Virus record (IMG/VR): IMGVR_UViG_3300007515_000003
Coordinates: 1 to 64,000 of that record
Strand: one strand, 5' to 3'
Source: a virus
DNA length: 64,000 nucleotides
The notes under the pieces were generated by a model. The model was not told the origin of the DNA, did no database searches, and worked only from the letters and a program-made list of their open reading frames with translations. The position numbers were made by a program, and so were the translations under genes. Below, piece by piece: positions 1-64,000 of this stretch (positions within the stretch are counted from its first letter, which is position 1; each line of letters begins with the position of its first letter).

Positions 1-461
1 TTAATTGAAATATTTCTCACCATCGGCCTATTCACATCATCGTAATCCGTCCAATTTCCCAAGTCAACACATGCCCCATCCCACCATTTTGAATAATCAT
101 TTATAAATTTACAATTCAATATAGAGATGTCCCTCGCGCCACCCTTTATGGTAATATGTTGTTTTGTGTTAGTTGATATAAATTCACAATTAACAAATTG
201 AATATTTCCGCCCCGGACAATATCAACGCAGTCCTCCGTTCCCCCAATGATTTTTGAATCAGCAATATAAACATCATAGCAAAAAGACAGCTTAAGCCCC
301 TCGTCGCCCTTGCTTCCGTCTATCACACAATCTCGAATTTCATAAGCAAGAGGATCCCTCCCTGGTCTCCACGAAAGCCCTAAAGCGGAAGTGTCATTAA
401 ATTTATCAACCCCCTTGGAGTGGCAATAAAATTTTTGTCCGAATATTTCTTTAGTAAACAT
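1..461 (-). CDS. beta-helix-like protein, N-terminal part (cut by window edge)
   Basis: About 153 codons are visible and the reading frame is still open at base 1, so the C-terminus lies outside the window. The ATG shares one base with the TGA of the gene upstream (TGATG), so translation is probably coupled. The protein shows short repeating strands with Asn-Cys turns (IQFVNCEFIS, ISILNCKFIND) and Asp/Gly corners, as in right-handed beta-helix (pectate-lyase-like) proteins. In phages such folds are common in tail spikes and polysaccharide-cleaving enzymes; that role here is inference. No catalytic residues can be assigned from the fragment. Confidence 0.75.
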   Translation of the reverse strand, partial: MFTKEIFGQKFYCHSKGVDKFNDTSALGLSWRPGRDPLAYEIRDCVIDGSKGDEGLKLSFCYDVYIADSKIIGGTEDCVDIVRGGNIQFVNCEFISTNTKQHITIKGGARDISILNCKFINDYSKWWDGACVDLGNWTDYDDVNRPMVRNISI

Positions 462-1519
462 CACAGGGAATCAGACTTTGATATTCCAAGAACTCTAGCT
501 TTCCAATCTGGCATTTTTTCCAGCTCATCCATTTCGTTGCTAATGAGCTTTTGTTGCATTTGAGCCATCTTTAACATGATACCCCTTTCCTCTTCCTCCT
601 GAAACAGCTGCACTAGGTTAAGTATGCTTGCGTTCTTTGAAACCTGGCTTGCTATTCTTTTGGATCTGTCGCCCTGAAGCTTGGAGATTAAGGATTCCAT
701 TCTTTTTTCGCATTGATTGTATTCTTCGCTTTTTGTTTTTAGGATTTCAGTCAACCTAATGGTCATGTCTTGCTGCTCCTCCGCTTCATCAAACATTCTA
801 TTGAGTTTGTCCATTGCGCTTTGAATTCTTTTTAAATGGATATAATCCATACAAACATTAATATACAGATTTATTTCGTCCGTGGTAAGATCCGGCTTAT
901 CCCAGGTAGCCCTAACAAATTCTGCCTCAAACAAATTGCGGTCCTCAAGGCCCGTGTAAGTTTCAATTACCTGAAGAAACCGTGGTGCAGACATAAACTT
1001 CCTTAAAGCCTCTATGCATCGTTTGTATTGCACCGTCATTTTATCCTCGGAAATTTCGACGCCGACGCAATCCTGAATTTTCTTCATTATTTTGCTATCT
1101 GCCTTCGGAGGGGAATATTTAATGTTCATTGCGGTTTCATTTTTAGGAACATCTAAACCTTCCTCGTGAATAAAATCATGAACCGCCCAGAACTCTTTGC
1201 TCATGTGTTTTATTTCTGCCCCGGCAAATACGAGCCTTGCTAACGCCACGCTACTCACATCTGCGGCGGAGTTGTTTCGAATAAATTCCTTTTGCTCCTC
1301 TGTGAGCTGGATATCATCTTTTTTGCTAATGTGCCGAGTAGAATAGTCAATCCCCGCTTCCTTCATGAATTTTCTAACAAGTCGCCCCTCCCTTGTTCTG
1401 CCGTCAAGGGAGTCGTCCATAAAAACGTCTCTAGTTAATTTGGACAAATCTCCAATTATTGGAGCATTCTCTTTAATAAATGCCTTTTGATCTTCCGTAA
1501 GCTCCGGCAGCGGTTTCAT
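461..1519 (-). CDS. unknown protein with two N-terminal repeats and a coiled C-terminus
   Basis: 352 residues. The N-terminus holds two related segments (LTEDQKAFIKEN near residue 8 and LTEEQKEFIRNN near residue 72), each followed by a helix-rich stretch that could be a small helix-turn-helix repeat. Residues 230-340 are strongly charged and heptad-like, predicting a coiled coil. The ATG has a good Shine-Dalgarno (AAGGAG, about 10 bases upstream) and lies 47 bases inside the end of the sigma-factor gene. I do not recognise the family. A DNA-binding packaging or scaffolding role is possible but unproven. Confidence 0.8.
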   Translation of the reverse strand: MKPLPELTEDQKAFIKENAPIIGDLSKLTRDVFMDDSLDGRTREGRLVRKFMKEAGIDYSTRHISKKDDIQLTEEQKEFIRNNSAADVSSVALARLVFAGAEIKHMSKEFWAVHDFIHEEGLDVPKNETAMNIKYSPPKADSKIMKKIQDCVGVEISEDKMTVQYKRCIEALRKFMSAPRFLQVIETYTGLEDRNLFEAEFVRATWDKPDLTTDEINLYINVCMDYIHLKRIQSAMDKLNRMFDEAEEQQDMTIRLTEILKTKSEEYNQCEKRMESLISKLQGDRSKRIASQVSKNASILNLVQLFQEEEERGIMLKMAQMQQKLISNEMDELEKMPDWKARVLGISKSDSL

Positions 1520-2315
1520 ATATAATAATTTCTCCTTTATCTAAAATAGACGCAGCCTTGTCTTTGAAAATTTTCTTTAAATTTTTCAATTGCTTATAGC
1601 CTGCTTTTCGACCCCTTTCGCTCGTCTTATACCCCATCACCTTAGCGACTTCCTCTTCATCCATATGTTGGACGTAAAGCATATCGTAAACCTTGTATTG
1701 CTTCTCGGGCAACGCCTCTTTCATTGCCTTCGCTAATTTACCCGCAGCCTCCTCAATGTCGACTTGAGTATCCTGTATGGAGCCAACCTCATGAGTGTGA
1801 TGTTCTATGGTGACAGCCATCTTAATGTCATAGGCTGCCTTCTTAGTTTTGCTCCACTTTAAATACAATGGGCACTCGCTATCCTGTAGCCCGCTTGAGG
1901 TGAAGCCGCACAAACTGCCCGGGGTTATTCCTGGATCCTTCCCGGATCTGGACTGATTAAAAGGGCAATTAAGGCAAGGTCGGACAAAATTAGAATAGTT
2001 ATTACGCAAAATATTTTTCATTTGATTAGTAATAATCTTATTGATCCACGGCCCTAGTGGGCGGCTCTGATCCCATTGGTCCCATTTTTTAAAAATATGA
2101 GCGCGTATAATTTGCTCTACATCCTCAAAATCAAACCAGGACAGGGAGTCCAAAAACCACTTGCCCCGTCGCTTTCTTATCTCCAGATTAATGTCTTCGA
2201 ATTTATCCTCAAAAGAGAACTGGGGAGCTTCACCATCAAGATCCTTGTCTTTTGGAGGTTTTTCTTCTTTTTCTTTGTCTTTTTTTCTTGGGCGCTTCAT
2301 TGGACGAATCTTCAA
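1473..2315 (-). CDS. phage RNA polymerase sigma factor, likely late sigma
   Basis: 280 residues. A lysine-rich N-terminal tail is followed by a sigma-70 region-2-like block at residues 61-107 (FEDVEQII, then a Trp-Ile-X-Lys-Ile-Ile-X-Asn-Gln segment and LRNNY). A Cys cluster (C114, C117, C136, C148) could bind zinc. A region-4-like helix-turn-helix covers residues 198-255 (ALPEKQYKVYDML, then EEEVAKVMGY). It would direct host RNA polymerase to phage promoters, and the T4-late-like boxes of the left half are plausible targets. The chosen start is TTG at 2315, preceded by GAGGAAG about 7 bases away; an ATG at 2300 lacks a clear ribosome site. It overlaps both neighbours. The sigma assignment is by motif reading; the late role is inference. 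Confidence 0.75.
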   Translation of the reverse strand: MKIRPMKRPRKKDKEKEEKPPKDKDLDGEAPQFSFEDKFEDINLEIRKRRGKWFLDSLSWFDFEDVEQIIRAHIFKKWDQWDQSRPLGPWINKIITNQMKNILRNNYSNFVRPCLNCPFNQSRSGKDPGITPGSLCGFTSSGLQDSECPLYLKWSKTKKAAYDIKMAVTIEHHTHEVGSIQDTQVDIEEAAGKLAKAMKEALPEKQYKVYDMLYVQHMDEEEVAKVMGYKTSERGRKAGYKQLKNLKKIFKDKAASILDKGEIIIYETAAGAYGRSKGIY

Positions 2316-2625
2316 CCGTTGCTTCCTCTATAGGGGGCAACAGGTCCCCTAAGCTTATCTTTCTATTCCCCAAGCCTCCTGAGGATACTTTACATTTAAA
2401 ATCCCCTATTGTTGGGACTTCGTATATATCTGTACCATCCAGCTCGTCCGAGCTCTCTTGGCGAAGGCGGTCGCCTTGCTTATTCTTTGCTCGAGAAACC
2501 GTTGTCCTTGGTTTAGTTGAGTCGCCTTTGCTTGACAACAATTCTCCGCACTCCCCACAAAATTTAGGGACATCCATTGAGTATAGGTTTTTATGTCCAC
2601 ATGACTGACAATAAGTAAACGGCAT
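2236..2625 (-). CDS. zinc-ribbon protein with basic C-terminal tail
   Basis: 129 residues. Two CXXC knuckles near the N-terminus (C6-C9 and C23-C26) form a classic zinc ribbon. The middle is acidic and low in predicted structure, and the last 20 residues are almost all Lys/Arg. The ATG lies 13 bases downstream of a TTATATATA box, fitting the late-promoter pattern. The 3' end overlaps the sigma-factor start by 80 bases, so the two are translated together. A partner role in late transcription is a reasonable guess from context only. Confidence 0.75.
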   Translation of the reverse strand: MPFTYCQSCGHKNLYSMDVPKFCGECGELLSSKGDSTKPRTTVSRAKNKQGDRLRQESSDELDGTDIYEVPTIGDFKCKVSSGGLGNRKISLGDLLPPIEEATVEDSSNEAPKKKRQRKRRKTSKRQGS

Positions 2626-2638
2626 ATACTATATATAA
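2626..2638 (-). promoter_or_regulatory. T4-late-like promoter box (TTATATATAGTAT)
   Basis: The box directly abuts the ATG of the zinc-ribbon gene. It matches the box at 34738-34752 in sequence and distance (TATATATAGTATATG in both). If start-site spacing follows T4 late promoters, the mRNA would begin at or near the ATG. Confidence 0.45.
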
Positions 2639-2660
2639 GGCTTTTTTGTTAAAAAATCTA

Positions 2661-3257
2661 CTATATTAAATACCCAGCGATTAGCTTTGCCTGGTTTTGC
2701 ATAAACTCTTCCGTCGTCATGCCCTCCACATCCCCAGGAAATGCTTCGATTTTTGAGATATAATCCACGCCCAATATTCCGATAACCTTACCATTTAAAG
2801 TCGTAATCGGAACATTATAAATTGCCTGCACACCCTTAGAGTTCAACAAGGACCTGAAACCGCTGTCTCGAATTTCATTAATATCCAAGCAAGAAAAAGA
2901 CCCAACCGAGACTAATTCCGTAATATATTCGCTATAGTTAGAAACCCTATGATCTTGAGAATGAATACATTCAGAGCTTATCCCCGCCTCCACAGTTTCG
3001 TGCGTACAGCTAAATTTTTGCTGGCCTCTTCCGGAAAAAAAATGCCCTCCATTATGAAATTCTAGAACGTAAGCCCTACCGGAGAACATCATCTGCTTAG
3101 TATACTTCAGTGCCGTATTAACGTTAGATCCCGCCCTTACGTGCCCCTCTACCGTATTCTTGTGGCGCTCAGACCATTTCTTTTTCGCCCAAACCCCAAC
3201 TAAGGTAGCAACAGAAGACACGATAGTGGCAATGGCTGTGAGCAATTCAGTTTCCAT
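2661..3257 (-). CDS. membrane-anchored GAF-like domain protein
   Basis: 198 residues. Residues 4-24 form one hydrophobic N-terminal helix (LLTAIATIVSSVATLVGVWA). The rest resembles a GAF sensor fold, with a terminal strand pattern (YNVPITTLNGKVIGILGVDY) typical of GAF domains. The ligand is unknown. The gene sits next to a lipoprotein and holin-like proteins, so an envelope location is likely. It may sense a small molecule or simply be a structural use of the fold. The ATG follows a late-type box that lies inside the 3' end of the preceding gene. Confidence 0.65.
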   Translation of the reverse strand: METELLTAIATIVSSVATLVGVWAKKKWSERHKNTVEGHVRAGSNVNTALKYTKQMMFSGRAYVLEFHNGGHFFSGRGQQKFSCTHETVEAGISSECIHSQDHRVSNYSEYITELVSVGSFSCLDINEIRDSGFRSLLNSKGVQAIYNVPITTLNGKVIGILGVDYISKIEAFPGDVEGMTTEEFMQNQAKLIAGYLI

Positions 3258-3272
3258 AATATTTATTTACAC
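3258..3272 (-). promoter_or_regulatory. T4-late-like promoter box (GTGTAAATAAATATT)
   Basis: The box ends directly at the ATG of the GAF-like gene and contains the TAA stop of the upstream lipoprotein gene. It matches TGTAWATA boxes elsewhere in the left half and predicts a leaderless or nearly leaderless late mRNA. Confidence 0.5.
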
Positions 3273-3574
3273 TTACAAACTCCATTAATGCGCTGCTTTC
3301 TGTATACAAACGCAGATCCGAAAGTACATATAATAACCGCTAATACAATCCATCCTAACCCAGATGTAGGCTGATCGGTATTAATTGATACAGAATTTGA
3401 ATAGTACTCCTCCCTGTTTATTGTCCCATTTTTATCTGTATCAACAGCTTCGAATGACTCTACTACATTTGGCACCGGAGCGGACGGTGCGGCGTTTCGA
3501 CTTTTAAATATCTTCGGGCCACTACAGCCAGTGCTCATAAATATTAACAATATTAATAATATAATTTTATTCAT
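3263..3574 (-). CDS. small EF-hand lipoprotein with C-terminal membrane helix
   Basis: 103 residues from the second of two adjacent ATGs; AGGAGG is 5 bases from this ATG and only 2 from the first. The N-terminus is a lipoprotein signal with lipobox STGC. An EF-hand-like calcium loop follows (DTDKNGTINREE, with Asp, Asp, Asn, Thr and Glu at the usual positions), then a hydrophobic helix (WIVLAVIICTFGSAFVY). It would be lipid-anchored and also span a membrane. The position in a lysis-type cluster suggests an envelope role such as a spanin-like part, but the EF-hand is not typical of spanins. Function unproven. Confidence 0.7.
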   Translation of the reverse strand: MNKIILLILLIFMSTGCSGPKIFKSRNAAPSAPVPNVVESFEAVDTDKNGTINREEYYSNSVSINTDQPTSGLGWIVLAVIICTFGSAFVYRKQRINGVCKCK

Positions 3575-4008
3575 CATCTCCTCCTACTGGGTATTGCATA
3601 AAAACCTACGACCATAAAGCATAGGTCTAAAAACGAAGAAAGCATAAGCCCCCCCGTAAGCCTCACTACATGAAAGTCCTCTCCTCCAAAAAACCAAGAA
3701 AATATACCCCACCTAGTGTTTTCGCCCTTAGGGACAATAACATCATAACTAATATTTGGATTGTGAGCATAAAACAACATTAAATAACATAAAGTAAATG
3801 TTATAGACATAAATAATATTCGTCTAGTTATTTTTACGAACGGATCCTTTGCTTGGGCGGCTTGACTTTTAATAGCCGCTTCAATCATCTTCTCATCCCT
3901 TGCGGCCAGCATGAGCTGATCTTGTCGCTTCTGCTCAAGCCAGGCGTTCAAGATGTTTGCTCCTATCTTGATTCCGGCGCCCAGAATAGTATTTAGAATT
4001 GCGCCCAT
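3574..4008 (-). CDS. holin-like membrane protein
   Basis: 144 residues starting at MGAILNTIL. The ATG overlaps the TAA of the upstream gene (TAATG). The order is an amphipathic N-terminal helix, a charged Gln/Ala-rich helix, then two hydrophobic helices (ILFMSITFTLCYLMLFYA and one near the C-terminus), ending in SRRR. This layout resembles the 3TM holins of gene-transfer-agent type (GTA_holin_3TM). It sits between a 60-residue membrane protein and a lipoprotein. A holin role is plausible; no endolysin was identified in this window. Confidence 0.6.
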   Translation of the reverse strand: MGAILNTILGAGIKIGANILNAWLEQKRQDQLMLAARDEKMIEAAIKSQAAQAKDPFVKITRRILFMSITFTLCYLMLFYAHNPNISYDVIVPKGENTRWGIFSWFFGGEDFHVVRLTGGLMLSSFLDLCFMVVGFYAIPSRRR

Positions 4009-4190
4009 TATTTTTTGTTTTTCCCTAGGTCGGCAAGCCCCTGGCCCAAGATATAGGCTATCATGGGGGTCACAATAGTCGTGATATGATCCGCATCCCA
4101 GCCCCACCCGAAATGGTGATTAAGCATAGGAACAGCGGTGGCCACTACGGCTGCCCAAAATTTCTTGCTGTGGTAGAATTGTTTTTCCAT
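4008..4190 (-). CDS. small holin-like membrane protein
   Basis: 60 residues with two weakly hydrophobic segments (FWAAVVATAVPML and ITTIVTPMIAYILGQGLADL) and a lysine-rich tail, as in many small phage holins. A strong Shine-Dalgarno (AAGGAG) precedes the ATG. The stop overlaps the start of the next holin-like gene, so they are translated together. Confidence 0.6.
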   Translation of the reverse strand: MEKQFYHSKKFWAAVVATAVPMLNHHFGWGWDADHITTIVTPMIAYILGQGLADLGKNKK

Positions 4191-4211
4191 TATTTTTTCT
4201 CCTTATTAAAG

Positions 4212-5156
4212 TTACATTATTTCTATAATGGCCCAAAGGGCCGTAATCGCCATTGCTGCAATAATTAAATATTTTTTATTAAACTTTTTCTTCTCAGGCT
4301 TTGGATCAGGTTCTGGATCAGGTTCTGGATCAGGTTCTTTCTCCTCGGACTTAACGTCTAGATAATAGGGTCCGACGGCATTAATGATCGCATCCCGATA
4401 TAAAGAATCCTCCATGAAAAAGTACCCTTTGTTCCCGAACCATCGCCCCCAGCTATTTTGAAACTCCCAATATAGCTTCCCGTCAATCTCCTTCCAGCCA
4501 ATCATCGACACTGCATGCCCACCGACAACTTCGGAGGACAAAAACTTATCAGAATTCACAACGCCCGTGCTGTCGGTTTGAAAAAAATGCCTTCTGACCT
4601 TAATCGACGTCCATAGAGGCTCTTTTAATAAAGCCGACTTAATCCGGTCTGTATCTCCCTTGGGAATTACATAGTATCCATTAATCTTATACTTAAGCGC
4701 GTTCTCCGGAGCCTCAGGAGACATGGGCGCCCCCTCCTTGCGGAGGTCTGGCCAATATTTCTCTTCGCAGCACCCTTCTTTGACCAGCCCCTTGCATGCG
4801 CCACGGATGGTCGTGCCGGAATAATCTTCTCCCGGCCAAGGGTCATATAATTGCCCTTTTTTATAAATCCACATAGCACTAGGCTCCTTGTCCTTGAATT
4901 CTTCCGTCGAACCGTAAACAACGCGGCCGCTGTGGCCAACGCAAGACCCAATTGACCCTTGGTTCTTGACGCGAGGCGTAAGGTCGCGCCTGGAAAACTC
5001 CTTTAGATCAACCTCTCTGGCTCGCCATATCCTTGAAGTGATCCAGTCTCTGGAATCAACGGGGGCATCAGGCACGTTTAATTTACATCTTCCGAAATAT
5101 TTAGCTCTAGCTTTTTGCGCTATCCAACTTCCCGATAATATATTTAAGTATTTCAC
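4212..5156 (-). CDS. papain-like (C1A) cysteine protease with C-terminal membrane anchor
   Basis: 314 residues. The catalytic set is complete: oxyanion Gln66 and Cys72 in VKNQGSIGSCVGHS, His214 in GGHAVSMIGW, and Asn234 in FQNSWGRW. A linker of repeated Glu-Pro-Asp-Pro follows (three 12-base DNA repeats near 4298-4335), then one membrane helix (residues 296-312). The start is taken as GTG at 5156, inside the PhoH gene end; this start is uncertain. No signal peptide was found, so the orientation of the tail-anchored enzyme is unclear. Intact papain-like proteases are unusual in phages. It could process virion proteins or act on the host envelope. Confidence 0.85.
   Translation of the reverse strand: MKYLNILSGSWIAQKARAKYFGRCKLNVPDAPVDSRDWITSRIWRAREVDLKEFSRRDLTPRVKNQGSIGSCVGHSGRVVYGSTEEFKDKEPSAMWIYKKGQLYDPWPGEDYSGTTIRGACKGLVKEGCCEEKYWPDLRKEGAPMSPEAPENALKYKINGYYVIPKGDTDRIKSALLKEPLWTSIKVRRHFFQTDSTGVVNSDKFLSSEVVGGHAVSMIGWKEIDGKLYWEFQNSWGRWFGNKGYFFMEDSLYRDAIINAVGPYYLDVKSEEKEPDPEPDPEPDPKPEKKKFNKKYLIIAAMAITALWAIIEIM
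4292..4335 (-). repeat. in-frame short tandem repeat encoding Glu-Pro-Asp-Pro units
   Basis: A 12-base unit (TTCTGGATCAGG on the plus strand) is repeated about three times. It encodes the flexible acidic-proline linker between the protease domain and its membrane helix. Slippage at this site could change linker length. Confidence 0.8.
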
Positions 5157-5820
5157 TTCTCAGTATGTCCTCTTTTCCAAATCTAAATGCATGTATACCT
5201 CTCTTTACACTTTCCCTGTCGTTAAACAGGTCAAACATGGCCGGAAATCCACTCTTTCCATTGATGTCGCTCTGCATAAAGTCTCCACAAATAAACAATT
5301 TGCAATTCTCCCCAATTCTAGTGACAAGCGTCGTAAGCTCCTTATAGGTAAAGTTTTGAGCTTCATCTGCAATTACGATCTTATCCTTCCAGTTTGCTCC
5401 TCTAAGATAATTTATCGGCATTGCAGAAATTCTGCCACTTTCAAGCATTTCCCTTTTGGCAGTATTGTTTTTAGGAAGCATTTCATAAAGCTTGTCCTCC
5501 AGTGGCGCCATATAGGGATTGAATTTTTCATCTATATCCCCAGGCAAGGCCCCAAGCCCCTTTTCTGCGCTCTCAATGACTGTGCGGACATATAGTAAAT
5601 CCATCTTATCTGACGCACTCAAAAGCCTCAACGCAGAATAAACTGCCATATAAGTTTTAGTGGAGCCCGCCGGTCCGGCGACAAACATTATCTTAGTATC
5701 ATCGTTGAACGCGATAGACAAAAACCTTTTCTGCCTATCCGTCAACCTTAGTGAATGGATATGAACGCTTTGTGCCAATTGTGGGATAACAAAATTTTTT
5801 TTAGACTTATCGTGAGCCAT
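5107..5820 (-). CDS. phoH: PhoH-like ATPase
   Basis: 237 residues with a full PhoH-type P-loop ATPase: Walker A GPAGSTKT (residues 49-56), Walker B IVIADEAQN (148-156) and the family segments YVRTVIES and LGALPGDIDEK. PhoH-like proteins are frequent in marine phages; their biochemical role is not settled (RNA-linked ATPase is the usual proposal). A late-type box lies just upstream. The 3' end overlaps the protease gene. Confidence 0.9.
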   Translation of the reverse strand: MAHDKSKKNFVIPQLAQSVHIHSLRLTDRQKRFLSIAFNDDTKIMFVAGPAGSTKTYMAVYSALRLLSASDKMDLLYVRTVIESAEKGLGALPGDIDEKFNPYMAPLEDKLYEMLPKNNTAKREMLESGRISAMPINYLRGANWKDKIVIADEAQNFTYKELTTLVTRIGENCKLFICGDFMQSDINGKSGFPAMFDLFNDRESVKRGIHAFRFGKEDILRSEILKYIIGKLDSAKS

Positions 5821-5841
5821 TAGCTATATATGTATATACAC
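5821..5841 (-). promoter_or_regulatory. T4-late-like promoter box for phoH (GTGTATATACATATATA)
   Basis: The box is divergent from the one at 5858-5872. Its first base is 21 bases before the phoH ATG, so a short leader is predicted. Confidence 0.45.
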
Positions 5842-5857
5842 ACTACAGAACGATAAA

Positions 5858-5872
5858 GTGTACTTATATATA
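5858..5872 (+). promoter_or_regulatory. T4-late-like promoter box (GTGTACTTATATATA)
   Basis: The box directly abuts the ATG at 5873, at the same 15-base distance seen at 3258-3272 and 34738-34752. It fires opposite to the phoH box, making a compact divergent pair. Confidence 0.45.
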
Positions 5873-6079
5873 ATGAAAGATACCAGAGATATACTGAGCT
5901 ACCTCAGCAATAATCTTAATGGGTACGAATCTACCACTTGGCTTAAAGCGGAAAATGATCTTCTCGACGGGCTCTCGCCCGCAGATATGATACTTGACGG
6001 CGAGGCGAGAAGGGTTGGTAGGATTTTGCCGAAAGAGATAAAGAGAATTAAAGCTAAGAAAAAACAGAAGAAGGCTTAG
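5873..6079 (+). CDS. orphan DUF2384 (MbcA/ParS/Xre antitoxin-like) domain protein
   Basis: 68 residues. The core TTWLKAENDLLDGLSPADMI, followed by LDGEARRVGRIL, fits the toxin-binding DUF2384 pattern (Trp-Leu, then Gly-X-X-Pro, then an arginine-rich helix). There is no N-terminal helix-turn-helix and no RES or other toxin gene beside it, so it is the binding domain alone. It might neutralise a host toxin. It is the only plus-strand gene in a minus-strand block. The tail (KAKKKQKKA) overlaps the end of the convergent gene. The family call is by eye. Confidence 0.55.
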   Translation: MKDTRDILSYLSNNLNGYESTTWLKAENDLLDGLSPADMILDGEARRVGRILPKEIKRIKAKKKQKKA

Positions 6080-6794
6080 GCATTAGTTCCTTAGGCCAAT
6101 ATTCGCTCAGATCTAGAGCGGATTTGAAGCCTGTGGGCGAATGAAGAGGAGCCTTCCTGATTCTGGCAATTATGCCCGGCTTCTGGGCGAATGGTATATT
6201 TTCATCTTTCCTAATTTCTGAAATAGATAGCTCCGCATATAAATCTATTAGACGGTCCCATTGCTTGTGCATGGATTCAGCCTTGCTTAAAAATTTTTCA
6301 ATTAATAATTCCTTGGGAACATTTATAAAAATTTCACTACAAATCAAATCGTCTATTAGATGATTTAGCGGCACCCCCTCAGGAATAGAGCTTTCACCGG
6401 AGAAAAATTCTATTGCGGTAACCTTATGCTTGTCATCGAGATCTTTAATTATGCCCCTGCCAAATGGGTTGGCTTCAAGAATAAACCGATCGACCTGCCC
6501 CCGCACCCACTCCTTAGACGGTTGACATTCGCCGTATATGAGCTGCCCAGGTCGAACGCCGTCGGGGTTCTCAAAGAGCACCCCCGTGATTTCCGCTTCG
6601 TTCTCTATTTTGACAACCCTTTTTCTGAAAAATTCATAGCAGGCAAAAAAGCTAAATTCTTTATGTCTGGCCTGCCCCTGAGGAATTAATCTCGTGCAGT
6701 TTGAAAACAGTCCCCGGGTAATGAAGCCTGCTTTTGATAGAAAATGCACCTCTACTACGGTGTTGCTCAGAGCTCCATATAATATGTTATCCAT
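6054..6794 (-). CDS. unknown protein downstream of the giant gene
   Basis: 246 residues, no membrane segments and no signal peptide. The N-terminal half looks beta-rich, the C-terminal half helical. It follows the giant virion gene by 10 bases on the same strand and is therefore probably co-expressed, perhaps as a chaperone or accessory structural protein (inference from position). I do not recognise the family. Its 3' end overlaps the convergent DUF2384-like gene by 26 bases. Confidence 0.7.
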   Translation of the reverse strand: MDNILYGALSNTVVEVHFLSKAGFITRGLFSNCTRLIPQGQARHKEFSFFACYEFFRKRVVKIENEAEITGVLFENPDGVRPGQLIYGECQPSKEWVRGQVDRFILEANPFGRGIIKDLDDKHKVTAIEFFSGESSIPEGVPLNHLIDDLICSEIFINVPKELLIEKFLSKAESMHKQWDRLIDLYAELSISEIRKDENIPFAQKPGIIARIRKAPLHSPTGFKSALDLSEYWPKELMPKPSSVFS

Positions 6795-6804
6795 AATTGT
6801 ATTA

Positions 6805-9800
6805 TTAGTCAGTATCTACTTTATTACCAGTATCTTCCCAGGAATCTTTCCATTTTGCAGACCCCAGTATCGACAGGAAAAGTTCCCCGTTGGGAATTAT
6901 GGTTCCACCAGGAAGGGCATTCCCTATCTTCTCTTCCCATGAATCACATATTCCGCGCATTCTAGCCAGGCATTGCGAGTGCGCAGCCCCACCGATGTAA
7001 ATCACTTCGCAATCACCATCTACGCCTGCGGCCCCATATTTATCGCAGTATTCAGTTGTGATTTCAATTAGGTCTGCGTCCGTAAATCCCGGATGGCCTT
7101 TATATGGGCCGCCGGGTTGAAAAGTGTTGCTATCACTATAATTCGATGCGACCTGCGGATTTCTAGCGAAAGCTTCAGCCTCCTCTTGGGTGTCAAAATA
7201 ATCGTTGGGAAATATTGACATTGTTCCCGCTAAATTACTGCCCTCCCGGACGCCAGCGGCGCCTTGGTGTTTAGAATTATCATGTGATCCGTCGTAATCA
7301 TCAAAACCAACAACAGGTAATTTAAAAGTTCCACCCCCACTCTTTACCCACCAAGGGGGGATATGCTCACCGTCCACGTGGGGAAGAGAGTGGTTAGTAT
7401 ACGGAAATACCGAGTCACCCACTGGCGTACCCCCCCAACGGCCGTCAGGATTATAAGCATTCCACGGGTTCGAGGCGCCGACAACATACGAAGTTCCGGC
7501 ACCAAGATGGGTAGTGAATTCATCGGACGAATTTAACCTAAGAAACGCCTGACATTCGTAAAGCTCCCCCTTCCACCAAGCCCGGTCCCCCGGGTAATAT
7601 TGCGTTCGCGGAGTCATCGTGACGTATATGTCAGCATTATCTCCCGCGCCCTCAGGTTTCCCTCCTTCACTTAGTTCCCAGCCTCCATAATCCCAAATTC
7701 TCTCGAGATTTATATTCTCCCATAGCCAATTTCTTCCAGCAACCCATTTTCTCGTCTTATGATCGTACCAGGAAAACCCTAGTTTCTCCCTTTCTTTTGC
7801 CCTGCGTATCACCCAGTTTATCGCCGCATCGCGCGAAGCAAACATTTTAGACCCCCTACAGGTTATTGATACATCCTCAGAGTCATAAATATCCGTAGAG
7901 CCTTTCAGTATGTTGTCGCTTCCTGCTTCTGCGTTTATGTACCATTTAGTAAGCTCCTGCTTGTTTCCGGAATCTAGGTAGCTCTCTGAATAAAACGCGC
8001 CCTTCGCTCCAGTCAATAGCCAGCCCAGGGAATCCCCATTTTCACCAATGTATTCCCACTTGTTATTTGCTCCGCCAGGAGCATCATCTCCTGTTCCGTA
8101 GCCAGATGCACTTCCCCCTTCCTCATTAAATCTCCACACCTTCCAAACGCCGCCGTCTTGGGTTTTTACTAAATCCCCCCTATAGTAGCCGGGCGGGGAA
8201 TATGGACGCACCTGACAGCCGCCCCATGCCCCCGGTTCTAAGTTGTTGCCGAAACCCCAACCCGACATTTGAAGGGAGGGGTGGAGCTTTCTAAGTAATC
8301 GTTCCCATGACTTTTTTCTTAAAAGGGGCTGGTCATAAGCCTCACCCAACCACATCGGGCCATTCGAGGAATCCGGAAGGAACTGGTTGGTGACTTTCTT
8401 CGCTCCGGACCAGTCCACCTTACCAAAAGCGTCCCCCACCTCAGTTGGGGGTGTGTTTATCGACGAATTTGCGCCCGCATCCACGTCCGCTTGCGTGGCA
8501 ATACGATAGTCTCCCCACATCATCGGATGGTCCTCAGCACCCCCCATCGTTGACTCCCCGGGTACGTTGCGATATATGGGGTCCAACACGGTAGGAGATA
8601 ATCCATCACTGATCTTGTCGTCATATTCCTCCTGCCACCTAGATTTACTTTCGCTAGGCGGGGGAAAGGGCTCGTAGGAGCCCAAATGCCAAAAGGCATA
8701 AATTGCGCAGGTATCCCACGCAGCTCCCACACCATGACTGCCGCAATTTTTAGCCAAGAACAGATCTCCATCAGACAATATTACGTCTCCCGCGCAGTGA
8801 GGAAGGCTGGCGTTAGTATAAGCGCTTCTATATAAGCTTTCTCCTAGTGGTCCAGATCCAGCAGGTTGGGCGGCAGTTCCAGGCTCGCTCGCGTAATACG
8901 GCCGATACATCGCAGGCAAACCATTAGTCATAGTTTCCCAGTCGGCTGCAGACACTCTTCCATATTCCCCCCACGTCGGCCTCCAGTCGAACATTCTCCA
9001 GGGATGAAAGAACATTATGGAATTGTAAACATTAAAAAGACCCCAATCGTGGCCAACTTGACCACCGTACCAAAGGGCATCTGCACTAAGAACATTCCAT
9101 CCGCTTTTCTTGGCGATAAAAGAGGAATCTCCGCGATGCTCCAATTCGCCAATACCCAAACCTAGTTCGCTGGTCCCCGATGCGAAGTTCAGCATGTATT
9201 GCCTAATCGAGTCACCGGCACCCGTGGGCCAATACCCATTGGGCAAGTCAAAAGTCCACTCCTCCCACTCCTCCCCAAACTCATCGACCCAATCGTCAAT
9301 AGTCTCGTGAAGCTCGCCATTGACCCACTCCCGATCCCACCCAGGGAAAACCACGGTATATCTCTTGCCCAGTTCAATATCTTTCGCCCATATTATTTCC
9401 GGGGCATAAATCGTCGATGCCAGCGGATTATATTCGTCAATTTCCTCCGCATTTATAAACCTTTCGGCAAGTTCAAACCTCAATTCTCGATTATGTCTAG
9501 CCGTATATGGCCTATCCTTCCAATTCTCAATCATATCTTTGGCGGAATAAAGCGCGAATTTCTCAGGATTCTGGTCAGCGCCTTGATTATGAGAAGTGCA
9601 ACCTCCGTCGCCGGGAGTGCCGCCGTCGGAAACCTGATTGTCGGGCCCTCCGTGATGATTGCCGATGACCCAATGCGGCTTAGTCCCTGCCCCGTCCTCA
9701 ATACTGCTCTTCCAAACCCCGGTGGTCCCAGGCATTGTGTCGTCCCCCCTTATACCAAGGCCTCGATTGTAGTTGTCTGTCGCAGGATCACCCCAATCAC

Positions 9801-12800
9801 CCCAATCTTTAGCCCAGTCGTGAGGCATCAGCCATAGGTTTCCTTTATATATAACCCTATCACCATGACGATACCACGTAGAACTGTCCCAATCAAGTAT
9901 TTCCTGAAATAAATCCGTCCACCATGATTGAATAAACTTGGTCCCGGCTTTCGGAAAATCTCCATATTTTATTGTGCCGCTCGGAATGTCGTTGTATGCC
10001 CTCCATAAGCGACGGTTACGTTTGGGGCTACGATGATCCTGAATGGATATTATATCTCCGGCGGATATATCATTTTCCCACAACCAGTTCATACATTCCC
10101 CTACGGGGATATTAGTTAAATCCGTGACCGCCAATTCATTGTATTGAGAACTTCGTTTCGATTGAGAGCAGTAGGAGTCCATTTGATTTTCTCGCCCACG
10201 CCAGGAATGGGCCTCATCGGGCCCAATCGTAAAATTATTCATTCCGTGCCTTTTGAGTTGGCCGTAAGCTTCCATGACATCTGTCATCGGGCCAAACCCA
10301 AAGTCTACCGCTCGCTGAGGGAATTTATAAAAACCAGCATATCGATTGAGCGAGCCCGCTCCCTGTTGAGCAAGGAAGGCTAACCAATGCTCGTAATTAG
10401 AGATTCCGGGGGCGGTATGTGGAGCCCCCTGCGACTGGCGTCTGTGCGGTAGTTGATTACCGGAAGAAAAGACTTGTCCCGCAAGCGTAAAGGTAGGATA
10501 TGAACCAAAATTGACGCCAATCCATACCTCTAATCTCTGTGTCCAATCCCACCCTTGGCGAAGCTGATTAAGAGCAAAAACCCAATCCCAAACGCTATAA
10601 CCGTTGCCCGCATCCAAGCCTTCCAATTGTTCTGCCCCAGCGGGAAGATACCTCTGCCAGTAAGTTGGAGAGGGAACCTCACGGTTAATAAAAGTATAGC
10701 CTTGAGTATCAGTCAATTCTATAGTTTCTTTATTATCTGAGGTTCGTTGATTCCATCCTGGAACATCGAATACGTCAAATTCCCCCAATCCGGAAAAGTT
10801 GTCGGGTTGTCGTTGATCAAGGCCCGCTGAATAATTTCGATAATCCACCGCAAGGGACACCTTGCCAGCCTTGTCGCCCCTGTCTGCCCATGCCAGCGCG
10901 CAATGGCCGCCTATTTTTTCGGCGAAACCCGTGTAAATTTGGCTATGACCAATGGAGGTGGCGTAACCTCGCAGGAACCTTTTATACGGATCGCCGCCCC
11001 ACTTTTGGCCCAGCTCCATTGTTTGGTGCATTATGCCTATCTGAGTTCGCCACCTGTGCTCCTTTTCGAGGCGGTCCACAGACCACATACTACTGTAACC
11101 AGTTTTCCCAGCCCCGGCCCCGTCTTTATCGGGAGCTATGTATGTGCCGTTAGGAATGGGCGCACCACCCTCAATACCTCCTTGACCCTCTTCCACCCTC
11201 CAATGCATTCTATATACTGTTCCACCAAAGTTGAACCTATCGCCGGGCTTCAAAAATGTATAATTATCGTGAGAAATTGCATCGCCGACCAAACCGTGAT
11301 TGTGATACTTGCCCAATTTGGTCATGGTGTTGGAGTTCGGATCCAACCAACCCCAAGACACATTCTCGCCGACGCCTTGGTTTTCTTGCCCGACAAGCAA
11401 ACTGAATTGCGACTTCCAACTTTGATGAGCCTTATCCCCGAAGGGCAAAGACCACGGGTCGCACATCCAGGCCCCAAACATGGCGGTTGAGGGGAAATTT
11501 ATCCTTCTATACTCCAAATGACCCTGCAAGAGCAAAGAAAATACAGAGTCAGGTATTACCTCCGGACAACCTTGAGTAAGCGCTCCGGTCTGCAGTCCCA
11601 ATATTTTTGTCAGACTCCCGCGTCCTGACGCCGCAGTAAGCCTTGGGTTCTTTGGTTCGTCCTTCACTCCAAACTGAGAGCTCTCAGCTTTAGTGGTATC
11701 AAAATCGCCAACAATCCAAGCATCATCATTAAATCTGTCATTGAAATTTCCGCCGAAAATAGAGTAGCCGAAAGTGTACGCCAAAGAATCTCCAAACGAG
11801 CTATGCAAGCCCCAAGTATCGGTCGCAGCCTCTGAGTATCTCTCAATTTTGGAGTATATTGGCCATTTTATGTCAGGATGATACTCTCCTTCATTCCCTG
11901 CGGTTGCCATATCGGGCACCTCGGAAATGCTACCCGCCGGCTTCCAGCTGTAAGTTTCGTCGCCAGTAAACCGGTTCATAAATTTAAACGCATCAAGCGC
12001 GCCTCGGGGGTGGTGAGTAGGGAGTGCTGGGGCCCATTGGGAAACGCTCATCTCCCCCATCACTTGCCACCAATTATACATGCCATCAGGAGGATTTTGT
12101 GAATTATTCGCATGATTCACTACGCCGGGAAAGTAATAATTGTTCCATCCGTGCTCAGAAGCATTAGAGAATAAATCGATCAAGTCCAGTTGACCTGCTG
12201 TGGGCCATGATTTAAAATTGAAGTCCCGTATAAAGCTCGGCGCGAACGGATCTAGTGAACCCCACCCGCAGCTCGCGTCTCCCCACGCTAAGCTCACTAC
12301 ATGGGAAAGCATGTTCGTCCAGGTGACAGTTATACCGGTCGGCGCATTGGAGCCAGACACAAAACTGCCCAATAGATTATGGGTAAAATCTATATATTCG
12401 GTGTCGAGCAAATTCTTCTCATTCACTATATTGGTATTACTGTCGCCATAGAATGGGTTGACAGATTCTCCGAAAATCGAACCTGCCGTCCCGAGATATT
12501 CGTTGTCTTGCCCTCCATAATATAAATACATAGTCCCTGACCCCCCATAATCGACTTGACTGGTGACGCCGACGCCCGCATGGTCAAGGTCTAGGTGCCA
12601 CCCTGAAATTCTTTCGTCGGCCCAGGTTGACGCATTAGTTCGAAGGGAGGTATAGCTCTTTCCTCCAATAATATCCCCGGAGGAATCCGGGGCATACATG
12701 ACCTGGAAGCCCTTGGAAAATAACTCCCCGCTCTCGTTTACATAACTAATTGTTGCCCATCTATCAAGCTGCCATTCCCTGTAAAAATATTGAATTGGGT

Positions 12801-15800
12801 TAACATTAATCATTGACGCGGAGGACTCCCTCCAATACAATTCCCCAAGAGAACTGCCAGGTTCAAAGGAAAAGAAATGGTCTTTAATACATTGGTAAAT
12901 CGTGCCTTTATGAGTTACAAAATCAGGTTCGCGACCAATAAACGCAGAACCCGCCTGATCGGCATTGGACCCTGCTACCATATCACTACCATAACCGTGA
13001 TGAAATAGTGTATTTGGTTGCCCGTTTAGGAGCTGCGAATGCCCAGAGGGAAGGCTTGTTCGGTATGATTTGTTTGATACCCATGCGTCAGCCAATCGAT
13101 TAATTTCCGGGAGAACCTTGTCCCGAATATCCTTCGACCCCTTACGACACAACTTGCCATCGATAAATTGTGGCCACTTTCGAATTCGCCGCTTGGGTTT
13201 ACTCCAAAAGCCAAAAGAATCCATAAATACCTGCTTTGCAATAATAGGCTCACCCTCTCGACCACTTGCGTCATCAAGAATTACCGCAGGAGCCCCCTTG
13301 AACGAGTAATTCTCTAAATAAGGACGCAAACCAACGCCCCCACATTTGTATGACCTTCCTTCCGATATAAATGTCGCACAATCACCTTGTAAAGATATGA
13401 ATTCTACATTTGGAAAAATAAATTCGGGGCCATCCAAAAATTCAGATTCCAATCCGAGCGCATTCCCAAGTGAGCGCCCCTCATATTCATCCCTATCAGA
13501 GCCCGATATTTTATTCTCACCCGTTCCAAAAAGATTTCCCGATTGAGAAAGAATGAGAGAATTATTACCAGAGGCGGCGACAGCGATAATCTCGTCTAGT
13601 TCCACGGCTTGATTGTTGTTATTACCATGAGAAATTAAATGCGGTTTTATAAAGATTTCCCTAGTGCAGAAATGCGTGTCACCGAATGCTTTTTTATATA
13701 ATTTGAAATTTGCAGTGCGGGGCATTTTAATTTCCGACGAAGGAAAAGTGTGAGTAGCACCGTCGTTTGGCATCATTCCTAATTTTCCCAAAGGGAACCA
13801 TCCAGACAAACCCGTCGACCCAAGTGTGCCACCTGCGCCATTTTCCTGATTAACAAGGGCATGCATCGCCTCACCAATAGAGCCAAACGTGAGAACCTCC
13901 ACGTCAGGCTTCTGCCATTTCCCTAATTTGTTGGTATCCGCCCAATCCGACTTGAGCGTTTCAGGGGGCAGAGTCTCAAGTCCTCCGTTCTCCGTTATGC
14001 TCGGAATGGATATTTGGAGATGCTCCTGAAGTAATGTACCTTCTACGCCTTCGCCGGGGCCGACGTAAACGACATGAGAAACGTGGTCTATCCAAACCCG
14101 ACTTCCGGGCTGATAAGTTTTACCATAGGCCCATTTTTCAGGAGGTAGTGCCGGTTGCTCTATTGCGCTCCACGAAGGATCGTAAATTGGGTTAAGGCTA
14201 GAGGGGGCGGTGCCCTCTAACTTATAAAAACCTTTGCCGGACTCCCTGCCCAATCTATCGCCTAAATCGAAATCGCTTTCGATTCCCCCGGTTTTGTTTC
14301 TCCAATCTATTTGCTGCAGGGAATTGTCCCCAACGCCGAACACTTTGCCTGAGGCAGTCCTTATTAGAATGTGGTCGGAGCCAGCCTCAACTTGCAGCGC
14401 CTTATCAGAGCCATAATCCTCGTGGTCGTATAGCGTATGAGGCTCGGGAGTAAGAGTTGTACTGCTAATCTCATCCTCTATATCTGCCAGCGAATTTGTG
14501 CTCAGGTCATAGGTTTTAGTGATCGCCTTGGGTGCGGGCATCGACCATTTTTTGCCGTCCACTCGCTCAAGGGATTCGCTAAAGCCTATATCGCTAGTAT
14601 TGTCGTCCTTCATGGAAACGAACACCAGAGTACCGAAAAGGTCATCTCCATCAGCGACCTGAGCGGTAACAATGTCGCCCTCATTATAGGAAGATTTCGA
14701 TATTGTACTGCCTTGATATTCTGGGTCCTCACCCATGCCGGCAGCCGCAGTATAATCGAAAAACCCAGAAAACCCGCGTGGCGAATACTTTATATGATTT
14801 TCCCAACTTCCGATGCCAGGCAAATTGGACCCGTAAATGGCGTCGTTATCAAGTATCCAACCCGCATGAAAGACAATATCCCCACTGTCATGAAATTCTT
14901 CGTTCACGGCCGCACCACCAATTTCGGCAGAAAGCAAATACCTGAATTTTCCCTCATCGCCCAGTAACCCCCATCCAGTTGGCTGACCCCAGTCATATTC
15001 CCACATGTAAAAAGTGTGATACCCTTGAGCAAGTACGAGCGGTGGATCGAGGTCCTCATGATGACCTCCCCCATTATTCTCGGGCCACGTCCAAGCGCTC
15101 GCTGCCATCACTTTGTCCTGATCATAGCCCGTACCTGTTTCTCCAGCAACGCCATCGGCATAAGCTCGTACGTCAGGAGGGCCGTCATCGAGAATCGACC
15201 ACACAACCCTATGGTCATTATACGAAATCATCCCGTATCTTGTTTGAACAATAGTGCTCCAATCTCCAGCGGTTCTTGCATCGGTCGTTTTTCCCGGAGA
15301 ATACATAACTCCCCACCTTCCTTGGGTCAAAATCTCAGGCTTAATAGTTCTTAAAACAATCCCAGAAGAAGGTCTTACGTATATATGGAAGAAAATTCCT
15401 GAATCCTTCCTCCAGCCGGTCCCAGTGCCGGTAAAAGCTAGTTTCCCTACGATCTCTCCGTCAATCACGGGGAAGAGGGCATTCCCTACGCCATAATTTT
15501 CCGCATTAGACGATATTTCAGTAAAATCAATATCTATCCCGCTCATAAAACACTCGAAGCGCTCGCCGTCCTCCTTCTTAGTTTTCTCTGCGTCAGTAAT
15601 GTAAATCCATTGTCCGTATTTAGCGGTATAATACCAATTGCCGCCGGTTTTGCCCAATGACGTCAGCTTATTGTTTGCAGCCTGGGAGGCCCTGGCAAGG
15701 AAGGTGTGTCCTAATATCGGGTCTTCCACCCAATCCCTCATATAGGTTTGACTGACATACTTATTACGGAACCATTCGCTTTTCGCCAGGGTCCTTCGCT

Positions 15801-18800
15801 CAAGGGTCGACTTATGCCTGATGGCCCCGTATCGAGTGGCTCGATCTGCTTCCGTCAGGGGCCCTGCCCAATGCAGCTTTGCATATTCTTCGCCCGTCAT
15901 CCAAGGGTAGAGTTCTTCTCTAGCATCAGCTACGTCAGTCCAAACATTCATATAATAATCCCAGTCGGTTTGGTCGCCATACCAAGTATAACCGGCGTAA
16001 TCCTCCTTTTGTTCGTAGTCCTCTAAGGGGTATGGAAGTATCCCGGTCACCATATCTGTACTAAGTTTTCCGGCAGCACCACCAATTCCATTTCCAGCCC
16101 GGTGCTGGATCCGATATTCAGTTTTAACCTCCGCGTCCTCAGTCCATATCTCTGCGCCATATCCTAACAATAATGGAGCGTTTATGGTAAGGTTGGTCAC
16201 CAGTAGTCCTGCAGGGTTATTAACGTTCCCCGCATTTTTCACATACATCACCAATGCATTATTTCCTGCCGCTCCAGCTCCAGCCCTAAAGATATTACTA
16301 GCCCCGATGCCCTGGGGTCCGATGTCTATGGAGTTAAGCTCCCCAAACCACCCCCCATACCAGGCTGCGGTCACAGGCTTGCAGGAAACGCTATATATAA
16401 AAGCTGTCGAGTCACTCGAGGTAGTGTGGCATATAAATTCTACGCTGTGAGAGGTATGCGTGGCGACGAAAGTAAACTTTGTTTCCGTCCATCCAGACCC
16501 CAAATCTCCGACGTCAATGGCTTGGTGCCCACTTCCTGCATAATCGTTAACTAGATTTCCTCCTTGTACCGCTTCTAAGTTGTCAACAGTCGCGGTCGGC
16601 ACGCCTCCCTCCCACGCCCAAATTATTGCTCCAACATCAGGCTCGGAGTAGGCGGTCCGGTATGAGACAAAAAACCGCACCTCATATTTCTGGCCCACCG
16701 TCAGGGGTTTTGGATAATTCGGCCCATACCTTTCTGCACTCAGTTCAGATCCTTGATGCCACTGAGTGAAGCCTGCTCCGCCAAGCTTGTCGGGATTCCA
16801 TGTTCCAAGCTGAACGTATTCATTAACCGATGGGTTGAGGGATCCGGAGTCTTTATGGCCCCCGAATCCATATGTGTTAGGCGTATAATCATACCCCCAG
16901 GGCACGAGGTGCAATCTTGCCGCGCCACTGAGGCCTCCTGTTTCAACATGAGACTGTAACCCCCAATAATAATTCGCGCCCCCGTATTTACTTCGCATCA
17001 CGCCTGGCTCAGTGTCGTAGCCCAACTGGCGCGATCCCCACGCACTGCAATTGTCCTGTATAATTACAACCTTGGCGAAATTATAAACCCCCATACAGGC
17101 CAAATCAGAGAGGCTTGGCTTATTGGAGTTGTCCCAGGTGGTCGGATGATTTGGCCGGCTATAGTCGTAGCTTTTGTCAAGCAAATTACTGAGATATTCA
17201 AAACGGTTACCGTGGTTATCCAGATGCAATTCTAGCGTCTGAGCCACGTAGTGGGTCGTTTGGTTTAATTGTTCATACGCTGGATAATGCATCCCGTGGT
17301 CGCGAAGCTCCTCATCCAAGTTTGAGCCACTCGCCCCAAACCAAGATGTTGCAGTATTCCCAAACCCGTCCCTGTCGTTATTCTCCCCCCAAAAAGTCCC
17401 CCATTTTGTAACTCCGGGTAAAATTTGTTGTTCCCCAGATTTGCGAGCATGATCGTGCCAGTATGTGGTATACTTGGGGTTGCCGTTGTTGTCCACAAAA
17501 TCCGGATGATCCTCTAGCCATAACCACACGTTGGCAGTCCAGTTGTCGGGAAATAATGGTCGCCACCCAAAAAGGTACTGGTGGCCATTGCCACCAGCAT
17601 AACCAAGCATAGACTTATTAAAGTCCCAATTAGTCAGGTAAGATGTTGTCTCCCATTCCTCACCAGTAACCAAGTCGGGATTTATGCTGTGCCACCCGGC
17701 CTCACTGTGGATTTGAATATCCAGCATTGTATTATCCACTGCGAAGTCGAATGACACTGTAACCTGTGATACATCAATTCCTTCATCAAGGTGAAAGGCT
17801 TGATAGAAAACGGGAGTGGCTTGCGGCCATAAAGTCGGCACCCCACCTTGTTCACTCCACCAAACCCCCACCCAGCTACTTCCTTCTGGCGCATCCAGCC
17901 AGTTCCCCGGAATAAGATTGTTTGGTATCCAGGCCGCTGGGTAGAGGGGGTCGTTCGCCGTTGCGGGTAACACGCCGTTGGGCTGCACAGACCAAGCGGT
18001 ATCCTTTTTGCTGTCGGAAGAATATTGGCCCCCAAACTGGACCCCAGTATTATAAATGTTAATCTCTTTGTGAGATTCTCGCTGAGTCAGTACGGACCAT
18101 ACCGCAACATCAGCGGGGGTTTTGTCCACCGTAGTAGTGACGGCTCCCTTGGCATATTGTTTATCAAATTCGTTGGAATTATAATAGGTTGCGGTGCTCG
18201 CCCTCCAATATCCATTATAGAACCAAATTAAATTATCTACATTTGCAACGTGCCTATATACCGGGTAACCACCGGTTGGACTGGGGAGGTCGACCTTCCG
18301 GTACGATCCCGCAATCCCCACGCTGGGGTCACTGATGGTTGTGCCGTCCTGACGGATTACATTTCCACCAAAGAACTCAATGGAACCCCAGTCTTCTTCA
18401 GCGATCCTTTTAACATCTGGATTTAAACCATTGCTGTCCGTAGCAACATAGGCTGGCCCCGTGTTTGGCCAATATTTATGGAGATAATTATTGTTTAAAT
18501 TATCGAAATTTGTGCTGGCTGCATCCTGGGTAACCAGCGGGGTGATACTCTCGCTTACGCTATTCCACTCGCCAGGAATAACTCCAGGAAAGGTGTGGGC
18601 TCCAGCGCCTTGATCCCCAATTTTACTCCAAAGGGAGCCCGAGTAGGATACATATTGACCGTTAACATAATCTATATGTTCTATATATGGCTCCCAGGTT
18701 TCTCCGTAGGCAATATTGCCTTGTATTAGCGATCCATATTTTACGGCTTCCCCACCCGCAAATGGGTCGGGATCGCGGTCCGTCATATGATGAATCAGGC

Positions 18801-21800
18801 CCCAGTTGTCATTTTGCCAAAGTTCATTTACCGTTAAATCTCCGAACGAATCAAAGGTATCGCTCCCACCATGGAACATAACATTATCCGCTCGCCTGAC
18901 CTCGCCATGGGTTGCTTCGCTGTGGAAATCCAAGCCTTGCACCGGGATGTCCTTGCACCCTATAATTGACCCTAGGATTTTTACATCGCCGTCTTCTGTG
19001 ACGTAGATCGTAGAATGCTCATTTGTTGACGCCCAAACAACATTATCATCTGTTAATTTTACCGGAAACGGGACCGCCGGAGCATTGCGGTTTGCAGCCA
19101 ATTTAAGGCAGTTCGCCCTAAGATTATTGTCATCGTTATTATTGAGAGAGTGCTGACTCGGGCGATCCATGTATGAATAATTTGCTCGATCCTTAAGCCT
19201 ATACATCGCAAGGGCGAGGCATTCAGTGCCAGATACCGTCATGGTCTTGCTATCGTGGAAGTAATCTATAACGCAATGATTTTTGTGCGATCCCCCGTAA
19301 GGCAGGTCTAGATCTGGCCAGCCTATGTACTCCCATTTGGGACTAATCCCCGGCTCGTCTTCCGGAAGGGCGTTTTCGATGGAGACCCATCGTTCGCCCA
19401 AATGCTCCCTTTCCTTAAACCAACTAATGGACTCATTATCGGTCCACGGAGCTGCTTCGCGGGCTCCATTGTATTTCTTGTCGTGCCCCCACCAGCTCCG
19501 CTCATTCCAATCCGGGGTGCCCCATTCGCGCGTAGTGTTAAAGCGGTCCCCATCGTCCCATTGAGACGTTGGGTACAAATTCTGAAATTTACCATGTGGC
19601 CACGAGATGCCGTTCCAGGAAGTGAGCTTGTTGGAAATTTCCGCATTATCCCGATACGGAAAAAGCCAAGCTGGAACCATCCACCCTCTGTCATTTTGTA
19701 CGGCCGCCCCCGCCATATGTCGCTCTTTGCTCCCCTCAAACCCTGCGACAACAAAATGTTCCCTCTTCTTCGTCGCAGAATTATCGGTATCTGTGCCGCC
19801 ATAAAATTCCCAAGCGGGCTTTATCATCATGGTAGAAAGACTCTTAGCGTACTCCGATGTACCATCGAGAGAGAACGAGACATCATAAGCACCCTCCGCT
19901 CCGGATCGAGCCTGTCTTGCGAATGGAATATAGTCCTCAGAGTTGAGAATAAAATGAGTATTTACGACCTTGGGAACGCCCCGGTTGTCAGGCTTATCAA
20001 ACCCGACGCATTCAATCCCCCCTTCTTTCCAGAAGTTTATATTGTCGTACCACGGAAGAATTCTTCCTGCGATTTTTAATTGCTCCTGAGAGGCCCACCA
20101 AGGTGTCACGCCAGCAGGATATAACTCTTCCTCCGGAATCCATGTTACATTATTATGCAAATAGGAATCTTGCTCGGCGCTAGTCTTATCGAACCAGTCT
20201 AACGGAAATGTGGCCCATGCCATCCTCTCCCATTGCGGGGCAGGGTTAGCCCGGTTATGATCTTTTGTTAGGTACGTCGCCCACCCCGCAAGGTGGGGGT
20301 CGTTTTTATTGCTTGCAATTGGGTCGCCTGCGGCGTGGTTAAAGTTGGCATATGATAAAAGGTCGAATCTGTCTTCGGCATCAATCAAATCATGAGACCA
20401 ATCTCCCCAGTCTTCGGGATCGTCGCTAGAGCTATTGAAGCTTTTATCTGTGATGCCTAGGGAGTTGTTTTCGTTCTTCCCGAATCCATATAGCTTCTTG
20501 TCTGTAGTAATAAATACGGTATTACCTCCCCCAGACCTAACGAAATCTATGTCGGGTTCTGGGTCTAATAAGGTATCAGTCGTGCCGTTCGCGTATATTT
20601 TTACCCTTTGCAGCTCGTCGTCTTGTGCGTCCTTCAATGGGGCACACATATTATGCTTTCCAAACGTATCTAAGTTCCATTCTAAATTTGAACCGTAATA
20701 TGTTTCAGGTTTGCCGTCAATTTTCTTATAATTACTAATTCCGAGGTACCCCAACTCGGAGCTGTCCATTCCAGAGGCATACAGCTTATTATTTGAGATC
20801 ATGAATCTATTTTGCCAGCCCAAACCAGCAGAAACGGCATAGGTTTTGCTAACGGCATTATTTACGTCAAGATACGTATCTGCGTCCACATCCGGAGCCG
20901 CGCCACTTACGTTTGTAATCTTAACTGACATTGGGAGGATCGCCGTGTTCTGTAGTCCCGCAAATGAATTGCCCAATTTAAATTCTGAAACGAACCCTAA
21001 ATTCCCCCTCAAGACCGTGGGCGAATTAAAGGCATAATTAAATAAATCAACATCTTTCCTTTGTGTGCCCCCAGGGTTCTCATTAGAGAAAAGGGATAAC
21101 GTCAATTCTTTTGTTGAACTCATATAGCTCTGGCCATCAACGGCTTGCATCTCGAATGAGATATTAATATTCAAGCCGGAATTGGTAAATATATTTGACA
21201 TGTTATCAAATGGCCTCAAAAGATATTCGCTTTCGCCATGAGTGGAGTCGAGTATATTTTCTGCGCTGGGACTAACTCCTCCCGCTGGTTCGCCTGAAGC
21301 ATTATGAGCGTCTAAGCATGAATAAAATACCATTACGTCATTTGATTGGCTCAGCTCGTTTTGCGTCGGCAAACTTCCGGAATCCTCATTGGAGTTCCAC
21401 ACCACACCTCTTTCCTTCGCGTAGACTATATCTCCCAATTCATAGGGTAAGTTATTTTTCCATTCATCCACTCGCTGCCACATGGATTCAAACAAAGACG
21501 GCTGAACGCCAGAAGACGCGCGCCGAGCGTAATATAATATATTTAGTTCCTTTGTGAAATCTCCGGTGTCGAATGATTGATCGTGGGTCCAGGGAGCAAT
21601 CTCTCCCTCTGGTCCGCTGATGTTTTTCCATTTTGGCATTACCTGCAATTTATCTCCAAGCTGCTCAAGCAGTCCTATATTAGATCCGTTGTTTTCTATT
21701 TTGAGTATTGAAGAATTTTTATGGGACACTTCATCGTATTGGTATTCAATTTTACTATTCATGCCGCCCAACAAAGAATCTGAATCGAGGAGCGACTCAC

Positions 21801-24800
21801 TAATAATCCTTGATGCATACTCCACAGGTCGAACAAATACCCAAGATTCACTCACGCCAGGTACTTGGCCTGCGGGGATATCAGTATCGGCTTGCCACAC
21901 ATAGGTGCCATCGTGCACTGCCTCGTCAGCGGAGTAGGCCTGGTTGGAAAGCCACTGAGATGGTTCGCCGATCCTTATGTAGGGACTTTCCATAATCCCT
22001 GCGTATGTCAGTCCAAAATCAGAATAAGAATCGCCGGTGTTTATCGGCAACCTTAGGTATCTTCCTAAAACATTAGCATTGGACATAGAGGAAATAAACC
22101 CAGAGTAGGTCGTAAAGTTATTCCCGTCCGCCCCCTTTAGCTGGGGGATTAGTTTAATTGTTTGATTGGAATTGATGCTGATTTCCCCACCATCATATAT
22201 TGCGCCATGATTTGGATGGCCAGTATCGGCGTTTCCTCCAGTATATATTTCAGTTGTTAACTCTATTGTTGGAGGGTATGACTCATCCTCTTTAACGAAC
22301 TTAATTGGATTTACATCGCCCACTCCTCGACTATCGAGATTAAATCCTGCGTCGAGATTGAAGTCGATATCACTATCAATCGAGTCCACCCAACCCCTGA
22401 AGGCCCGTATGGCAGGATGCCTATCTTCATCTTGATTATTCTCGTTAAGTGGGTGTGGAAGGTCTCCCGAAGAAAGGGTGTCGCCTTCTGCCCTCAGATC
22501 AACGTTCCAGTCCTCATAGTTAACACTTACATAGTCAAGCGATGCCAAAAACAAAGGGCTATCTGCATCCGGAACGCCGCCGACCCAAGTATCTATCATA
22601 TGTGTTGTGGGATATTTTATTCTTGGAGTCCAGAACTTCGCATTGTTGCCGGAGGCATCATAGGTTTTTAATCTTGGCCCAAAAATATCCAGCCTAGAGT
22701 TGAAGGCTTCAGACACGGCGTATTCGCTTGAACCTTCGGCCTTATGTATAAAATCAAAATCTCCTTCAGTTAAAAAGTATTGTGGCTCCACGCCAGCAGC
22801 GATCTCCTCTGAAGATGGATAGGTGCGATCAAGGTCAAATTCCCTACGCGCCACCGGCTGCCAATATTCACTAGGACGAATAACCAATGTATAGTTGCTC
22901 GTAAATCCACTCATAGTCCCGGAATTTATCGACACGGGGAATTCGTAGATTTTTTTACCGACATACCCGGAAATGTCAGCCTTATATTGAAGGCCCTCTA
23001 TAACGGTTGAGTTTTGCAAGTTCCCTTCCAAAACAAAATTATCATCCAATAGGGGAGTTGCATCCGAGACATAACAGAACTGTTTAATTTTAACCCGCCA
23101 TTCATTGTCGTCCATTTTTACGGCGTCACCAATTCGATAGTAATTTTCATAGGTAAGATCATATGAATAATTATCCGAACCAAAGAGGTCCCTCTGTCGA
23201 ATTTTGAATTTTCCATCCAATTCCTCCAACCCGTAATATTGAGCGTAAGCCCTTCCTCGATTGTCATTATTTGCGGGATCGACATTAGGGTCAATGCGCT
23301 CTGCGGTAAATTCGTTCTCGGTAATTTCGAGCCAAGTCGTTTCGGCATATAAGTTCTTTCCTCTAAATCTGGAATATTGTAGATCTTCTACTAGGTTCGA
23401 TAAAAAATACGCCGTCTCACTTGCGGACTCTTTTGGAAATATCCCAGGAACAATCCCCACACCGGCCGGATCTGCAGGAGAATCTGTATCCTTTATGCAC
23501 TGAAAGCAATATGAGGCGACCGCTGCGTCTGCCTTAAGAAATAAAAACTCAGCACTATCCAAAAGGTTCGTATTCTCATCTGTGGGATAGCGCCCGGCCC
23601 ACTCCTGGTAGGTCAGGCTTTCCCCCGAATTCGGGTCGACCATAGTAGGGGTTTTCTCCTTAAGTGTGACAAGATCTCCGACCTTGTAATTTTCGGCCTG
23701 CTCCATATCCCACGGAGCTATATCATACAATCTTTCAGACATTAATCCAAGTCCGCTTGCTCCATCAAGAGAATTAAACCACTGAAGTCCTAGCGTAATC
23801 CCCGATTTGTTATTCGGGGGAGAAGTAGATAGGCCCGTCTGTGACGACTTAAAGATTTTAACCCAACCATCGTAGAGGGTAATCTGAGTAACCATGGATA
23901 ATGGTGAAATCGCGGTATTGCTGAGAATACTTAGCCTGGTCCACTTCTCTTTGTTTAAAATTGGATCGTTATCTGCCGATGCCCCCATCGAGACATTAGC
24001 CTTAAAGAATAAATTTAAATGTAATGGAAAAAAGTTTTCATTATCATTCTTTAGGGATTTGTAATATATTTTTGCTCCGTCGTCTTGATATACGTATACT
24101 GTGTTATGCTCGTTTCCCGGAGAAACCCATTCAGAATATACTTTCTCTTGTCTCCAGGCATCACACGCGATTGCTGTGGTCACCTCCCACCAATCTTCCC
24201 GTGGGACCCTAGTCATATTGCCTCCGGAATATTCCTTGGTATCATTCCATTCAGGTATATTTGCCAAGGTCTGAACGTTGCCCTGGGGATTTCCCGTACG
24301 ATCAACAGTTAAACTGAAAATAGATTCCTGCTGGAGGTCCGATCGCCCCAAATCTATAAAGTGTTTTGCCTCAAATAAATTTTGCGATGTATCCGCATCA
24401 ATCGTAGTCGACAAAACCTGATTGCCATCGGCAGTAAGATCTTTAAACTTACTACCGTCAAAACCCTTAAAGCCAGTCTGAAGCAACCCTAATGCTGCAC
24501 TAAACTCTGAATCCGACATCTCGTCAGTTCTTTTTAGAATAGGCAGAAAAGCGGCGTCAACGTGAGAATTGATAAATTTCTTGCCTTCATTCTCGATCTG
24601 ATCTGCCCTGCCGAGCTTGTTGCCTAATATTAAATAGTGACAGGGGTTGTCTCCACTAACCGAGGCGCTACCGGTTATAGTCTTAATTGAGAGCAATTTG
24701 GTCAAAGCCTGATCCTGGGTGCTGGACTCAAGTTCGTAGTCATAATCTACATTCGTTTTTGGTTGTCCATGATCTAAGCTCATCGAGCCCAGCGCCCCAT

Positions 24801-26574
24801 GCCCGCCGACATACATATTGCCATTACTGAAAATTTGGGGCGTTACGAATTCGATTCTCTGCCGAGAAAGCACATCCTCGACCATCATGATATACTTGCC
24901 TAACTGTGTACTGCCCTTATTGGAGCCGGGGTGAACACCCCCTCTTCTCCTCGCGTGAACATAGCCCCTCCTCATATAAAAAAATGGCGTAAGATCTCGA
25001 TATTGAAAATGTAGAAGATCTCCCTCGGAGGCCAGGTCAGTATTAATATTGTTGGGGTTCAATATTCCCTGAAGATAACGATTTATGTCGGATCTGGATA
25101 TTTGGGATGTAGAATATGTGCTAATCCCTGACGTGGAGCTGTAGGAGCTTAACTTTGTGGTCCTTCCAAAGGTGACCGCCAATCTAGGCTGCCCCCCATG
25201 ATCCTTTCGGAGGGTTTTTGTATAAATAAATATATCATATCCGCCATCTTGGTACGGGCCGCTTTCACTGCTGGCGCCAGAATACCATGACCGGCACTTA
25301 TCCCTGCTATATCTTTTTAAGGGTTTTGCGAATTTCACCAATAAGTGACCGAAGATATTGGAAGACCCAGTAAAGTCTGCCATTCTTATGCGGCCCGCTT
25401 CTCGCTGTACGGGTTGGCCTGCTAGGTTTGTTTGGCCTTGGTACGAGCTATTATGGGCAAACTTTTTGATTTCAAATTTTTTCTCAGAGAAATATTTGTA
25501 TATTGATGCAAGCGATGAATTTGGGCGATTAATTTGAGAGTCATACTTAACCCAATACTCATTAATCTCACCGCTTTCCGAACCGTACCATGGGGTTCTT
25601 TCGGAATTCCATGATCCGTTCGCATTAGAAGCGCTCGAGGGGTAAGTTTTAGCGGCCCCAACCTCTTTTTTGCACATGGCTAAGGAGGGAAATCCAATTA
25701 AATTAAACGTTTCCGTCCAGTTGGTTAAATCATCGATGTTTGCCAGTCCAGATGGGGGATTATAGCTAACTATATCGCCAGGAAAATAAGTTAGGCCGGA
25801 ATTCCACTGGCTAGACCCAGATATGTTGTCCTCGGCACTCATTTTTGCATCTAAAAAATCGAAGGAAGCCCCCATAACAGCATTAAGCGAAGTTGACGAA
25901 AATCCAAACCTCCTGTCGGGGAGCGCACTTATATCATTGTCCCCAAACCCGTATTCAGGATAATCCACAATATATCTATCTATTATCTGCCCATCTTGCC
26001 CAGTTGCCGGTGAGGCCGTTCTTGCGGATCCGCCCCCAAAAGAAATTTCCGAAACGGGCCTTAATTGAATCGGGTTCTTAGATGAACCAGATTTGGGAAT
26101 TAGACAAGAATAACACACTAGATATTTCATGTCAATAAACTCTGATAAATTTAAACAAATTTCATTGTCGTGCATTATTCCTCCCGTCGCCCATTCACTC
26201 TTGGCATCAACCTCCCTCAAGCTCCCGGCCTCGCTAATTGAGTAGTCTTGTGCGAGTTCAGCGAAACTCTTAAAATAGGTATTAAAGTTTGCGTCAGATA
26301 CTCCTGCTCCGGCACTCTTCAGGACGCAGACATATAAATTAAATTGACTTGGTTTTGATCTAGATTTTCTATCCAAGAAATCGTCTGCGCCAGAGACCTT
26401 GTGAACAACCTGCCCCAAATCATAGTTTTTGTACGGCCTGAACCTTGCGTACCACACGGGGAGCGCCCCAGGAAGCCCAACCCTTGAAGCGCCGAAAAGT
26501 GTTCTTGTTGTCGATATGGTCGTGGGATCGGCAGAAAGAAAGTTTAAATTAAAATCTATGTTTACGCCACCCAT
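6805..26574 (-). CDS. giant 6589-residue adhesin or tail-fibre-type protein
   Basis: One open frame of 19.8 kb without a stop. No signal peptide or membrane helix was noticed. RCC1-like segments occur near residue 1925 (LYASGMDSSELGYLG), 2030 (LYGFGKNENNSLGI), 2525 (IYVTEDGDVKILGS), 4070 (VFGVGDNSLQQI) and 4345 (LFGTGENKISG). Short modules of the pattern Y-X-X-G-D-X-V with a following Trp and Pro-Gly recur (YFPGDIVSY near 270, YRHGDRVIYKGNLW near 5565, YYPGDRAWWKGELYEC near 6330); they resemble carbohydrate-binding modules of the chitinase CBM5/12 type. It is very rich in Trp, Tyr, Gly and Asn. A host-surface-binding virion fibre is the best inference. The ATG overlaps the TAA of the upstream gene (TAATG). 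Confidence 0.85.
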   Translation of the reverse strand: MGGVNIDFNLNFLSADPTTISTTRTLFGASRVGLPGALPVWYARFRPYKNYDLGQVVHKVSGADDFLDRKSRSKPSQFNLYVCVLKSAGAGVSDANFNTYFKSFAELAQDYSISEAGSLREVDAKSEWATGGIMHDNEICLNLSEFIDMKYLVCYSCLIPKSGSSKNPIQLRPVSEISFGGGSARTASPATGQDGQIIDRYIVDYPEYGFGDNDISALPDRRFGFSSTSLNAVMGASFDFLDAKMSAEDNISGSSQWNSGLTYFPGDIVSYNPPSGLANIDDLTNWTETFNLIGFPSLAMCKKEVGAAKTYPSSASNANGSWNSERTPWYGSESGEINEYWVKYDSQINRPNSSLASIYKYFSEKKFEIKKFAHNSSYQGQTNLAGQPVQREAGRIRMADFTGSSNIFGHLLVKFAKPLKRYSRDKCRSWYSGASSESGPYQDGGYDIFIYTKTLRKDHGGQPRLAVTFGRTTKLSSYSSTSGISTYSTSQISRSDINRYLQGILNPNNINTDLASEGDLLHFQYRDLTPFFYMRRGYVHARRRGGVHPGSNKGSTQLGKYIMMVEDVLSRQRIEFVTPQIFSNGNMYVGGHGALGSMSLDHGQPKTNVDYDYELESSTQDQALTKLLSIKTITGSASVSGDNPCHYLILGNKLGRADQIENEGKKFINSHVDAAFLPILKRTDEMSDSEFSAALGLLQTGFKGFDGSKFKDLTADGNQVLSTTIDADTSQNLFEAKHFIDLGRSDLQQESIFSLTVDRTGNPQGNVQTLANIPEWNDTKEYSGGNMTRVPREDWWEVTTAIACDAWRQEKVYSEWVSPGNEHNTVYVYQDDGAKIYYKSLKNDNENFFPLHLNLFFKANVSMGASADNDPILNKEKWTRLSILSNTAISPLSMVTQITLYDGWVKIFKSSQTGLSTSPPNNKSGITLGLQWFNSLDGASGLGLMSERLYDIAPWDMEQAENYKVGDLVTLKEKTPTMVDPNSGESLTYQEWAGRYPTDENTNLLDSAEFLFLKADAAVASYCFQCIKDTDSPADPAGVGIVPGIFPKESASETAYFLSNLVEDLQYSRFRGKNLYAETTWLEITENEFTAERIDPNVDPANNDNRGRAYAQYYGLEELDGKFKIRQRDLFGSDNYSYDLTYENYYRIGDAVKMDDNEWRVKIKQFCYVSDATPLLDDNFVLEGNLQNSTVIEGLQYKADISGYVGKKIYEFPVSINSGTMSGFTSNYTLVIRPSEYWQPVARREFDLDRTYPSSEEIAAGVEPQYFLTEGDFDFIHKAEGSSEYAVSEAFNSRLDIFGPRLKTYDASGNNAKFWTPRIKYPTTHMIDTWVGGVPDADSPLFLASLDYVSVNYEDWNVDLRAEGDTLSSGDLPHPLNENNQDEDRHPAIRAFRGWVDSIDSDIDFNLDAGFNLDSRGVGDVNPIKFVKEDESYPPTIELTTEIYTGGNADTGHPNHGAIYDGGEISINSNQTIKLIPQLKGADGNNFTTYSGFISSMSNANVLGRYLRLPINTGDSYSDFGLTYAGIMESPYIRIGEPSQWLSNQAYSADEAVHDGTYVWQADTDIPAGQVPGVSESWVFVRPVEYASRIISESLLDSDSLLGGMNSKIEYQYDEVSHKNSSILKIENNGSNIGLLEQLGDKLQVMPKWKNISGPEGEIAPWTHDQSFDTGDFTKELNILYYARRASSGVQPSLFESMWQRVDEWKNNLPYELGDIVYAKERGVVWNSNEDSGSLPTQNELSQSNDVMVFYSCLDAHNASGEPAGGVSPSAENILDSTHGESEYLLRPFDNMSNIFTNSGLNINISFEMQAVDGQSYMSSTKELTLSLFSNENPGGTQRKDVDLFNYAFNSPTVLRGNLGFVSEFKLGNSFAGLQNTAILPMSVKITNVSGAAPDVDADTYLDVNNAVSKTYAVSAGLGWQNRFMISNNKLYASGMDSSELGYLGISNYKKIDGKPETYYGSNLEWNLDTFGKHNMCAPLKDAQDDELQRVKIYANGTTDTLLDPEPDIDFVRSGGGNTVFITTDKKLYGFGKNENNSLGITDKSFNSSSDDPEDWGDWSHDLIDAEDRFDLLSYANFNHAAGDPIASNKNDPHLAGWATYLTKDHNRANPAPQWERMAWATFPLDWFDKTSAEQDSYLHNNVTWIPEEELYPAGVTPWWASQEQLKIAGRILPWYDNINFWKEGGIECVGFDKPDNRGVPKVVNTHFILNSEDYIPFARQARSGAEGAYDVSFSLDGTSEYAKSLSTMMIKPAWEFYGGTDTDNSATKKREHFVVAGFEGSKERHMAGAAVQNDRGWMVPAWLFPYRDNAEISNKLTSWNGISWPHGKFQNLYPTSQWDDGDRFNTTREWGTPDWNERSWWGHDKKYNGAREAAPWTDNESISWFKEREHLGERWVSIENALPEDEPGISPKWEYIGWPDLDLPYGGSHKNHCVIDYFHDSKTMTVSGTECLALAMYRLKDRANYSYMDRPSQHSLNNNDDNNLRANCLKLAANRNAPAVPFPVKLTDDNVVWASTNEHSTIYVTEDGDVKILGSIIGCKDIPVQGLDFHSEATHGEVRRADNVMFHGGSDTFDSFGDLTVNELWQNDNWGLIHHMTDRDPDPFAGGEAVKYGSLIQGNIAYGETWEPYIEHIDYVNGQYVSYSGSLWSKIGDQGAGAHTFPGVIPGEWNSVSESITPLVTQDAASTNFDNLNNNYLHKYWPNTGPAYVATDSNGLNPDVKRIAEEDWGSIEFFGGNVIRQDGTTISDPSVGIAGSYRKVDLPSPTGGYPVYRHVANVDNLIWFYNGYWRASTATYYNSNEFDKQYAKGAVTTTVDKTPADVAVWSVLTQRESHKEINIYNTGVQFGGQYSSDSKKDTAWSVQPNGVLPATANDPLYPAAWIPNNLIPGNWLDAPEGSSWVGVWWSEQGGVPTLWPQATPVFYQAFHLDEGIDVSQVTVSFDFAVDNTMLDIQIHSEAGWHSINPDLVTGEEWETTSYLTNWDFNKSMLGYAGGNGHQYLFGWRPLFPDNWTANVWLWLEDHPDFVDNNGNPKYTTYWHDHARKSGEQQILPGVTKWGTFWGENNDRDGFGNTATSWFGASGSNLDEELRDHGMHYPAYEQLNQTTHYVAQTLELHLDNHGNRFEYLSNLLDKSYDYSRPNHPTTWDNSNKPSLSDLACMGVYNFAKVVIIQDNCSAWGSRQLGYDTEPGVMRSKYGGANYYWGLQSHVETGGLSGAARLHLVPWGYDYTPNTYGFGGHKDSGSLNPSVNEYVQLGTWNPDKLGGAGFTQWHQGSELSAERYGPNYPKPLTVGQKYEVRFFVSYRTAYSEPDVGAIIWAWEGGVPTATVDNLEAVQGGNLVNDYAGSGHQAIDVGDLGSGWTETKFTFVATHTSHSVEFICHTTSSDSTAFIYSVSCKPVTAAWYGGWFGELNSIDIGPQGIGASNIFRAGAGAAGNNALVMYVKNAGNVNNPAGLLVTNLTINAPLLLGYGAEIWTEDAEVKTEYRIQHRAGNGIGGAAGKLSTDMVTGILPYPLEDYEQKEDYAGYTWYGDQTDWDYYMNVWTDVADAREELYPWMTGEEYAKLHWAGPLTEADRATRYGAIRHKSTLERRTLAKSEWFRNKYVSQTYMRDWVEDPILGHTFLARASQAANNKLTSLGKTGGNWYYTAKYGQWIYITDAEKTKKEDGERFECFMSGIDIDFTEISSNAENYGVGNALFPVIDGEIVGKLAFTGTGTGWRKDSGIFFHIYVRPSSGIVLRTIKPEILTQGRWGVMYSPGKTTDARTAGDWSTIVQTRYGMISYNDHRVVWSILDDGPPDVRAYADGVAGETGTGYDQDKVMAASAWTWPENNGGGHHEDLDPPLVLAQGYHTFYMWEYDWGQPTGWGLLGDEGKFRYLLSAEIGGAAVNEEFHDSGDIVFHAGWILDNDAIYGSNLPGIGSWENHIKYSPRGFSGFFDYTAAAGMGEDPEYQGSTISKSSYNEGDIVTAQVADGDDLFGTLVFVSMKDDNTSDIGFSESLERVDGKKWSMPAPKAITKTYDLSTNSLADIEDEISSTTLTPEPHTLYDHEDYGSDKALQVEAGSDHILIRTASGKVFGVGDNSLQQIDWRNKTGGIESDFDLGDRLGRESGKGFYKLEGTAPSSLNPIYDPSWSAIEQPALPPEKWAYGKTYQPGSRVWIDHVSHVVYVGPGEGVEGTLLQEHLQISIPSITENGGLETLPPETLKSDWADTNKLGKWQKPDVEVLTFGSIGEAMHALVNQENGAGGTLGSTGLSGWFPLGKLGMMPNDGATHTFPSSEIKMPRTANFKLYKKAFGDTHFCTREIFIKPHLISHGNNNNQAVELDEIIAVAASGNNSLILSQSGNLFGTGENKISGSDRDEYEGRSLGNALGLESEFLDGPEFIFPNVEFISLQGDCATFISEGRSYKCGGVGLRPYLENYSFKGAPAVILDDASGREGEPIIAKQVFMDSFGFWSKPKRRIRKWPQFIDGKLCRKGSKDIRDKVLPEINRLADAWVSNKSYRTSLPSGHSQLLNGQPNTLFHHGYGSDMVAGSNADQAGSAFIGREPDFVTHKGTIYQCIKDHFFSFEPGSSLGELYWRESSASMINVNPIQYFYREWQLDRWATISYVNESGELFSKGFQVMYAPDSSGDIIGGKSYTSLRTNASTWADERISGWHLDLDHAGVGVTSQVDYGGSGTMYLYYGGQDNEYLGTAGSIFGESVNPFYGDSNTNIVNEKNLLDTEYIDFTHNLLGSFVSGSNAPTGITVTWTNMLSHVVSLAWGDASCGWGSLDPFAPSFIRDFNFKSWPTAGQLDLIDLFSNASEHGWNNYYFPGVVNHANNSQNPPDGMYNWWQVMGEMSVSQWAPALPTHHPRGALDAFKFMNRFTGDETYSWKPAGSISEVPDMATAGNEGEYHPDIKWPIYSKIERYSEAATDTWGLHSSFGDSLAYTFGYSIFGGNFNDRFNDDAWIVGDFDTTKAESSQFGVKDEPKNPRLTAASGRGSLTKILGLQTGALTQGCPEVIPDSVFSLLLQGHLEYRRINFPSTAMFGAWMCDPWSLPFGDKAHQSWKSQFSLLVGQENQGVGENVSWGWLDPNSNTMTKLGKYHNHGLVGDAISHDNYTFLKPGDRFNFGGTVYRMHWRVEEGQGGIEGGAPIPNGTYIAPDKDGAGAGKTGYSSMWSVDRLEKEHRWRTQIGIMHQTMELGQKWGGDPYKRFLRGYATSIGHSQIYTGFAEKIGGHCALAWADRGDKAGKVSLAVDYRNYSAGLDQRQPDNFSGLGEFDVFDVPGWNQRTSDNKETIELTDTQGYTFINREVPSPTYWQRYLPAGAEQLEGLDAGNGYSVWDWVFALNQLRQGWDWTQRLEVWIGVNFGSYPTFTLAGQVFSSGNQLPHRRQSQGAPHTAPGISNYEHWLAFLAQQGAGSLNRYAGFYKFPQRAVDFGFGPMTDVMEAYGQLKRHGMNNFTIGPDEAHSWRGRENQMDSYCSQSKRSSQYNELAVTDLTNIPVGECMNWLWENDISAGDIISIQDHRSPKRNRRLWRAYNDIPSGTIKYGDFPKAGTKFIQSWWTDLFQEILDWDSSTWYRHGDRVIYKGNLWLMPHDWAKDWGDWGDPATDNYNRGLGIRGDDTMPGTTGVWKSSIEDGAGTKPHWVIGNHHGGPDNQVSDGGTPGDGGCTSHNQGADQNPEKFALYSAKDMIENWKDRPYTARHNRELRFELAERFINAEEIDEYNPLASTIYAPEIIWAKDIELGKRYTVVFPGWDREWVNGELHETIDDWVDEFGEEWEEWTFDLPNGYWPTGAGDSIRQYMLNFASGTSELGLGIGELEHRGDSSFIAKKSGWNVLSADALWYGGQVGHDWGLFNVYNSIMFFHPWRMFDWRPTWGEYGRVSAADWETMTNGLPAMYRPYYASEPGTAAQPAGSGPLGESLYRSAYTNASLPHCAGDVILSDGDLFLAKNCGSHGVGAAWDTCAIYAFWHLGSYEPFPPPSESKSRWQEEYDDKISDGLSPTVLDPIYRNVPGESTMGGAEDHPMMWGDYRIATQADVDAGANSSINTPPTEVGDAFGKVDWSGAKKVTNQFLPDSSNGPMWLGEAYDQPLLRKKSWERLLRKLHPSLQMSGWGFGNNLEPGAWGGCQVRPYSPPGYYRGDLVKTQDGGVWKVWRFNEEGGSASGYGTGDDAPGGANNKWEYIGENGDSLGWLLTGAKGAFYSESYLDSGNKQELTKWYINAEAGSDNILKGSTDIYDSEDVSITCRGSKMFASRDAAINWVIRRAKEREKLGFSWYDHKTRKWVAGRNWLWENINLERIWDYGGWELSEGGKPEGAGDNADIYVTMTPRTQYYPGDRAWWKGELYECQAFLRLNSSDEFTTHLGAGTSYVVGASNPWNAYNPDGRWGGTPVGDSVFPYTNHSLPHVDGEHIPPWWVKSGGGTFKLPVVGFDDYDGSHDNSKHQGAAGVREGSNLAGTMSIFPNDYFDTQEEAEAFARNPQVASNYSDSNTFQPGGPYKGHPGFTDADLIEITTEYCDKYGAAGVDGDCEVIYIGGAAHSQCLARMRGICDSWEEKIGNALPGGTIIPNGELFLSILGSAKWKDSWEDTGNKVDTD

Positions 26575-27089
26575 TACTTGCTAAAAATTACCTTTGAATA
26601 TTTATCGTCTATGGGTTCTATTTTTCCACCCATAAACTTTAGCCATCTAATACCGAGGCTATTATCCGCCTCAACAATATTAACCAAATGATCAAATTCT
26701 TCCCCAAACAGCCAATCAAAATGCTCTCTGGATATTCTCATAAATTCATATACTGCAAACATAGCTTTAAGGTTGCCAAATGACTTAAAAAAGTCGCTCT
26801 TAGATTTAATCATGTCCAGAGAATTCCTAGAGCCGAGCACCCAGACCTGACCTATGCGTTCTTGAGGGGAATGGGCGACCCCGGTGGAGCCGATATATGT
26901 TTCGTCTTTTAAGCAAAAGCTAATTGTTCGAATTGATCTGTTGAAGGTTTCATAAACATGCTTTTCGTGGTTTGGCCACCCGAGATAATCCGAATGTCGC
27001 GAGTCCACGTTCCTTGGATTCAATGATAGCTCGATAATATCTGAGTCGATGACATCCCTGACATAACCGTGTTTTCCTAATATTTTCAT
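26574..27089 (-). CDS. GNAT-fold protein, Gp13/DUF2833-like
   Basis: 171 residues. The C-terminal segment IVEADNSLGIRWLKFMGGKI matches the GNAT end motif (Asn, then Arg-Trp-Leu and a Gly-rich turn). Many phages carry such a protein next to virion genes (T7 Gp13-like, DUF2833), where it is packaged or helps assembly rather than acting as a known acetyltransferase. It is translationally coupled to the giant gene. Acetyl-CoA loop residues are not clearly visible, so catalysis is uncertain. Confidence 0.65.
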   Translation of the reverse strand: MKILGKHGYVRDVIDSDIIELSLNPRNVDSRHSDYLGWPNHEKHVYETFNRSIRTISFCLKDETYIGSTGVAHSPQERIGQVWVLGSRNSLDMIKSKSDFFKSFGNLKAMFAVYEFMRISREHFDWLFGEEFDHLVNIVEADNSLGIRWLKFMGGKIEPIDDKYSKVIFSK

Positions 27090-27098
27090 GCCTTTTTC

Positions 27099-27113
27099 CT
27101 ATAGTTTATACAC
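27099..27113 (-). promoter_or_regulatory. T4-late-like promoter box before the GNAT-giant operon (GTGTATAAACTATAG)
   Basis: The first base is 24 bases before the ATG at 27089, with a purine-rich GGAAAAAGG stretch between. It would drive the GNAT-like gene and the 19.8-kb gene as one late unit. Confidence 0.45.
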
Positions 27114-27178
27114 TAAATAGTTATAGGTCCCAACAATATAAGTGTAAAGAAGTTAAGCGCGCATGGAGCGTCATATCA

Positions 27179-27186
27179 TATAAAAT
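27179..27186 (+). promoter_or_regulatory. late-type box TATAAAAT upstream of the sulfotransferase island
   Basis: TATAAAAT is close to the T4 late consensus TATAAATA. Its first base is 12 bases before the ATG at 27191, the distance seen at other late-type boxes here. Weak evidence on its own because the region is AT-rich. Confidence 0.35.
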
Positions 27187-27190
27187 AAAA

Positions 27191-27790
27191 ATGAGAATTT
27201 CGCACAAAAACAAATGGATCTTCCTGTCGTCATCCAGAACCGGCTCCACTTCTACTCGTAAAGCATTAGATAAATTTAGTGACATAAAGTCGGTGCATTA
27301 TTCTAAATGCGAAGAAGAGCAAAATCCATTCTATAACCATATAAGCTTAAGGGAGGTTCAATCTATATTCAAGCATGATAATATAGACTTCAAATCATAC
27401 ACAACATTTACTGCGGTACGCAATCCATGGGACAGGGCGTTATCTTTGTATTTTCACTCTCAACAAATTATGCATAATCCTGCCCCCACCGCATTTAGCG
27501 ATTGGATAAAAAAAGTACAAGCCAGAGGCCCTTTATATGGTCAAATTTACAACCAGTGCTTAGATGATAAAAATCAATATGCGATAGATTCTATAATCAG
27601 GTTTGAGCATATGCAAAAAGACTTCAATGTTGTTTGCGACAAAATAGGGATCTCAAGACAACAACTTCCACACGTAAATGCAACCAAACACAAACACTAC
27701 ACCGAATACTATAACTATGAAACCCATGAAATCGTTGCCGAAAAATACGCAAAAGATATTGAACATTTCGGATATGAATTTGGAGATTAA
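27191..27790 (+). CDS. sulfotransferase 1 (Sulfotransfer_2-like)
   Basis: 199 residues. The 5'-phosphosulfate loop is LSSSRTGSTST (residues 12-22) and the 3'-phosphate motif is AVRNPWDRALSLY (near 75-87), both typical of PAPS-dependent sulfotransferases. It would move sulfate from PAPS to a sugar or similar acceptor. It is first in a block of six such domains. The C-terminus (HYTEYYNYETHEIVAEKYAK) is nearly shared with the next gene, showing tandem duplication. The substrate is unknown. Confidence 0.85.
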   Translation: MRISHKNKWIFLSSSRTGSTSTRKALDKFSDIKSVHYSKCEEEQNPFYNHISLREVQSIFKHDNIDFKSYTTFTAVRNPWDRALSLYFHSQQIMHNPAPTAFSDWIKKVQARGPLYGQIYNQCLDDKNQYAIDSIIRFEHMQKDFNVVCDKIGISRQQLPHVNATKHKHYTEYYNYETHEIVAEKYAKDIEHFGYEFGD

Positions 27791-27792
27791 AA

Positions 27793-28377
27793 ATGATAAG
27801 TCACAAACATAAATTTATTTTTGTTCATATCAATAAAACTGGAGGTACGAGTATTGAAGTGTTATTAAAGAAGTATTCAAACAAATTTGAAAAACATCAA
27901 TCAATTATTGACTTAAATAAAGAAGCATCTTCTAACGATTATTTTAAATTCACTTTCGTAAGAAACAGTTGGGATAGATTCTTATCCTTGTACAAATACC
28001 GAATAAAAACAAACCAAACAAAGCTTGGTAGTAATCCCATACCCTTTAAAGAATGGGCAAAACATATCTATGATAAGAACCCGAAATATTACAATACTCC
28101 TAACAAATTTAAACTTCTTATGTTATCAGATCAACTTGACTGGATCACAGATGCAAATGGTAGTGTGAACATGGATTTCATCGGAAGATTTGAAAACCTC
28201 CAAGAAGACTTTAATATCGTGTGTGACAATATTGAAATTCCACATTCACAACTTCCACATATAAACAAAACTGAACACAAACATTATACCGAATATTACG
28301 ATGAAGAAACAAAGCAAATCGTTGCCGAAACATACGCAAAAGACATTGAGTATTTCGGATATAAATTTGGAGATTAA
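27793..28377 (+). CDS. sulfotransferase 2, tandem paralog of sulfotransferase 1
   Basis: 194 residues. PAPS loop VHINKTGGTSIE at residues 11-22; 3'-phosphate motif FVRNSWDRFLSLY (Ser replaces the usual Pro). The start MISHKHKFIF is shared with sulfotransferases 4 and 6, and the end closely matches sulfotransferase 1 at DNA level, so it arose by duplication. Spacing to the previous gene is 2 bases. Confidence 0.85.
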   Translation: MISHKHKFIFVHINKTGGTSIEVLLKKYSNKFEKHQSIIDLNKEASSNDYFKFTFVRNSWDRFLSLYKYRIKTNQTKLGSNPIPFKEWAKHIYDKNPKYYNTPNKFKLLMLSDQLDWITDANGSVNMDFIGRFENLQEDFNIVCDNIEIPHSQLPHINKTEHKHYTEYYDEETKQIVAETYAKDIEYFGYKFGD

Positions 28378-29013
28378 ATGATTACTTTTATTCACATAGG
28401 AAAATGCGGCGGCACTACAATCAAAAGAACACTGATAGATAATGCTGTTAAATTTAGGCATATTCACCTTAAACGTCCTGAGCATGAGCCTGACTCAAAA
28501 TATCTTATTGCATTGAGAAATCCAGTAGAGCGTTTTATTTCAGCGTTCTATTGGCGCAGATTTTTATTACTCAGCGGTCAAGAAGCTGGAGGAAAAGAGC
28601 TAGAATTTTATAAAGAGTATAAAGATTTGAACAACGTATGCGAGCATCTTTTTGACGAGAACAGCAACTTAAATCCATTGATTGACTCGAAAATTCACCA
28701 ACATTATACATGCGGACACCCCTCTCATGTAGGCATGGGCATCGATTATTATATTGGAGGCATAACAAGAGAACTGACTCCGAAAAATGTTTTTGGCGCG
28801 ATATGCACTGAAACACTCTCTCAAGATATGAAAAGACTGTTTGACGTTGAAGTTACCAGGCATGCTAGAAAAAATTCTGCGAACAAGTTAGAAACAACAC
28901 AGCAATCAAGATTTCTCTTAAAGAAATATTTAGCAAAAGACTATCAATGTATTGATAAATTATATTTATCGAATATCTTATCCGAAGAGCAATACGAAAT
29001 ATTAAAAACATGA
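28378..29013 (+). CDS. sulfotransferase 3
   Basis: 211 residues. PAPS loop HIGKCGGTTIKRTL (residues 6-19) and motif ALRNPVERFISAFYWR (near 45-60) mark a carbohydrate-type sulfotransferase. It is more divergent from copies 1, 2, 4 and 6, and starts directly after the stop of copy 2. The C-terminal half is unlike the other copies, suggesting a different acceptor. Confidence 0.8.
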   Translation: MITFIHIGKCGGTTIKRTLIDNAVKFRHIHLKRPEHEPDSKYLIALRNPVERFISAFYWRRFLLLSGQEAGGKELEFYKEYKDLNNVCEHLFDENSNLNPLIDSKIHQHYTCGHPSHVGMGIDYYIGGITRELTPKNVFGAICTETLSQDMKRLFDVEVTRHARKNSANKLETTQQSRFLLKKYLAKDYQCIDKLYLSNILSEEQYEILKT

Positions 29014-29019
29014 AAAAAA

Positions 29020-30351
29020 ATGATTAGCCATAAACATAAATATATATTTGTCCATATCCCTAAATGCGGAGGAAGCAGCACGGAACTATCCCTGCTTGAG
29101 GCGGAGGGCGTGGATTGTAGCGATGCCAACGAAATAAACCAATTACCCGAAGATATACTGAGTACATATTTCATGAACAATGATCTTGCCATGGAACCCC
29201 AACACTATACGCTTGAAGAATATCCGGAGTATTTTCAAAAAGAATATTTTTGTTTTACAATAATAAGGAATCCGTGGGAGATTTGGGTTAGCGAGTACCA
29301 TCACGAATTGAGGGTCAGGAAAAGACTGGGCAGACCTAAAGTCACTTTTGAGGAGTTTATACGGAAGAATAAAGGCTTCAAGTATCACCTTCGAAGCCAA
29401 ATGGATTTCATTAATCAAAACATGGACTATGTAGGTAGAATGGAGAGTATAGATTCTGACTTTATGGAAATATGCGACAAATTAGGTATTGACGCTCAGC
29501 TGAAACACAGAAACAAAGGAAAATACGAAAATCATTACAGCGAATACTACAACGAAGGGATTCTATCTCTTATAAATTCACACAATTCCCTCCTAGGATC
29601 AACTGGAAAACTTGATGCGCAACTTATGGGGTACGAGAGTAATCCCGGCAATCCAAAGAGTGAAAACGAAGAAAATCCCCACGAAGCAACAATGGACAAT
29701 GTCTTCTTTATTAATCTCGACAGTAGAAAAGACCGAAAAGAGCTCGTAGAGAATGAACTCAACGAGCTAAATTGGTCTTATGAGAGATTCCCCGGAACCA
29801 AAACTTCTGACGGAAGAATAGGGGCGACGATAAGCCACATAGGAGCGCTAGAGTTGGCTGCGGCGAGAGATCTGGATTACGCCGTAATTTTAGAGGATGA
29901 TATCCACTTTAGGGATAAAGCTTTATTTTTGCGCCAGCTCAAAAAATGCCTAAAGGAGATCAATGACTTTGATGTATTACTTCTTGGGGGGCAGATTGGG
30001 CCAAAAGACGAGAGAATTACCGAATACGCGTTTAAATTAAAACACTGCGTAACCGCAACGGGCTATATAGTTAACAAGCATTACTACAAGCGATTCCTTG
30101 AGCACTCGAAGAAAGGGCTTAATTTATTAATTGAAAACCCATCAGGGATCCGAAGTCAAAATCAATATGCATTTGATATTTATTGGTGGGAATTGCAGGA
30201 AAGGGATAAATGGTACATGGTCGCTCCCGCCTGCGTAGAACAAAGGGATGGATTTAGCGACATCAGAGAACAATATACTGACCACAGAAAATTATTCACA
30301 ACCGCCTGGAAGGAGAAATCTCACCTAATTAATACAAAGGGATATTGCTAA
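29020..30351 (+). CDS. sulfotransferase - GT25 glycosyltransferase fusion
   Basis: 443 residues with two domains in one frame. Residues 1-205 are a sulfotransferase (VHIPKCGGSSTE; IIRNPWEIWVSEY). Residues 225-430 are a GT25 (LPS-type galactosyltransferase) domain: FFINLDSRKDRKELVENEL, then GATISHIGALELA, the DXD-like ILEDDIHF and GYIVNKHYYKRFL. The acidic linker (residues 207-222, NPKSENEENPHE) holds them together. A single chain that adds a sugar and sulfates it (or its neighbour) is the natural reading. The fusion is not a sequencing merger by appearance, since the linker is in frame and unstructured. Confidence 0.85.
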   Translation: MISHKHKYIFVHIPKCGGSSTELSLLEAEGVDCSDANEINQLPEDILSTYFMNNDLAMEPQHYTLEEYPEYFQKEYFCFTIIRNPWEIWVSEYHHELRVRKRLGRPKVTFEEFIRKNKGFKYHLRSQMDFINQNMDYVGRMESIDSDFMEICDKLGIDAQLKHRNKGKYENHYSEYYNEGILSLINSHNSLLGSTGKLDAQLMGYESNPGNPKSENEENPHEATMDNVFFINLDSRKDRKELVENELNELNWSYERFPGTKTSDGRIGATISHIGALELAAARDLDYAVILEDDIHFRDKALFLRQLKKCLKEINDFDVLLLGGQIGPKDERITEYAFKLKHCVTATGYIVNKHYYKRFLEHSKKGLNLLIENPSGIRSQNQYAFDIYWWELQERDKWYMVAPACVEQRDGFSDIREQYTDHRKLFTTAWKEKSHLINTKGYC

Positions 30352-30353
30352 TT

Positions 30354-31067
30354 ATGAGTAAAATCTGCATACCCAAAGTAGCCTGGTTATACTGGGACAA
30401 GGGCTGGAGCAATGCCCCAACCATAGTTCGAGCGTGCAGAAATAGGCTAACCAGAATCAACCCCGACTGGACCTTTCATTTTTTGTCCGACGAAAATTTA
30501 GATGAATTTATTAATTTAGATGGACTTGGGAATATTCCTGTGCAGGCGAAGTCTGACGCGATAAGAATCCTTCTTCTTGAGAAGTTTGGGGGAATATGGC
30601 TAGATGCAACATTGTACGTTAATCTACCCCTTGATGAGTGGCTGTGGGATAATTTAGGGCAGGAGTTTTTTGCTTTTAGCAATCCTCGTAAAAACTTCGG
30701 CAGGATTGTCTCGAGCTGGTTTCTTGCGGGAAGAAATGACAACTATATTATAAATAAATGGAAGATCGAAACCTTAAAATATTGGGAAAATAGAGAAGAG
30801 GCCGATCAATATTTTTGGTTTCATAATCTATTTAAAGAAATGTACGATAAAGATGAAAAATTCAGCCTCCTTTGGGATAGGACTAACAAGATTGATTGCG
30901 ATGTTGGCACAAGACAAGGGCCTCATTTTTTTGCCCCATATACAGACGAAATACTTAAATCAATAGCGTCGCAGGAAGTCCCCGCTTCTCCAGTATTTAA
31001 ATTGACCTGGAGAGTAGACCTATTGAAATCTCCTGTCATTCAAGAATTATTCAAAGATGATATGTAG
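30354..31067 (+). CDS. glycosyltransferase, capsular-polysaccharide/GT32-like
   Basis: 237 residues from ATG 30354, two bases after the previous stop. The hallmark AKSDAIRILLLEKFGGIWLD with the DXD-equivalent Asp before Ala-Thr (residues 66-86) matches the DXD sugar transferases of the GT32/capsule synthesis type. It probably adds a hexose to the same glycan handled by the neighbouring sulfotransferases. No membrane segment, so it acts in the cytoplasm of the infected cell. Confidence 0.8.
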   Translation: MSKICIPKVAWLYWDKGWSNAPTIVRACRNRLTRINPDWTFHFLSDENLDEFINLDGLGNIPVQAKSDAIRILLLEKFGGIWLDATLYVNLPLDEWLWDNLGQEFFAFSNPRKNFGRIVSSWFLAGRNDNYIINKWKIETLKYWENREEADQYFWFHNLFKEMYDKDEKFSLLWDRTNKIDCDVGTRQGPHFFAPYTDEILKSIASQEVPASPVFKLTWRVDLLKSPVIQELFKDDM

Positions 31068-31082
31068 AATAAACGCAATGCG

Positions 31083-31139
31083 GGTAGGTTAAAAATATTA
31101 TATATAATATGCACATCTATTCAAAGAAAGCAACCTACC
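31083..31139. repeat. inverted repeat with inner AT palindrome in the island
   Basis: Arms GGTAGGTT (31083-31090) and AACCTACC (31132-31139) enclose the perfect palindrome ATATTATATATAATAT. It may form a transcript hairpin between two island operons. There is no U-run, so it is not a typical terminator. Confidence 0.5.
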
Positions 31140-31151
31140 AATCTTCGATTA

Positions 31152-31169
31152 GTGTAATATAAATTTATA
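31152..31169 (+). promoter_or_regulatory. T4-late-like promoter box in the island (GTGTAATATAAATTTATA)
   Basis: First base 21 bases before the ATG at 31173, in the only sizeable gap of the island. It would start a second transcript for the distal sulfotransferase and glycosyltransferase genes. Confidence 0.4.
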
Positions 31170-31172
31170 GAA

Positions 31173-31895
31173 ATGAAGGTCCTACAATATTCATATCCCC
31201 GCAGCGGCTCTACCGTAGTCTGGAATATTCTAGAGGATCTCCTCTCCCCCGAGAACACAGAAAATAAAGATAGATTCTTTTATCCAGCGAACGTGATTAA
31301 GACACATGACCTAAGGTACTTTAGACAATTCTATGCATTCAAAGGAAAAATTAAATTCTACAATATTGATTATAAATGTGGCCTCCTGGTATCTACGATT
31401 CGACACCCAATAACAAATTGTCTTTCACTGTTAAGGGTAGGAATGGTAGGGGCGTCCCCAGATAAACCTTCTGTATCAAAAGCACAAGGAAAAGAAGAAG
31501 TTACAAATGAAACAATTACATTAAAATTACAAAACTATATTAACCATTACGAATGGATGTTAAAACAATTAAAAGAAAAATCAAGCAAAAGAAATACAAT
31601 CCTCTTTGATTATGACCAACAAATAAAACCAATTAAGCCTATACTGAATACATTAGAGGGGAAGCTAGGAATACTCATTTTAAATAAAGAAGATAAAATT
31701 AAATACTTCCTACCGCCGACCTTAATGGATCATGGACTCGATAAATTTGACCAACAAGACAATTCCACCTTAATGCACGGAGAGCATGTAAAATCAAATA
31801 AATACCCAATTGAGCACGAAATTTTAGCTTTAGAAAATCCTTTAATTGAAAAAGCGACAGAACTCTATCTTGAGCTTCGCGAACAATATACTTAA
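31173..31895 (+). CDS. sulfotransferase 5 (P-loop SGST type)
   Basis: 240 residues. The PAPS loop SYPRSGSTVVWNILEDLL (residues 7-24) is of the classical Sulfotransfer_1 form, and STIRHPITNCLSLLR supplies the 3'-phosphate site. It differs from the MISHK-type copies and so came from another lineage. The C-terminal part is AT-rich and lysine-rich. Confidence 0.75.
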   Translation: MKVLQYSYPRSGSTVVWNILEDLLSPENTENKDRFFYPANVIKTHDLRYFRQFYAFKGKIKFYNIDYKCGLLVSTIRHPITNCLSLLRVGMVGASPDKPSVSKAQGKEEVTNETITLKLQNYINHYEWMLKQLKEKSSKRNTILFDYDQQIKPIKPILNTLEGKLGILILNKEDKIKYFLPPTLMDHGLDKFDQQDNSTLMHGEHVKSNKYPIEHEILALENPLIEKATELYLELREQYT

Positions 31896-31899
31896 CACT

Positions 31900-32754
31900 A
31901 TGGAATATACACTTATATTAAATTATTACAATAAGTCAAAAGAATTATTGATCAAACAACTTAATGCTGTATCAAAACAAACCATTAAGCCCAAATTAAT
32001 ATGGGGCTGCTTCATGGGGTGTGAAGATGACGAATTATTGCACACATATCAAGAAATAACAAAAGACTGGGATAATGCCTGCTTTATAGATTCCGATTAT
32101 AATTTTAAATATATAGGAAGATATCAACTAGCCCTTACAGCTCCTACGGAAATAATCGTTATGCTTGATGACGACAGAATCCCTAATCCACAATATTGCG
32201 AATGCATGATCAAGATTGTTCGCAATGAGGAATGTCTTGTACAGCAGTACGGATGGCAATTGGATAAAAGGCCAGGTGGAGAAATACAACTTAAAAAACA
32301 AAAAATCCCCCGCCCAGTAGATTTTGTAGGTAAATATTCAAGCCCATACGAAGAATGCAATTCAAGATACAGGAAAGAAACGCCTATACTTGCTCAAGCG
32401 GATTACCTTTGTGGAGGAATGGTTTTTAGGAAATCTTCATTAAAGTACCTTTTTCAAGAAGATATATATACCACAGCAACAGGAGAAGACATTATGTTTT
32501 GTCTAAGATGTAAAAAAAATAACATCCCTGTTTATATCTACCGACCGAATGTGGAAAAAAATCCAAATCAAGTCCTTAACCATCTTGAAAATAATAGCTT
32601 TACATGTGATAATGATGAAGTAATATTATGCAGAACAAATATTATAAAACATGAATTATCAAAAATCAAAGAAATTAAAAAAGAAAAGAATCTCCCAAGA
32701 GACAAGGGTCCCGGTTTAAAAGATATTCTAAATCCAAGAATTAAAAAAACCTAA
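31900..32754 (+). CDS. GT-A family glycosyltransferase (GT2-like)
   Basis: 284 residues from ATG 31900. The N-terminus YTLILNYYNKSKELLIKQL has the nucleotide-sugar fold start, the metal site is VMLDDDRIPNP (DDD at 90-92), and a late TGEDIMFCLRC segment gives the acceptor-side acidic pair. It would transfer a sugar from a nucleotide donor. It overlaps no neighbour and follows sulfotransferase 5 by 4 bases. Confidence 0.8.
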   Translation: MEYTLILNYYNKSKELLIKQLNAVSKQTIKPKLIWGCFMGCEDDELLHTYQEITKDWDNACFIDSDYNFKYIGRYQLALTAPTEIIVMLDDDRIPNPQYCECMIKIVRNEECLVQQYGWQLDKRPGGEIQLKKQKIPRPVDFVGKYSSPYEECNSRYRKETPILAQADYLCGGMVFRKSSLKYLFQEDIYTTATGEDIMFCLRCKKNNIPVYIYRPNVEKNPNQVLNHLENNSFTCDNDEVILCRTNIIKHELSKIKEIKKEKNLPRDKGPGLKDILNPRIKKT

Positions 32755-32771
32755 TTCTTAAAAAACAATAC

Positions 32772-33383
32772 ATGATAAGCCACGAATATAAATGTATATT
32801 TCTGCATATTGAAAAAAATGCAGGAACCAGCATAGAAAAACACCTTCTAGGACACGATATGTGGAATAGACTGGAAACAAGGCGGCTTAAGCATCTTACG
32901 GCAAAAAAAACAAAAGAGATTTACGCAAAATACTGGAACAACTACTTTAAGTTTTCAATCATTAGAAACCCTTGGGATAGATGGGTCTCATATTATTCCC
33001 ACTTTCTACATTACGAAGTTCTTGATGTTCCGTTCTATGAATTTACAAAAAAACCCCTTCAATCGATCAATAATTCAGTCACCCGCGAAAGGTATGAGAC
33101 TTTTCTCACGACAGACGAAGGCCTCCCGTTACTACATTGCAGTCAAAAACAATTTCTAAAAAACAAAAAAGATGAAATAGAGGTAGACTTCATATGTAGA
33201 TTCGAAAACCTTCAACAAGATTATTCTTACGTCTGCGATGAAATTGGCGCAGACATTAAACAATTGGGGCACGAAATGGAAACCAAGAGAAAAAGCTACC
33301 ACTCTTACTACGATGCTGCCTCAAGAGATATAGTTGAGAGAAGATTTAAGGATGATGTAGAATATTTTAATTATAAATTCTAA
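32772..33383 (+). CDS. sulfotransferase 6
   Basis: 203 residues. The MISHEYKCIFLHIEKNAGTS start with PAPS loop HIEKNAGTSIEKHL, and the motif IIRNPWDRWVSYYSHF, match copies 1, 2 and 4. It is the last gene of the island, ending 12 bases from the convergent Hsp20 gene. Confidence 0.85.
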   Translation: MISHEYKCIFLHIEKNAGTSIEKHLLGHDMWNRLETRRLKHLTAKKTKEIYAKYWNNYFKFSIIRNPWDRWVSYYSHFLHYEVLDVPFYEFTKKPLQSINNSVTRERYETFLTTDEGLPLLHCSQKQFLKNKKDEIEVDFICRFENLQQDYSYVCDEIGADIKQLGHEMETKRKSYHSYYDAASRDIVERRFKDDVEYFNYKF

Positions 33384-33394
33384 TTAGAAACGTC

Positions 33395-33781
33395 CTATTT
33401 AATTTTAATAGTTTTTACTTTCTTCTTCTCCTTCTTTGGTAGAGTAAGAGTCAATATGCCGTCCTTAACCTCTGCAGAAGTCTTAAGCTCGTCAATATCC
33501 CTGCCTATGCTAAATTCTTTATGTATTGAAGACTCCATGTCCTTAGTCACCTGCCGCGAACCTTCAATAAGAATAGTTCCATCTTCAATTTTAATGGAGA
33601 TGTCATCCTTACTTAGCCCTGGTACCTGTGCGGTTACCGTATAGGCGTCATCCTGCTCGTCCACGGTAGTCCGAAACTTATAGGAATCTAAACTCGAATC
33701 AATAATAGAATTAATACTATCATTAAACACACTAAACAGACTAGGCTGTTCAAAAAACGTTTTTGTTGGTTGGTATTTCAT
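33395..33781 (-). CDS. hsp20: Hsp20 small heat-shock protein
   Basis: 128 residues from ATG 33781; longer upstream starts are not needed. The alpha-crystallin domain covers about residues 40-120 (TVTAQVPGLSKDDISIKIED, GILTLTLPKKE), with a C-terminal IKIK that could serve as the I-X-I anchor. Small heat-shock proteins are common in T4-like marine phages and probably protect folding during virion assembly. A putative 30-residue frame overlaps its start. Confidence 0.9.
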   Translation of the reverse strand: MKYQPTKTFFEQPSLFSVFNDSINSIIDSSLDSYKFRTTVDEQDDAYTVTAQVPGLSKDDISIKIEDGTILIEGSRQVTKDMESSIHKEFSIGRDIDELKTSAEVKDGILTLTLPKKEKKKVKTIKIK

Positions 33782-33842
33782 ATGCCAGTATACTTGCAGA
33801 TGCCGTGCCAAAACCTAAAAGCCCTATTTTAAGCGGATTCAT

Positions 33843-33859
33843 GCGGCGAAATATGCCGC
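33843..33859. repeat. short GC hairpin upstream of hsp20
   Basis: GCGGC and GCCGC flank a 7-base loop within an otherwise AT-rich 112-base gap between hsp20 and the upstream gene. It could attenuate or stabilise the mRNA. Nothing else is evident in this gap. Confidence 0.35.
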
Positions 33860-33893
33860 GAAAGTGCCACTTTGTCTCAAAAAATAGTGACAG

Positions 33894-34223
33894 CTACCGA
33901 GACAGTATAATTTTCCCCGTATCGCTTATTGAAAGCTGGACCCAGCATCCCTCCTCAACCAATTCATCAAAGTCATTTCCAAAATGCTCCAGACAAACAT
34001 GTGTTCGATCTGTCCAAGAATCTGCAAAACGATTATATTCTTCTATTGAGGAGATTATTATTGTTTTTGCGTGAATCTTTCCCTTGGCGAAAGTATGATA
34101 GATGTCTGCAAGCGCTTCGCTCGAATGATAAACATTATAATATTGGGTAGAATCAGTTACCTCATTCGAATGACTCCAGATAATACGATATTCTTCTGGC
34201 CTAGGATGTTTATTCTTTTTCAT
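33894..34223 (-). CDS. unknown 109-residue protein
   Basis: Soluble, mixed composition, no recognised motif. Its start overlaps the end of the C39-like gene by 14 bases, so it is probably translated with it. The segment STQYYNVYHSSEALADIYHT is aromatic-rich. Confidence 0.65.
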   Translation of the reverse strand: MKKNKHPRPEEYRIIWSHSNEVTDSTQYYNVYHSSEALADIYHTFAKGKIHAKTIIISSIEEYNRFADSWTDRTHVCLEHFGNDFDELVEEGCWVQLSISDTGKIILSR

Positions 34224-34737
34224 TTAATGTCAATATATACACAGACTTAAGCTTGGTATTATACCCAAAGAAAGTTAATATGTCAAGTTTATTAGATTTC
34301 GGATATGCCATCCAGTGCCAATCCCGAATGTCATTAGGACCTTTAATTAAGGCTATTGCAGTGTCTTCTTTAGTTAAATTGTCTAAGCTTTTTGTTTTTT
34401 TAATTTTAATATTATATTTTTTACAAAATTTTATTAATTCTTGTGGACATGTGATTCTGCAAAATTTATGATCTATTATAGCTAAAATAGCTCTATAATG
34501 TGTTCTATCGTCGTCTTGTATTTCTTTTCCTATCTCAAATGGCGTCTTTTTTATGCCTAAATTATTAAATGCAATGCTTAGCGCTAGAGGGCCGCAACTC
34601 TGTAAATGACAAAGCTCGTATCCGGCTTTACGAACCGCTCGATGCTGGTCTGTCTCGGAAAGGTAGAAAAACGGCCCGCAACCTCCCCCGAAAACGCTAA
34701 GCGTTACCGCGACAAGGAGCCGAATGGCTATTTTCAT
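34210..34737 (-). CDS. C39-like cysteine peptidase lipoprotein
   Basis: 175 residues. Lipoprotein signal with lipobox GGGC (Cys20), then the peptidase C39 signature CHLQSCGPLALSIAFNNLGI (catalytic Cys48 with upstream Gln46), His141 in DWHWMAYPK and Asp152 shortly after. C39 enzymes normally cleave bacteriocin leaders; a free lipid-anchored version in a phage could act on host periplasmic peptides or proteins. A late-type box abuts the ATG. Confidence 0.7.
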   Translation of the reverse strand: MKIAIRLLVAVTLSVFGGGCGPFFYLSETDQHRAVRKAGYELCHLQSCGPLALSIAFNNLGIKKTPFEIGKEIQDDDRTHYRAILAIIDHKFCRITCPQELIKFCKKYNIKIKKTKSLDNLTKEDTAIALIKGPNDIRDWHWMAYPKSNKLDILTFFGYNTKLKSVYILTLNEKE

Positions 34738-34752
34738 ATACTATATATACAC
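34738..34752 (-). promoter_or_regulatory. T4-late-like promoter box (GTGTATATATAGTAT)
   Basis: The box directly abuts the ATG of the C39-like lipoprotein gene. One of the clearest members of the TGTAWATA group. Confidence 0.5.
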
Positions 34753-34754
34753 TT

Positions 34755-35009
34755 TTAATTTTTTTCGTCCCCAGGCTTCCAGTTTACGCACCATTTGTAA
34801 CTATGGTTGTTTACTGCTGCCATTTCATCTGAATCAAGGTAAGATGTCGCGGCTTTCAGGTTGCATTGAAGTGTGTCTATAACTACATAAAGCTCAGTTA
34901 TTTGCTTTGTTTTTTTATTAAGTTCTAGTTGTAATTTGTTTCCGAATATAGAATCCTCTGGCCACGGTTGATTTCCGCTGCCACTCTCGTCGTCTGGCGT
35001 TTTTCGCAT
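34755..35009 (-). CDS. unknown 84-residue protein
   Basis: Acidic and Asn/Gly-rich N-terminus, then a helical segment (LQLELNKKTKQITELYVVID). No recognised family. It is the first gene left of the divergent region and has an adjacent late-type box. Confidence 0.6.
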   Translation of the reverse strand: MRKTPDDESGSGNQPWPEDSIFGNKLQLELNKKTKQITELYVVIDTLQCNLKAATSYLDSDEMAAVNNHSYKWCVNWKPGDEKN

Positions 35010-35023
35010 ATAGTTATTTACAC
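35010..35023 (-). promoter_or_regulatory. T4-late-like promoter box (GTGTAAATAACTAT)
   Basis: The box directly abuts the ATG at 35009. TGTAAATA-CTAT is the closest match in the window to the T4 late consensus TATAAATACTATT. Confidence 0.5.
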
Positions 35024-35150
35024 GTCGGATTTTTTTTTGATTGGATCATTTGTTGTCCATTTTCGATCGATTTAGATATTGAAAAATACCACCCCCCCTC
35101 GAAAACTCAGATGTCGGTACCATATTCAATTCACAAAATGGGTAGGGTTG

Positions 35151-35177
35151 CTCCCCCCCCGGGGGGTAAGTTCTTGA
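35151..35177. repeat. GC-cored repeat, half copy (R1)
   Basis: A C-run/G-run core is followed by a right arm GGTAAGTTCTTGA, but the left arm is missing. Four bases later an arm-like word CAACGACTTAC follows in the opposite orientation. Confidence 0.55.
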
Positions 35178-35369
35178 GGCCCAACGACTTACAACTTTGT
35201 AACGAAAAAAATCTCCCTTAGTAAATGATTACCAAGTGTTTACGCATAAAAAAAAGTCGAGAATTGGTTTTTGCCCGTTTTTCCTCCGCACGACATGAAA
35301 AAAAACTTCTTTTTTTTCTCGTTGAATACCAATGAGTTACGCATATGCTACTGCTTAAAATACGAATAA

Positions 35370-35399
35370 GCTCGTAAAATGTCAGATTTCTGTCATAAT
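35370..35399 (+). promoter_or_regulatory. leaderless promoter, GCTCGT-N18-CATAAT
   Basis: Six bases separate the -10 box from the ATG at 35406. The -35 differs from the TTGACA type and matches the promoter at 37046-37075, which has the same N18 spacer. Both share about 190 bases of related upstream DNA. Confidence 0.5.
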
Positions 35400-35405
35400 A
35401 AGGGT

Positions 35406-35711
35406 ATGAAAATTGAGAAAGACTTCTCCCACATCGCTGAGGCAATCGCCTTGGCTAACGCCAGCAACAACGCAGTTGCTCCACAGTTCGCTGACTTGCT
35501 CGCTGACCTACAAGGTCAAAAGCTTGCCGAAGATTTCACGGTTGAGCATGGCACGCAACACGCTTCAGATGATGAGGTGAAAGCCGAGTTCGTTTCCCTC
35601 GATGCAGTCGAGTCCGACAAGGACGACATCGACGAGAACGACGAGAATCTCGTTGATATGGATTGCGTAAGCGGTTCATTCGCTGACCTTTTCGACACTA
35701 TCGAAAGCTAA
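35406..35711 (+). CDS. acidic small protein, copy A
   Basis: 101 residues starting MKIEKDFSHIAEAIALANA. The ATG at 35406 is chosen because a leaderless promoter ends 6 bases before it and because copy B (39445) starts at the same residue. The C-terminal half is strongly acidic (Asp/Glu runs), as in DNA-mimic or protein-masking phage proteins; this role is only a suggestion. Residues 24-72 are nearly identical to copy B. Confidence 0.8.
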   Translation: MKIEKDFSHIAEAIALANASNNAVAPQFADLLADLQGQKLAEDFTVEHGTQHASDDEVKAEFVSLDAVESDKDDIDENDENLVDMDCVSGSFADLFDTIES

Positions 35712-35715
35712 GAAA

Positions 35716-35862
35716 ATGGACATCATAGACCACTGGCTCGACTTGCTCAACTTTGGTTCAGATACCGAGAAGGCTGAAGCCTTTGACCAACTGCAAGCAA
35801 TGGGCTACTTTACGCCAGACGATGAGCCAGAAACTTGGTGGCTCGATTCATCAGCCGAATAA
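35716..35862 (+). CDS. small acidic protein
   Basis: 48 residues (MDIIDHWLDLLNFGSDTEKA...), acidic, with a Trp-Trp near the end. It follows copy A by 4 bases in the same operon. Unknown function. Confidence 0.65.
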   Translation: MDIIDHWLDLLNFGSDTEKAEAFDQLQAMGYFTPDDEPETWWLDSSAE

Positions 35863-35893
35863 CTTTAATTAATAATAAAAACACAAAAAAATT

Positions 35894-36046
35894 ATGTTCA
35901 GAATAGAATCAATTCCTTTCGCCTCAAAATCTGGTTGGGTTATCGAATCCATCCCAATGCTGAAGAAGCAAGCTGAGAAGCTTTACCGCTCTCGTGTTGC
36001 CAATGCCACAGGAGCAAGACGCTTTCGCCTTGTCAAAGTTAAATGA
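35894..36046 (+). CDS. small basic protein
   Basis: 50 residues (MFRIESIPFASKSG...), basic C-terminus (ARRFRLVKVK). The ATG has no Shine-Dalgarno but the A-rich context AAAAAAATTATG that recurs at five other starts. Its TGA overlaps the next ATG (ATGA). Confidence 0.65.
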   Translation: MFRIESIPFASKSGWVIESIPMLKKQAEKLYRSRVANATGARRFRLVKVK

Positions 36047-36162
36047 GTACAACGCAACCAAAAATCCGTCTAAAGGTTTTGTTTACCAAGTCAAGACCTC
36101 ACAAGGTCAAGCGTAATACTCTACCACGCAAGGCCAAACACAAGCAACGCATTACTGCATAA
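36043..36162 (+). CDS. very basic 39-residue protein
   Basis: About one third Lys/Arg, one possible nucleic-acid-binding peptide. ATG overlaps the upstream stop by 4 bases. Too short for the usual ORF limit but coupled on both sides. Confidence 0.55.
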   Translation: MSTTQPKIRLKVLFTKSRPHKVKRNTLPRKAKHKQRITA

Positions 36163-36163
36163 G

Positions 36164-36238
36164 ATGATTGAAAGCATACTAATAGCTGGGCTAATACTAC
36201 TGTTTCCCATTATACTCTGCTCGCTGAGACCTCACTAA
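36164..36238 (+). CDS. tiny single-span membrane peptide (MIESILIAGLILLF...)
   Basis: 24 residues, almost all one hydrophobic helix, ending SLRPH. It starts 1 base after the upstream stop and is the last gene before repeat R2. Similar tiny peptides close other cassettes at 37672, 41377, 44868 and 50030. Confidence 0.6.
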   Translation: MIESILIAGLILLFPIILCSLRPH

Positions 36239-36250
36239 GCTACTGAGTAG

Positions 36251-36297
36251 CAAAGACTTACGAGCCGGCCGGCAGCCCCTGTATACGTAACTCGTTG
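36251..36297. repeat. GC-cored inverted repeat R2
   Basis: Arms CAAAGACTTACG and CGTAACTCGTTG around a 23-base GC-rich core. Outer bases TGAGTA/TACTCA extend the pairing. It starts the 137-base unit that ends at the ATG at 36388. Confidence 0.8.
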
Positions 36298-36352
36298 GTA
36301 CTCATGCCCTTAGCATACGAGTATAGTGCAAAACATTAGTTGAATCTTAGCC

Positions 36353-36381
36353 TTGACAAATGGCTCTTTCTGTGGTATCTT
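36353..36381 (+). promoter_or_regulatory. leaderless promoter TTGACA-N17-TATCTT
   Basis: Six bases to the ATG at 36388. Upstream sequence shared with the promoters at 39182 and 40183. Confidence 0.75.
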
Positions 36382-36387
36382 ATAGGT

Positions 36388-36804
36388 ATGAATAACAATA
36401 AGAACATAAACCTAGATGTGTTGAAGATAGTACTGGATGCAACCACTCCAGCCAACCTTGCGAAGATAAATGTTTCGGGTGACTTCAATCTAGTACCAAC
36501 GCCATTGACTCGTGACCAAGCCTGTGCAGCTAAGCGTATGCACGCACGCTGGCAAGCTCACACTACTGGCAACACCTATGTGCTTTATGTTCAGAACAGA
36601 ACTTGCGACCATGCCTTTAGGGTAGTAGGTCACGGCAAGAACCCTTGGCAGGCTGTGCTACGCTACTACAAGGGTCTTGATAACAAGGGCAGTTGGATAT
36701 GGCAATGCACTAAGGTGGTTGCAGTATACTCTTGCGTATGTGACAAGTCCACTCAGGCAGGCGATCTGCTCGCTGGTCAAGCTCAAGACAGAGCTCCTTG
36801 GTAG
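36388..36804 (+). CDS. unknown 138-residue protein
   Basis: Begins MNNNKNINLDVLKIVLDA; the middle has an aromatic, Cys-containing beta-like region (TYVLYVQNRTCDHAFRVVGH). Start fixed by the leaderless promoter; an upstream in-frame extension would read through the promoter. Family not recognised. Confidence 0.75.
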   Translation: MNNNKNINLDVLKIVLDATTPANLAKINVSGDFNLVPTPLTRDQACAAKRMHARWQAHTTGNTYVLYVQNRTCDHAFRVVGHGKNPWQAVLRYYKGLDNKGSWIWQCTKVVAVYSCVCDKSTQAGDLLAGQAQDRAPW

Positions 36805-36805
36805 T

Positions 36806-36854
36806 CAAGGACTTACGCCACCGGCCCCCTCCGGGCGGGCCCCCTATGTCCTTG
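36806..36854. repeat. GC-cored inverted repeat R3
   Basis: Arms CAAGGACTTACG and CCTATGTCCTTG with a 25-base core of C and G runs. The right arm is followed by an arm-like word (CAGCAGGTTACAG). Confidence 0.75.
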
Positions 36855-37126
36855 GTGCTCAGCAGGTTACAGTTTTTTAACGAAAAATATCTCCCTAAGT
36901 ACTTGATGCTCTGTTAGTTACGCATAAAAAAAAGTCGAGATGAGATTTTTTCCGCAATTACATAAAAAAAAGTTAAAAAAAAATGCATTTTCTTCTCGCT
37001 GATAATCAACAACTTAGGACAATAATCTTCTCTTTTGAAAAAAAAGCTCGTCTTTTCGTCAAATTCTGTCATAATGGGAACCATAGACAATCGAGAAAGA
37101 CTTTAACCCAAAAACCAAAAAAAATT
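36855..37126 (+). other. A-rich regulatory region without a gene
   Basis: Contains TTACGCATAAAAAAAAGTCG at 36918, also found at 35240, then oligo-A tracts and the GCTCGT-N18-CATAAT promoter. The whole stretch is a diverged copy of 35161-35399. No coding frame is supported. Confidence 0.6.
37046..37075 (+). promoter_or_regulatory. promoter GCTCGT-N18-CATAAT with a leader
   Basis: Same boxes and spacing as 35370-35399, but here about 45 bases of leader follow, including ACAATCGAGAAAG (37087-37099), a word shared with other leaders. Confidence 0.5.
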
Positions 37127-37360
37127 ATGCACGGCATTACAATACTAATTCACGAATTCAACTCCTTTGTTTCTGTCAAGATTCTAGATGGAGGCTTGTT
37201 TCCACGAGTCCGCACAACTGGACGCCTTGACGGATTGTACAAGATTCTCAAAAATGAGCTTGCCCACTTCAAGGAAATGGGAATCGAAGTTTCCTTCGCT
37301 CGAAAGAACGCAGGAAAGTTTGGCGGTATCAAATGGAAAGACATTGCGAAACTTCGCTAA
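37127..37360 (+). CDS. unknown 77-residue basic protein
   Basis: MHGITILIHEFNSFVSVKIL... with a basic C-terminal half. Start context AAAATTATG. No recognised family. First gene of a three-gene cassette. Confidence 0.7.
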   Translation: MHGITILIHEFNSFVSVKILDGGLFPRVRTTGRLDGLYKILKNELAHFKEMGIEVSFARKNAGKFGGIKWKDIAKLR

Positions 37361-37368
37361 AAAAACCC

Positions 37369-37397
37369 TTGACAAAAACCACTTTTTAGAATAAAAT
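37369..37397 (+). promoter_or_regulatory. promoter TTGACA-N17-TAAAAT
   Basis: Eleven bases to the ATG at 37409, so a leader of about 5 bases is predicted. Confidence 0.7.
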
Positions 37398-37408
37398 AAT
37401 AGAATAAA

Positions 37409-37663
37409 ATGATAGAAATTACATACATCCTCCACAATCTAGATCGAGATGGCAATCGTTTAGACATTAAAAACCAACTCTTGCGAAAAGATATGTTTGA
37501 GAACGAGCAAGCTTGCTTTGATGCTTGGGCTTACTTAAAAGATCGAACAGAAGTTGAGATTCGCTCGACTAGAGAATTGACCCAAGAAGAGGTTGACCTT
37601 AAAGTCGCAACCGCTCGCAGAATTGCCTCCGATTATCGCCCCGGCGTTTATAACGGAGATTAA
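37409..37663 (+). CDS. unknown 84-residue protein
   Basis: MIEITYILHNLDRDGNRLDI... Mixed charge, one helix-rich segment (TQEEVDLKVATARRIA). Own promoter. Unknown function. Confidence 0.7.
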   Translation: MIEITYILHNLDRDGNRLDIKNQLLRKDMFENEQACFDAWAYLKDRTEVEIRSTRELTQEEVDLKVATARRIASDYRPGVYNGD

Positions 37664-37671
37664 ACAAACTA

Positions 37672-37758
37672 ATGACTGATCTAATCATAATGTTGCTCGC
37701 CTTGCTTGTGGTCACCAATCTGTGGTGTTGCTTGGTTTGGCTGATATCGGGTTCCTAA
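37672..37758 (+). CDS. tiny single-span membrane peptide (MTDLIIMLLALLVV...)
   Basis: 28 residues with one hydrophobic helix containing Cys-Cys. Last gene before repeat R4, 8 bases after the upstream stop. Confidence 0.6.
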   Translation: MTDLIIMLLALLVVTNLWCCLVWLISGS

Positions 37759-37770
37759 GCCCCTAATAAC

Positions 37771-37817
37771 CAAAGACTTACGCGCCGGCGGCGTCCCCCC
37801 GTCTCCGTAAGTCCTTG
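37771..37817. repeat. GC-cored inverted repeat R4
   Basis: Arms CAAAGACTTACG and CGTAAGTCCTTG; core CGCCGGCGGCG plus a C-run. It lies 133 bases before the next ATG. Confidence 0.8.
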
Positions 37818-37868
37818 AATGGCAATAGGTTACAGAGTAAAAAAAGTGAAAAAAAGTGAAAAAAAAAC

Positions 37869-37897
37869 TTGACTTTCTCTGCTTTCTGTGCTATTGT
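37869..37897 (+). promoter_or_regulatory. leaderless promoter TTGACT-N17-TATTGT
   Basis: Six bases to the ATG at 37904. Preceded by repeated AAAAAAAGTGA. Confidence 0.75.
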
Positions 37898-37903
37898 ATA
37901 GGT

Positions 37904-38083
37904 ATGATTAAGATTGAAAAAGACGATATCGTTCTCGACCGTTTCGGCGGTTTGTTTGTTGTGCTTGGCACAATCCAAAGCGGAGAGCTTGCAGAAGTTC
38001 GCCGTTGGGGAAGTTCCCAAATCTTTCACCTTGTCGTCGGCGACTTCGGCGACTCTCGTGGGCTTCGTAAAGTCGTGCAATAA
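37904..38083 (+). CDS. small protein related to the product at 39217
   Basis: 59 residues. MIKIEKDDIVLDRFGGLFVV parallels MIKNKDVVVDRRGRIFQVV at 39217: a beta-rich SH3-like layout. Unknown function. Start set by the leaderless promoter. Confidence 0.75.
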   Translation: MIKIEKDDIVLDRFGGLFVVLGTIQSGELAEVRRWGSSQIFHLVVGDFGDSRGLRKVVQ

Positions 38084-38120
38084 GGCACAAACAAAAGTAG
38101 AATAATGCAAAAGAAAAAGC

Positions 38121-38149
38121 TTGCAATTATCGCAAAACTGGTTTAGTAT
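38121..38149 (+). promoter_or_regulatory. leaderless promoter TTGCAA-N17-TAGTAT
   Basis: Six bases to the ATG at 38156. The -35 is weaker than the TTGACA type. Confidence 0.65.
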
Positions 38150-38155
38150 ATAGGT

Positions 38156-38431
38156 ATGATTAAGATAAAAAAAGACTTCTGGACACAGAAAAATGTCCCC
38201 ATGATTCACTTTCGCCAAGCGAAAATCCAAATGACCCTTGCCAATGGCGATAAGCTTGGCACGGTTCAAACTTTGCCGTTCCAAAAGAACGCACCAAGCA
38301 AAGGGCAATGGTTCGCCAAGGTTTCTGATGTTTGGGATGTCGCAGACATTTCTTTCCGTGATCTTGGCGTACAGTCTTGCGTTGCTCCAAAAGGTCACAT
38401 CGCTTGGAATCTCGTAGGAAAGGGAGTTTAA
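38156..38431 (+). CDS. unknown 91-residue protein
   Basis: MIKIKKDFWTQKNVPMIHF..., with WFAKVSDVWDVADISFRDLG near the C-terminus. Its TAA overlaps the next ATG (TAATG). Family not recognised. Confidence 0.75.
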   Translation: MIKIKKDFWTQKNVPMIHFRQAKIQMTLANGDKLGTVQTLPFQKNAPSKGQWFAKVSDVWDVADISFRDLGVQSCVAPKGHIAWNLVGKGV

Positions 38432-38661
38432 TGTTAAAAAGATTCTTTTTTCAAACTCTTTTACGAACTCGCTACTTTGTGGGCTTTTCAAAGGTGAAAT
38501 ACTTTTGGAGCTTAAAATCTGCCGAGGACTTCGCAAGAAATTGCAAAGATCTTGGAAAAACAACTGTCTGGCGTAAAGATCACAAAAGAATGTTTACTCA
38601 CAACAATCTTGTCGATTACTCACTCCACGAGGACGCAAAAAACTTTTCAACCTATCACTAA
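38431..38661 (+). CDS. unknown 76-residue basic protein
   Basis: MLKRFFFQTLLRTRYFVGFS... Basic and aromatic. A Shine-Dalgarno AGGGAG precedes the ATG and the start overlaps the upstream stop. Unknown function. Confidence 0.7.
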   Translation: MLKRFFFQTLLRTRYFVGFSKVKYFWSLKSAEDFARNCKDLGKTTVWRKDHKRMFTHNNLVDYSLHEDAKNFSTYH

Positions 38662-38669
38662 AAAAACGC

Positions 38670-38698
38670 TTGACAAAAACGCAAAAATCTGACAAAAT
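38670..38698 (+). promoter_or_regulatory. leaderless promoter TTGACA-N17-CAAAAT
   Basis: Six bases to the ATG at 38705. Confidence 0.7.
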
Positions 38699-38704
38699 AA
38701 AAGC

Positions 38705-38875
38705 ATGATTAGAATAATTCAAAACCCAAATCTCAAAAACTGGTTTTCTCTCATTAGTGGCGAAACGCTACTTGACCAAATCAAGGGAAAAGCTAACGCA
38801 TTGAAAATCGCTCGCAAGATTGCAAGAGCCGAAGGCAAAATGATTTCCGAAGAGTTTAACGCAAACAAAAAATAG
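38705..38875 (+). CDS. unknown 56-residue protein
   Basis: MIRIIQNPNLKNWFSLISGE..., then a basic helix. Start set by the leaderless promoter. Two bases separate it from the next gene. Confidence 0.65.
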   Translation: MIRIIQNPNLKNWFSLISGETLLDQIKGKANALKIARKIARAEGKMISEEFNANKK

Positions 38876-38877
38876 AA

Positions 38878-39075
38878 ATGTACATTCCACAAACTCCAGC
38901 ACTAATTGATGCAAAAATTGCACAAAAGAAAAAAGCCCTTTCCGAGTGGAAGGAAAAACTGAATAAGTCACGCAAACAGTCGTTTCTTGTAGCTAGAGCC
39001 TTGCAGGTCAAAACGCTAGAAGAAGAACTGCAAACACTGCGAGCGGTTCGAGCGGTACGGCTCACAAGGTGCTAA
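38878..39075 (+). CDS. basic coiled-coil protein
   Basis: 65 residues, Lys/Arg-rich with heptads (LEEELQTLRAVRAVRL). Last gene before repeat R5. Unknown function. Confidence 0.65.
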   Translation: MYIPQTPALIDAKIAQKKKALSEWKEKLNKSRKQSFLVARALQVKTLEEELQTLRAVRAVRLTRC

Positions 39076-39079
39076 TAGT

Positions 39080-39126
39080 CAACGACTTACGCGCCGGCGG
39101 GCCCCCGGCGTTAGCGTAACTCATTG
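39080..39126. repeat. GC-cored inverted repeat R5
   Basis: Arms CAACGACTTACG and CGTAACTCATTG; core CGCCGGCGGGCCCCCGGCG. The core is nearly identical to R6, and the left arm is 137 bases before the ATG at 39217. Confidence 0.85.
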
Positions 39127-39181
39127 AAGACCAAGGAGTTAACGTGAGAGAATCGTGCAAAACATTAGTTGAAAGTTAGCC

Positions 39182-39210
39182 TTGACAAACAGGTGTTTCT
39201 GTGGTATAGT
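39182..39210 (+). promoter_or_regulatory. leaderless promoter TTGACA-N17-TATAGT
   Basis: Six bases to the ATG at 39217. Part of the 137-base repeat-promoter unit. Confidence 0.75.
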
Positions 39211-39216
39211 ATAGGT

Positions 39217-39390
39217 ATGATTAAAAACAAAGATGTAGTAGTAGACCGCAGAGGTCGCATTTTTCAAGTTGTCGATGCAGACTTTAAGACTGACCGACTA
39301 GGCAAACAAATCCTTTGCCGTTTGTACCGTTCGCAAAAGCGTTTCGCTTTCATGCCTTGGCAGGTAAAAAAGCATCCGTTTTTCTCTTGA
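39217..39390 (+). CDS. small basic protein, paralog of 37904 product
   Basis: 57 residues, beta-rich, basic, same opening pattern as the product at 37904. Start set by the promoter. Unknown function. Confidence 0.75.
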   Translation: MIKNKDVVVDRRGRIFQVVDADFKTDRLGKQILCRLYRSQKRFAFMPWQVKKHPFFS

Positions 39391-39409
39391 AAATAATTGA
39401 AAAAAAAAC

Positions 39410-39438
39410 TTGACTTTTCCTTAAAAATAGATTAAATT
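39410..39438 (+). promoter_or_regulatory. leaderless promoter TTGACT-N17-TAAATT
   Basis: Six bases to the ATG at 39445. Confidence 0.7.
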
Positions 39439-39444
39439 GTAGAT

Positions 39445-39744
39445 ATGAAAATTGAAAAAGACCTCTCTCACATCGCCGAAGCTGTCGCTTTGGCTAACGC
39501 CAACGGAAACAAAGTTTCCGACCAGTTCGCTGACTTGCTCGCCGACCTACAAGGTCAAAAGCTTGCCGAAGACTTTACGGTTGAGCATGGAACGCAACAC
39601 GCTTCAGATGATGAAGTGAAAGCCGAGTTCGTTTCTCTCGATGCAGTTGAAAATGACAACGAAGACGACGATTTCGACAATGATGAAAACCTCGTTGACA
39701 TGAGTCAAATCTCTGGCTCGATGCGTGAAATCTTTGGAGAGTAA
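39445..39744 (+). CDS. acidic small protein, copy B
   Basis: 99 residues. Residues 24-72 nearly match copy A at 35406 (FADLLADLQGQKLAEDFTVE conserved), while the acidic tail has diverged. Copies A and B use different promoters. A gene duplication within this arm. Confidence 0.8.
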   Translation: MKIEKDLSHIAEAVALANANGNKVSDQFADLLADLQGQKLAEDFTVEHGTQHASDDEVKAEFVSLDAVENDNEDDDFDNDENLVDMSQISGSMREIFGE

Positions 39745-39751
39745 AAAAATT

Positions 39752-40087
39752 ATGAGAAAAGTCACAGAACAAATCAAGCAAGCCTTTGAGCAAGGCGAAT
39801 CTAAAAAAGTCGGAAACACCGAGACGGATGGAACAAGCGTTTTCTTGCATGGGAATGAAATTGTTCGCCGTGATGTGAGCGGTTTGGTCTTTGCTACGCT
39901 CGCAGGTTGGAACACTCCAACCACGAGAGAAAGAGTCAACGGAATCACAGGAATGGGCTTTCATCAGGTCAACCATCAGGCTTGCCTAAATGGTGAACCG
40001 ATTGACTCATCCGACTGGTTCGTCAAGACTGCTCAAGGTGATTCGCAAGCGTTGCCACCACCGCCTAAGTCACTGACTGTCAGCTAG
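39752..40087 (+). CDS. unknown 111-residue protein
   Basis: MRKVTEQIKQAFEQGESKKV..., with LHGNEIVRRDVSGLVFATLA GWNTPTTRERVNG. The pattern (HGNxI, then WNTPTTRERVN) is seen in small phage proteins of unknown role. Start context AAAAAAATTATG. Last gene before R6. Confidence 0.7.
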   Translation: MRKVTEQIKQAFEQGESKKVGNTETDGTSVFLHGNEIVRRDVSGLVFATLAGWNTPTTRERVNGITGMGFHQVNHQACLNGEPIDSSDWFVKTAQGDSQALPPPPKSLTVS

Positions 40088-40127
40088 TTACGGGCCGGCG
40101 GGCCCCCGGCGTTAGCGTAACTCATTG
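40081..40127. repeat. GC-cored inverted repeat R6
   Basis: Arms CAGCTAGTTACG and CGTAACTCATTG; the core differs from R5 by one base at its start. It overlaps the last codons of the upstream gene. Left arm 137 bases before the ATG at 40218. Confidence 0.85.
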
Positions 40128-40182
40128 AAAACCAAGGAGTTAGCGCGAGAGAATTGTGCAAAACGTTAAGCGAATCTTAGCC

Positions 40183-40211
40183 TTGACAAAAGGGCTTTTC
40201 TGTGGTATTGT
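40183..40211 (+). promoter_or_regulatory. leaderless promoter TTGACA-N17-TATTGT
   Basis: Six bases to the ATG at 40218. Confidence 0.75.
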
Positions 40212-40217
40212 ATAGGT

Positions 40218-40718
40218 ATGATTAAGAGAAAAACTAAAGCTTTCGTTTTTGACTTTGACGACACTCTTGCGTTCACCGATGCAAGAGTTCATGTGCTGAG
40301 TCGGTTCAAGAGTCAAGTGGTCGCAAGCTTGACCCCTAAACAGTTCAATGATGTAAAATTAAAGGAAGGCGAAAGCTTCGACTTCTCAGACTTCGACAGG
40401 GCAAGCTTTATCCGTGACGGCAAACCAAGCAAGCTAATTGACTTGGCAAAAGATGTTTTTGAAGAAGGGCATTCTGTGTTTATCTTAACTGCTCGCAACG
40501 ATTGCGTTTCTTCTGCGATTGCTGAATGGCTTACAGACTTCGGCATTGTTGCCAGAGAAGTCCATTGCGTAGGCGAAAAAGATACAGACATTGCAAAAGC
40601 AAAAAGACAAGTCTTGCTTGCAATCATTGAAAACTTTGACAAGGTTTGGTTTTTCGATGATGATGCTCGAAACATTGAGCTTGCCCAAGAGCTAAACCTT
40701 AAAGCTAAAAAAGTGTAA
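40218..40718 (+). CDS. HAD-family phosphatase
   Basis: 166 residues. HAD motif I FDFDDTL (residues 11-17), motif II/III around ILTAR and the Lys in the KAKRQ helix, and acidic motif IV FFDDDARNI. It would be a small phosphohydrolase, perhaps acting on a nucleotide or on nucleic-acid ends as T4 Pnkp-type phosphatases do, but the substrate is unknown. Confidence 0.8.
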   Translation: MIKRKTKAFVFDFDDTLAFTDARVHVLSRFKSQVVASLTPKQFNDVKLKEGESFDFSDFDRASFIRDGKPSKLIDLAKDVFEEGHSVFILTARNDCVSSAIAEWLTDFGIVAREVHCVGEKDTDIAKAKRQVLLAIIENFDKVWFFDDDARNIELAQELNLKAKKV

Positions 40719-40726
40719 AAATTACC

Positions 40727-40849
40727 ATGAATAAAACAAAACTTGCAAAGATAATGAAAGCCAAAGGCAAAAAGAATGTTTTCGCTAAACTGATAGAAAT
40801 GCAAAAAAAGTTACAGAAAAGGCTTGACAAAAATCAGAAAAAAGACTAG
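40727..40849 (+). CDS. basic 40-residue protein with a promoter inside its 3' end
   Basis: MNKTKLAKIMKAKGKKNVFA..., strongly basic. Its last codons contain TTGACA and most of the next -10 box, so promoter and coding sequence are shared. Unknown function. Confidence 0.55.
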   Translation: MNKTKLAKIMKAKGKKNVFAKLIEMQKKLQKRLDKNQKKD

Positions 40850-40852
40850 TAT
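40824..40852 (+). promoter_or_regulatory. leaderless promoter TTGACA-N17-TAGTAT
   Basis: Six bases to the ATG at 40859. Nested in the 3' end of the upstream gene. Confidence 0.7.
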
Positions 40853-40858
40853 AGAGGC

Positions 40859-41023
40859 ATGATTAAACAAGAAATCGAAAGACTCGTTTCCGTTTTGCAG
40901 GCATTGACCTTGCAAAAGTTGGAAGCAATTAGAAACGGCAAGCAAAGAGAAGCTTTGCAAATCCAATCGGTGCAGGTTGACATCGACAACAAAATCCAAG
41001 ACCTAGAAAGGCAACTTTCTTAA
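40859..41023 (+). CDS. 54-residue coiled-coil protein
   Basis: MIKQEIERLVSVLQALTLQK..., a continuous amphipathic helix. TAATG overlap with the next gene. Unknown function. Confidence 0.65.
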   Translation: MIKQEIERLVSVLQALTLQKLEAIRNGKQREALQIQSVQVDIDNKIQDLERQLS

Positions 41024-41103
41024 TGGAAATTGGAATCATTTTACTCGTTACCTTTTGCCTCGCAGGCTTGAGGGAAGCAATAAGCCCAACACTGAAAAAA
41101 TAA
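41023..41103 (+). CDS. tiny single-span membrane peptide (MEIGIILLVTFCLAG...)
   Basis: 26 residues with one hydrophobic helix. Resembles the peptide at 50030 (MELGIIILIGICFG). Coupled by TAATG upstream and abutting the next ATG. Confidence 0.6.
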   Translation: MEIGIILLVTFCLAGLREAISPTLKK

Positions 41104-41367
41104 ATGAAACACTTTGAAATCTTAAAAGTCGGAGTTTCGCCAGAAAGGCGTTTCCTTCAAAAAACCATGAGCGGAGCAAATTGGACAAATCAGTGGCACG
41201 CTCACAAGTTTCTCAAGCTAGATGAAGCAAAGCAAGAGGCTGACAGTCACGAGAATGTTGTCATAATCTGGGTTGATGAATCAATCCACAGCGGAGCAAA
41301 TTGGGGCGAAGTAAATCCCGATTGCTCGCCAGACTTCGCTCGCCAGAGAATCGTTTCAACTCAATAA
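41104..41367 (+). CDS. unknown 87-residue protein
   Basis: MKHFEILKVGVSPERRFLQK... contains two SGANW repeats (MSGANWTNQWHAHKF and SIHSGANWGE). No recognised family. Confidence 0.7.
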   Translation: MKHFEILKVGVSPERRFLQKTMSGANWTNQWHAHKFLKLDEAKQEADSHENVVIIWVDESIHSGANWGEVNPDCSPDFARQRIVSTQ

Positions 41368-41376
41368 AATAAACTA

Positions 41377-41487
41377 ATGAGAGAATATAGAAATCTAATC
41401 ATCTGCGGAATCTTATACTGCGCAGTCGCCACGCTAATGGTCGCAGGGTTTTACCTTGGTTGCCTTCTCAGCGTCGCAACTAACTGA
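41377..41487 (+). CDS. tiny membrane peptide (MREYRNLIICGILYC...)
   Basis: 36 residues with a long hydrophobic helix containing three Cys. Last gene before repeat R7. Confidence 0.6.
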   Translation: MREYRNLIICGILYCAVATLMVAGFYLGCLLSVATN

Positions 41488-41491
41488 TTGC

Positions 41492-41538
41492 CAAAGAGTT
41501 ACGCTTGGCCGGGCTCCCCCCTAAGTCATAAGTCGTTG
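41492..41538. repeat. GC-cored inverted repeat R7
   Basis: Arms CAAAGAGTTACG and CATAAGTCGTTG with core CTTGGCCGGGCT plus a C-run. Confidence 0.8.
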
Positions 41539-41679
41539 ATACTCATACTGTTATGACCCAGAATGATTCGAGATGAATATTTGACCCTATTTGGCTTCAA
41601 AAATCAAGTAATTTCTCTATTTCTATTTAATTGATTATCAATAGTTTATAACTATTTTTATTCATTTGTAAAAAAGTGT

Positions 41680-41708
41680 TTGACTCAAAATGAGATTTAG
41701 TCTATTAT
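41680..41708 (+). promoter_or_regulatory. promoter TTGACT-N17-TATTAT
   Basis: Ten bases to the ATG at 41719. It would drive the small ORF, the tmRNA-like RNA and the 106-residue gene as one transcript. The 140 bases upstream are AT-rich without a gene. Confidence 0.7.
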
Positions 41709-41718
41709 AGTAGGCATA

Positions 41719-41868
41719 ATGAAAAACGGAATAAGTCTCACCAAAAAGGAACTTCAAGAAATCATCGACCAAAATGTCGGTGACGCAAACGAGGGTTGTG
41801 TTCAGTCTCAACAGATTGTTGTCCACGCCCAATGGCTATTGGATAGGATTGCCAACCAATGGGGATGA
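41719..41868 (+). CDS. 49-residue protein overlapping the tmRNA-like RNA
   Basis: MKNGISLTKKELQEIIDQNV..., plausible helical protein with a promoter correctly placed. Its last codons and TGA are the first 8 bases of the RNA domain (GGGGATGA). Processing of the RNA would cut this mRNA. Confidence 0.55.
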   Translation: MKNGISLTKKELQEIIDQNVGDANEGCVQSQQIVVHAQWLLDRIANQWG

Positions 41869-41933
41869 TTGGATTCGATTTGCACTGCTTCATCGGGGCA
41901 AAGACTGCGGTTCAACTCCGCACATCTCCACCA
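41861..41933 (+). ncRNA. tmRNA tRNA-like-domain minigene (no tag region)
   Basis: 73 nt. Acceptor stem GGGGATG (41861-41867) pairs with CATCTCC (41923-41929) with G3-U70, the alanine identity pair; discriminator A and an encoded CCA follow (41930-41933). The T arm TGCGG-TTCAACT-CCGCA is perfect. The D side has no D-stem but carries GATTGGATTCGA, matching the universal GGATTCGA of tmRNA 5' ends. A 5-bp stem TTTGC/GCAAA closes a 14-nt loop exactly where a tmRNA would have its long pseudoknot and tag insert. It therefore looks like the aminoacylatable half of tmRNA alone. SmpB binding and charging are predictions. A tRNA is less likely: no D-stem, no regular anticodon arm. Confidence 0.7.
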
Positions 41934-41946
41934 ATTTTTAAGAATT

Positions 41947-42267
41947 ATGAGTAAAAATAAAAACAAAAATATTGCACTAATCGACGAGAAATGGGAAGCA
42001 ATTGGACATTCAATGAACATCTCAAACGAGGCTTGCTCAAGGTTATTCAATGAGGTTTTGATTCCGCTTTCTGGAATGCAAGGCAAATTGAAGTTTGCCA
42101 CAGGCAAAAGTGTGGTCGATGAATCCGTTGACTGCATAGAAAACAAGTCAGTTCGCCGTACAGTTGCCGAAGTCAGAGACGGCATTTCAGGACTCCGTGA
42201 GATAGTCAAAGATATATCTCAAAGTCTCAGAGAGCAATCGGAAAAATACATTCGCGCAAATCCTTAA
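41947..42267 (+). CDS. unknown 106-residue helical protein
   Basis: MSKNKNKNIALIDEKWEAIG..., then helical (VAEVRDGISGLREIVKDISQ). Starts 13 bases after the tmRNA-like RNA, context AAGAATTATG. Last plus-strand gene; the convergent arm begins 118 bases on. Confidence 0.7.
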   Translation: MSKNKNKNIALIDEKWEAIGHSMNISNEACSRLFNEVLIPLSGMQGKLKFATGKSVVDESVDCIENKSVRRTVAEVRDGISGLREIVKDISQSLREQSEKYIRANP

Positions 42268-42271
42268 GCAT

Positions 42272-42319
42272 CAGCGACTTACGCTACAAGGGGGGACCCC
42301 GGCCCGTCGTAAGTCATTG
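42272..42319. repeat. GC-cored inverted repeat R8
   Basis: Arms CAGCGACTTACG and CGTAAGTCATTG; G-run/C-run core. Lies at the junction of the two convergent arms. Confidence 0.8.
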
Positions 42320-42353
42320 ACCTACAACGGGTAACAGGCTAACCAATAATAAA

Positions 42354-42391
42354 ACTATTTAGCTATTTAGTATTTACTATTTAGCTATTTA
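42354..42391. repeat. 16-base direct repeat at the convergence point
   Basis: ACTATTTAGCTATTTA occurs at 42354 and 42376 with 22-base periodicity. The second copy includes the stop of the 42385 gene. It might be a protein-binding site or a weak terminator. Confidence 0.5.
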
Positions 42392-42609
42392 AGTTCCTCA
42401 ATTAGCTCGTCTAATCGCTCATAGTCAAGCCCCGAATCATTCCAAGCAACTCTGTCTGGTGTTTCGGTAGACTCAAAGCAGTCTCGCATTTGACAAGCGA
42501 AGTCATGATAATTCTCGCACTCTCTTGCGAAATTGTAAAGACCTTCGTCATTGCCTATCCATAGGGCGACATTCCAAGTTGCGTGATTTTTCCATCCGTT
42601 ATAACTCAT
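42385..42609 (-). CDS. conserved phage protein, NGWKNHATWNVALWI type
   Basis: 74 residues. The opening NGWKNHATWNVALWIGNDEG is a pattern I recognise from many unrelated phages, always of unknown function. Acidic C-terminus. ATGA overlap with the upstream gene. Confidence 0.75.
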   Translation of the reverse strand: MSYNGWKNHATWNVALWIGNDEGLYNFARECENYHDFACQMRDCFESTETPDRVAWNDSGLDYERLDELIEELK

Positions 42610-42731
42610 AATTTTGATATATCGTGTCCGTGTTGTTCCATGTTTCGCAATGCCTCTTGTCTGGTCATGTTAAAACGACTCATAAGATACATTAGAAGCG
42701 TTGCTCCTGTTAATTCTATTTCATTACTCAT
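42606..42731 (-). CDS. unknown 41-residue protein
   Basis: MSNEIELTGATLLMYLMSRF..., overlapped by genes on both sides (ATGA downstream; 8-base overlap upstream), which supports it as a real small gene. Confidence 0.6.
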   Translation of the reverse strand: MSNEIELTGATLLMYLMSRFNMTRQEALRNMEQHGHDISKL

Positions 42732-42924
42732 TTACAAGTCCAATCGTATAAGGAGAGTGTTCTGTCGCTCTGTTCAAATCAGATTCCAAATCTCGAATAA
42801 GTTCAATAACTACTTGAAGCGTTCCTTCAAGACCGATTGACTTTCCGTTCTTCAAAACCTCGTAGTTTTTCACAGGATTGTTTGTTGATTGTCTAATCAT
42901 TCCTTCTATTGTTGAATAGCTCAT
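42724..42924 (-). CDS. unknown 66-residue protein
   Basis: MSYSTIEGMIRQSTNNPVKN... Acidic helix toward the C-terminus. Starts at the stop of the upstream gene. Family not recognised. Confidence 0.65.
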   Translation of the reverse strand: MSYSTIEGMIRQSTNNPVKNYEVLKNGKSIGLEGTLQVVIELIRDLESDLNRATEHSPYTIGLVNE

Positions 42925-43289
42925 TAGTCTGATAAAAGAGATTGGGTGTAATCGTTTCGGAGTTCATTGAGAAGGTCAACCCAAGCAACGCCATTCGTTT
43001 GAGCCTCACGCATTAGGCGAGTAATCGCAACTTCATCTTGCCAACCGAGAACATCATCGAACTTAGCAAGCGGAAGCATCTTGTCGTTGTGGAACATTGC
43101 GACTTCGTAAGTTCCTTGCGATGCGTTGCCATAAAGCCCACCGAATTGCTTTTCTTTGTTCTTCATAGAGACAACGGAAATCTGAAATCCGTTTCCTAAA
43201 TCAAGTCTAGCTTGGATTGCATCTGGATGGTTTGCGTGGTCGTTAAACTCCAAATCGGAGAAGGTTTTCGTCTTTTGTGTTTCAATCAT
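42924..43289 (-). CDS. unknown 121-residue phage protein
   Basis: LDLGNGFQISVVSMKNKEKQ... then GLYGNASQGTYEVAMF. This layout is seen in small phage proteins without assigned role. First gene of a four-gene operon; leaderless promoter. Confidence 0.7.
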   Translation of the reverse strand: MIETQKTKTFSDLEFNDHANHPDAIQARLDLGNGFQISVVSMKNKEKQFGGLYGNASQGTYEVAMFHNDKMLPLAKFDDVLGWQDEVAITRLMREAQTNGVAWVDLLNELRNDYTQSLLSD

Positions 43290-43295
43290 AAATAT

Positions 43296-43324
43296 ATTCT
43301 GACAGATAATAGGGTTTTTGTCAA
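43296..43324 (-). promoter_or_regulatory. leaderless promoter TTGACA-N17-CAGAAT
   Basis: Six bases to the ATG at 43289. Confidence 0.75.
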
Positions 43325-43333
43325 GGCTTTTTT

Positions 43334-43570
43334 TTATAAATCTTCCGTTAGGGCAAATATTCTTCCGTTGTAATCAACTTGGCTGGAAATGTTTGTAAAG
43401 GTTCTCTTTTCTAAATTGGCTCGCAAGCAATCTTCGCTGATATAATACTCTCGCAACCAAGGCGTTTTCTTCTTCTTCTGTTCTTCCGCTTTTCTGTCCA
43501 CCTCTGCAATGACTATCACGCCATCGTTTGAAAGTGAGAGTAAAAGGCTTTTGTCTCGTTTTAATTTCAT
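43334..43570 (-). CDS. unknown 78-residue basic protein
   Basis: MKLKRDKSLLLSLSNDGVIV... Start set by the leaderless promoter. No recognised family. Confidence 0.7.
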   Translation of the reverse strand: MKLKRDKSLLLSLSNDGVIVIAEVDRKAEEQKKKKTPWLREYYISEDCLRANLEKRTFTNISSQVDYNGRIFALTEDL

Positions 43571-43576
43571 CCCTTT

Positions 43577-43605
43577 ATACTAGATTAATTAAGCCTTGAT
43601 GTCAA
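43577..43605 (-). promoter_or_regulatory. leaderless promoter TTGACA-N17-TAGTAT
   Basis: Six bases to the ATG at 43570. Confidence 0.75.
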
Positions 43606-43637
43606 GCTTTTTCTTTCGCTCGCAACATACTGAAGCT

Positions 43638-43684
43638 CAACGACTTACGCTGACGCCGGGGGCCGGCCCAGCCCTAAGTCCTTG
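43638..43684. repeat. GC-cored inverted repeat R9
   Basis: Arms CAACGACTTACG and CCTAAGTCCTTG; core CTGACGCCGGGGGCCGGCC. Confidence 0.8.
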
Positions 43685-43685
43685 A

Positions 43686-43853
43686 CTATCTGCCGTTTAG
43701 GATTCTCAAGAGATGCTCGTAAGCTGGCAAGCCTGAGTTTAACCCATGAGCAACCCATTTTCCCTTTTCTTTACGGTAAAGCAAATCCCATTTGCAAGCG
43801 TAATCATGCACTCGCATTAGACCATTGGGCAAGATTTCAGTTCGGTATCTCAA
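43686..43853 (-). CDS. unknown 55-residue protein, TTG start
   Basis: The TTG overlaps the TGA of the Gp88-like gene (TTGA) and has AGGAAGGG 8 bases upstream. An internal ATG would give 43 residues. Basic, with HDYACKWDLLYRKEKGKW. Last gene before repeat R9. Unknown function. Confidence 0.6.
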   Translation of the reverse strand: MRYRTEILPNGLMRVHDYACKWDLLYRKEKGKWVAHGLNSGLPAYEHLLRILNGR

Positions 43854-44572
43854 GAGTTTATCCCTTCCTGTACGAATCCTGTCTCATCCTTTTTTGCCAT
43901 ACCCTTTTCGATAAGCCCGACAATAACGCCTTGCTTGTCACGGAAACGCAAATCACTTTCATCGCCATTGATAACTTCGTGACCTTTCCAAGTTTTAGGT
44001 AACCTATCACGGAAAACCACGGCGACATTTCCACCCATTTGCAAAACCATATCGCAAAGCGTATCGTTATGCTCTGAGCGAGAAAAAGTCAAATGATAGT
44101 TGCTCGGAAAATCCTTAGCTTGATTGACGAACTTTGCCATGCGTTGAAACGACTTGGTATAATCATAAAATTGCGTTTCGGGAAACTTTTGCATAAGCGT
44201 TTGACCATTTGCATCTTCAATGTTTTCCCATTCCAAATCGCTTGTGAGATTAGGGCGAAAAACCGCAGTCATTTCTTTCTTAACTGCTGACTTAATGCCT
44301 GAAGCAATTTCCTTTGCGAGCTTTTCCATGAACGCAAGCTTTTGTTCAAAGAATAACTTTGTCTTGGCAATGCGAGAGTCTTGGATTTTGTCCATTCGTC
44401 CACGACCAGCAGTATTCAAGCAAGCCATCGTGCAACCTTTGCTTCTCCATTGGCAAGCTTCGTACCCCGAAAGATTTGCTGGAGCAAGATGAATGCCCTT
44501 AGTCATGAAGCCAAAAGCTTCGCCTTTTACGATTTTGGCATTTCCTGCCGTGAGTAGAGTTGTCTTAATCAT
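43850..44572 (-). CDS. Gp88-family phage protein
   Basis: 240 residues. The opening NAKIVKGEAFGFMTKGIHLA, then LSGYEACQWRSKGCTMACLNTAGRGR, matches mycobacteriophage Gp88-type proteins (PF17338). The conserved Cys set suggests a metal or iron-sulfur site; function is not known. Leaderless promoter lies in the 3' end of the upstream small gene. Confidence 0.8.
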   Translation of the reverse strand: MIKTTLLTAGNAKIVKGEAFGFMTKGIHLAPANLSGYEACQWRSKGCTMACLNTAGRGRMDKIQDSRIAKTKLFFEQKLAFMEKLAKEIASGIKSAVKKEMTAVFRPNLTSDLEWENIEDANGQTLMQKFPETQFYDYTKSFQRMAKFVNQAKDFPSNYHLTFSRSEHNDTLCDMVLQMGGNVAVVFRDRLPKTWKGHEVINGDESDLRFRDKQGVIVGLIEKGMAKKDETGFVQEGINS

Positions 44573-44578
44573 GCCTTA

Positions 44579-44607
44579 ATACTATCTTAATTCTGCTTTC
44601 TTGTCAA
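44579..44607 (-). promoter_or_regulatory. leaderless promoter TTGACA-N17-TAGTAT
   Basis: Six bases to the ATG at 44572; nested in the coding end of the 50-residue gene. Confidence 0.7.
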
Positions 44608-44734
44608 CAATTTTCTTTGCTTTTTCAATTCCTTTTTCCATGCCGAACTGAGAAACCAAGCGTTTGAAAGTTTCCCAAGCAATCGTATTCTCGGGAAGCT
44701 TTTTCCATTCTTTCATTCTTTCTTTACTATTCAT
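44582..44734 (-). CDS. unknown 50-residue basic helical protein
   Basis: MNSKERMKEWKKLPENTIAW..., ending in a Lys-rich helix. Own leaderless promoter fixes the ATG. The 3' end doubles as the promoter of the Gp88-like gene. Confidence 0.65.
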   Translation of the reverse strand: MNSKERMKEWKKLPENTIAWETFKRLVSQFGMEKGIEKAKKIVDKKAELR

Positions 44735-44740
44735 GCCTTA

Positions 44741-44769
44741 ATTATGGCAGATTCTAGGGGCAAAGTCAA
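44741..44769 (-). promoter_or_regulatory. leaderless promoter TTGACT-N17-CATAAT
   Basis: Six bases to the ATG at 44734. Confidence 0.75.
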
Positions 44770-44815
44770 GCCTTTTTTTAAAATAAAATCAAAAGAAATC
44801 TAAACCCCTCTAGAC

Positions 44816-44863
44816 CAAGGACTTACGGACCGGCGGGGAGGCCGCCCGGGCCGTAACTCGTTG
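44816..44863. repeat. GC-cored inverted repeat R10
   Basis: Arms CAAGGACTTACG and CGTAACTCGTTG; core GACCGGCGGGGAGGCCG. Confidence 0.8.
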
Positions 44864-44867
44864 ATAC

Positions 44868-44957
44868 TCAGCTACCTACAGCGTGCACATAAACGCACAG
44901 GCTAGTATAAGTAGCAAAGGCAACTGCTATAAATATATATAATAGTCTATTTGTCAT
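44868..44957 (-). CDS. tiny single-span membrane peptide (MTNRLLYIFIAVAF...)
   Basis: 29 residues with one hydrophobic helix. ATG is inside the end of the upstream gene (11-base overlap). Last gene before R10, matching the plus-strand cassettes although on the other strand. Confidence 0.6.
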   Translation of the reverse strand: MTNRLLYIFIAVAFATYTSLCVYVHAVGS

Positions 44958-45132
44958 CACATTGCTTGTTGAGCTTGACAACTTTAAGCACCTTCTTAAA
45001 GGCTTCTTGCACTCCGTCAAGAAACTCCTTGCTTCCCATTTCTGGATAAACATGGTTGATGTCGTTAGGATCGTAGACATTCAAGACATCTAAGATGACC
45101 TCGAAATCTTTTTTGTTTAGTGATGTATACAT
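44947..45132 (-). CDS. unknown 61-residue protein
   Basis: MYTSLNKKDFEVILDVLNVY..., helical, mixed charge. Downstream end overlaps the membrane peptide. No recognised family. Confidence 0.65.
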   Translation of the reverse strand: MYTSLNKKDFEVILDVLNVYDPNDINHVYPEMGSKEFLDGVQEAFKKVLKVVKLNKQCDDK

Positions 45133-45136
45133 AATT

Positions 45137-45253
45137 CTATAATTCTTCTACCCACCAATAGCCTTCGCACTTAGTGAGAATGGTATCAATTCCGTTTTGT
45201 TGCTTCATGTAGACAAATTGCCTCGCATGGTGTTCGTGAATAAACTTATACAT
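45137..45253 (-). CDS. unknown 38-residue protein
   Basis: MYKFIHEHHARQFVYMKQQN..., ATG overlaps the upstream stop base; ends WWVEEL. Supported by coupling on the 5' side. Confidence 0.55.
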   Translation of the reverse strand: MYKFIHEHHARQFVYMKQQNGIDTILTKCEGYWWVEEL

Positions 45254-45594
45254 TAAAAGTCTGCTCCATAGGTTTCTTGCTCTCCAAAGCAACCGTAATC
45301 TTCGTCAGTCCCGAATCCTGCGGAAGTCATGGCAGAATCAAAATCTCCATCCATACTTTCGTCGATATCTCTTTCGTCGTTGATGTGCCATTGCTCAACC
45401 TCTTCACAAGAAATCATCTTGCCGTGCCAATCGTAAACGGCAAATTGGATTCCAAGATTAAGGTATTCGCCAGTTTGATTAGCCTCATCTATCAGGACTT
45501 CTGCTCGCATATAAGCTTGCTCAAGACCTTCACGATTTTTGTTCCAGAAATAGTCAAGCGTTTCATTTACAATTACTTCATATCTTTTTATCAT
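45253..45594 (-). CDS. unknown 113-residue acidic protein
   Basis: MIKRYEVIVNETLDYFWNKN..., with acidic C-terminal third (DERDIDESMDGDFD). Start set by leaderless promoter. First gene of a four-gene cassette that ends at R10. Confidence 0.7.
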   Translation of the reverse strand: MIKRYEVIVNETLDYFWNKNREGLEQAYMRAEVLIDEANQTGEYLNLGIQFAVYDWHGKMISCEEVEQWHINDERDIDESMDGDFDSAMTSAGFGTDEDYGCFGEQETYGADF

Positions 45595-45601
45595 ACCTAT
45601 A

Positions 45602-45630
45602 ATACTATACTAGAATGGATTTCGTGTCAA
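45602..45630 (-). promoter_or_regulatory. leaderless promoter TTGACA-N17-TAGTAT
   Basis: Seven bases to the ATG at 45594. Lies directly downstream of the U-run of the small RNA. Confidence 0.75.
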
Positions 45631-45640
45631 GGGTTTTTTT

Positions 45641-45765
45641 AAAAAAAGTGTCCCGTGCTGTGCCACATGACTGCACCCAGATTTATGAAGGTTGCGAGCC
45701 TTCTGTCTTGAGGGGTTTATGTCTCAAGTCTGACACGGGACTGAAATTGTGTTAAAATAATTATA
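45641..45765 (-). ncRNA. branched small RNA with its own promoter and terminal U-run
   Basis: No coding frame. Closing stem GTCCCGTG (45650-45657, plus-strand coordinates) with CACGGGAC (45734-45741). Inside are hairpins CTTGAG/CTCAAG, GAAGG/CCTTC and GTGC/GCAC, giving a multi-branched fold. On the minus strand the closing stem is followed by AC and seven T, a terminator-like end. It matches no RNA family I recognise. It could be a regulatory RNA, a riboswitch-like sensor or a decoy. Confidence 0.6.
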
Positions 45766-45770
45766 CCTAT

Positions 45771-45799
45771 AAGTATGACAGAATGAGCCGTGAAGTCAA
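45771..45799 (-). promoter_or_regulatory. promoter TTGACT-N17-ATACTT for the small RNA
   Basis: Same architecture as the leaderless promoters, but the position that would be ATG reads ATA, consistent with a non-coding transcript. Confidence 0.65.
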
Positions 45800-45904
45800 G
45801 CTTTTTTTTCATTTTTTATGTCGATGCTTTGCTGTTTTGTAAACACGTTTCTCAAATGTGTCGATGAGATAAACATAAGTTTGGTGTTGCAAGTCCCTAA
45901 TACC

Positions 45905-45951
45905 CAACGACTTACGCTGAAGCGGGGAGCCGGCCCCGTCATAAGTCATTG
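45905..45951. repeat. GC-cored inverted repeat R11
   Basis: Arms CAACGACTTACG and CATAAGTCATTG; core CTGAAGCGGGGAGCCGGCC. Confidence 0.8.
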
Positions 45952-45962
45952 ATAGTCAACGA

Positions 45963-46006
45963 CAAAAAAAACTCCCCTCGATCCTTATATTTGACCGAGG
46001 GAAGTT
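45963..46006 (-). terminator. rho-independent terminator after the DUF932-like gene
   Basis: An 11-bp stem (AACTTCCCTCG with CGAGGGGAGTT, one G-U) followed by eight T on the minus strand. It ends transcription of 46049-46828 before R11. Confidence 0.8.
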
Positions 46007-46048
46007 TCTTATTTAAGAGCTGTATTTGACCCCTTTTCGTTTCAATTT

Positions 46049-46828
46049 CTAGTTGGATTCAACTCCTGCAACAGGGTCAAAAGCATTATGGAAAATCTCA
46101 GAACGCTTAGGCAAGTGCATTACATTGCGTCCTTTGGACACTTCCGTGAACGCATTGTATAGCGAATTAAGATTGCGGTCTTGAAAGACCTTGTGGTCAG
46201 AATCTTTCCATTGCTCCCAAGCTTGAGCTAGGGTGGATTGACCAATTAAGTTGGTCTTGATTCCTGCCTCGTAGACATCGAAGATGAGGTGTTGAGCTTG
46301 CCTATCATTCAAAGGAATATCCCTATAAGCTTCGACTCGCTTATCTTGATGCTCCCACATGGGCAATAAAGCCTTGACAATATCATCCACTCTCTTGAGT
46401 AGCTCTTGCTTTACTTCGCCTATGTGCTTGCGAGTAAAGACGACATCGTTATGAAAAACGAGATTGTCACAAATAAATGGTGCTTCACCTGCACACAATC
46501 CTGCTGCGAAAAGCTTATCGTGCGAGTTACGCATACCGACAACTGTTCCTCTATCCGAACCAACACGATTTGGATGAACAACTTGAAACATTCCGAAATA
46601 ATGGTCGGCTTGCTTACCAAGATTGTGGCATTCATTTACGATTTCAAAACCCGATTCTTCAAGGTTGTTGCGAGTTACATCGACAACAGTTGCGTGAGGA
46701 ATTGGTTTCCAACGATTAGTTTCCTTGGGAGTCGGAACACGACGAACGGTATCCAAATCCACAACGGAACTTTTTGCTCCACAAATGCGGAGGTTCAACT
46801 TAGGAGTTTCTGCTATTGTATCTGTCAT
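46049..46828 (-). CDS. DUF932-type phage/plasmid protein
   Basis: 259 residues from ATG 46828 (context AAAAAATTATG); a longer TTG start would include the leader. The block MFQVVHPNRVGSDRGTVVGM, then AGEAPFICDNLVFHNDVVF, and the C-terminal helices match DUF932 proteins found on phages and plasmids (function unknown). Monocistronic, with a leader and a clear terminator. Confidence 0.75.
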   Translation of the reverse strand: MTDTIAETPKLNLRICGAKSSVVDLDTVRRVPTPKETNRWKPIPHATVVDVTRNNLEESGFEIVNECHNLGKQADHYFGMFQVVHPNRVGSDRGTVVGMRNSHDKLFAAGLCAGEAPFICDNLVFHNDVVFTRKHIGEVKQELLKRVDDIVKALLPMWEHQDKRVEAYRDIPLNDRQAQHLIFDVYEAGIKTNLIGQSTLAQAWEQWKDSDHKVFQDRNLNSLYNAFTEVSKGRNVMHLPKRSEIFHNAFDPVAGVESN

Positions 46829-46868
46829 AATTTTTTGAGTTTCTATTTTTATCAATTGTTAAGCTATA

Positions 46869-46897
46869 AGTATAGGTGAAAATATGTTAAAAGTCAA
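46869..46897 (-). promoter_or_regulatory. promoter TTGACT-N17-TATACT with a leader
   Basis: About 34 bases of leader to the ATG at 46828, starting TTAACAATTGA, a variant of the shared leader word. Confidence 0.7.
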
Positions 46898-46900
46898 GCA

Positions 46901-47143
46901 TTAATTTTGCTCAAATGGCTTTTTTTCTTGCCCATTGAATCCAGTCATGTTCTCGTAGCATTGAGCCTTTTGGGCAATTTGCTGAAGGGTAATTCCAACC
47001 ATGCCAATAGTCTCACTTTCCTCATCACTTAGCTCACCTTCTACTGGCTTAATGCAAATCTCCCATAGCACATCCATGCACATCTTCATGATGTTCTCTG
47101 CGTTCAAGTTTTCGTCCGAGGCTTCGTTATTCAATATATTCAT
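46901..47143 (-). CDS. unknown 80-residue acidic protein
   Basis: MNILNNEASDENLNAENIMK..., helical, two Cys. Leadered promoter upstream. No recognised family. Confidence 0.65.
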   Translation of the reverse strand: MNILNNEASDENLNAENIMKMCMDVLWEICIKPVEGELSDEESETIGMVGITLQQIAQKAQCYENMTGFNGQEKKPFEQN

Positions 47144-47179
47144 TTTTTCTTCAATCCTTTCTCAATTATCAATACAAGT

Positions 47180-47208
47180 ATTCTAGAGGAAAACTAGGGT
47201 AATTGCAA
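47180..47208 (-). promoter_or_regulatory. promoter TTGCAA-N17-TAGAAT with a leader
   Basis: About 30 bases of leader to the ATG at 47143, containing GATAATTGAGAAAGGA. Confidence 0.6.
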
Positions 47209-47260
47209 GCATAAAATCACTAAAACTAACATTTTTTTTAATGCTTATGTTGCTCTAGGT

Positions 47261-47306
47261 CAATAACTTACGACGGGCCCGGGGGCCCGCCAGCTAAAGT
47301 GAATTG
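47261..47306. repeat. GC-cored inverted repeat R12 (right arm degenerate)
   Basis: Left arm CAATAACTTACG, perfect inner palindrome-like core CGGGCCCGGGGGCCCG, weak right arm. Confidence 0.65.
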
Positions 47307-47384
47307 ATTGAGAGCCAAGTCGCCACACTTGGTGAAGCTTTCAAGGGTTAACCTACTAGGCGTAGTACTGCCTCTCAAAATCAA
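47304..47384. other. branched inverted-repeat element next to R12
   Basis: Outer stem TTGATTGAGAG (47304-47314) with CTCTC-AA-AATCAA (47372-47384), inner hairpins CCAAG/CTTGG and TACT-AGGCG-TAGTA-type pairing. It follows the last gene of a minus operon, so it may be a 3' UTR structure or a separate RNA. No clear promoter or U-run was found. Confidence 0.45.
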
Positions 47385-47395
47385 TAGATAGATAA

Positions 47396-47560
47396 TTAAG
47401 CGAAGATCCGCTTCTCTAGTTTATACAGCTGCTCAAGTAGATTGTCGTGCTCCTTTTTCTTCAAAGCCCAATCCTGACAATATGCTCCTGACTCCTCAGC
47501 CAATGCCAGCTCATAACCGAGCTGGCGAATCTTGGCTAAGAGAGTATAGTGCCGTGCCAT
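47396..47560 (-). CDS. unknown 54-residue coiled-coil protein
   Basis: MARHYTLLAKIRQLGYELAL..., a single charged helix. Three bases after the upstream stop. More GC-rich in its codons than neighbours. Confidence 0.65.
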   Translation of the reverse strand: MARHYTLLAKIRQLGYELALAEESGAYCQDWALKKKEHDNLLEQLYKLEKRIFA

Positions 47561-47562
47561 AA

Positions 47563-47775
47563 TTAGCTTACGACTGTTACCAACCTATCGTAGCGAAACC
47601 TACGATAACCTTCACGGTTGTGGCAATATGCCGTGAATCCGACAATGTTCTGACCTTCATTGGCATTGCCAAATTGGTCTTCTTGTACTGGCTTATCGAC
47701 AGTATACAGTTCCGTTCTTCCGTCGGAAGTCTTGTATACGACTTGCCATCGTGTTGCGTTCTTGTTATTCTTCAT
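47563..47775 (-). CDS. unknown 70-residue protein
   Basis: MKNNKNATRWQVVYKTSDGR..., beta-rich. ATG 47775 has GGAAAAG in front and overlaps the upstream gene by 11 bases; an alternative ATG at 47793 has no ribosome site. Confidence 0.65.
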   Translation of the reverse strand: MKNNKNATRWQVVYKTSDGRTELYTVDKPVQEDQFGNANEGQNIVGFTAYCHNREGYRRFRYDRLVTVVS

Positions 47776-48034
47776 TTTCTTTTCCAGTTTCATATTCGTT
47801 TATATCTTTTTTAGATTCTTGTTCTTTGGTTTCGTAAAGTTCTAATGATTGCTTGAGAGTTGCTTGGGCTTCTTCCAAAGTGTCAAATGGAATACAAATC
47901 AATTCTTGCTCCAAATTATATGGGCAATACTCTTGCTTCTCAGCAAAATATAAATCCCATGTTCCAGTATCGTCATCGTATTCTGGGCGATTAAGTGGTG
48001 GAAGTTCACAGTATTCTTGAATATAATTAAGCAT
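47765..48034 (-). CDS. unknown 89-residue acidic protein
   Basis: MLNYIQEYCELPPLNRPEYD..., acidic, with a helical C-terminus. Overlaps the genes on both sides by about 10 bases. Confidence 0.7.
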   Translation of the reverse strand: MLNYIQEYCELPPLNRPEYDDDTGTWDLYFAEKQEYCPYNLEQELICIPFDTLEEAQATLKQSLELYETKEQESKKDINEYETGKENEE

Positions 48035-48206
48035 TGCGATTAAACTCTTGAGCCTTTCTGACTTTTTGCGTCACCATTACATTTGGGTCGTACAAGGATT
48101 CAACGAGAGGTTTGTTTCCCGTGTGAGAATACTTCTTGCACATATCGTGAAGTTGTTTGTGTTTTACTGGGTCTGAAACGCCCTTTTGTTTTGCTTCCTT
48201 ACTCAT
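48027..48206 (-). CDS. unknown 59-residue basic protein
   Basis: MSKEAKQKGVSDPVKHKQLH..., basic. TAATG overlap with the upstream stop and an 8-base overlap downstream support it. Confidence 0.65.
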   Translation of the reverse strand: MSKEAKQKGVSDPVKHKQLHDMCKKYSHTGNKPLVESLYDPNVMVTQKVRKAQEFNRNA

Positions 48207-48427
48207 TAAAATAATCCTACTACTCCGTATTCAACCTCGACTTGCTCAAGAAAATTATCTGCACAAGTTTCAACTGCGTTTTCATAAGCAACGCCATCTA
48301 TGTCATCGCTTTCGTTAAAATAATCAAAGAAGGGAAAATCCGCAAGGTCGTGAACGCTTATGCCAAGCTTCATCATAACCTTTGAATCTACATCTTCAAC
48401 GAACTGTTCTATCGTGTTTTTAATCAT
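48206..48427 (-). CDS. unknown 73-residue acidic protein
   Basis: MIKNTIEQFVEDVDSKVMMK... Start set by the leaderless promoter; the long upstream frame extension is not coding. First gene of a five-gene operon down to 47396. Confidence 0.7.
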   Translation of the reverse strand: MIKNTIEQFVEDVDSKVMMKLGISVHDLADFPFFDYFNESDDIDGVAYENAVETCADNFLEQVEVEYGVVGLF

Positions 48428-48433
48428 GCTATA

Positions 48434-48462
48434 ATTATCGCACATTTTCGTTTCTTTGTCAA
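48434..48462 (-). promoter_or_regulatory. leaderless promoter TTGACA-N17-GATAAT
   Basis: Six bases to the ATG at 48427. Confidence 0.75.
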
Positions 48463-48470
48463 GGGTTAAA

Positions 48471-48695
48471 TTAATCTTTGCTTGCATCCATCCAAGCCCG
48501 ATTGTAAACCTCTTCGGGATGATGAAAATACCTATCGGAATCATTTGTCTTTTTATCTTCAGCAAAGCAATCAACAACGATTTGGCAAAGGTCATCAATG
48601 TTGTCGTTTGTAATTTCGTACTCTCTATCCAGTAAAGGGTTCATGTACGCAATGATGTTCTCTTGGATTTGTTCTTTTATCTCTTCGTTTGTCAT
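48471..48695 (-). CDS. unknown 74-residue acidic protein
   Basis: MTNEEIKEQIQENIIAYMNP..., then DRYFHHPEEVYNRAWMD. ATGA overlap with the upstream gene. Confidence 0.65.
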   Translation of the reverse strand: MTNEEIKEQIQENIIAYMNPLLDREYEITNDNIDDLCQIVVDCFAEDKKTNDSDRYFHHPEEVYNRAWMDASKD

Positions 48696-48931
48696 AAAAC
48701 TTTTGCACCCACTTTGTAAACCGACCAATTTCCATTACAATAAGGATAAGAACCTTCTGCCCAACTTACTGCACCATCAATGGAGCGAAAATAAATCGGT
48801 GATTCGGAAGGACTATCATCGTCAACGAGTGCGTATACTCCTTCTGCTATGTCGCAAGGTTCAGTCATCCTTTCTCGCTCAAACTGAGACTTAATTTCCA
48901 TGTAATCATGTCCGTCTATGCAATAATTCAT
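48692..48931 (-). CDS. unknown 79-residue protein
   Basis: MNYCIDGHDYMEIKSQFERE..., aromatic-rich C-terminus. One base after the upstream stop. No recognised family. Confidence 0.65.
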   Translation of the reverse strand: MNYCIDGHDYMEIKSQFERERMTEPCDIAEGVYALVDDDSPSESPIYFRSIDGAVSWAEGSYPYCNGNWSVYKVGAKVL

Positions 48932-48932
48932 C

Positions 48933-49343
48933 TTACCACCAAGAGTTGTAGTAAACCTTCTTGCCATCTGCGATTGCCTTGCGAGCATCTTGAATGAACT
49001 TCAAGTCAGTCAACTTGTAATGGTAGTCATTATCACCATAAGGATTTCCATCGGCATCTTCCCAAGCAAATGAATCGTCTCCGAAGAAAAACCCACCTGT
49101 TTCTGGCAATGCCTTGTTCGCTACATGAGCCTCAAGTTGTTCTAGGTCTGACTCGCTGAGTTCAAGCTCAACGCAATTAAAATCGTTGCCAATTCCACTA
49201 TCGGAATCACTAACGGCATTTCCCTTGTCTCGAAACAAGTCTTCCATCCATCCGTGAAGACGATTGTGCTTACGCCAGTAAGCGAGTTCTTCTTGCTCTG
49301 AATCCTCAGAGGTCTTTGCGTATCCGTATTGGTCTAATCCCAT
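48933..49343 (-). CDS. conserved phage protein, MGLDQY type
   Basis: 136 residues. MGLDQYGYAK and AYWRKHNRLHGWMEDLF form a signature I recognise from many phage proteins of unknown role (sometimes misnamed as enzymes). First gene of a three-gene operon with a leadered promoter. Confidence 0.75.
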   Translation of the reverse strand: MGLDQYGYAKTSEDSEQEELAYWRKHNRLHGWMEDLFRDKGNAVSDSDSGIGNDFNCVELELSESDLEQLEAHVANKALPETGGFFFGDDSFAWEDADGNPYGDNDYHYKLTDLKFIQDARKAIADGKKVYYNSWW

Positions 49344-49378
49344 TTTTTATCTTTCTCTTTCTCGATTGTTAAGCCTTA

Positions 49379-49407
49379 ATTTTGACAGAAAAATGCCCTA
49401 AAGTCAA
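49379..49407 (-). promoter_or_regulatory. promoter TTGACT-N17-CAAAAT with a leader
   Basis: About 30 bases of leader to the ATG at 49343, starting TTAACAATCGAGAAAG. Confidence 0.7.
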
Positions 49408-49416
49408 GCTTTTTTT

Positions 49417-49827
49417 TTAGATTGCAAGAACTTCTTTTGTATAAAACTTCACGAACGAAGCGAACCATCTTGGTTTTTGCGTACTCACATCAACAAAAGA
49501 TGAATGCTTGTAAGGATTGTATGTGATAGCAGTCATTTCCCACCATCCTATGTCATCCCAGCACGCAAATGAAGGATCAGGATGAGCGATGTATCCGCTG
49601 ATGCCTGCATGGACATTTTTCCTTTTCTCCCGAAGAACCCTTTCTCTCCCTTTCGTGTTCACCTTCATCATTGCTGAATATAAATGTATTGGTTTTCCGT
49701 CAGAATGAGCCTTAACGAGACCGTCTTGCTTGATGCTCCAACAATCCTTGTGGAGATTCTTATAGACAAAAACCTTTTTGCTTTCATCCAGTTTATACCT
49801 TGGGTCTTCTTGTTTTAATTTAATCAT
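49417..49827 (-). CDS. unknown 136-residue basic protein
   Basis: MIKLKQEDPRYKLDESKKVF..., with many Trp and His in the C-terminal half (CWDDIGWWEMTAITYNPY). No recognised family. Leaderless promoter. Confidence 0.7.
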   Translation of the reverse strand: MIKLKQEDPRYKLDESKKVFVYKNLHKDCWSIKQDGLVKAHSDGKPIHLYSAMMKVNTKGRERVLREKRKNVHAGISGYIAHPDPSFACWDDIGWWEMTAITYNPYKHSSFVDVSTQKPRWFASFVKFYTKEVLAI

Positions 49828-49834
49828 ACCTTTA

Positions 49835-49863
49835 ATACTAGACTACTTTCATGGGCGTGTCAA
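49835..49863 (-). promoter_or_regulatory. leaderless promoter TTGACA-N17-TAGTAT
   Basis: Seven bases to the ATG at 49827. Confidence 0.75.
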
Positions 49864-49895
49864 GCTTTTTTTTACACCCGTAAACCACTGCTCCC

Positions 49896-49943
49896 CAAAG
49901 AGTTACGCATAAAGGGGGAGGCCGGCGCCGTCGTAAGTCGTTG
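49896..49943. repeat. GC-cored inverted repeat R13 (last copy)
   Basis: Arms CAAAGAGTTACG and CGTAAGTCGTTG; core with G-run and GGCCGGCGCCG. No further copy was seen to the right. Confidence 0.8.
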
Positions 49944-50029
49944 ATGTTAAGTTGCTTGGGCGATCTCCTTAAGTGAAATTATTTTTATCATTATTTATAT
50001 TTGAATGATTCACATTTGTATTTGTATAT

Positions 50030-50104
50030 TTATTCATACCATTCTTGTATAGCAATTTTTATTCCGAAGCATATTCCAATCAATATAATTATGCCTAATT
50101 CCAA
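50030..50104 (-). CDS. tiny single-span membrane peptide, TTG start (MELGIIILIGICFG...)
   Basis: 24 residues, one hydrophobic helix, ending QEWYE. AAAGGA lies 4-5 bases before the TTG. It follows the HhH-GPD gene and precedes R13, as in other cassettes. Related to the peptide at 41023. Confidence 0.5.
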   Translation of the reverse strand: MELGIIILIGICFGIKIAIQEWYE

Positions 50105-50116
50105 TTTTATCCTTTC

Positions 50117-50710
50117 TTATTTTGTGTTAGAGTATTCTTTCCAAATCTCAATGTCTAATTCTCGCACACTTTTGTTACGAAGTCGAGCTAAATCCTTAAA
50201 AATGTCTGCCCAATAATCGTATACCTTTTTGCTGCCAGGAGTGCTTTTAGGGGCGTTCACATATCCTTGATCTCTTAACCAAGACATGATGTGAGTATCC
50301 AACATAGGTTCATCAAAGTCCTTTCTGGTATTCGAGAGAAAGAATCGTGCGGTTTTCATTCCTATTCCACGAACCTTCATGAGTTCTTCAAGCGTAACAT
50401 CCCTCAAGCTTTTCCAAGGGAAAGAATGACTACTGCTTAATTTAATAACATCAACATAGGAATCATACCGATCTCGATAGGGCGCAATTCTCTTTGCTTG
50501 CATAAACGATTTTAGTCCACCGTCTTTCTGTAGAAGTCGTATCCACTCAAAAGGAGATACATCTAGCTTTCTCGCACCTCTCAGAAACGCTTCTAATTTC
50601 GGAGCTTCGACCGCAGACTTCTTACCTGCTACATTTATACCAAACAATAAAAACTCTTCTAATTCAGATTCAGTTCTATTGTAGTTCTTTACTTTTGCTG
50701 GATTAATCAT
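50117..50710 (-). CDS. HhH-GPD DNA glycosylase-like protein 1
   Basis: 197 residues. Helix-hairpin-helix TLEELMKVRGIGMKTARFFL (near 106-125) followed by the Asp of EPMLDTHIMSWL (Asp138), the usual catalytic aspartate of the superfamily. Lys119 lies in the hairpin. It would excise damaged or modified bases. A second, different member is at 60135. Confidence 0.7.
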   Translation of the reverse strand: MINPAKVKNYNRTESELEEFLLFGINVAGKKSAVEAPKLEAFLRGARKLDVSPFEWIRLLQKDGGLKSFMQAKRIAPYRDRYDSYVDVIKLSSSHSFPWKSLRDVTLEELMKVRGIGMKTARFFLSNTRKDFDEPMLDTHIMSWLRDQGYVNAPKSTPGSKKVYDYWADIFKDLARLRNKSVRELDIEIWKEYSNTK

Positions 50711-50712
50711 GA

Positions 50713-50988
50713 TTAATATTGGTAACCGTATTCTCGTTGCAATTCATCAAAATAATTATATGAGTTATGTCTATTACAATTATATATAAATGATTCTAAA
50801 TCTTTTACTTTCTTCTTAGCCTTTAGTGGATATCTTCTCCTCAGTAGAGATTTGATTTCTTCCCTTGTTGTTTTTATTTTATTCAATTGGTGAAAAGGCA
50901 TCTCGCCTTCAAACTCCCAATCTAGAATGTCGTTATCGAGGTCAATCAAGAATCCTTCAACCATTTCAGTTTCGTTTTCGTATTTCAT
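50713..50988 (-). CDS. unknown 91-residue protein
   Basis: MKYENETEMVEGFLIDLDND..., acidic N-terminus and basic middle. Starts at the last base of the upstream stop. No recognised family. Confidence 0.65.
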   Translation of the reverse strand: MKYENETEMVEGFLIDLDNDILDWEFEGEMPFHQLNKIKTTREEIKSLLRRRYPLKAKKKVKDLESFIYNCNRHNSYNYFDELQREYGYQY

Positions 50989-51263
50989 TACAACATCGGG
51001 TTGCCAGAGTCAAGCTCGACACCCAGTACTGATTTTAATTTACGAAATGATTCGGACTTAATGAAGACCTGCCTAACATAGTCTTCTCCGCTATCTTCCA
51101 CAACCTTAATGCGTCCTGCGACATACATCGCACGGCAAGCCTCTCTTGGTTTTCCACCCCATTGGATGATGAGTTCTGTTTTAGGGAAGTATTCTGCGAG
51201 TTCAGCACATTGCTCCGCAGTAACAAATCCCCATTGTTCAATGATTTCTTTTAGCAATTTCAT
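50988..51263 (-). CDS. unknown 91-residue protein, possible helix-turn-helix
   Basis: MKLLKEIIEQWGFVTAEQCA..., a helical opening with TAEQCAELAEY that could be a winged-helix start. Leaderless promoter. Heads the operon with HhH-GPD protein 1. Confidence 0.65.
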   Translation of the reverse strand: MKLLKEIIEQWGFVTAEQCAELAEYFPKTELIIQWGGKPREACRAMYVAGRIKVVEDSGEDYVRQVFIKSESFRKLKSVLGVELDSGNPML

Positions 51264-51270
51264 ACCTTTA

Positions 51271-51299
51271 ATACTGACAGATTACCTTGGTCTTGTCAA
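51271..51299 (-). promoter_or_regulatory. leaderless promoter TTGACA-N17-CAGTAT
   Basis: Seven bases to the ATG at 51263. Starts right after the terminator of the long RNA. Confidence 0.75.
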
Positions 51300-51300
51300 C

Positions 51301-51326
51301 AAAAAAACCTCCCCTTTTCGGGGAGG
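51301..51326 (-). terminator. rho-independent terminator of the long RNA
   Basis: CCTCCCC-GAAAA-GGGGAGG followed by seven T on the minus strand. The plus-strand reading has only four T. Confidence 0.85.
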
Positions 51327-51990
51327 CTTTTAGAAGAGGCTTTTATGTAGTTACCTCAATGGTGATGATAGTGACCAGAGTCAATAAACTCCGCTACATT
51401 ACCCAGTACGACGAGAAGGGACGCACAAAAATTGGAGTCGGTCTTACGAACTCCGAAGCCCGAATTATATTCACGATGCAGAGTTATGCCGACATAAAAT
51501 AGATGGGGGATGGAAAGTTGGTACTCCACCAACATTAACTATTTGCTTGGGTTATGCGACCTTCCGAAGAAGAATGAGACACGACTTCTCAGCCTTTACT
51601 CACAACTTGGGGCAGACTATTATAATAGTTTCTGAGTTAATCCCAAGTACCTTTGCCGTCCACCACAGACTTACCTTAAAATCCCTTTTCCCACTTGGGC
51701 GTTAGAACTCCATCGGCGTGTAAACCATCGCTCACGACAAATTGCAATCACGCACATAGCAATGTGCCAGTCATAAGGTCTGGCGACCCAATCCTCCGTC
51801 ATTTGACTTTGGACTCCCTCGGGAGAGGTGATGACTATTGCACTTGCAGGGCATCTACATACCCTGTTTACAAGTTTCCCCGTAGGAATCTCCGTCGAGC
51901 TTCCTAAAGACTAAAATATTAAAGAACAAAAAATACCTGTGGGTTTTTCCTTTCGGTTATCGAGAACCCACTAAACTCGATTTTGATTAT
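51301..51990 (-). ncRNA. long structured non-coding RNA with own promoter and terminator
   Basis: About 690 nt with no minus-strand frame. Many local inverted repeats: GTGGGTT/AACCCAC near the 5' end, GCACAT/ATGTGC, CTCCC-TCGG-GGGAG type, ACTTGGG/CCCAAGT enclosing AGACTATTATAATAGT, and GTTGG/CCAAC. Size, phage location and ornate folding recall the GOLLD and ROOL classes of large bacterial and phage RNAs, but I cannot assign it. No tmRNA, RNase P or group I core was recognised by eye. Confidence 0.65.
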
Positions 51991-51996
51991 GTAATA

Positions 51997-52025
51997 ATAA
52001 TACTATATATTTGATTAAAAGTCAA
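51997..52025 (-). promoter_or_regulatory. promoter TTGACT-N17-TATTAT for the long RNA
   Basis: Overlaps the stop of the 52022 gene. Start site predicted near 51990; the first ATG-less leader confirms a non-coding unit. Confidence 0.7.
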
Positions 52026-52219
52026 GCAATATTTGGAACTTTTCTCAATTTTCTTTGAGCTTGTAGTTCTGCCAACCTCTTATCCGCTTCAGCTTGTTGG
52101 GCGAAGATACTATCCTCAACTACTGAGCCATAATTGGCGAACTTAGATTGTTTAACATAAACCCCTTTAGAGGCTTTCGACATAATGCTTGATGCTCGTG
52201 CGTTTGATGCAATACTCAT
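52022..52219 (-). CDS. unknown 65-residue basic protein
   Basis: MSIASNARASSIMSKASKGV..., then an Ala/Gln-rich helix. Downstream partner of 52244 in one operon. Its stop overlaps the promoter of the long RNA. Confidence 0.65.
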   Translation of the reverse strand: MSIASNARASSIMSKASKGVYVKQSKFANYGSVVEDSIFAQQAEADKRLAELQAQRKLRKVPNIA

Positions 52220-52243
52220 AATTTTATATTAATTAATTGTGTT

Positions 52244-52633
52244 TTAGTTACTGTGAAACTCTTCGGAATCAATGATGGGTAGGTATGGGACGGAGTATTC
52301 TTGCGGAAAGTCTGCTTCTCTGCTTCGCTCTTTCGCAAGTTGTTCTTTGGCTTGAGAAGAGAAATCGAATACTGCGTTCAAGGGAACATCATTAAAGACT
52401 TCCTTGGCACATCCTGCGACATCCTTCTCGTCACCCAAGACATCCGTAAAAACGCCCTGTTTGCGTACATCATTTATAGTAAGAAGAAAAGCCTGTTTGA
52501 CCGCATGGCACATAAAACCATAATGCCCAATCAACTCTCCTTCTGCGTTCTGCAACTCAAGATTGTAGTCATCTACTCGCACGATGGAGTAATCACCCAA
52601 TCTCAATATTTTTTCATCTAATCTGATTTTCAT
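52244..52633 (-). CDS. unknown 129-residue acidic protein
   Basis: MKIRLDEKILRLGDYSIVRV... from ATG 52633, fixed by the leaderless promoter; the longer frame would include the promoter. Beta-rich N-terminus, helical middle. No recognised family. Confidence 0.7.
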   Translation of the reverse strand: MKIRLDEKILRLGDYSIVRVDDYNLELQNAEGELIGHYGFMCHAVKQAFLLTINDVRKQGVFTDVLGDEKDVAGCAKEVFNDVPLNAVFDFSSQAKEQLAKERSREADFPQEYSVPYLPIIDSEEFHSN

Positions 52634-52640
52634 AACTATA

Positions 52641-52669
52641 ATACTGACAGGTTTTGCCCTCTGTGTCAA
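52641..52669 (-). promoter_or_regulatory. leaderless promoter TTGACA-N17-CAGTAT
   Basis: Seven bases to the ATG at 52633. Overlaps the end of the upstream gene. Confidence 0.75.
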
Positions 52670-52929
52670 CCCTTTTTTTCAACTTTCTTCGGATCTCGCT
52701 CTGGTAGTGGAGTTCCTTCGTATAGATAAATATTTTCACCAGTGATTCGATACCCTTTCGTCTTGCTTCTGCACTTCTCGCACCAAGCTATAACTTTATT
52801 TAGGTCGGAATCGTTCATAATTGACCCTGTCTTGCCTGTTTCCAACACTATCAACTCTCCTTTATATATTTTACTTGGAGGAGCAGGGTATTGGTTATTT
52901 GGAACATCGTCTATCTTCATTTGGATCAT
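52666..52929 (-). CDS. unknown 87-residue protein
   Basis: MIQMKIDDVPNNQYPAPPSK..., with WCEKCRSKT, a lone CXXC that could bind metal as a dimer. Start could also be the Met three codons on. Overlaps the upstream gene. Confidence 0.6.
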   Translation of the reverse strand: MIQMKIDDVPNNQYPAPPSKIYKGELIVLETGKTGSIMNDSDLNKVIAWCEKCRSKTKGYRITGENIYLYEGTPLPERDPKKVEKKG

Positions 52930-53095
52930 TTAAATAATATTGATTAGTAAACATATCTCTAACAGAAGTAACATTATTCATTAATTTTGTTAGTTCTTCT
53001 TTTATATTATTTAGTTCAGACTTATTCTTATTTGCTTGTTTCGTGTTATTATATTTATCTAGTAAAGCATTTATATTTCGAGCTTGTTCATTCAT
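52895..53095 (-). CDS. unknown 66-residue helical protein
   Basis: MNEQARNINALLDKYNNTKQ..., Asn/Lys-rich coiled helix. Overlaps the next gene by 35 bases. Unknown function. Confidence 0.55.
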   Translation of the reverse strand: MNEQARNINALLDKYNNTKQANKNKSELNNIKEELTKLMNNVTSVRDMFTNQYYLNDPNEDRRCSK

Positions 53096-53118
53096 ATATT
53101 TATATAAGTAATTATATA

Positions 53119-53352
53119 TTAATGAAAGCCGTGACCCATGTGACTTGGGCAGTCTACCTCAGTATAGAATTGTTTATTTCCACCAATAGCGTTCTGATTT
53201 TTGAGCCATATTTGGAAGTTGCGTTCTTTTATTGAAGCATATTTATCAGTATTATTATTTGCAGGGTTGTAATCAATCCCCTCAGTAGTCATACATCCAT
53301 TATTTGTTAAAATAGTAATAACAATCAATATATTTATAGCAATCTTATTCAT
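53119..53352 (-). CDS. small lipoprotein
   Basis: 77 residues with a lipoprotein signal (MNKIAINILIVITIL, lipobox TNNGC). The mature part is short and polar. It suggests a Gram-negative-type envelope target, for example surface exclusion. Coupled to the upstream gene by an 8-base overlap. Confidence 0.6.
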   Translation of the reverse strand: MNKIAINILIVITILTNNGCMTTEGIDYNPANNNTDKYASIKERNFQIWLKNQNAIGGNKQFYTEVDCPSHMGHGFH

Positions 53353-53521
53353 AATTCTTTATTTCTTCTTTTTTAATGTATTTATATTTAGTATAGTTCA
53401 ATCCAAAGGCTAGATTCTTATTAAGAACTTCAAGCTCACTCAATTTAACTTTATTAATTTGCTTATTATTATTTGTATCAATTAAAATATATGTCGAAAT
53501 TGGCGTATTGTCAGTTTGCAT
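53345..53521 (-). CDS. unknown 58-residue protein
   Basis: MQTDNTPISTYILIDTNNNK... from ATG 53521, preceded by a leadered promoter. Unknown function. Confidence 0.6.
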   Translation of the reverse strand: MQTDNTPISTYILIDTNNNKQINKVKLSELEVLNKNLAFGLNYTKYKYIKKEEIKNYE

Positions 53522-53547
53522 AGTCGGTTTCCGATTGTTATTGAATG

Positions 53548-53576
53548 AGTATGGGCGATATTCCAACAAAAGTCAA
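53548..53576 (-). promoter_or_regulatory. promoter TTGACT-N17-CATACT with a leader
   Basis: About 26 bases of leader to the ATG at 53521, starting ATAACAATCGGAAA. Confidence 0.7.
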
Positions 53577-53820
53577 GTCAAAAATAATCTAAATTGAAAT
53601 TAATTTATTAAAATCAATAAAAATATATTAAAAAGTGCGATAGAATCTTTAATTGGTTGAAATTGAGTGAAATAAAGTCTTATTTGTATGAAGGACATTT
53701 ATATTTTTACTATTATTTATATAAATAGAAGACCGAATACCCACTCTGACCCATTTTCCTCCACTATGCTCCACCACTTAACTTCTTTATTTATCAACAA
53801 CATAGAAAAAAATCAATTAT
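53577..53820. other. AT-rich intergenic region, no gene
   Basis: About 245 bases of AT-rich sequence between two minus-strand operons. I see no frame, no GC repeat and no convincing terminator. Confidence 0.5.
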
Positions 53821-54228
53821 TTAATCAATCTTATTAATGCTATCTTCTTCTGTATATTGGTTATTAAGTTTATCTTTATACTCTTGTATGTTATTAATAG
53901 AGTCTTGTAATGCTTTGAGCTTATCACCATCATATGTTTCGGGATGGGCTTTAAAGAGTCGCTCTTGCCTTTCAAAAGAAAGCGTTGCGACCTCTAGCAC
54001 GGCATTTAAATCGCTTACGAGAACCTTCTGATGCTCCATGTCCATTAACAAATCGCCATCTTTAATCGAGCTTCTCTCGCTCTTTGGCATCAGCTTATTC
54101 TGTGTTGCGATATACTTTAAATAATCTTGCTCGTTGTTGAGTGAAATGTTTTCGGATTTCATTTCTGCTTCTTCCTTTAACTTCTTAATTTGTTTGTGGT
54201 AGTAATACCTAATCTCATTCATCGTCAT
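53821..54228 (-). CDS. coiled-coil protein, 135 residues
   Basis: MTMNEIRYYYHKQIKKLKEE..., highly charged helices throughout. An in-frame ATG two codons on is equally likely. Overlaps the membrane peptide gene upstream. Last gene of the rIIA/rIIB-proximal block. Confidence 0.7.
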   Translation of the reverse strand: MTMNEIRYYYHKQIKKLKEEAEMKSENISLNNEQDYLKYIATQNKLMPKSERSSIKDGDLLMDMEHQKVLVSDLNAVLEVATLSFERQERLFKAHPETYDGDKLKALQDSINNIQEYKDKLNNQYTEEDSINKID

Positions 54229-54325
54229 CTAGGTATGCAGTTGCAATATGTCCGATAAAAATAAGAACGCAAAACATAAGTCCAAAAACGGAAATCAATT
54301 TTATTACTTCAAATAATTCTGGCAT
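54215..54325 (-). CDS. small single-span membrane protein (MPELFEVIKLISVFG...)
   Basis: 36 residues with one hydrophobic helix and an acidic tail (YLDDDE). TAATG overlap with the upstream gene. Confidence 0.6.
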   Translation of the reverse strand: MPELFEVIKLISVFGLMFCVLIFIGHIATAYLDDDE

Positions 54326-54588
54326 TAGTCCTCTCCTCTTTCTTCTTTTAATATATTTAAAATAGTTAAAGCTAAGTCATCAAAATCTTCATTATCCAAT
54401 TCTTGCATATATTTATTCAAGTCAGATAATCTCAGTTTTCTAGTCTTTGCTCCATCTGCGATTAATGTTTTAATATATTCTTCTGAAAGCTTTTCAAGTC
54501 TAACCAAATCTTCTGGTTCACTTGGATTGATTTCTGCTCTCATTTTTTTAAGTTCATCAAAGAACGGATGCTCAAAGTTTCCTAACAT
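54325..54588 (-). CDS. unknown 87-residue helical protein
   Basis: MLGNFEHPFFDELKKMRAEI..., acidic, helix-rich. Abuts the upstream gene. No recognised family. Confidence 0.65.
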   Translation of the reverse strand: MLGNFEHPFFDELKKMRAEINPSEPEDLVRLEKLSEEYIKTLIADGAKTRKLRLSDLNKYMQELDNEDFDDLALTILNILKEERGED

Positions 54589-54822
54589 TTAAAAATCGTT
54601 TACAGGGAAACATGAACTAAAATGGGCAATAGCATTATCAATGTCATATATAATTCTCCGTCCATTATTCGCTTGACTCCAAAAATTACAACTGGCAACT
54701 AATGTATCCAAATATCTTACTATATATTCAGTAGAGGTATGATTTGGATATTGTTCGCCAATTTTTTCGAGCATTTCGGAAAGCGTATTCTGGAGTTCGT
54801 TGATTAACTCCTGCTCACCCAT
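54589..54822 (-). CDS. unknown 77-residue protein
   Basis: MGEQELINELQNTLSEMLEK..., helical. Starts at the stop of the upstream gene. Confidence 0.65.
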   Translation of the reverse strand: MGEQELINELQNTLSEMLEKIGEQYPNHTSTEYIVRYLDTLVASCNFWSQANNGRRIIYDIDNAIAHFSSCFPVNDF

Positions 54823-55070
54823 TAGGAGACTTCCATCAACGCATCATGGATGAGGTGACGAGTTTTATAGTCTAGTAACCTTCCCTCATCATCTTGAGGC
54901 ATAGCGTTTAAAGCTTCCGTAAAGTCAAGATTTAAGACCTCACACATACAAGCAACCTTGCGATAGATTCCGATTTCCTTATACTTTAAAATCGCCCACA
55001 ATGCGTCTACTTGAGATTCCTGTGCCTCTAGGATAGAGTCGGTCAAAAGATTTCTTTGTAGTGTTTCCAT
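54822..55070 (-). CDS. unknown 82-residue protein
   Basis: METLQRNLLTDSILEAQESQ..., helical and acidic. Lies 18 bases after rIIB in the same direction. Confidence 0.65.
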   Translation of the reverse strand: METLQRNLLTDSILEAQESQVDALWAILKYKEIGIYRKVACMCEVLNLDFTEALNAMPQDDEGRLLDYKTRHLIHDALMEVS

Positions 55071-55088
55071 GATAAAGTTCCCTATTGA

Positions 55089-56189
55089 TTAAGATACTGT
55101 CCATGCTGATAACGCAACATCATCGGATTCATTTAAGGTGAAACCAAGGTCTTGTACGATTACCGCAACATCCTTGCATCTCCATCCTTCATCCCTGCAT
55201 ACCTTGAGTGATGCAATTAAATTAAGCGAAGGTTGTATTCCTTCATCCAATTTATTTTCAATATAGTTACGAAGTTCAAGTCTTGAAATATCTTCATCAG
55301 TTACCTCATCCTCGTAATCAAAATCTTCTTCGTAATCGCATTCGCAATCATCGCAAGAACCTTCACATTCTCCATCGTCCTCATTTGAGCCATAGATAGG
55401 CTTATTCGGTTGATAGACAATCTTGTTCAACTCCACTCTGGAATCTGTAAGGTCTGCAACGACTGTGTATTTGCTGACTCGCAACTTCTGGAAGGAGCAA
55501 TCCGTAGGAACGGAAACCGCATCTTGTGGGTCAAACTCCACAAGCAACAAGCGACCATTACTACCTGCCCAACCATCTGCATAGTCATAAGACCCAATAT
55601 GCAGTCCATGAGAGCAATGCCTGTCCTTGTTATCGTCCACGCATCGGCGTTGAACTTCAACAGTCGCACCCACTTCATTAAGAATCTGATGCCTTTCGTT
55701 AGTCTCTCCTTGCAAGACAATGGTATCAGCATTGCCAGTAGACGACCAAAAATCTTTCTGCACTCCCTTGTACCCCAAAACCTTGCCTTCTGGCGTAATC
55801 GGTAATGATTTGTACCCAAGGAAAGTATAAAGTTCCTCAACAGAGTTTGCGGAAGGGTTCTCCAAAAGCCTACTAATGTAATTGGTCAAAGGAGTTGAAT
55901 CCTTCAATCCTGCTCGCAACATATCAAGCAGTTTATCTACCACAACTCCATGCAAACGATGTCCGTTGTAATAAACTACCTCGTCTTTCACTTCTAGTGA
56001 ACCTTCAACGAAATCTTCTACTGCACTTTTTATATCCAACAGTTCTCCGACATCATCGTATCGTGCGTCAAGCAATGCTCTCCGCAACCTACTAAAGTTC
56101 GCATTATCGTTTCTGACTGTATAAGGCTTGCCCTCATAAAAGACAGTAATCGAGGTTTCGCTCAAGTTGTACGCTAATTTTTCGCTCAT
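55089..56189 (-). CDS. rIIB: rIIB-like protein
   Basis: 366 residues. The pattern SITVFYEGKPYTVRNDNANF, then YYNGHRLHGVVVDKLLDML and ITPEGKVLGYKGVQKDFW, fits phage rIIB-like proteins. An acidic Cys-rich linker (CEGSCDDCECDYEEDF, near 276-291) precedes a helical C-terminal domain. In T4, rIIA and rIIB act at the membrane and protect against the Rex exclusion system. Start context AAAAAAATTATG; leadered promoter. Confidence 0.8.
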   Translation of the reverse strand: MSEKLAYNLSETSITVFYEGKPYTVRNDNANFSRLRRALLDARYDDVGELLDIKSAVEDFVEGSLEVKDEVVYYNGHRLHGVVVDKLLDMLRAGLKDSTPLTNYISRLLENPSANSVEELYTFLGYKSLPITPEGKVLGYKGVQKDFWSSTGNADTIVLQGETNERHQILNEVGATVEVQRRCVDDNKDRHCSHGLHIGSYDYADGWAGSNGRLLLVEFDPQDAVSVPTDCSFQKLRVSKYTVVADLTDSRVELNKIVYQPNKPIYGSNEDDGECEGSCDDCECDYEEDFDYEDEVTDEDISRLELRNYIENKLDEGIQPSLNLIASLKVCRDEGWRCKDVAVIVQDLGFTLNESDDVALSAWTVS

Positions 56190-56225
56190 AATTTTTTTCT
56201 CTTTTTATTCGTGATTAAGTTATAT

Positions 56226-56254
56226 ATAGTAGACTATCTGGTGTTAGTTGTCAA
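56226..56254 (-). promoter_or_regulatory. promoter TTGACA-N17-TACTAT with a leader
   Basis: About 30 bases of leader to rIIB, containing TTAATCACGAATAAAAAGAG. It separates rIIB from rIIA transcription. Confidence 0.7.
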
Positions 56255-56287
56255 GCCTTTTTTTTAAAAAGATTCGGGGGCAAGGAA

Positions 56288-58612
56288 TCAAACCTTAACC
56301 CCCTCATCACACATAGAAATATATTCACCAATGTTTTTGCCGAAGTTTCCTTCTTGCATATTCTGCCATTGGTAGATTTCTTTAGATATATTCACCAGTA
56401 ATGGGTATCTGTCTTGAATATCTTTGCACAAGTAATCATATTCTTTCCAGTTGTATGTATCGGGAAAGTTCTTTTTTACCCATTCTGGAGATTTTTCCCT
56501 CAAGAATTGCAATAGATTGTAGAGAGTCGTAACGACTTCATCATTTGCCGTTCCTTCTCTGCAAATAGTTGAAGCAATAATAAAGTCATGGTCTTTGCCT
56601 AATGAATCCTTGAGAAGTTTCAAAAGAGTAACTGACCCTCGATTGTTCAATACGGATTCGATAGCACGATAGTTTTTCATCTCATGCTCATGTTCCTTGA
56701 ACGCAACCTTCTTCTCTCCTGCTTTAAGCTTTTTTCTATGCTTTACAAGATGCGTTTGAGCAAAATGAATCCTAAAATCTTCCCAATTCATCCATACGCT
56801 TTTATCAAGATTGGCACAATCTTTACGCCGAATACCATAAACAATCGGAAAGTTCTTTTTGTCGATATTCCTCATCTTAAAATATTGTATCTTGAGGTCT
56901 TTCAAGTCCATTATGGACTCTTGGCTTTTGCCATTTTCATTAACTATTTTATAATTAGCAATGGGAACATATACTAGAGGCACATCGTCTCCTAAAGATT
57001 CAAGGTCATCAAGTCCCAAGGCATTTTCCCAATAGTCTGTATTCCTGTAACGATGGCGTTTTTCATCCGTTATGAACCCAAAGACAGGAACATCTGCCCG
57101 ACTTTCGCCACTATGCCTAGTCCCTGCTTTTAACTTGGCTTTTTCAACCTTAGAAAGCAAATTGATGTTGTCTGGAGAGATTAAATCGAACCTCATACCA
57201 TCGGTATCAGTCCAAAGGTGTTCTTCTCCATCCTCTGTTGAGGCATAAACGACATAAACTTCCGTAACATCTTCGTTCTCGTTAAATAGCGTCCTCGCCT
57301 TTAATGCGTTTCCGTAGGAACTTCCACCATCTTGTACTGCAAGAATACTTTTGTCGTGACATAATACCCTGCGTTGCTTACTGGACTTTACTCTATACCC
57401 ATCAGTTGCATCTCCATCTGTTAATTTAGTATATTCAGTAATAAGAATATCGTCAGTAAGCTTATAGTCTCTATCAAAAGATGGGCTAGTGATTTTAATT
57501 CCTTCCCATTCAAATGAGTTACGAAACAGTCCTTGCAAAGTATGTGGTAAAGCATTCATTACTTGAGCATACTTGCATTTGGCATCCCATAGGCAAGTTG
57601 CACTATCAAGTTTTTCCTTTGCAATTTCTTCAATATCAGCTTTAATTTGTCGCAACTTGTCAATAATCGCAAGTTGTGTCTGCTTGTTATATTCTAACGA
57701 CTCACGACTATGGTGGAGTTTGAGTTCTCCAATGTCGAATCGTATATATAAATTATCTTGTTGACAAAGTTCACGCAAATATCCTGCATCCGATTGAGTA
57801 TCATCATCTTCGGATTTGCATAATTCATTAAAATCAATCGAACCAGTATTAATAGGATAATGCACTCTTCCCATAAAGGCATGAGCCTCATGGTGAGTCC
57901 TTGCCCAATAATCTTCATTGTCGGATATAATTTGCCAAGTGGAATCCTTTGATTCCATAACAGTTTTCCATTCGGTAAGGAATTGTTCATCCTCACCTAT
58001 TCCACGAAAAATCGGCATCTCATCATCTGTAAAGAACTTAAAGAAACTTTTGCAAATATCTTTAAAGTTGTTTATATCTGAATCAGCAATAGCAACTTCA
58101 ATAGACAATCCAGTTGGTTCGCTAGATGGTTCTTCATCTAGTTTGACGATTTTAGTATCATCATTTTCATCAACAAATACATTGTAAGAAGTTTTCTTTC
58201 CACCATGAAATGAAACACAAGTGAAATTATTCCCATAAGACAATGGTGCAAACTTCCCGATTCCAAATGCTCCAATATATGAATTAGAGTTCCGTTTGGT
58301 ACTTTTTCCGTACTTAGAATATAATCCAAAGACATCTTCTTGGCTCAAGCCACTTCCAAAGTCCCTAACGCAAAAGTTGGGGCTAAAGCGAGAAGGAATC
58401 GAGATTTCGACTTTCCGTTTTGCCTTTGCTTCAATGTTTGCGTCAAGTGCGTTTGCCGTAATTTCTCGGACAACCGCAAGTTGAGGATTTGAGTAATTGT
58501 TCCGCAAGAGTGATGCGACATAACGCATATCTTCGGCATCAATGGTACATTCTACTGAATCAAAATCGTGTGAGGATATGACTCTTTTCTTTTTATCTTC
58601 TGCAATAATCAT
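56288..58612 (-). CDS. rIIA: rIIA-like GHKL ATPase
   Basis: 774 residues. N-terminal GHKL ATPase: N-box E50, N54 and D57 in VREITANALDANIEAKA, G1 box RDFGSGLS (83-90), G2 box IGAFGIGKFAPLS (113-125). The long C-terminal part is typical of rIIA. It lies upstream of rIIB as in T4-like phages. Full length, no frameshift. Confidence 0.85.
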   Translation of the reverse strand: MIIAEDKKKRVISSHDFDSVECTIDAEDMRYVASLLRNNYSNPQLAVVREITANALDANIEAKAKRKVEISIPSRFSPNFCVRDFGSGLSQEDVFGLYSKYGKSTKRNSNSYIGAFGIGKFAPLSYGNNFTCVSFHGGKKTSYNVFVDENDDTKIVKLDEEPSSEPTGLSIEVAIADSDINNFKDICKSFFKFFTDDEMPIFRGIGEDEQFLTEWKTVMESKDSTWQIISDNEDYWARTHHEAHAFMGRVHYPINTGSIDFNELCKSEDDDTQSDAGYLRELCQQDNLYIRFDIGELKLHHSRESLEYNKQTQLAIIDKLRQIKADIEEIAKEKLDSATCLWDAKCKYAQVMNALPHTLQGLFRNSFEWEGIKITSPSFDRDYKLTDDILITEYTKLTDGDATDGYRVKSSKQRRVLCHDKSILAVQDGGSSYGNALKARTLFNENEDVTEVYVVYASTEDGEEHLWTDTDGMRFDLISPDNINLLSKVEKAKLKAGTRHSGESRADVPVFGFITDEKRHRYRNTDYWENALGLDDLESLGDDVPLVYVPIANYKIVNENGKSQESIMDLKDLKIQYFKMRNIDKKNFPIVYGIRRKDCANLDKSVWMNWEDFRIHFAQTHLVKHRKKLKAGEKKVAFKEHEHEMKNYRAIESVLNNRGSVTLLKLLKDSLGKDHDFIIASTICREGTANDEVVTTLYNLLQFLREKSPEWVKKNFPDTYNWKEYDYLCKDIQDRYPLLVNISKEIYQWQNMQEGNFGKNIGEYISMCDEGVKV

Positions 58613-58649
58613 TTTTTTACTATGTGTGGTTCTTGATTGTTATTCTATA

Positions 58650-58678
58650 AGTTTGACAGGTTAGATTGGTTTTGTCAA
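58650..58678 (-). promoter_or_regulatory. promoter TTGACA-N17-CAAACT with a leader
   Basis: About 30 bases of leader to rIIA, containing ATAACAATCAAGAACC. Starts just after the 58687 stop. Confidence 0.7.
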
Positions 58679-58686
58679 GTCTTTTT

Positions 58687-58845
58687 TTAGTCTACGAGAA
58701 GATTTTCGTCTCCGAATAACAAATACTTAGAATATATCAAGCATTGGATTTCGTGGATGTATCTCTCCTCGTTTTCTTGTGTGTCGATTGAGTAGTTTTC
58801 TATCTCCTCTATCTTTAAATTAATTAATTCTTTTAGCTCGTTCAT
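58687..58845 (-). CDS. unknown 52-residue acidic protein
   Basis: MNELKELINLKIEEIENYSI..., one long acidic helix. 27 bases after the upstream gene in the same direction. Confidence 0.65.
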   Translation of the reverse strand: MNELKELINLKIEEIENYSIDTQENEERYIHEIQCLIYSKYLLFGDENLLVD

Positions 58846-58872
58846 TTCTTAATATAATTACACTTTTTAAAG

Positions 58873-59199
58873 TTATTCTTCCCACATATATATTGGAGTA
58901 TAATCGCCAACGAAAGCACATTCAATGTTGAAGGAAAAGTATTCCATTGCTTCCTCGCTTTCCATGCCGTCACGCTCAATTAATGTCTGTATAATACTGT
59001 CTGCAAAGTAAATCGCCCGACCATGAGAATCGAACCCTGCCAAGGAATCGTCAAACCCATCTGCGAGCATTGCTTCTGGATTCAGTTCTGAAATAGTATT
59101 CTTGAGAGATTCTATGCGATTCGCACGATTTTGGCGAAGTTCCGCAAGGCAGAGTTCTCCTCTTAAATCATTAATTTCTGTTTCCTTTTCGTTTGTCAT
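58873..59199 (-). CDS. unknown 108-residue acidic protein
   Basis: MTNEKETEINDLRGELCLAE..., coiled N-terminus and an aromatic C-terminus. Leaderless promoter. Unknown function. Confidence 0.7.
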   Translation of the reverse strand: MTNEKETEINDLRGELCLAELRQNRANRIESLKNTISELNPEAMLADGFDDSLAGFDSHGRAIYFADSIIQTLIERDGMESEEAMEYFSFNIECAFVGDYTPIYMWEE

Positions 59200-59206
59200 A
59201 AGAATA

Positions 59207-59235
59207 ATACTGACAGATTACGCAACCATTGTCAA
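59207..59235 (-). promoter_or_regulatory. leaderless promoter TTGACA-N17-CAGTAT
   Basis: Seven bases to the ATG at 59199. Overlaps the last codons of the upstream gene. Confidence 0.75.
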
Positions 59236-59775
59236 GGCTTTTTTTCGCTTTAATGGCAAGATTCTTTCGACTAAGAAATCTATTACTGCAAAAGATATAT
59301 CCATCATTTCTTGGCACTCTCTCCTGTCTCCACCGAATTGGGATTGGTTCGCACTAAATGCGACTTGATAACCTTCCTCGTCTCCTGCTGAAACTTGATT
59401 TTGCTTTATGGCATCCCATCCTCCACCTGCCTTCTGTTTCCATTGATAGGTGTTGTGATGGGAATGAATGTAGCAAATTGCGTTTGGACTTGTCCAACGA
59501 AAATCTCCAGTTGAGAATCTCTTTTCCATTTTATATTTTAAGAAGTCAATTTCCGCAAGAGGGAACTCATCCTTGAGATGCGAAAACTTTACGCATACTC
59601 CAGTATCCGTTTTCCCTTGTCTTTCAACAACCTGTTCGTAGAAATCATGCTTTGTTTTATATGAACAAGTTTGGATTTCGTTTGCAAATTGTCTGGTGAC
59701 ATTATTATTCTTGACGAATATATCCTGTGGAGTATAATCGTACCAATGGATTCGTTTTGTTTGCCAATAATTCAT
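59218..59775 (-). CDS. unknown 185-residue protein
   Basis: MNYWQTKRIHWYDYTPQDIF..., with AICYIHSHHNTYQWKQKAGG giving several His in a beta-like segment. Its end contains the promoter for the next gene. No recognised family. Confidence 0.7.
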   Translation of the reverse strand: MNYWQTKRIHWYDYTPQDIFVKNNNVTRQFANEIQTCSYKTKHDFYEQVVERQGKTDTGVCVKFSHLKDEFPLAEIDFLKYKMEKRFSTGDFRWTSPNAICYIHSHHNTYQWKQKAGGGWDAIKQNQVSAGDEEGYQVAFSANQSQFGGDRRECQEMMDISFAVIDFLVERILPLKRKKALTMVA

Positions 59776-59972
59776 ACTATGTGCCTTTTGTCGTCTTTTC
59801 CTTTTGGGATTGTGTGATTAATATATTCTATATAGTGAAATATATGTTGGACAATCATTTTTCTTGTCCCTGCATTTGACATATCAATTCTTTTAATATC
59901 CTTGAAGTCCTCTAATGCTTCCACTCCTAATTTTATTTTATCCTGTAAGTTCATGTGCATACTTGTTTGCAT
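59772..59972 (-). CDS. unknown 66-residue protein
   Basis: Helical, basic end. Three in-frame Met codons near the start (59972, 59960, 59954) make the start uncertain. Overlaps both neighbours. Confidence 0.55.
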   Translation of the reverse strand: MQTSMHMNLQDKIKLGVEALEDFKDIKRIDMSNAGTRKMIVQHIFHYIEYINHTIPKGKDDKRHIV

Positions 59973-60135
59973 TTCTTCTAACTAAAAGTCTTTTTCCTAT
60001 TTTTCGCTTTTTGTTATGAACGCTAGTTTTCTTTTCTAATTTTAAAAATACCTTTGGATAACCGCATAGTTTTGCAACTATTGCATTGCCATACGCTAAA
60101 TCGCTACAAAGTAGTTCTTCTCTTTTTATATTCAT
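59938..60135 (-). CDS. unknown 65-residue very basic protein
   Basis: MNIKREELLCSDLAYGNAIV..., then a Lys/Arg-rich second half that could bind nucleic acid. Starts at the stop of the HhH-GPD gene. Confidence 0.6.
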   Translation of the reverse strand: MNIKREELLCSDLAYGNAIVAKLCGYPKVFLKLEKKTSVHNKKRKIGKRLLVRRNANKYAHELTG

Positions 60136-60914
60136 TAATTCTCAAGGCAATATGACCAGTACCTTGAGTTGCGTCTGCCTTGTACCTTATTCCAATATAT
60201 TTCTCTTGCTACATTTGGAGCAACTCCGTACTTGTTGCATCGGTCAAGCCACTCGTTTTCCATTTGCTCGTAAACCTTGAGACTACTGGCATGACCATTT
60301 GAGAGGTCATGTCCCATGAAGCGAAGAAGGTGAACATCCAAGCAACAAAGTTGTGATTCCGTTGGGTCACTCAACGAAAGAGCGTAGGTCGTTTTAGCGT
60401 TTCCTAGTCCGTATATAGTTCCAATTAAACGATTCCGACATTCTTGCCAAGTCTCATCCTCTTGCCTTTTAAATTGCTCTGGATTCTCCCGAAACTTTTG
60501 TGCAAGTTGCCATAAGCCTTTGTTCCTTCGTTCGTACATTCCGACTCTCGCATCAAAGACCATTTGCTCCAACTTATCCTTGTCGATTGTCCAAGACAAA
60601 TCTTTCATTGCCAAATTGTACCCTCGTACATTGCTTTCCCAAGTTGTGTGAACGCTCATAATGGCGAATACCCAACGATTAAAGCGTTCTGCATCCGAAG
60701 TGACAGTAAGGTTGTCCCAATAATCGGTTTCAGTCTTGACTAGCTTCAAGGTGAGGTTGTCGAAGAAACTGTCAACCTTTTTAAGTTGACTTACCTTCGC
60801 AACTGCCTTTGCCTTTTCAAGAGTATTCTTGAAAGGAATTAGCATTTGGTCAAATGCCGTAGTAAGGTTAATGCCTACTGATTTCTCAGTTAGATTTTCT
60901 AGTGTGTTTTCCAT
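60135..60914 (-). CDS. HhH-GPD DNA glycosylase-like protein 2
   Basis: 259 residues from ATG 60914. The hairpin segment IGTIYGLGNAKTTYALSLS (with Lys174) and the Asp of CLDVHLLRFMG (Asp193) fit the HhH-GPD superfamily. It is larger and distinct from protein 1 at 50117. The substrate is unknown; Lys in the hairpin would allow lyase chemistry. Confidence 0.65.
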   Translation of the reverse strand: MENTLENLTEKSVGINLTTAFDQMLIPFKNTLEKAKAVAKVSQLKKVDSFFDNLTLKLVKTETDYWDNLTVTSDAERFNRWVFAIMSVHTTWESNVRGYNLAMKDLSWTIDKDKLEQMVFDARVGMYERRNKGLWQLAQKFRENPEQFKRQEDETWQECRNRLIGTIYGLGNAKTTYALSLSDPTESQLCCLDVHLLRFMGHDLSNGHASSLKVYEQMENEWLDRCNKYGVAPNVAREIYWNKVQGRRNSRYWSYCLEN

Positions 60915-60924
60915 GATGATAATA

Positions 60925-60953
60925 AGTCTTGAGGAAAAAGGCTTGAAAGTCAA
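60925..60953 (-). promoter_or_regulatory. promoter TTGACT-N17-AAGACT
   Basis: Ten bases to the ATG at 60914; leader of about 4 bases. Confidence 0.6.
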
Positions 60954-61012
60954 GCTTTTTTTTTACAAGACTCGTAAGTTTCTCATTAATAATTAGTTAT
61001 GACGCAAAAAGT

Positions 61013-62218
61013 TTATTCGTAATCTCTGAAAGCAATCGCATAAGGGAATCTTGGTATGCCATCTGGCGTAAGCTCAAAGAACTTAATCGTAGCTTCCTTA
61101 TTAATATATTTTTCTCGATTGTTCAAGATTTCGGCAAGATACTCGAAAGTGCCTTTTATATTTGAATTAAAGGTTTGGTCTGTCTCGCTACAATAGCATA
61201 CAAGATGCTTTGCCGTTCCTGCACGATTTCCATTACCTTCCTCAATGTCAACAACTTTATACTCAGCGTCCATGAAGTCTTTTCTCTTCAATAGCGTTGC
61301 ACTCCTCTTTTGCTCGTATGGAGAATCTATCCGAATCATTTGCCCCTCGTATCCTTCCTCAATATATTTTGAATAGAGATTTGTCAGTTGTTCTTCATTG
61401 AAAACTTCTGAAGTAGAGACAAATTGGCAATGCGTACTAAGTGGTAGCATCGGTGAATCCGAATCCATTCTATTGAAGAATCTTTCAGAGAAATTACTCG
61501 ATTCGTTTTTCTTGGTTGTTCTTGGTATATCATATATCCAATACTGAACCAATTTCTTAGATTCCACCAATGCGTCAACGAACTTATCCAGTTTCTTTTG
61601 AAAACTTTTATCTGTATCACTTTTTGAGCGAACTGGTTTTTGCTTTCTCACTAATGAAACTATTTTATTGAAATCATGCTTCAAGTCGTGATTATATAAT
61701 TCTCCATCAAAAACGAGTTTTTCGTTATCAACAAAAGTTGGCTCAAGAGTCTTTAAAATATGTGGGATAGTTGTAATTGTTCTACCCTTGCGAGTCCTTG
61801 CTACAACTTCACCATTTTCAAGGCGAACGATGCAACGAATCCCATCCAACTTTGGCTGAGAATATACAAATCCATCATCTTTCCATTCTGCGTTTACCCT
61901 ATCAAGTCTGTCCTCAAACTTTTGGGCGAGCATCGGTTCGTAATACTTCTTGCTCTCCGCATCTTCTGGAGTGAGTGCGTATCCTTCTTTTAGTTTCTTG
62001 TCCCAACGAGCCTTAGCCTCAAGTTCTGCCTGTTCCTCATCAGAGGTTTCATTGCTTCTGCCAACATTCTTCGCAGTTGCGTGTGTGGGTTTATCTTGAG
62101 TCAACTTCTTTCCGACCAATCCCTTGACCGCATAAAAAGAGTCTCCTTCTATGTGCATCGTCCATTCCCTAAGTTTCCCTAGAGAGTCAATCTTGTATAA
62201 CTTTTTTAATTTAAGCAT
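61013..62218 (-). CDS. ATP-dependent DNA ligase
   Basis: 401 residues. Nucleotidyl-transferase motifs: I QPKLDGIR (Lys123 is adenylated), III FDGELYN (170-176), IV EGYEGQMIR (288-296), V LLKRKDF (309-315). An N-terminal WGR-like or accessory domain fills residues 1-90, and an OB-fold follows to the end. It seals nicks in phage replication and repair and may act with the glycosylase-like proteins nearby. Leaderless promoter. Confidence 0.9.
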   Translation of the reverse strand: MLKLKKLYKIDSLGKLREWTMHIEGDSFYAVKGLVGKKLTQDKPTHATAKNVGRSNETSDEEQAELEAKARWDKKLKEGYALTPEDAESKKYYEPMLAQKFEDRLDRVNAEWKDDGFVYSQPKLDGIRCIVRLENGEVVARTRKGRTITTIPHILKTLEPTFVDNEKLVFDGELYNHDLKHDFNKIVSLVRKQKPVRSKSDTDKSFQKKLDKFVDALVESKKLVQYWIYDIPRTTKKNESSNFSERFFNRMDSDSPMLPLSTHCQFVSTSEVFNEEQLTNLYSKYIEEGYEGQMIRIDSPYEQKRSATLLKRKDFMDAEYKVVDIEEGNGNRAGTAKHLVCYCSETDQTFNSNIKGTFEYLAEILNNREKYINKEATIKFFELTPDGIPRFPYAIAFRDYE

Positions 62219-62224
62219 GGTTTA

Positions 62225-62253
62225 ATACTGACAGGTTTCGCCCCACCTGTCAA
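62225..62253 (-). promoter_or_regulatory. leaderless promoter TTGACA-N17-CAGTAT for the ligase
   Basis: Six bases to the ATG at 62218. Confidence 0.75.
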
Positions 62254-62651
62254 GCATTTTTTTTGACTTTTTTCAATTTTTCCCTAATGTGTTGAATATA
62301 AAGGGCTTTCGCACGGATTTTTCCCCTCGCTGAAGGGTGGACGATTTGCGTATGGTCAATTTTGAGGTGAGTCAACATTCTTCCTACAATGTTGCCCATT
62401 CCTATTTTCTCTCCCTCCCATTTATTTATCTTATTTAGAGATTTTTGGTCAATATTTTTGTCGGCATATTTCTTGCCATCCGAATCGTCTGTAAATAGAT
62501 TAAGAAATGCACAATTATTTGGGTCAATCCCATTCGCTCTTAATGCTCTAAATAATTGATTTGCACATTGTGCTTCATCTTCCCAATATACTCCACGCTC
62601 TTGAGCAAGCCGACTTCTTTCCTGTCCTATAAATAATAGTTTATTTGTCAT
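62250..62651 (-). CDS. uracil-DNA-glycosylase-superfamily-like protein
   Basis: 133 residues. Opening LLFIGQERSR, then NCAFLNLFTDD and VHPSARGKIR (104-113), mirror the Gly-rich motif I region and the His-Pro-Ser motif II of the UDG superfamily. Short for the family, so it may be a minimal or non-catalytic member. Coupled to the ligase region. By-eye call. Confidence 0.5.
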   Translation of the reverse strand: MTNKLLFIGQERSRLAQERGVYWEDEAQCANQLFRALRANGIDPNNCAFLNLFTDDSDGKKYADKNIDQKSLNKINKWEGEKIGMGNIVGRMLTHLKIDHTQIVHPSARGKIRAKALYIQHIREKLKKVKKNA

Positions 62652-62802
62652 GTTTATTTAATGCCTTAACGATTATATTTGCAAGGTGGAGGCTTCTGGT
62701 TTGTTCTTCTTTGGTATATCCTTCCCCGACAAAAATAGCATCAGTTTCGCAGGTCACATATATTTCTGAACCTTTCTTTCTTGTTTCGATTTTCCAATTC
62801 AT
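62641..62802 (-). CDS. unknown 53-residue basic protein
   Basis: MNWKIETRKKGSEIYVTCET... from ATG 62802. Overlaps the next gene by 11 bases. No recognised family. Confidence 0.6.
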   Translation of the reverse strand: MNWKIETRKKGSEIYVTCETDAIFVGEGYTKEEQTRSLHLANIIVKALNKHDK

Positions 62803-62812
62803 TATTAAGGCT

Positions 62813-63046
62813 TTACTTATTTGTCTCAATCGTATTCGCAATTCGCTCCATTGTTTTATTTAAAATAACAACTTGCGAGGTTAAAGCTTCAATGAAAGTA
62901 CAAACATCACCTAGTCCGTTATCAATTCTTTTTGCACTATTTTCAGAATTGTGATTAAAGTCTGACCGCAAATCATCAATGCACGATGCAATATCGCTTA
63001 TGTTATTTACTTGTCTCTCTTTTAGTTTGTAGTCGTAACCATTCAT
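62813..63046 (-). CDS. unknown 77-residue helical protein
   Basis: MNGYDYKLKERQVNNISDIA..., coiled-coil-like, ending ERIANTIETNK. Overlaps the upstream gene by 4 bases. Confidence 0.65.
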   Translation of the reverse strand: MNGYDYKLKERQVNNISDIASCIDDLRSDFNHNSENSAKRIDNGLGDVCTFIEALTSQVVILNKTMERIANTIETNK

Positions 63047-63285
63047 TGATATTTTTGGTGATGCCCACCTCTCATTTGGGATTCTTCTTCGGGTGATAAC
63101 TTTTTAGAGTCAACAAAATCTTCTTCCTCTATACCGCAAGCTTCTAAAGTCTCAATAAAATGAGCGTCAGATTTCCAGAAAAGCTCAACAAGGTCGTCAT
63201 AAACATACCTCATCAAATCATCCAAACTCATATCATCAACAATGTGTTGTGCGACTTTTTCTATATTTTCTTCGTTATATTCCAT
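63043..63285 (-). CDS. unknown 80-residue acidic protein
   Basis: MEYNEENIEKVAQHIVDDMS... from ATG 63285; the longer upstream extension lies inside another gene's frame and is not used. Unknown function. Confidence 0.65.
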   Translation of the reverse strand: MEYNEENIEKVAQHIVDDMSLDDLMRYVYDDLVELFWKSDAHFIETLEACGIEEEDFVDSKKLSPEEESQMRGGHHQKYQ

Positions 63286-63286
63286 C

Positions 63287-63511
63287 TTACTCCCTGTTTG
63301 CCCACTCCTCGCACTCATTTTCATTGTCTCCATTGAAAATTGGCTTTTCTTTTCTTTTCTTAAGGTCATCGTACTCATCATAGGTTTTATCAATCAACCT
63401 CTTGAGCCTGTCTGCACTTTCCCTGTCATCGGGTTCATACAGATTGTAATAATCAAGCTCCGCTTCTAGGTCTTTTATTTTGAGAGTCAAGTCTCTTAAC
63501 TGTTTGTTCAT
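63287..63511 (-). CDS. unknown 74-residue charged helical protein
   Basis: MNKQLRDLTLKIKDLEAELD..., coiled coil. ATGA-type overlap upstream. Confidence 0.65.
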   Translation of the reverse strand: MNKQLRDLTLKIKDLEAELDYYNLYEPDDRESADRLKRLIDKTYDEYDDLKKRKEKPIFNGDNENECEEWANRE

Positions 63512-63705
63512 TGTCGTTCGATTTTTATCATTTTAATTTCATCCAACGCTTTATACAATGCCTCGCAATCGGAATACCCTTCTTCCATTTCTTCATCAAA
63601 TATATCAAGGGCTAGAACTGCATCACTTCTTTTAATTAATCCTTTCTGGACTTCCTTATTAAGTTCAGCTAAGAGTATATCTTTCATGCTTTTTTCGTTC
63701 GACAT
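63508..63705 (-). CDS. unknown 65-residue acidic protein
   Basis: MSNEKSMKDILLAELNKEVQ..., helical. Leaderless promoter; heads the operon down to 62641. Confidence 0.65.
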   Translation of the reverse strand: MSNEKSMKDILLAELNKEVQKGLIKRSDAVLALDIFDEEMEEGYSDCEALYKALDEIKMIKIERQ

Positions 63706-63711
63706 GGTTTA

Positions 63712-63740
63712 AGATTGACAGATTTCCTCCAACCTGTCAA
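63712..63740 (-). promoter_or_regulatory. leaderless promoter TTGACA-N17-CAATCT
   Basis: Six bases to the ATG at 63705. Confidence 0.7.
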
Positions 63741-63798
63741 GCCTTTTTTTTAAAAAAATTATATCCGCTTGTTGCTCAAGGAGATAGCGATTCTTTGC

Positions 63799-64000
63799 TT
63801 ATTTGGTCTTTTCTCGTTCGCAATTCGCTGATGCTATATTTATTTCATCTTCTGCAAGCATTATGTCCCTTTCCCTTTCCTCTATATGGTCATAAGGGTC
63901 ATCGTATTTATATTTAATACTTTCAATGGAAAAATTAGAAGTTCCCATACCTTCGATATGGACTTGATACTCATCCTTCCAGATTGTTATTTGGTCTCCT
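63799..64000 (-). CDS. unknown protein, C-terminal part (cut by window edge)
   Basis: At least 67 codons, frame open at base 64000. Acidic helical end (YDDPYDHIEERERDIMLAED). No family can be assigned. Confidence 0.65.
   Translation of the reverse strand, partial: GDQITIWKDEYQVHIEGMGTSNFSIESIKYKYDDPYDHIEERERDIMLAEDEINIASANCEREKTK

Follow-up and report, generated by a model that had tools for sequence, protein, structure and literature searches.

A polar four-arm repeat at the ends of early transcription units in large aquatic phages, a possible protein-bound boundary

The window analysed here, a 64,000-nucleotide stretch (positions 1–64,000) of the 98,823-bp IMG/VR record IMGVR_UViG_3300007515_000003, belongs to a large tailed phage in which RIIA was recognized by similarity to annotated homologues, and RIIB, a PhoH-like protein and an internal virion protein by PHROGs. 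Between 35 and 50 kb it contains an array of early genes separated by copies of a repeat element (Table 1). A single open reading frame of 6,589 amino acids occupies 6805–26574 (minus strand), and 29020–30351 (plus strand) encodes a predicted protein joining sulfotransferase-like and glycosyltransferase-25 domains. Inside the array, a gene segment is duplicated (35405–35608 and 39444–39647, 88% identical) and a 73-nt stretch, 41861–41933, matches the tRNA-like domain only of tmRNA (RF00023, 56.5 bits), with a GGATTCGA D-loop, a G3-U70-like acceptor stem, a T arm, a CCA end and a short loop replacing the mRNA-like domain. ARAGORN reported nothing at this locus, a rescan of 41700–42100 stayed below threshold, and the only copy among relatives is in G008, a 211-kb record about 99.9% identical to the window's phage.

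Table 1 Repeat elements and associated features of the early array
Feature	Position	Strand	Inner-arm start	Remarks
Half copy	35151–35193	+		Remnant GC core and right dyad, common to the following AT-core element
Four-arm element, AT-rich 22-nt core subfamily	35165–35244	+		Score 40.1
81-bp four-arm element, GC core	36234–36314	+	36251	47-mer, 36251–36297
Early promoter TTGACA...TATCTT	36353–36381 (or –36390)	+		Just 3′ of the 36234 element; start codon 6 nt past the −10; read from sequence
Four-arm element, 25-nt GC core	36789–36871	+	36806	
Four-arm element, AT-rich 22-nt core	36843–36922	+		Dyad common to the 36789 copy
81-bp four-arm element	37754–37834	+	37771	
81-bp four-arm element	39063–39143	+	39080	Likeness to the 40064 copy from arm 2 to the next start codon
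81-bp four-arm element	40064–40144	+	40081	
81-bp four-arm element	41475–41555	+	41492	
82-bp four-arm element	42255–42336	.	42272	Convergent gene junction (strand switch)
81-bp four-arm element	43621–43701	-	43638	
GP88-family gene (PF17338)	43850–44572	-		Kept in element arrays of most lineages
82-bp four-arm element	44799–44880	-	44816	
81-bp four-arm element	45888–45968	-	45905	Directly downstream (minus strand) of the intrinsic terminator
Intrinsic terminator, hairpin and T-run	45963–46008	-		Upstream minus-strand unit; ends approximate
DUF932 gene	46049–46855	-		Kept in arrays
Degenerate copy	47244–47327	-	47261	Second inner arm poor
L5 gp82-like gene	49417–49827	-		Kept in arrays
82-bp four-arm element	49879–49960	-	49896	

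The original prediction described a 47-nt inverted repeat. That repeat is real, but it is only the inner half of a larger unit: one more arm lies beyond each inner arm, 5 nt away when read outward from the 47-mer, giving an 81-bp element that runs arm, 5 nt, arm, core of about 23 nt, arm, 5 nt, arm, or CGTAAGTCGTTG-NNNNN-CAACGACTTACG-N23-CGTAAGTCGTTG-NNNNN-CAACGACTTACG in IMG/VR matches. All four arms, inner and outer alike, are copies of one 12-base word with the consensus CAAcGAsTTACg, the inner arms being better conserved (16.6–17.7 bits of information content, as against 12.4–13.5 bits for the outer arms). The 5-nt spacer is constant (275 of 275 dyads), and dyads are nearly absent outside four-arm units. 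Core length is near-constant within a genome and takes values of 13, 18, 20, 21, 23 and 26 nt between genomes; the 5′ half of the core is T-poor and the 3′ half A-poor. The elements are directional, with one inner arm of asymmetric copies ending in TTAGG, and to the right of 42.3 kb they are reverse-complemented together with the genes.

All the predicted copies were recovered above the level of shuffled sequence, eleven of them clean, together with one degenerate copy and the half copy; four-arm model scores in the window are 40–56, compared with 16.6 for the best of 40 dinucleotide shuffles, and its 62 arm matches, against a shuffle mean of 35.6, were reached by none of 100 shuffles. The half copy is present as described, although it proves to be what is left, on the right-hand side, of a GC-core copy whose dyad also belongs to an AT-core element; this composite recurs at 36789–36922. 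The 39063 and 40064 copies are alike from arm 2 onward and unlike upstream. A motif scan found no element in the 98,823-bp record beyond the array, and in G008 elements are confined to the matching array, in agreement with the original observation that the window has none elsewhere.

We compared the letters shared by partner arms with those of shuffled partners, both locally (arms 1–2 and 3–4) and globally (1–4 and 2–3). Within clades, none of these pairs covaried (z = −0.5 for 1–2, −0.7 for 1–4, −2.3 for 3–4 and −3.9 for 2–3), which argues against the arms as the base-paired foot of a cruciform, one of two possibilities raised originally. Because pairing covariation is absent, the arms resemble, as far as sequence can tell, a set of four half-sites recognized in double-stranded DNA rather than a stem that is maintained; the rigid spacing likewise favours the other possibility, that conservation resides in the arms, which a protein probably reads. 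A core hairpin as a selected feature was rejected, the cores having mild dyad symmetry when pooled and no within-clade excess against a conservative null of mixed orientations. A fixed helical phase between the dyads (52 bp, five turns) also fails across genomes: with cores of 13 to 26 nt, such a phase is not universal.

Position was assessed with gene calls from a simple in-house ORF scorer, counting gaps of at least 80 nt in the arrays only; the lineages share ancestry, so the counts are not independent. Elements are intergenic in 138 of 140 cases and occupy 143 of 206 co-directional gaps (69%), 27 of 29 convergent gaps (93%) and 7 of 11 divergent gaps (64%), nearly always as exactly one copy per occupied gap. 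Among co-directional gaps, 31% of those holding an element have an intrinsic terminator, as against 3% (2/63) of those without an element, and 58 of the 60 terminator-bearing gaps hold an element. Copies do mark boundaries as had been proposed, namely those between transcription units. In 43 cases the terminator comes after the upstream gene and before the element, and in 3 it is downstream of the element. This order, together with the lack of a T-run directly after the element hairpin in the consensus flanks, makes intrinsic termination or RNase III-type processing by the element itself, as first suggested, unlikely. In G008, one intrinsic terminator lies in the 15.4-kb, 13-element array, compared with 43 in the remaining approximately 196 kb, none of which (0/43) is near an element.

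Polarity follows transcription in 53 of 66 asymmetric copies (++ 31:3, -- 22:10). Early promoters are situated downstream of the element, ahead of the next start codon, and are often leaderless, with 4–11 nt from the −10 to the start; a strict TTGAC..TANNNT follows 65 of 156 elements, at a median distance of 119 nt to the −35. Start codons 6–7 nt after the −10 imply that early mRNAs are leaderless, an arrangement common in relatives; TTGACA/TATAAT-type early promoters with this spacing are also seen at 39195–39219, 40184–40220 and similar sites. To speak of gene cassettes was an over-reading: the genes form early transcription units of the usual kind, with at least one promoter apiece.

When IMG/VR was searched for the inner pattern, 36 stretches came up, spread over some 20 further viral contigs, and about 150 copies are present in 23 viral contigs (139 scan matches with a 23-nt core); the reversed sequence of these 23 contigs gave 0 copies at the same threshold, and shuffled DNA likewise gave none. 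By nucleotide similarity of the arrays, the array-bearing contigs form six groups or more. The arrays occupy related early regions, and GP88, DUF932 and L5 gp82-like genes mark most groups; around GP88 homologues (38 contigs) the element has a core of 26, 21 or 20–21 nt, and cores of 18 (L179) and 13 nt (L212) were read from sequence. BLAST of the consensus against isolated phages yielded no convincing element, no isolate exceeded 60% identity for the array proteins searched, and the literature searched contained no published description of the element sequence. Scanning 84,980 genomes gave six loci, all in Bacteroidota, with a clear repeat family in one Microscillaceae genome only; the low-scoring chromosomal matches L142, L144 and L145 may be due to chance. 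That genome, MAG Prado074 (G024; L140, L141 and L143), carries scattered dyads of the form TAASTNNYTG-ATWAT-CARNNASTTA, putative kin of the phage element, with 25 matches to a three-arm pattern (0 in the control) and three Y1 transposase matches. Tight tandem dyads with a period of about 26 nt and no GC core occur in other viral contigs, L120, L125, L126, L129, L132 and L139, some of them of jumbo size; those of L129 lie beside DnaA-box-like TTATCCACA repeats, which suggests an origin.

The element is inherited vertically. At orthologous gaps with at least 90% identity it is shared in 78 cases and discordant in 1 (78/79), and many of the discordances at 70–90% identity involve L203 and L209, which retain a shortened element. 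The expectation that relatives keep it at the same junctions thus stands at high identity, but not in L204 and L189, which have no hairpin at the orthologous junction, or in L180, L186 and L187, which have unrelated ones; the element is therefore not indispensable. The unrelated GC-cored inter-gene hairpins, at the same kind of junction, lie at 66, 1202, 2029, 3722 and 4921 in L180, with others in L186 and L187; sister-phage hairpin sequences include TTGGCA-AAATCGCCCGCCGATTT-TGCCAA and GTTGACC...GGGGCCCC....

Phages are thought to part their transcription units by intrinsic terminators and promoters. The element behaves as a conserved boundary marker, probably read by a putative protein, rather than as an ordinary terminator or a site of recombination. 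Our preferred reading, to which we give a probability of roughly 0.4, is a protein-bound boundary, a polar roadblock or insulator at the ends of early transcription units. A candidate phage or host protein would recognize two 29-bp dyads at a set distance, formed by the four 12-bp half-sites, and the bound complex would separate neighbouring early units, halting RNA polymerase that has read on where the intrinsic terminator is weak or missing and thereby shielding the next strong early promoter. Against this boundary stand the occupied divergent gaps (7 of 11), which lie at no transcript end, as well as the genome-dependent core length and the relatives with unrelated hairpins or none at the orthologous junction. 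A bolder proposal, a dedicated phage boundary system in which a putative protein and the four-half-site element form a polar insulator or roadblock at almost all ends of early units and co-diversify between lineages, is more tentative still.

The main rival, although an unlikely one, is a topological role as proposed for BIMEs, in which the palindromic pair would bind gyrase, topoisomerase or an architectural protein and relieve or confine supercoils between strongly transcribed units. Inverted palindrome pairs between transcription units, an occupancy that peaks at convergent gaps while extending to every gap orientation, and the lack of a promoter- or 3′-end-specific distance are all consistent with it; polarity relative to transcription would not be expected, nor would restriction to one early region with absence from 43 other terminator sites in the same genome. 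Less probable is an attC-like or PeSL-like recombination site that shuffles gene modules. Two 12-bp arms set 5 bp apart, as in each dyad, recall the core pair of a tyrosine recombinase, the two window copies that agree only from arm 2 onward could be read in this way, and T4-like PeSLs adjoin early promoters and mediate gene shuffling, as cited in PMC4503421. Recombination sites would break gene order, however, and adjacency is conserved across elements, at a level matching or exceeding that at other long gaps (49.6% versus 39.8% at 50–80% identity; 93% versus 76% at 80% identity or more); with the gaps themselves conserved and inheritance vertical, the recombination module boundaries envisaged originally are not supported. 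Profiles detected no tyrosine recombinase (PF00589; 39 phage records searched) and no serine recombinase (PF00239; 24 searched), and the arms lack the integron GTTRRRY box. A host recombinase or transposase, or a family missed by the profiles, is possible.

We give still less credence to a REPIN-like miniature mobile repeat with a transposase acting in trans, despite a shared plan of conserved palindromic ends, inverted pairs, a variable spacer of set length and an extragenic location (PMC3116915), the scattered similar dyads and Y1 transposases of the Microscillaceae genome, and the other hairpin families in sister phages. None of 22 phage records has a Y1_Tnp match, such matches being limited to the Microscillaceae genome; presence/absence polymorphism is almost nil, copies typically number one per gap, compensatory changes are missing and the consensus has no GTAG/CGTC tag. 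An RNA hairpin at mRNA 3′ ends, acting in processing, stabilization or factor-dependent termination, seems the least probable of these readings. It would suit the position at transcription-unit ends and the folding of the inner 47-mer, which is better than that of mononucleotide shuffles (mean z −1.76), but the arms do not covary, there is no T-run and, because intrinsic terminators lie upstream, the element would often be untranscribed.

Under the boundary reading, a rigid, polar and conserved element at almost every early-unit end in many uncultured large aquatic phages would represent an additional layer of boundary control. It points to an undiscovered DNA-binding protein and provides a simple signature for locating early regions in such phages.

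Structurally, the closest known systems are the REPIN/BIME repeats and the PeSLs (promoter-early stem-loops) of T4-type phages, and each differs from the element in defining features. With REPINs and BIMEs it has in common inverted pairs of short palindromes, a length-constrained spacer, a strictly intergenic location, many copies per genome and lineage-specific families, and the inverted palindrome doublet with a set-length spacer in extragenic DNA is indeed found here. By definition, one end of a REP sequence bears a GTAG or CGTC tag (PMC3733652); the sense-oriented element consensus has neither. Unlike REPINs, the element comes without a RAYT (Y1) transposase, compensatory changes or mobility, and stays at the same orthologous sites, singly within transcription-unit gaps, in the phage early region only. 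The PeSL loop of T4-type phages terminates transcription and promotes gene shuffling; by that description the element differs, since it comes after distinct terminators and shows no enrichment of shuffling. What the two may share is a stem-loop-like repeat next to early promoters of host type, among small accessory genes (see also PMC4503421). Integron attC sites resemble the element in their inverted box pairs around a variable centre, their place at gene boundaries and their polarity; the element differs in its set-length core, in lacking an R box and, in the phage records, an IntI/tyrosine recombinase, and in the absence of observed cassette mobility. Intrinsic terminators, unlike the element, have a T-run directly after the GC hairpin. 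Stoperators are intergenic and oriented with transcription, as the element is, although a stopping effect is only putative for the latter. In L5-like mycobacteriophages they are many protein-binding sites across the genome that stop transcription elongation, according to PMC9283540. A stoperator is a short, asymmetric single site with a known repressor, whereas the element is an 81-bp unit of four half-sites with a putative reader.

Follow-up and report, generated by a model that had tools for sequence, protein, structure and literature searches.

A stand-alone tRNA-like domain of tmRNA in a phage that also encodes a complete tmRNA

What RNA is encoded at positions 41861-41933 of this phage DNA, and what might it do? 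The window analysed here is a stretch of 64,000 nts from a record of 98,823 bases. An earlier note, made from the sequence alone, read these 73 nts as a stand-alone tRNA-like domain (TLD) of a tmRNA, and proposed a covariance-model search of the locus. The search agrees with that reading. On the plus strand, the locus matches the Rfam model RF00023 with 56.5 bits, above the gathering cut-off of 47, and the E-value of 1.7e-19 rules out chance. The alignment spans the first to the last model position and skips about 310 internal positions. The features of the locus and of its immediate neighbourhood are:

41680-41708, plus strand: putative sigma-70-like promoter TTGACT-17-TATTAT, by match to the consensus
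41719-41868, plus strand: ORF of 49 aa, with its TGA stop (41866-41868) within the 5' strand of the TLD
41861-41933, plus strand: TLD-only tmRNA, 73 nts including the encoded CCA, matching RF00023 model positions 1-374
41861-41867, plus strand: acceptor stem 5' strand GGGGATG, G3 at 41863; pairs 5-7 covary in 27 sequences
41871-41878, plus strand: tmRNA-type D-side GGATTCGA without a D stem, from the sequence and the RF00023 alignment
41879-41902, plus strand: connector helix H2, TTTGC / 14-nt loop / GCAAA, a 5-bp stem that covaries in the family
41903-41905, plus strand: GAC linker from H2 to the T stem (GAC or CAC in most family members)
41906-41922, plus strand: perfect T arm TGCGG-TTCAACT-CCGCA, from the sequence and the family parse
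41923-41933, plus strand: acceptor stem 3' strand CATCTCC (U70 at 41927), A73 (41930) and CCA (41931-41933)
41947-42267, plus strand: ORF of 106 aa starting 13 nts past the CCA, without a Pfam match

All the elements described in the earlier note are present: the 7-bp acceptor with G3-U70, the discriminator A, the CCA, the perfect T arm, the D-side, and the 5-bp stem with its 14-nt loop. In the acceptor stem (GGGGATG/CATCTCC), G3 (41863) faces T70 (41927), and together with A41930 the locus thus has the identity elements G3-U70 and A73 of alanyl-tRNA synthetase (AlaRS). An ATT linker, read from the sequence, joins the acceptor 5' strand to the D-side. H2 stands in place of the pseudoknots and the tag frame; only 24 nts separate the D-side from the GAC linker, so there is neither a tag reading frame nor a pseudoknot. 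We rejected two other identities. A tRNA-Ala does not fit because the D stem and the anticodon arm are absent and ARAGORN calls no tRNA in the window (it calls no tmRNA there either, and misses the TLD). A complete trans-translating tmRNA does not fit because there is no tag frame ending in a stop. For the isolated strand, ViennaRNA gives a lowest-energy fold of -23.2 kcal/mol versus -17.8 kcal/mol for the TLD fold; the control, a crystal-type construct made from the full tmRNA of the same phage, also misses the TLD fold, so isolated-strand folding carries little weight here. The RNA at 41861-41933 is a phage-encoded stand-alone TLD of tmRNA.

The same architecture is found, by pattern scans of IMG/VR and BLAST against isolate phages, in about 36 further IMG/VR contigs, in six isolate phages (Jojan60, BRock, pSt2308, LuckySocke, GiJojo and Alone3), and in one actinomycete MAG contig. 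We parsed 27 distinct sequences, nearly all of them from phage records of several unrelated kinds. G3-U70, A73 and a full T arm are kept in 27/27. In every column of the acceptor stem, the T stem and the first five H2 pairs, 25-27 of the 27 sequences form standard pairs, counts that are somewhat inflated because the parse demanded at least 6 acceptor and at least 4 T-stem pairs and took the best H2 register. The shuffled expectation in the variable columns is about 10-21 pairs out of 27, and no or almost no shuffle reaches the observed value. The search patterns left free acceptor pairs 5-7, T pairs 49-51 and all of H2, as well as U70 for 16 of the 27 members. The covariation count excludes one sequence with a slightly different T stem (L087); L152 and L173 were likewise not used. 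In a MAFFT alignment of the family, the acceptor strand is one or two columns out of register. Since all 27 sequences keep G3-U70 and A73 and three helices covary strongly, the stand-alone TLDs are, on this comparative evidence, a functional RNA family. The family has two forms: a short one with a plain H2 hairpin, as at 41861-41933, and a longer one with a second hairpin that is often AAA-CCGC-AY-GCGG-A.

Chitinophaga and several more bacterial genomes also gave hits (L175, L176, L180 and others), which were rejected because they have no matching 5' acceptor strand, and L042 and L060 were rejected as chance or ordinary tRNA matches. The isolate copies examined, in Streptomyces and Stenotrophomonas phages, bear no tmRNA annotation. 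In Stenotrophomonas phage Jojan60 (L148, 880-1073), the unannotated TLD-only tmRNA overlaps an annotated hypothetical CDS and lies beside a cluster of tRNAs whose annotation is on the other strand. In the related Streptomyces phages BRock, pSt2308, LuckySocke and Alone3 (L182, L183, L184, L190), an unannotated TLD sits inside a tRNA cluster. In Tunturiibacter phage Tunturi_4 (L189, 218-632), a tmRNA-type 3' end comes directly after a gene annotated as a peptide release factor with an RF-1 domain, a candidate ribosome-rescue factor.

The 98,823-base record carries rIIA, rIIB, an ATP-dependent ligase, a sigma-factor-like protein and a clamp loader, as well as tRNAs. By this gene content, the phage looks T4-like. 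For the ligase, the best of the isolate matches listed is to Caulobacter phage Cr30, at 38% identity. Within the window, positions 6805-26574 of the minus strand form a single ORF of 6589 aa, an unusual length for a phage. Outside the window, at record positions 88065-88440 on the minus strand, the phage has a complete one-piece tmRNA (128.4 bits, tag ANNIVRFEDFTACGEELALAA). The absence of a tag frame and pseudoknots described in the earlier note therefore holds for the locus and not for the phage. The TLD is not close in sequence to this full tmRNA. A second record, IMGVR_UViG_3300009104_001827 (211,117 bases), matches it at 99.6% identity across the 6.3 kb around the TLD that were compared and has both the full tmRNA and the TLD. 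These are the two TLD copies known in the source lineage, and because the TLD is identical in both, selection at 41861-41933 is not measurable within the lineage.

To sample the lineage more widely, we use 14 relative records found through the ligase. Five of them have a full-length tmRNA above the cut-off; none of the 14 has a TLD-only match above it. A 205-kb relative with a 69% identical ligase has the full tmRNA without the TLD, and the homologue of the 49-aa ORF in another relative (L162; 53% identity over 40 aa) runs on without a TLD. The full tmRNA is therefore common to several relatives, and the TLD has the look of a recent acquisition. No full-length tmRNA turned up in the remaining TLD-bearing records that were searched, most of which are fragments. 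No SmpB gene was found in the 98,823-base record, in the 211,117-base record, or in 20 other TLD-bearing records, so that the most likely partner of the TLD is the SmpB of the host.

The putative promoter at 41680 is one of a set just upstream of an ATG. In window positions 36300-49900, many sigma-70-like promoters of the form TTGAC-N-TAnnnT end about 6-12 nts before an ATG, and the 98,823-base record has 38 such promoter-ATG matches compared with about 15 in block shuffles. Promoters abutting ATGs suggest near-leaderless early genes. The early-promoter region also includes a 147-bp repeat with 87% identity between its copies (39078-39224 and 40079-40225). A Pfam search assigns no family to either ORF flanking the TLD, and the neighbourhood DNA has only short matches, probably due to chance, to isolate phages. 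As the stop of the 49-aa ORF sits within the TLD, a cut at 41861 during RNA processing would leave its message as a nonstop mRNA. The TLDs of L170, L168 and L169 are likewise overlapped by an upstream ORF. The arrangement is inconsistent across the family, and we rejected a stop within the TLD as a family-wide device.

By analogy with molecules of the same kind, the 41861-41933 RNA is probably an alanine-charged competitive decoy that damps host trans-translation during infection. Transcription would start from the promoter at 41680, and host tRNA-processing enzymes would trim the transcript to the 73-nt RNA, which host AlaRS would charge with alanine by way of G3-U70 and A73. Host SmpB would bind the D-side and the elbow of the TLD, as predicted from the retained D-side and GAC linker. 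The RNA would then compete with full tmRNA for host SmpB and EF-Tu, and trans-translation would be reduced. The inhibitory activity in this scheme is borrowed from the literature: according to PMC4131195, a molecule similar to the TLD of mycobacteriophage DS6A strongly inhibits E. coli tmRNA, chargeable or not, with SmpB titration as a possible cause. The whole-model RF00023 match and the 27 TLDs with G3-U70, A73 and covarying acceptor, T and H2 helices speak for the decoy. Against it, a phage that encodes a full tmRNA would be inhibiting its own tmRNA, and strict conservation of G3-U70 exceeds the needs of a simple SmpB sponge, since uncharged versions are reported to inhibit too. The main puzzle for the decoy is that the full tmRNA is in the same genome, shares the host SmpB, and has a similar promoter. 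A timing model with an early TLD and a late tmRNA was dropped because both genes lie behind sigma-70-like promoters. It is conceivable, if unlikely, that the two RNAs form a control in which the full tmRNA and an alanine-chargeable TLD vie for host SmpB and thereby set the level of tagging, or that the Ala-TLD is itself active and adds tag-free alanine.

The earlier note proposed either a decoy or modulator of trans-translation or an alanine adaptor; the former is the better supported, and the adaptor is a weaker rival. As an active tag-less rescue adaptor, the Ala-TLD with SmpB and EF-Tu would enter stalled ribosomes, take the nascent chain and expel the broken mRNA, leaving a complex that other rescue factors would clear, perhaps once several alanines had been added in turn, and phage proteins would be spared the degradation tag. 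The G3-U70, A73 and full T arm of all 27 members argue that charging matters, an alanyl-TLD with SmpB and EF-Tu does bind the stalled ribosome (PMC3968760), and a role in dealing with incomplete mRNAs has been proposed for the tag-less tmRNAs of mitochondria (PMC11915505). However, the activity on record for a TLD-only RNA is tmRNA inhibition (PMC4131195, PMC11915505), a ribosome given no resume codon should stay stuck, and TLD-only rescue is without report in the literature searched, all of which makes an adaptor improbable. The absence of the TLD from the homologous ORF in L162 and from the 205-kb relative, together with the two known copies being identical, would also fit a recently acquired, non-functional fragment, left when a tmRNA gene lost its interior, and not under selection in the source phage. 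Such a fragment seems to us a doubtful explanation, as all helices, identity bases and loops are intact, unrelated phages retain the same minimal form under covariation, and the sequence does not closely resemble that of the phage's own full tmRNA.

Two further explanations concern the position of the locus. The TLD could be a tRNA-like processing signal in an operon, where RNase P and 3' trimming would cut between the 49-aa and the 106-aa ORFs and remove the stop of the first. The stop inside the TLD, the start of the next ORF 13 nts after the CCA, and the similar upstream overlaps at three other TLDs are in line with such a signal, but the arrangement varies across the family, and a plain tRNA would do equally well, which leaves the conserved SmpB-type D-side and G3-U70 unexplained; we give this explanation a low probability. 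The 3' ends of tmRNA genes are common phage attachment sites, and in mycobacteriophage Shandong1 (L188) a tmRNA-like 3' end adjoins the integrase gene. The earlier note named a degenerate integration site as an outcome that would refute its reading. An attachment site, or a prophage remnant in a host tmRNA gene, is strongly disfavoured and very improbable here: the TLD has its 5' part as well as its 3' part, joined to each other, no tyrosine integrase (PF00589) was found in the 98.8-kb or the 211-kb record, rIIA, rIIB, the ligase and the clamp loader point to a T4-like phage, and DS6A itself integrates at a tRNA-Lys and not at a tmRNA (PMC10865867).

DS6A is the sole phage TLD-only tmRNA named in the literature searched; here we report 27 distinct TLDs, nearly all from phage records. 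With dozens of such mini-RNAs and their strong covariation, the TLD-only RNA is no longer an isolated oddity but a strategy to which phages recur, directed against ribosome rescue or around it. The universal G3-U70 raises the question of why charging is conserved when a decoy could do without it, which is naturally asked in a phage that has a full tmRNA as well as a TLD-only one.

The earlier note knew of no described system of this kind. DS6A and the inhibition in E. coli are precedents: PMC4131195, citing Mao et al. 2009, has DS6A entered as a "TLD only" tmRNA, and PMC11915505 restates both the entry and the inhibition of tmRNA. By its description, DS6A (tmRNA Website entry 11587) is like the 41861-41933 RNA in being a phage tmRNA cut to little beyond the tRNA-like domain. 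DS6A is entered as TLD only, whereas the phage studied here also has a full tmRNA, looks T4-like, and has no tyrosine integrase that we could find in its two records. The SmpB-TLD crystal construct, made of the 5' 25 nts and the 3' 34 nts with a UUCG loop between them (PMC3985003), is nearly the same molecule as the TLD, and the alanyl-TLD-SmpB-EF-Tu complex has been crystallised on a stalled ribosome (PMC3968760). Standard one-piece phage tmRNAs, such as those of Bacillus phage G and mycobacteriophage Bxz1, share G3-U70, A73, GGATTCGA and the T arm; the 41861-41933 RNA is without their tag frame and pseudoknots, and the standard tmRNA of this phage is a separate gene. A 2025 database of 97,179 tmRNA sequences has 9 standard-form ones without a tag frame. 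Tag-less plastid and mitochondrial tmRNAs are on record (PMC11915505), and the CDS-less plastid tmRNAs of Mallomonadaceae (about 65 bp) and the tag-less mitochondrial tmRNAs are likewise reduced to the tRNA-like part, but these are organellar and reductive, whereas the TLD here is a phage gene beside a full copy in the same genome. Permuted two-piece tmRNAs have the same TLD parts and a short acceptor piece, but their genes place the 3' piece first and include a coding piece, whereas 41861-41933 runs in 5'-to-3' order with no coding piece. By their sequence order, Stenotrophomonas phage BUCTxx99 (L186) and cyanophage S-CRM01 (L187) have apparent permuted two-piece tmRNAs that are unannotated. 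A limited literature search found no report of a TLD-only RNA and a full phage tmRNA in one genome. The TLD-only phage tmRNA is itself already known, in DS6A; its co-residence with a full phage tmRNA goes beyond that precedent.

Follow-up and report, generated by a model that had tools for sequence, protein, structure and literature searches.

A putative stand-alone RNA cassette behind a leaderless-type promoter in a phage record

The locus at 45641-45765 of the DNA analysed here is, with a probability of roughly 0.6, a stand-alone RNA cassette, present in a single copy and served by a promoter and a terminator of its own, whose product acts as RNA. The DNA, which we call the window, is a stretch of 64,000 nucleotides (IMG/VR record IMGVR_UViG_3300007515_000003, positions 1 to 64,000) and is part of a phage record (G000) of 98,823 bases. 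The accessory region would be a chain of short cassettes, each with a promoter directly followed by its product. RNA polymerase would start at about A45764 and make a short leader and a branched RNA, it would stop at the U-run once the closing stem has formed, and the next gene would use its own promoter. Exchange of cassettes from about +1 of the promoter would leave either a leaderless protein or a structured RNA as the product, and here an RNA. Catalogues of phage accessory genes normally list proteins. If an RNA can take the place of a protein behind one and the same leaderless promoter, and vice versa, a part of the takeover or counter-defence repertoire of such phages would be RNA, and the window RNA is a short example that is open to test.

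Promoter, leader, stem and U-run all lie on the minus strand (Table 1), and this anatomy, like the separate promoter of the next gene, can be read directly in the sequence. The initial annotation had proposed a promoter of the leaderless type with ATA in the place of ATG, and this was borne out: the hexamers of the promoter (P1) match the consensus in the leaderless register of this phage, and A45764 lies at the leaderless distance. This start position is inferred from the spacing at leaderless genes; it sits in GGTATAAT, the corresponding stretch at the next gene is GGTATGAT, and the neighbouring leaderless genes have ATG where the RNA has ATA. The 8-bp closing stem followed by seven U was likewise found as described, the stem being 8-9 bp long and enclosing 76 nt, with AC between its 3' arm and the U-run. 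Promoter, stem and U-run are in register, and the proposal of a complete gene for a small RNA, with a protein cassette on either side, stands as the best reading of the anatomy. These signals suggest that the RNA is transcribed.

Table 1. Coordinates of the features of the RNA locus in the window, and of structured RNAs in related loci
Feature	Position	Strand	Basis
-35 hexamer TTGACT of RNA promoter P1, preceded by an A-tract	45794..45799	-	consensus match
-10 hexamer CATACT of P1, extended TG, spacer 16 nt	45772..45777	-	consensus match
Expected transcription start A45764 (ATA) and unpaired 23-nt leader	45742..45764	-	leaderless spacing, sequence, fold
Closing stem, 5' arm GUCCCGUG	45734..45741	-	pair probability 0.99-1.0
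Hairpin 1, CUUGAG / CUCAAG, loop 10 nt	45707..45728	-	pair probability 0.97-0.99
Hairpin 2 (alternative fold), GAAGG-CUCGCAA-CCUUC	45687..45703	-	pair probability 0.34-0.35
Hairpin 3 (alternative fold), GUGC / GCAC	45660..45676	-	pair probability 0.22-0.25
Closing stem, 3' arm CACGGGAC	45650..45657	-	pairs with GUCCCGUG
Run of seven U, predicted intrinsic terminator together with the closing stem	45641..45647	-	sequence, chance estimate
Promoter P2 of the next gene, TTGACA-17-TAGTAT, leaderless ATG at 45594	45602..45630	-	consensus match
GC-rich intergenic hairpin repeat, upstream of the RNA cassette	45905..45952		repeat families D3, D7, D8
Type B RNAs	L005:2942-3066, L007:3041-3172, L087:6364-6488, L099:11154-11277		
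Type B RNAs, continued	L006:1527-1659, L009:2382-2499, L009:2587-2719		
Three structured RNA stretches in an array, DUF932 gene to GP88	L079:2830-3150		

Almost every structure of the predicted ensemble contains the closing stem and hairpin 1. In the MFE fold (-32.5) hairpins 2 and 3 are fused; a fold made to include hairpin 2 is 0.3 kcal/mol less stable, and in the prediction a merged hairpin that pairs 45700-45689 with 45678-45669 competes with hairpin 2. Given the low pair probabilities and the small energy gap, the fold in which hairpins 2 and 3 are separate is one of two that are nearly equal; of the three hairpins first drawn inside the stem the first is retained, whereas the other two are present in only one of the two conformers. 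The fold has a z-score of -3.09, and 1 of 200 dinucleotide shuffles was equally good. The real window contains one GC-rich 8-bp stem with a span of at most 120 nt, at least 55 nt inside and then T6 or more; a shuffled window contains 0.08 on average (60 shuffles, first-order Markov chain). We rejected a plus-strand reading of the locus, which has a good fold but is without the U-run and opposed to the neighbouring genes.

Across the window and 48 related loci, a script picked out 723 distinct TTGAC/TATAAT-like sites, of which 406 have an ATG at 33-40 bases, most commonly at 35. Most such promoters therefore start leaderless messages, and the ATG-less start of the window RNA is a deviation. The motif TTGAC..TCTGNCA fits nine sites in the phage's own record: ATG is present at seven, at site 49407 a leader precedes the gene, and the promoter of the window RNA has neither an ATG nor a leader with a gene. 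ATG-less promoters of the same motif number 33 in the related loci, besides that of the window; by eye, we assigned 12 of them to tRNA-like or T-arm RNAs, and the other 21 read on into a gene and are by our reading ordinary leaders. The motif also stands in front of units other than RNA cassettes, and this, like the 21 leaders, counts against the cassette reading. A promoter-like site of the same class at 52025 in the window (minus strand) has no start of a gene of at least 25 codons at 30-74 bases.

The predicted terminator (stem and U7) precedes the promoter P2 of the next gene, at 45253-45594, and P2 comes after the U-run. The locus might instead be a regulatory leader of that gene, like an attenuator or a riboswitch, with transcripts from P1 ending at the U-run except where a signal makes the RNA refold, so that polymerase can continue into the gene. 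The two conformers only 0.3 kcal/mol apart would suit such a function, as would the terminator directly upstream of the gene and the many ATG-less promoters in relatives that run into a gene, some of them with a second promoter between. The terminator is however made by the closing stem, with its pair probability of 0.99-1.0, and not by hairpins 2 and 3. Moreover, the window RNA is absent upstream of the 45253-type gene in the six relatives with a long match to this gene (L005-L009 and L024). Because of this absence and of the gene's own leaderless promoter, the idea that the RNA is only the leader of the 45253-45594 gene, raised as an objection in the initial annotation, is disfavoured, and we regard a regulatory leader as quite unlikely. 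That the RNA has a predicted terminator to itself, and the next gene a promoter apart from P1, rather suggests that a stand-alone RNA would act in trans.

Related uncultured phages carry covarying cloverleaf RNAs behind promoters of the same type as that of the window RNA, and for these we coined the names type A and type B. The type A RNA has a closing stem of 9 bp and three hairpins with the T-arm last, and its loops contain the mutually complementary CUGCAA and UUGCAG. The type B RNA is tRNA-like with a structured insert in place of the anticodon loop (34-52 nt as drawn by ARAGORN with introns allowed), and in 6 of 7 sequences read the conserved insert is followed by a further conserved element (TGAACAACGAGGCGTC...ACGCCTACAACC). 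Both sides change in 12 of 35 pairs in type A (8 sequences) and in 13 of 26 pairs in type B (4 sequences), but these are not independent events, since the sequences within each set are related. Type A was found in 11 and type B in 7 of 40 relative records, many of which are fragments, and no record has both; the chance probability of this mutual exclusion is about 0.08 by our own arithmetic, and the exclusion is thus only suggestive. The window's own phage (G001) has neither type. For the two stretches tried, no similar DNA turned up in annotated phages. In its default tRNA mode ARAGORN found none of 13 RNAs (12 of the relatives and the window RNA), and among nine loci scanned with Rfam at gathering thresholds one of the 13 was flagged, as an ordinary tRNA. 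Routine annotation would therefore miss this RNA part of the phage repertoire, if it is real.

The RNA cassettes of the relatives and their exchange were read from sequence comparison, base by base in two pairs only. L090 and L099 have flanks that are 92.4% and 92.5% identical, with a type A RNA in the one and a type B RNA in the other, and in L087 and L086, where the flanks are 92.4% and 91.7% identical, a type B RNA stands against a leaderless protein gene. The homology ends at about +1 of the promoter in both pairs. Cassettes thus seem to be exchangeable from about +1, with either a leaderless protein or a structured RNA following the promoter, and we infer that the window RNA is a cassette of this exchangeable kind. 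It lies in the interval between the DUF932 gene and GP88. In the closest GP88 relative (L079, 80%) these two genes enclose a type A RNA together with other branched RNAs, as an array of an unclassified first RNA, the type A RNA and a third one that is found also in L005 and, diverged, in L007. In L074, L076 and L077 a protein gene is present instead in the interval after DUF932, and in the relatives the RNA slot is usually directly after GP88 and not before the 45253 gene, which also counts against the cassette reading. L109 and L101 have longer protein genes in the slot just after GP88, and that of L109 may encode a protein resembling MutH/Sau3AI-type nucleases.

In the sequences searched the window RNA is a singleton. 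A second record, IMGVR_UViG_3300009104_001827, has an identical RNA and is 99.7% identical across 10.3 kb. With blastn no match was found in annotated phages, and in the related loci only the same phage and short matches; no Rfam family reached its gathering threshold (best chance match, E 1.7). A model built from the window RNA alone (R3) had no credible match in 48 sources, nor in 40 virus records, of which about 30 are GP88- or 45253-type relatives and the rest weaker matches. Among its weak matches, in L081, L083, L108 and G023 (E 0.06-1.8), the first lies inside an ORF of 373 aa and the last in a stretch that appears coding by eye. Several other candidates were also rejected. The 17-mer of hairpin 2 occurs in 11 stretches of viral contigs, one of them from the same phage and the remaining 10 in different contexts; three hairpins in L066 have similar loops, but nothing else there resembles the window RNA; the pattern of closing stem and T-run is found in one other contig, L118, with an unrelated interior. 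A 29-nt similarity in L110 and L102, which in L110 is the 3' end of a glycosylase-type gene, was taken as chance, and the stretch CACAATTT, which the window RNA has in common with the second RNA of L005 and of L007, is too short to carry weight.

It could be argued that a unit with no homologue in annotated phages, related loci, the 48 sources or the 40 records is a decayed or accidental one, in which a leaderless cassette has lost its gene (ATG to ATA), so that a promoter and a GC-rich structure resembling a terminator remain without function. Only 15 codons are open in the ATA frame, and the two records that hold the RNA are nearly identical here and therefore give no test of constraint. Yet the fold beats the shuffles, a stem with a T-run is expected only 0.08 times per window by chance, and RNA products behind such promoters are real in the relatives, which makes decay an improbable explanation.

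We do not class the window RNA as a tRNA, a type A or a type B RNA. It resembles types A and B in its branched form with a closing stem, in its type of promoter and in its DUF932/GP88/45253-type neighbourhood, but these have a T-arm and covariation, whereas the window RNA ends in a U-run and shows neither a T-arm nor sequence similarity to them. A T-arm, common to all type A and type B RNAs of the relatives, was looked for in its sequence and fold and was not found. Compared with tRNA (RF00005), it has a cloverleaf-like layout and an arm of anticodon-arm dimensions, but no T-loop motif and a closing stem of 8 bp. The RF00005 model has five matches in G000 and none at 45641-45765, ARAGORN with introns allowed did not report the RNA, and its mitochondrial mode gave a 52-nt fragment with a score of 18. 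If the window RNA were tRNA-like and a very diverged homologue of type A or type B, this would account for the four-way layout and the 8-bp closing stem as in type A, for the dimensions of hairpin 2 (5 bp and a 7-nt loop), and for the promoter motif and gene neighbourhood shared with the RNAs of the relatives. We find such a homology very unlikely, as models of type A and type B (R1 and R2) did not match, neither of the two tRNA searches reported the RNA and hairpin 2 is formed in only about a third of the ensemble. An antisense role towards leaderless starts was also rejected: among 22 starts the best duplex (-17.5) was equalled or beaten by 82 of 100 shuffles.

Structured RNAs are known from other phages. 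The manA and wcaG RNAs occur in cyanophages (PMC2864571, in the part of the text available), and in phages of the present group we found manA RNA (RF01745), in three relatives (L090:4871-5080, L092:5159-5366, L099:4786-4995). It is a known cis-regulatory family of about 190 nt, and the window RNA does not match it. CfrI, PhotoRC-II and wcaG are, in excerpts of two papers, phage small RNAs of cyanophages (PMC9964418, PMC12197685), and like the window RNA they are non-coding RNA genes or elements in a phage genome. By the description given there they are antisense or cis-acting, whereas the window RNA has no antisense signal towards leaderless starts and has its own predicted terminator. In mainly open literature we found, as far as titles and the beginnings of abstracts tell, no description of exchangeable phage RNA cassettes. 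A two-piece tmRNA is described in marine phages (PMC9004378, likewise in excerpt). On the plus strand of the window, 41861-41933 is a 73-nt RNA matching both ends of the tmRNA model (RF00023, 56.5 bits), and by this match it is the tRNA-like domain of a tmRNA, with a CCA end and no messenger part. A similar domain is found in the record of L009 (G030:20522-20585). The window's phage also has a full-length tmRNA (G001:55016-55391), as have eight others of the 40 records.

By analogy with the tRNA-like RNAs of the relatives, our guess is that the window RNA may stand in for some structured RNA of the host, as its decoy or mimic. A wider idea, speculative and on the whole unlikely, is that slots behind a fixed early promoter swap leaderless proteins and structured RNAs from +1, and that the RNAs (among them tRNAs with a folded insert in place of the anticodon loop, messenger-less tmRNA tRNA-like domains and the window RNA) would be decoys or inhibitors directed against host translation or a tRNA-targeting defence.

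GC-rich hairpin repeats (CAACGACTTACG...CGTAAGTCRTTGA) lie between genes at 41492, 42276, 43638, 44820, 45905, 47257 and 49900 of the window. A search for one exact pattern of this hairpin in bacterial genomes, done with the host in mind, gave 0 matches. Several of the repeats are just upstream of cassette promoters and similar ones are present in relatives, and one may ask if they are terminators or cassette borders. The minus strand of the window also holds a single ORF of 6589 codons, at 6805-26574.
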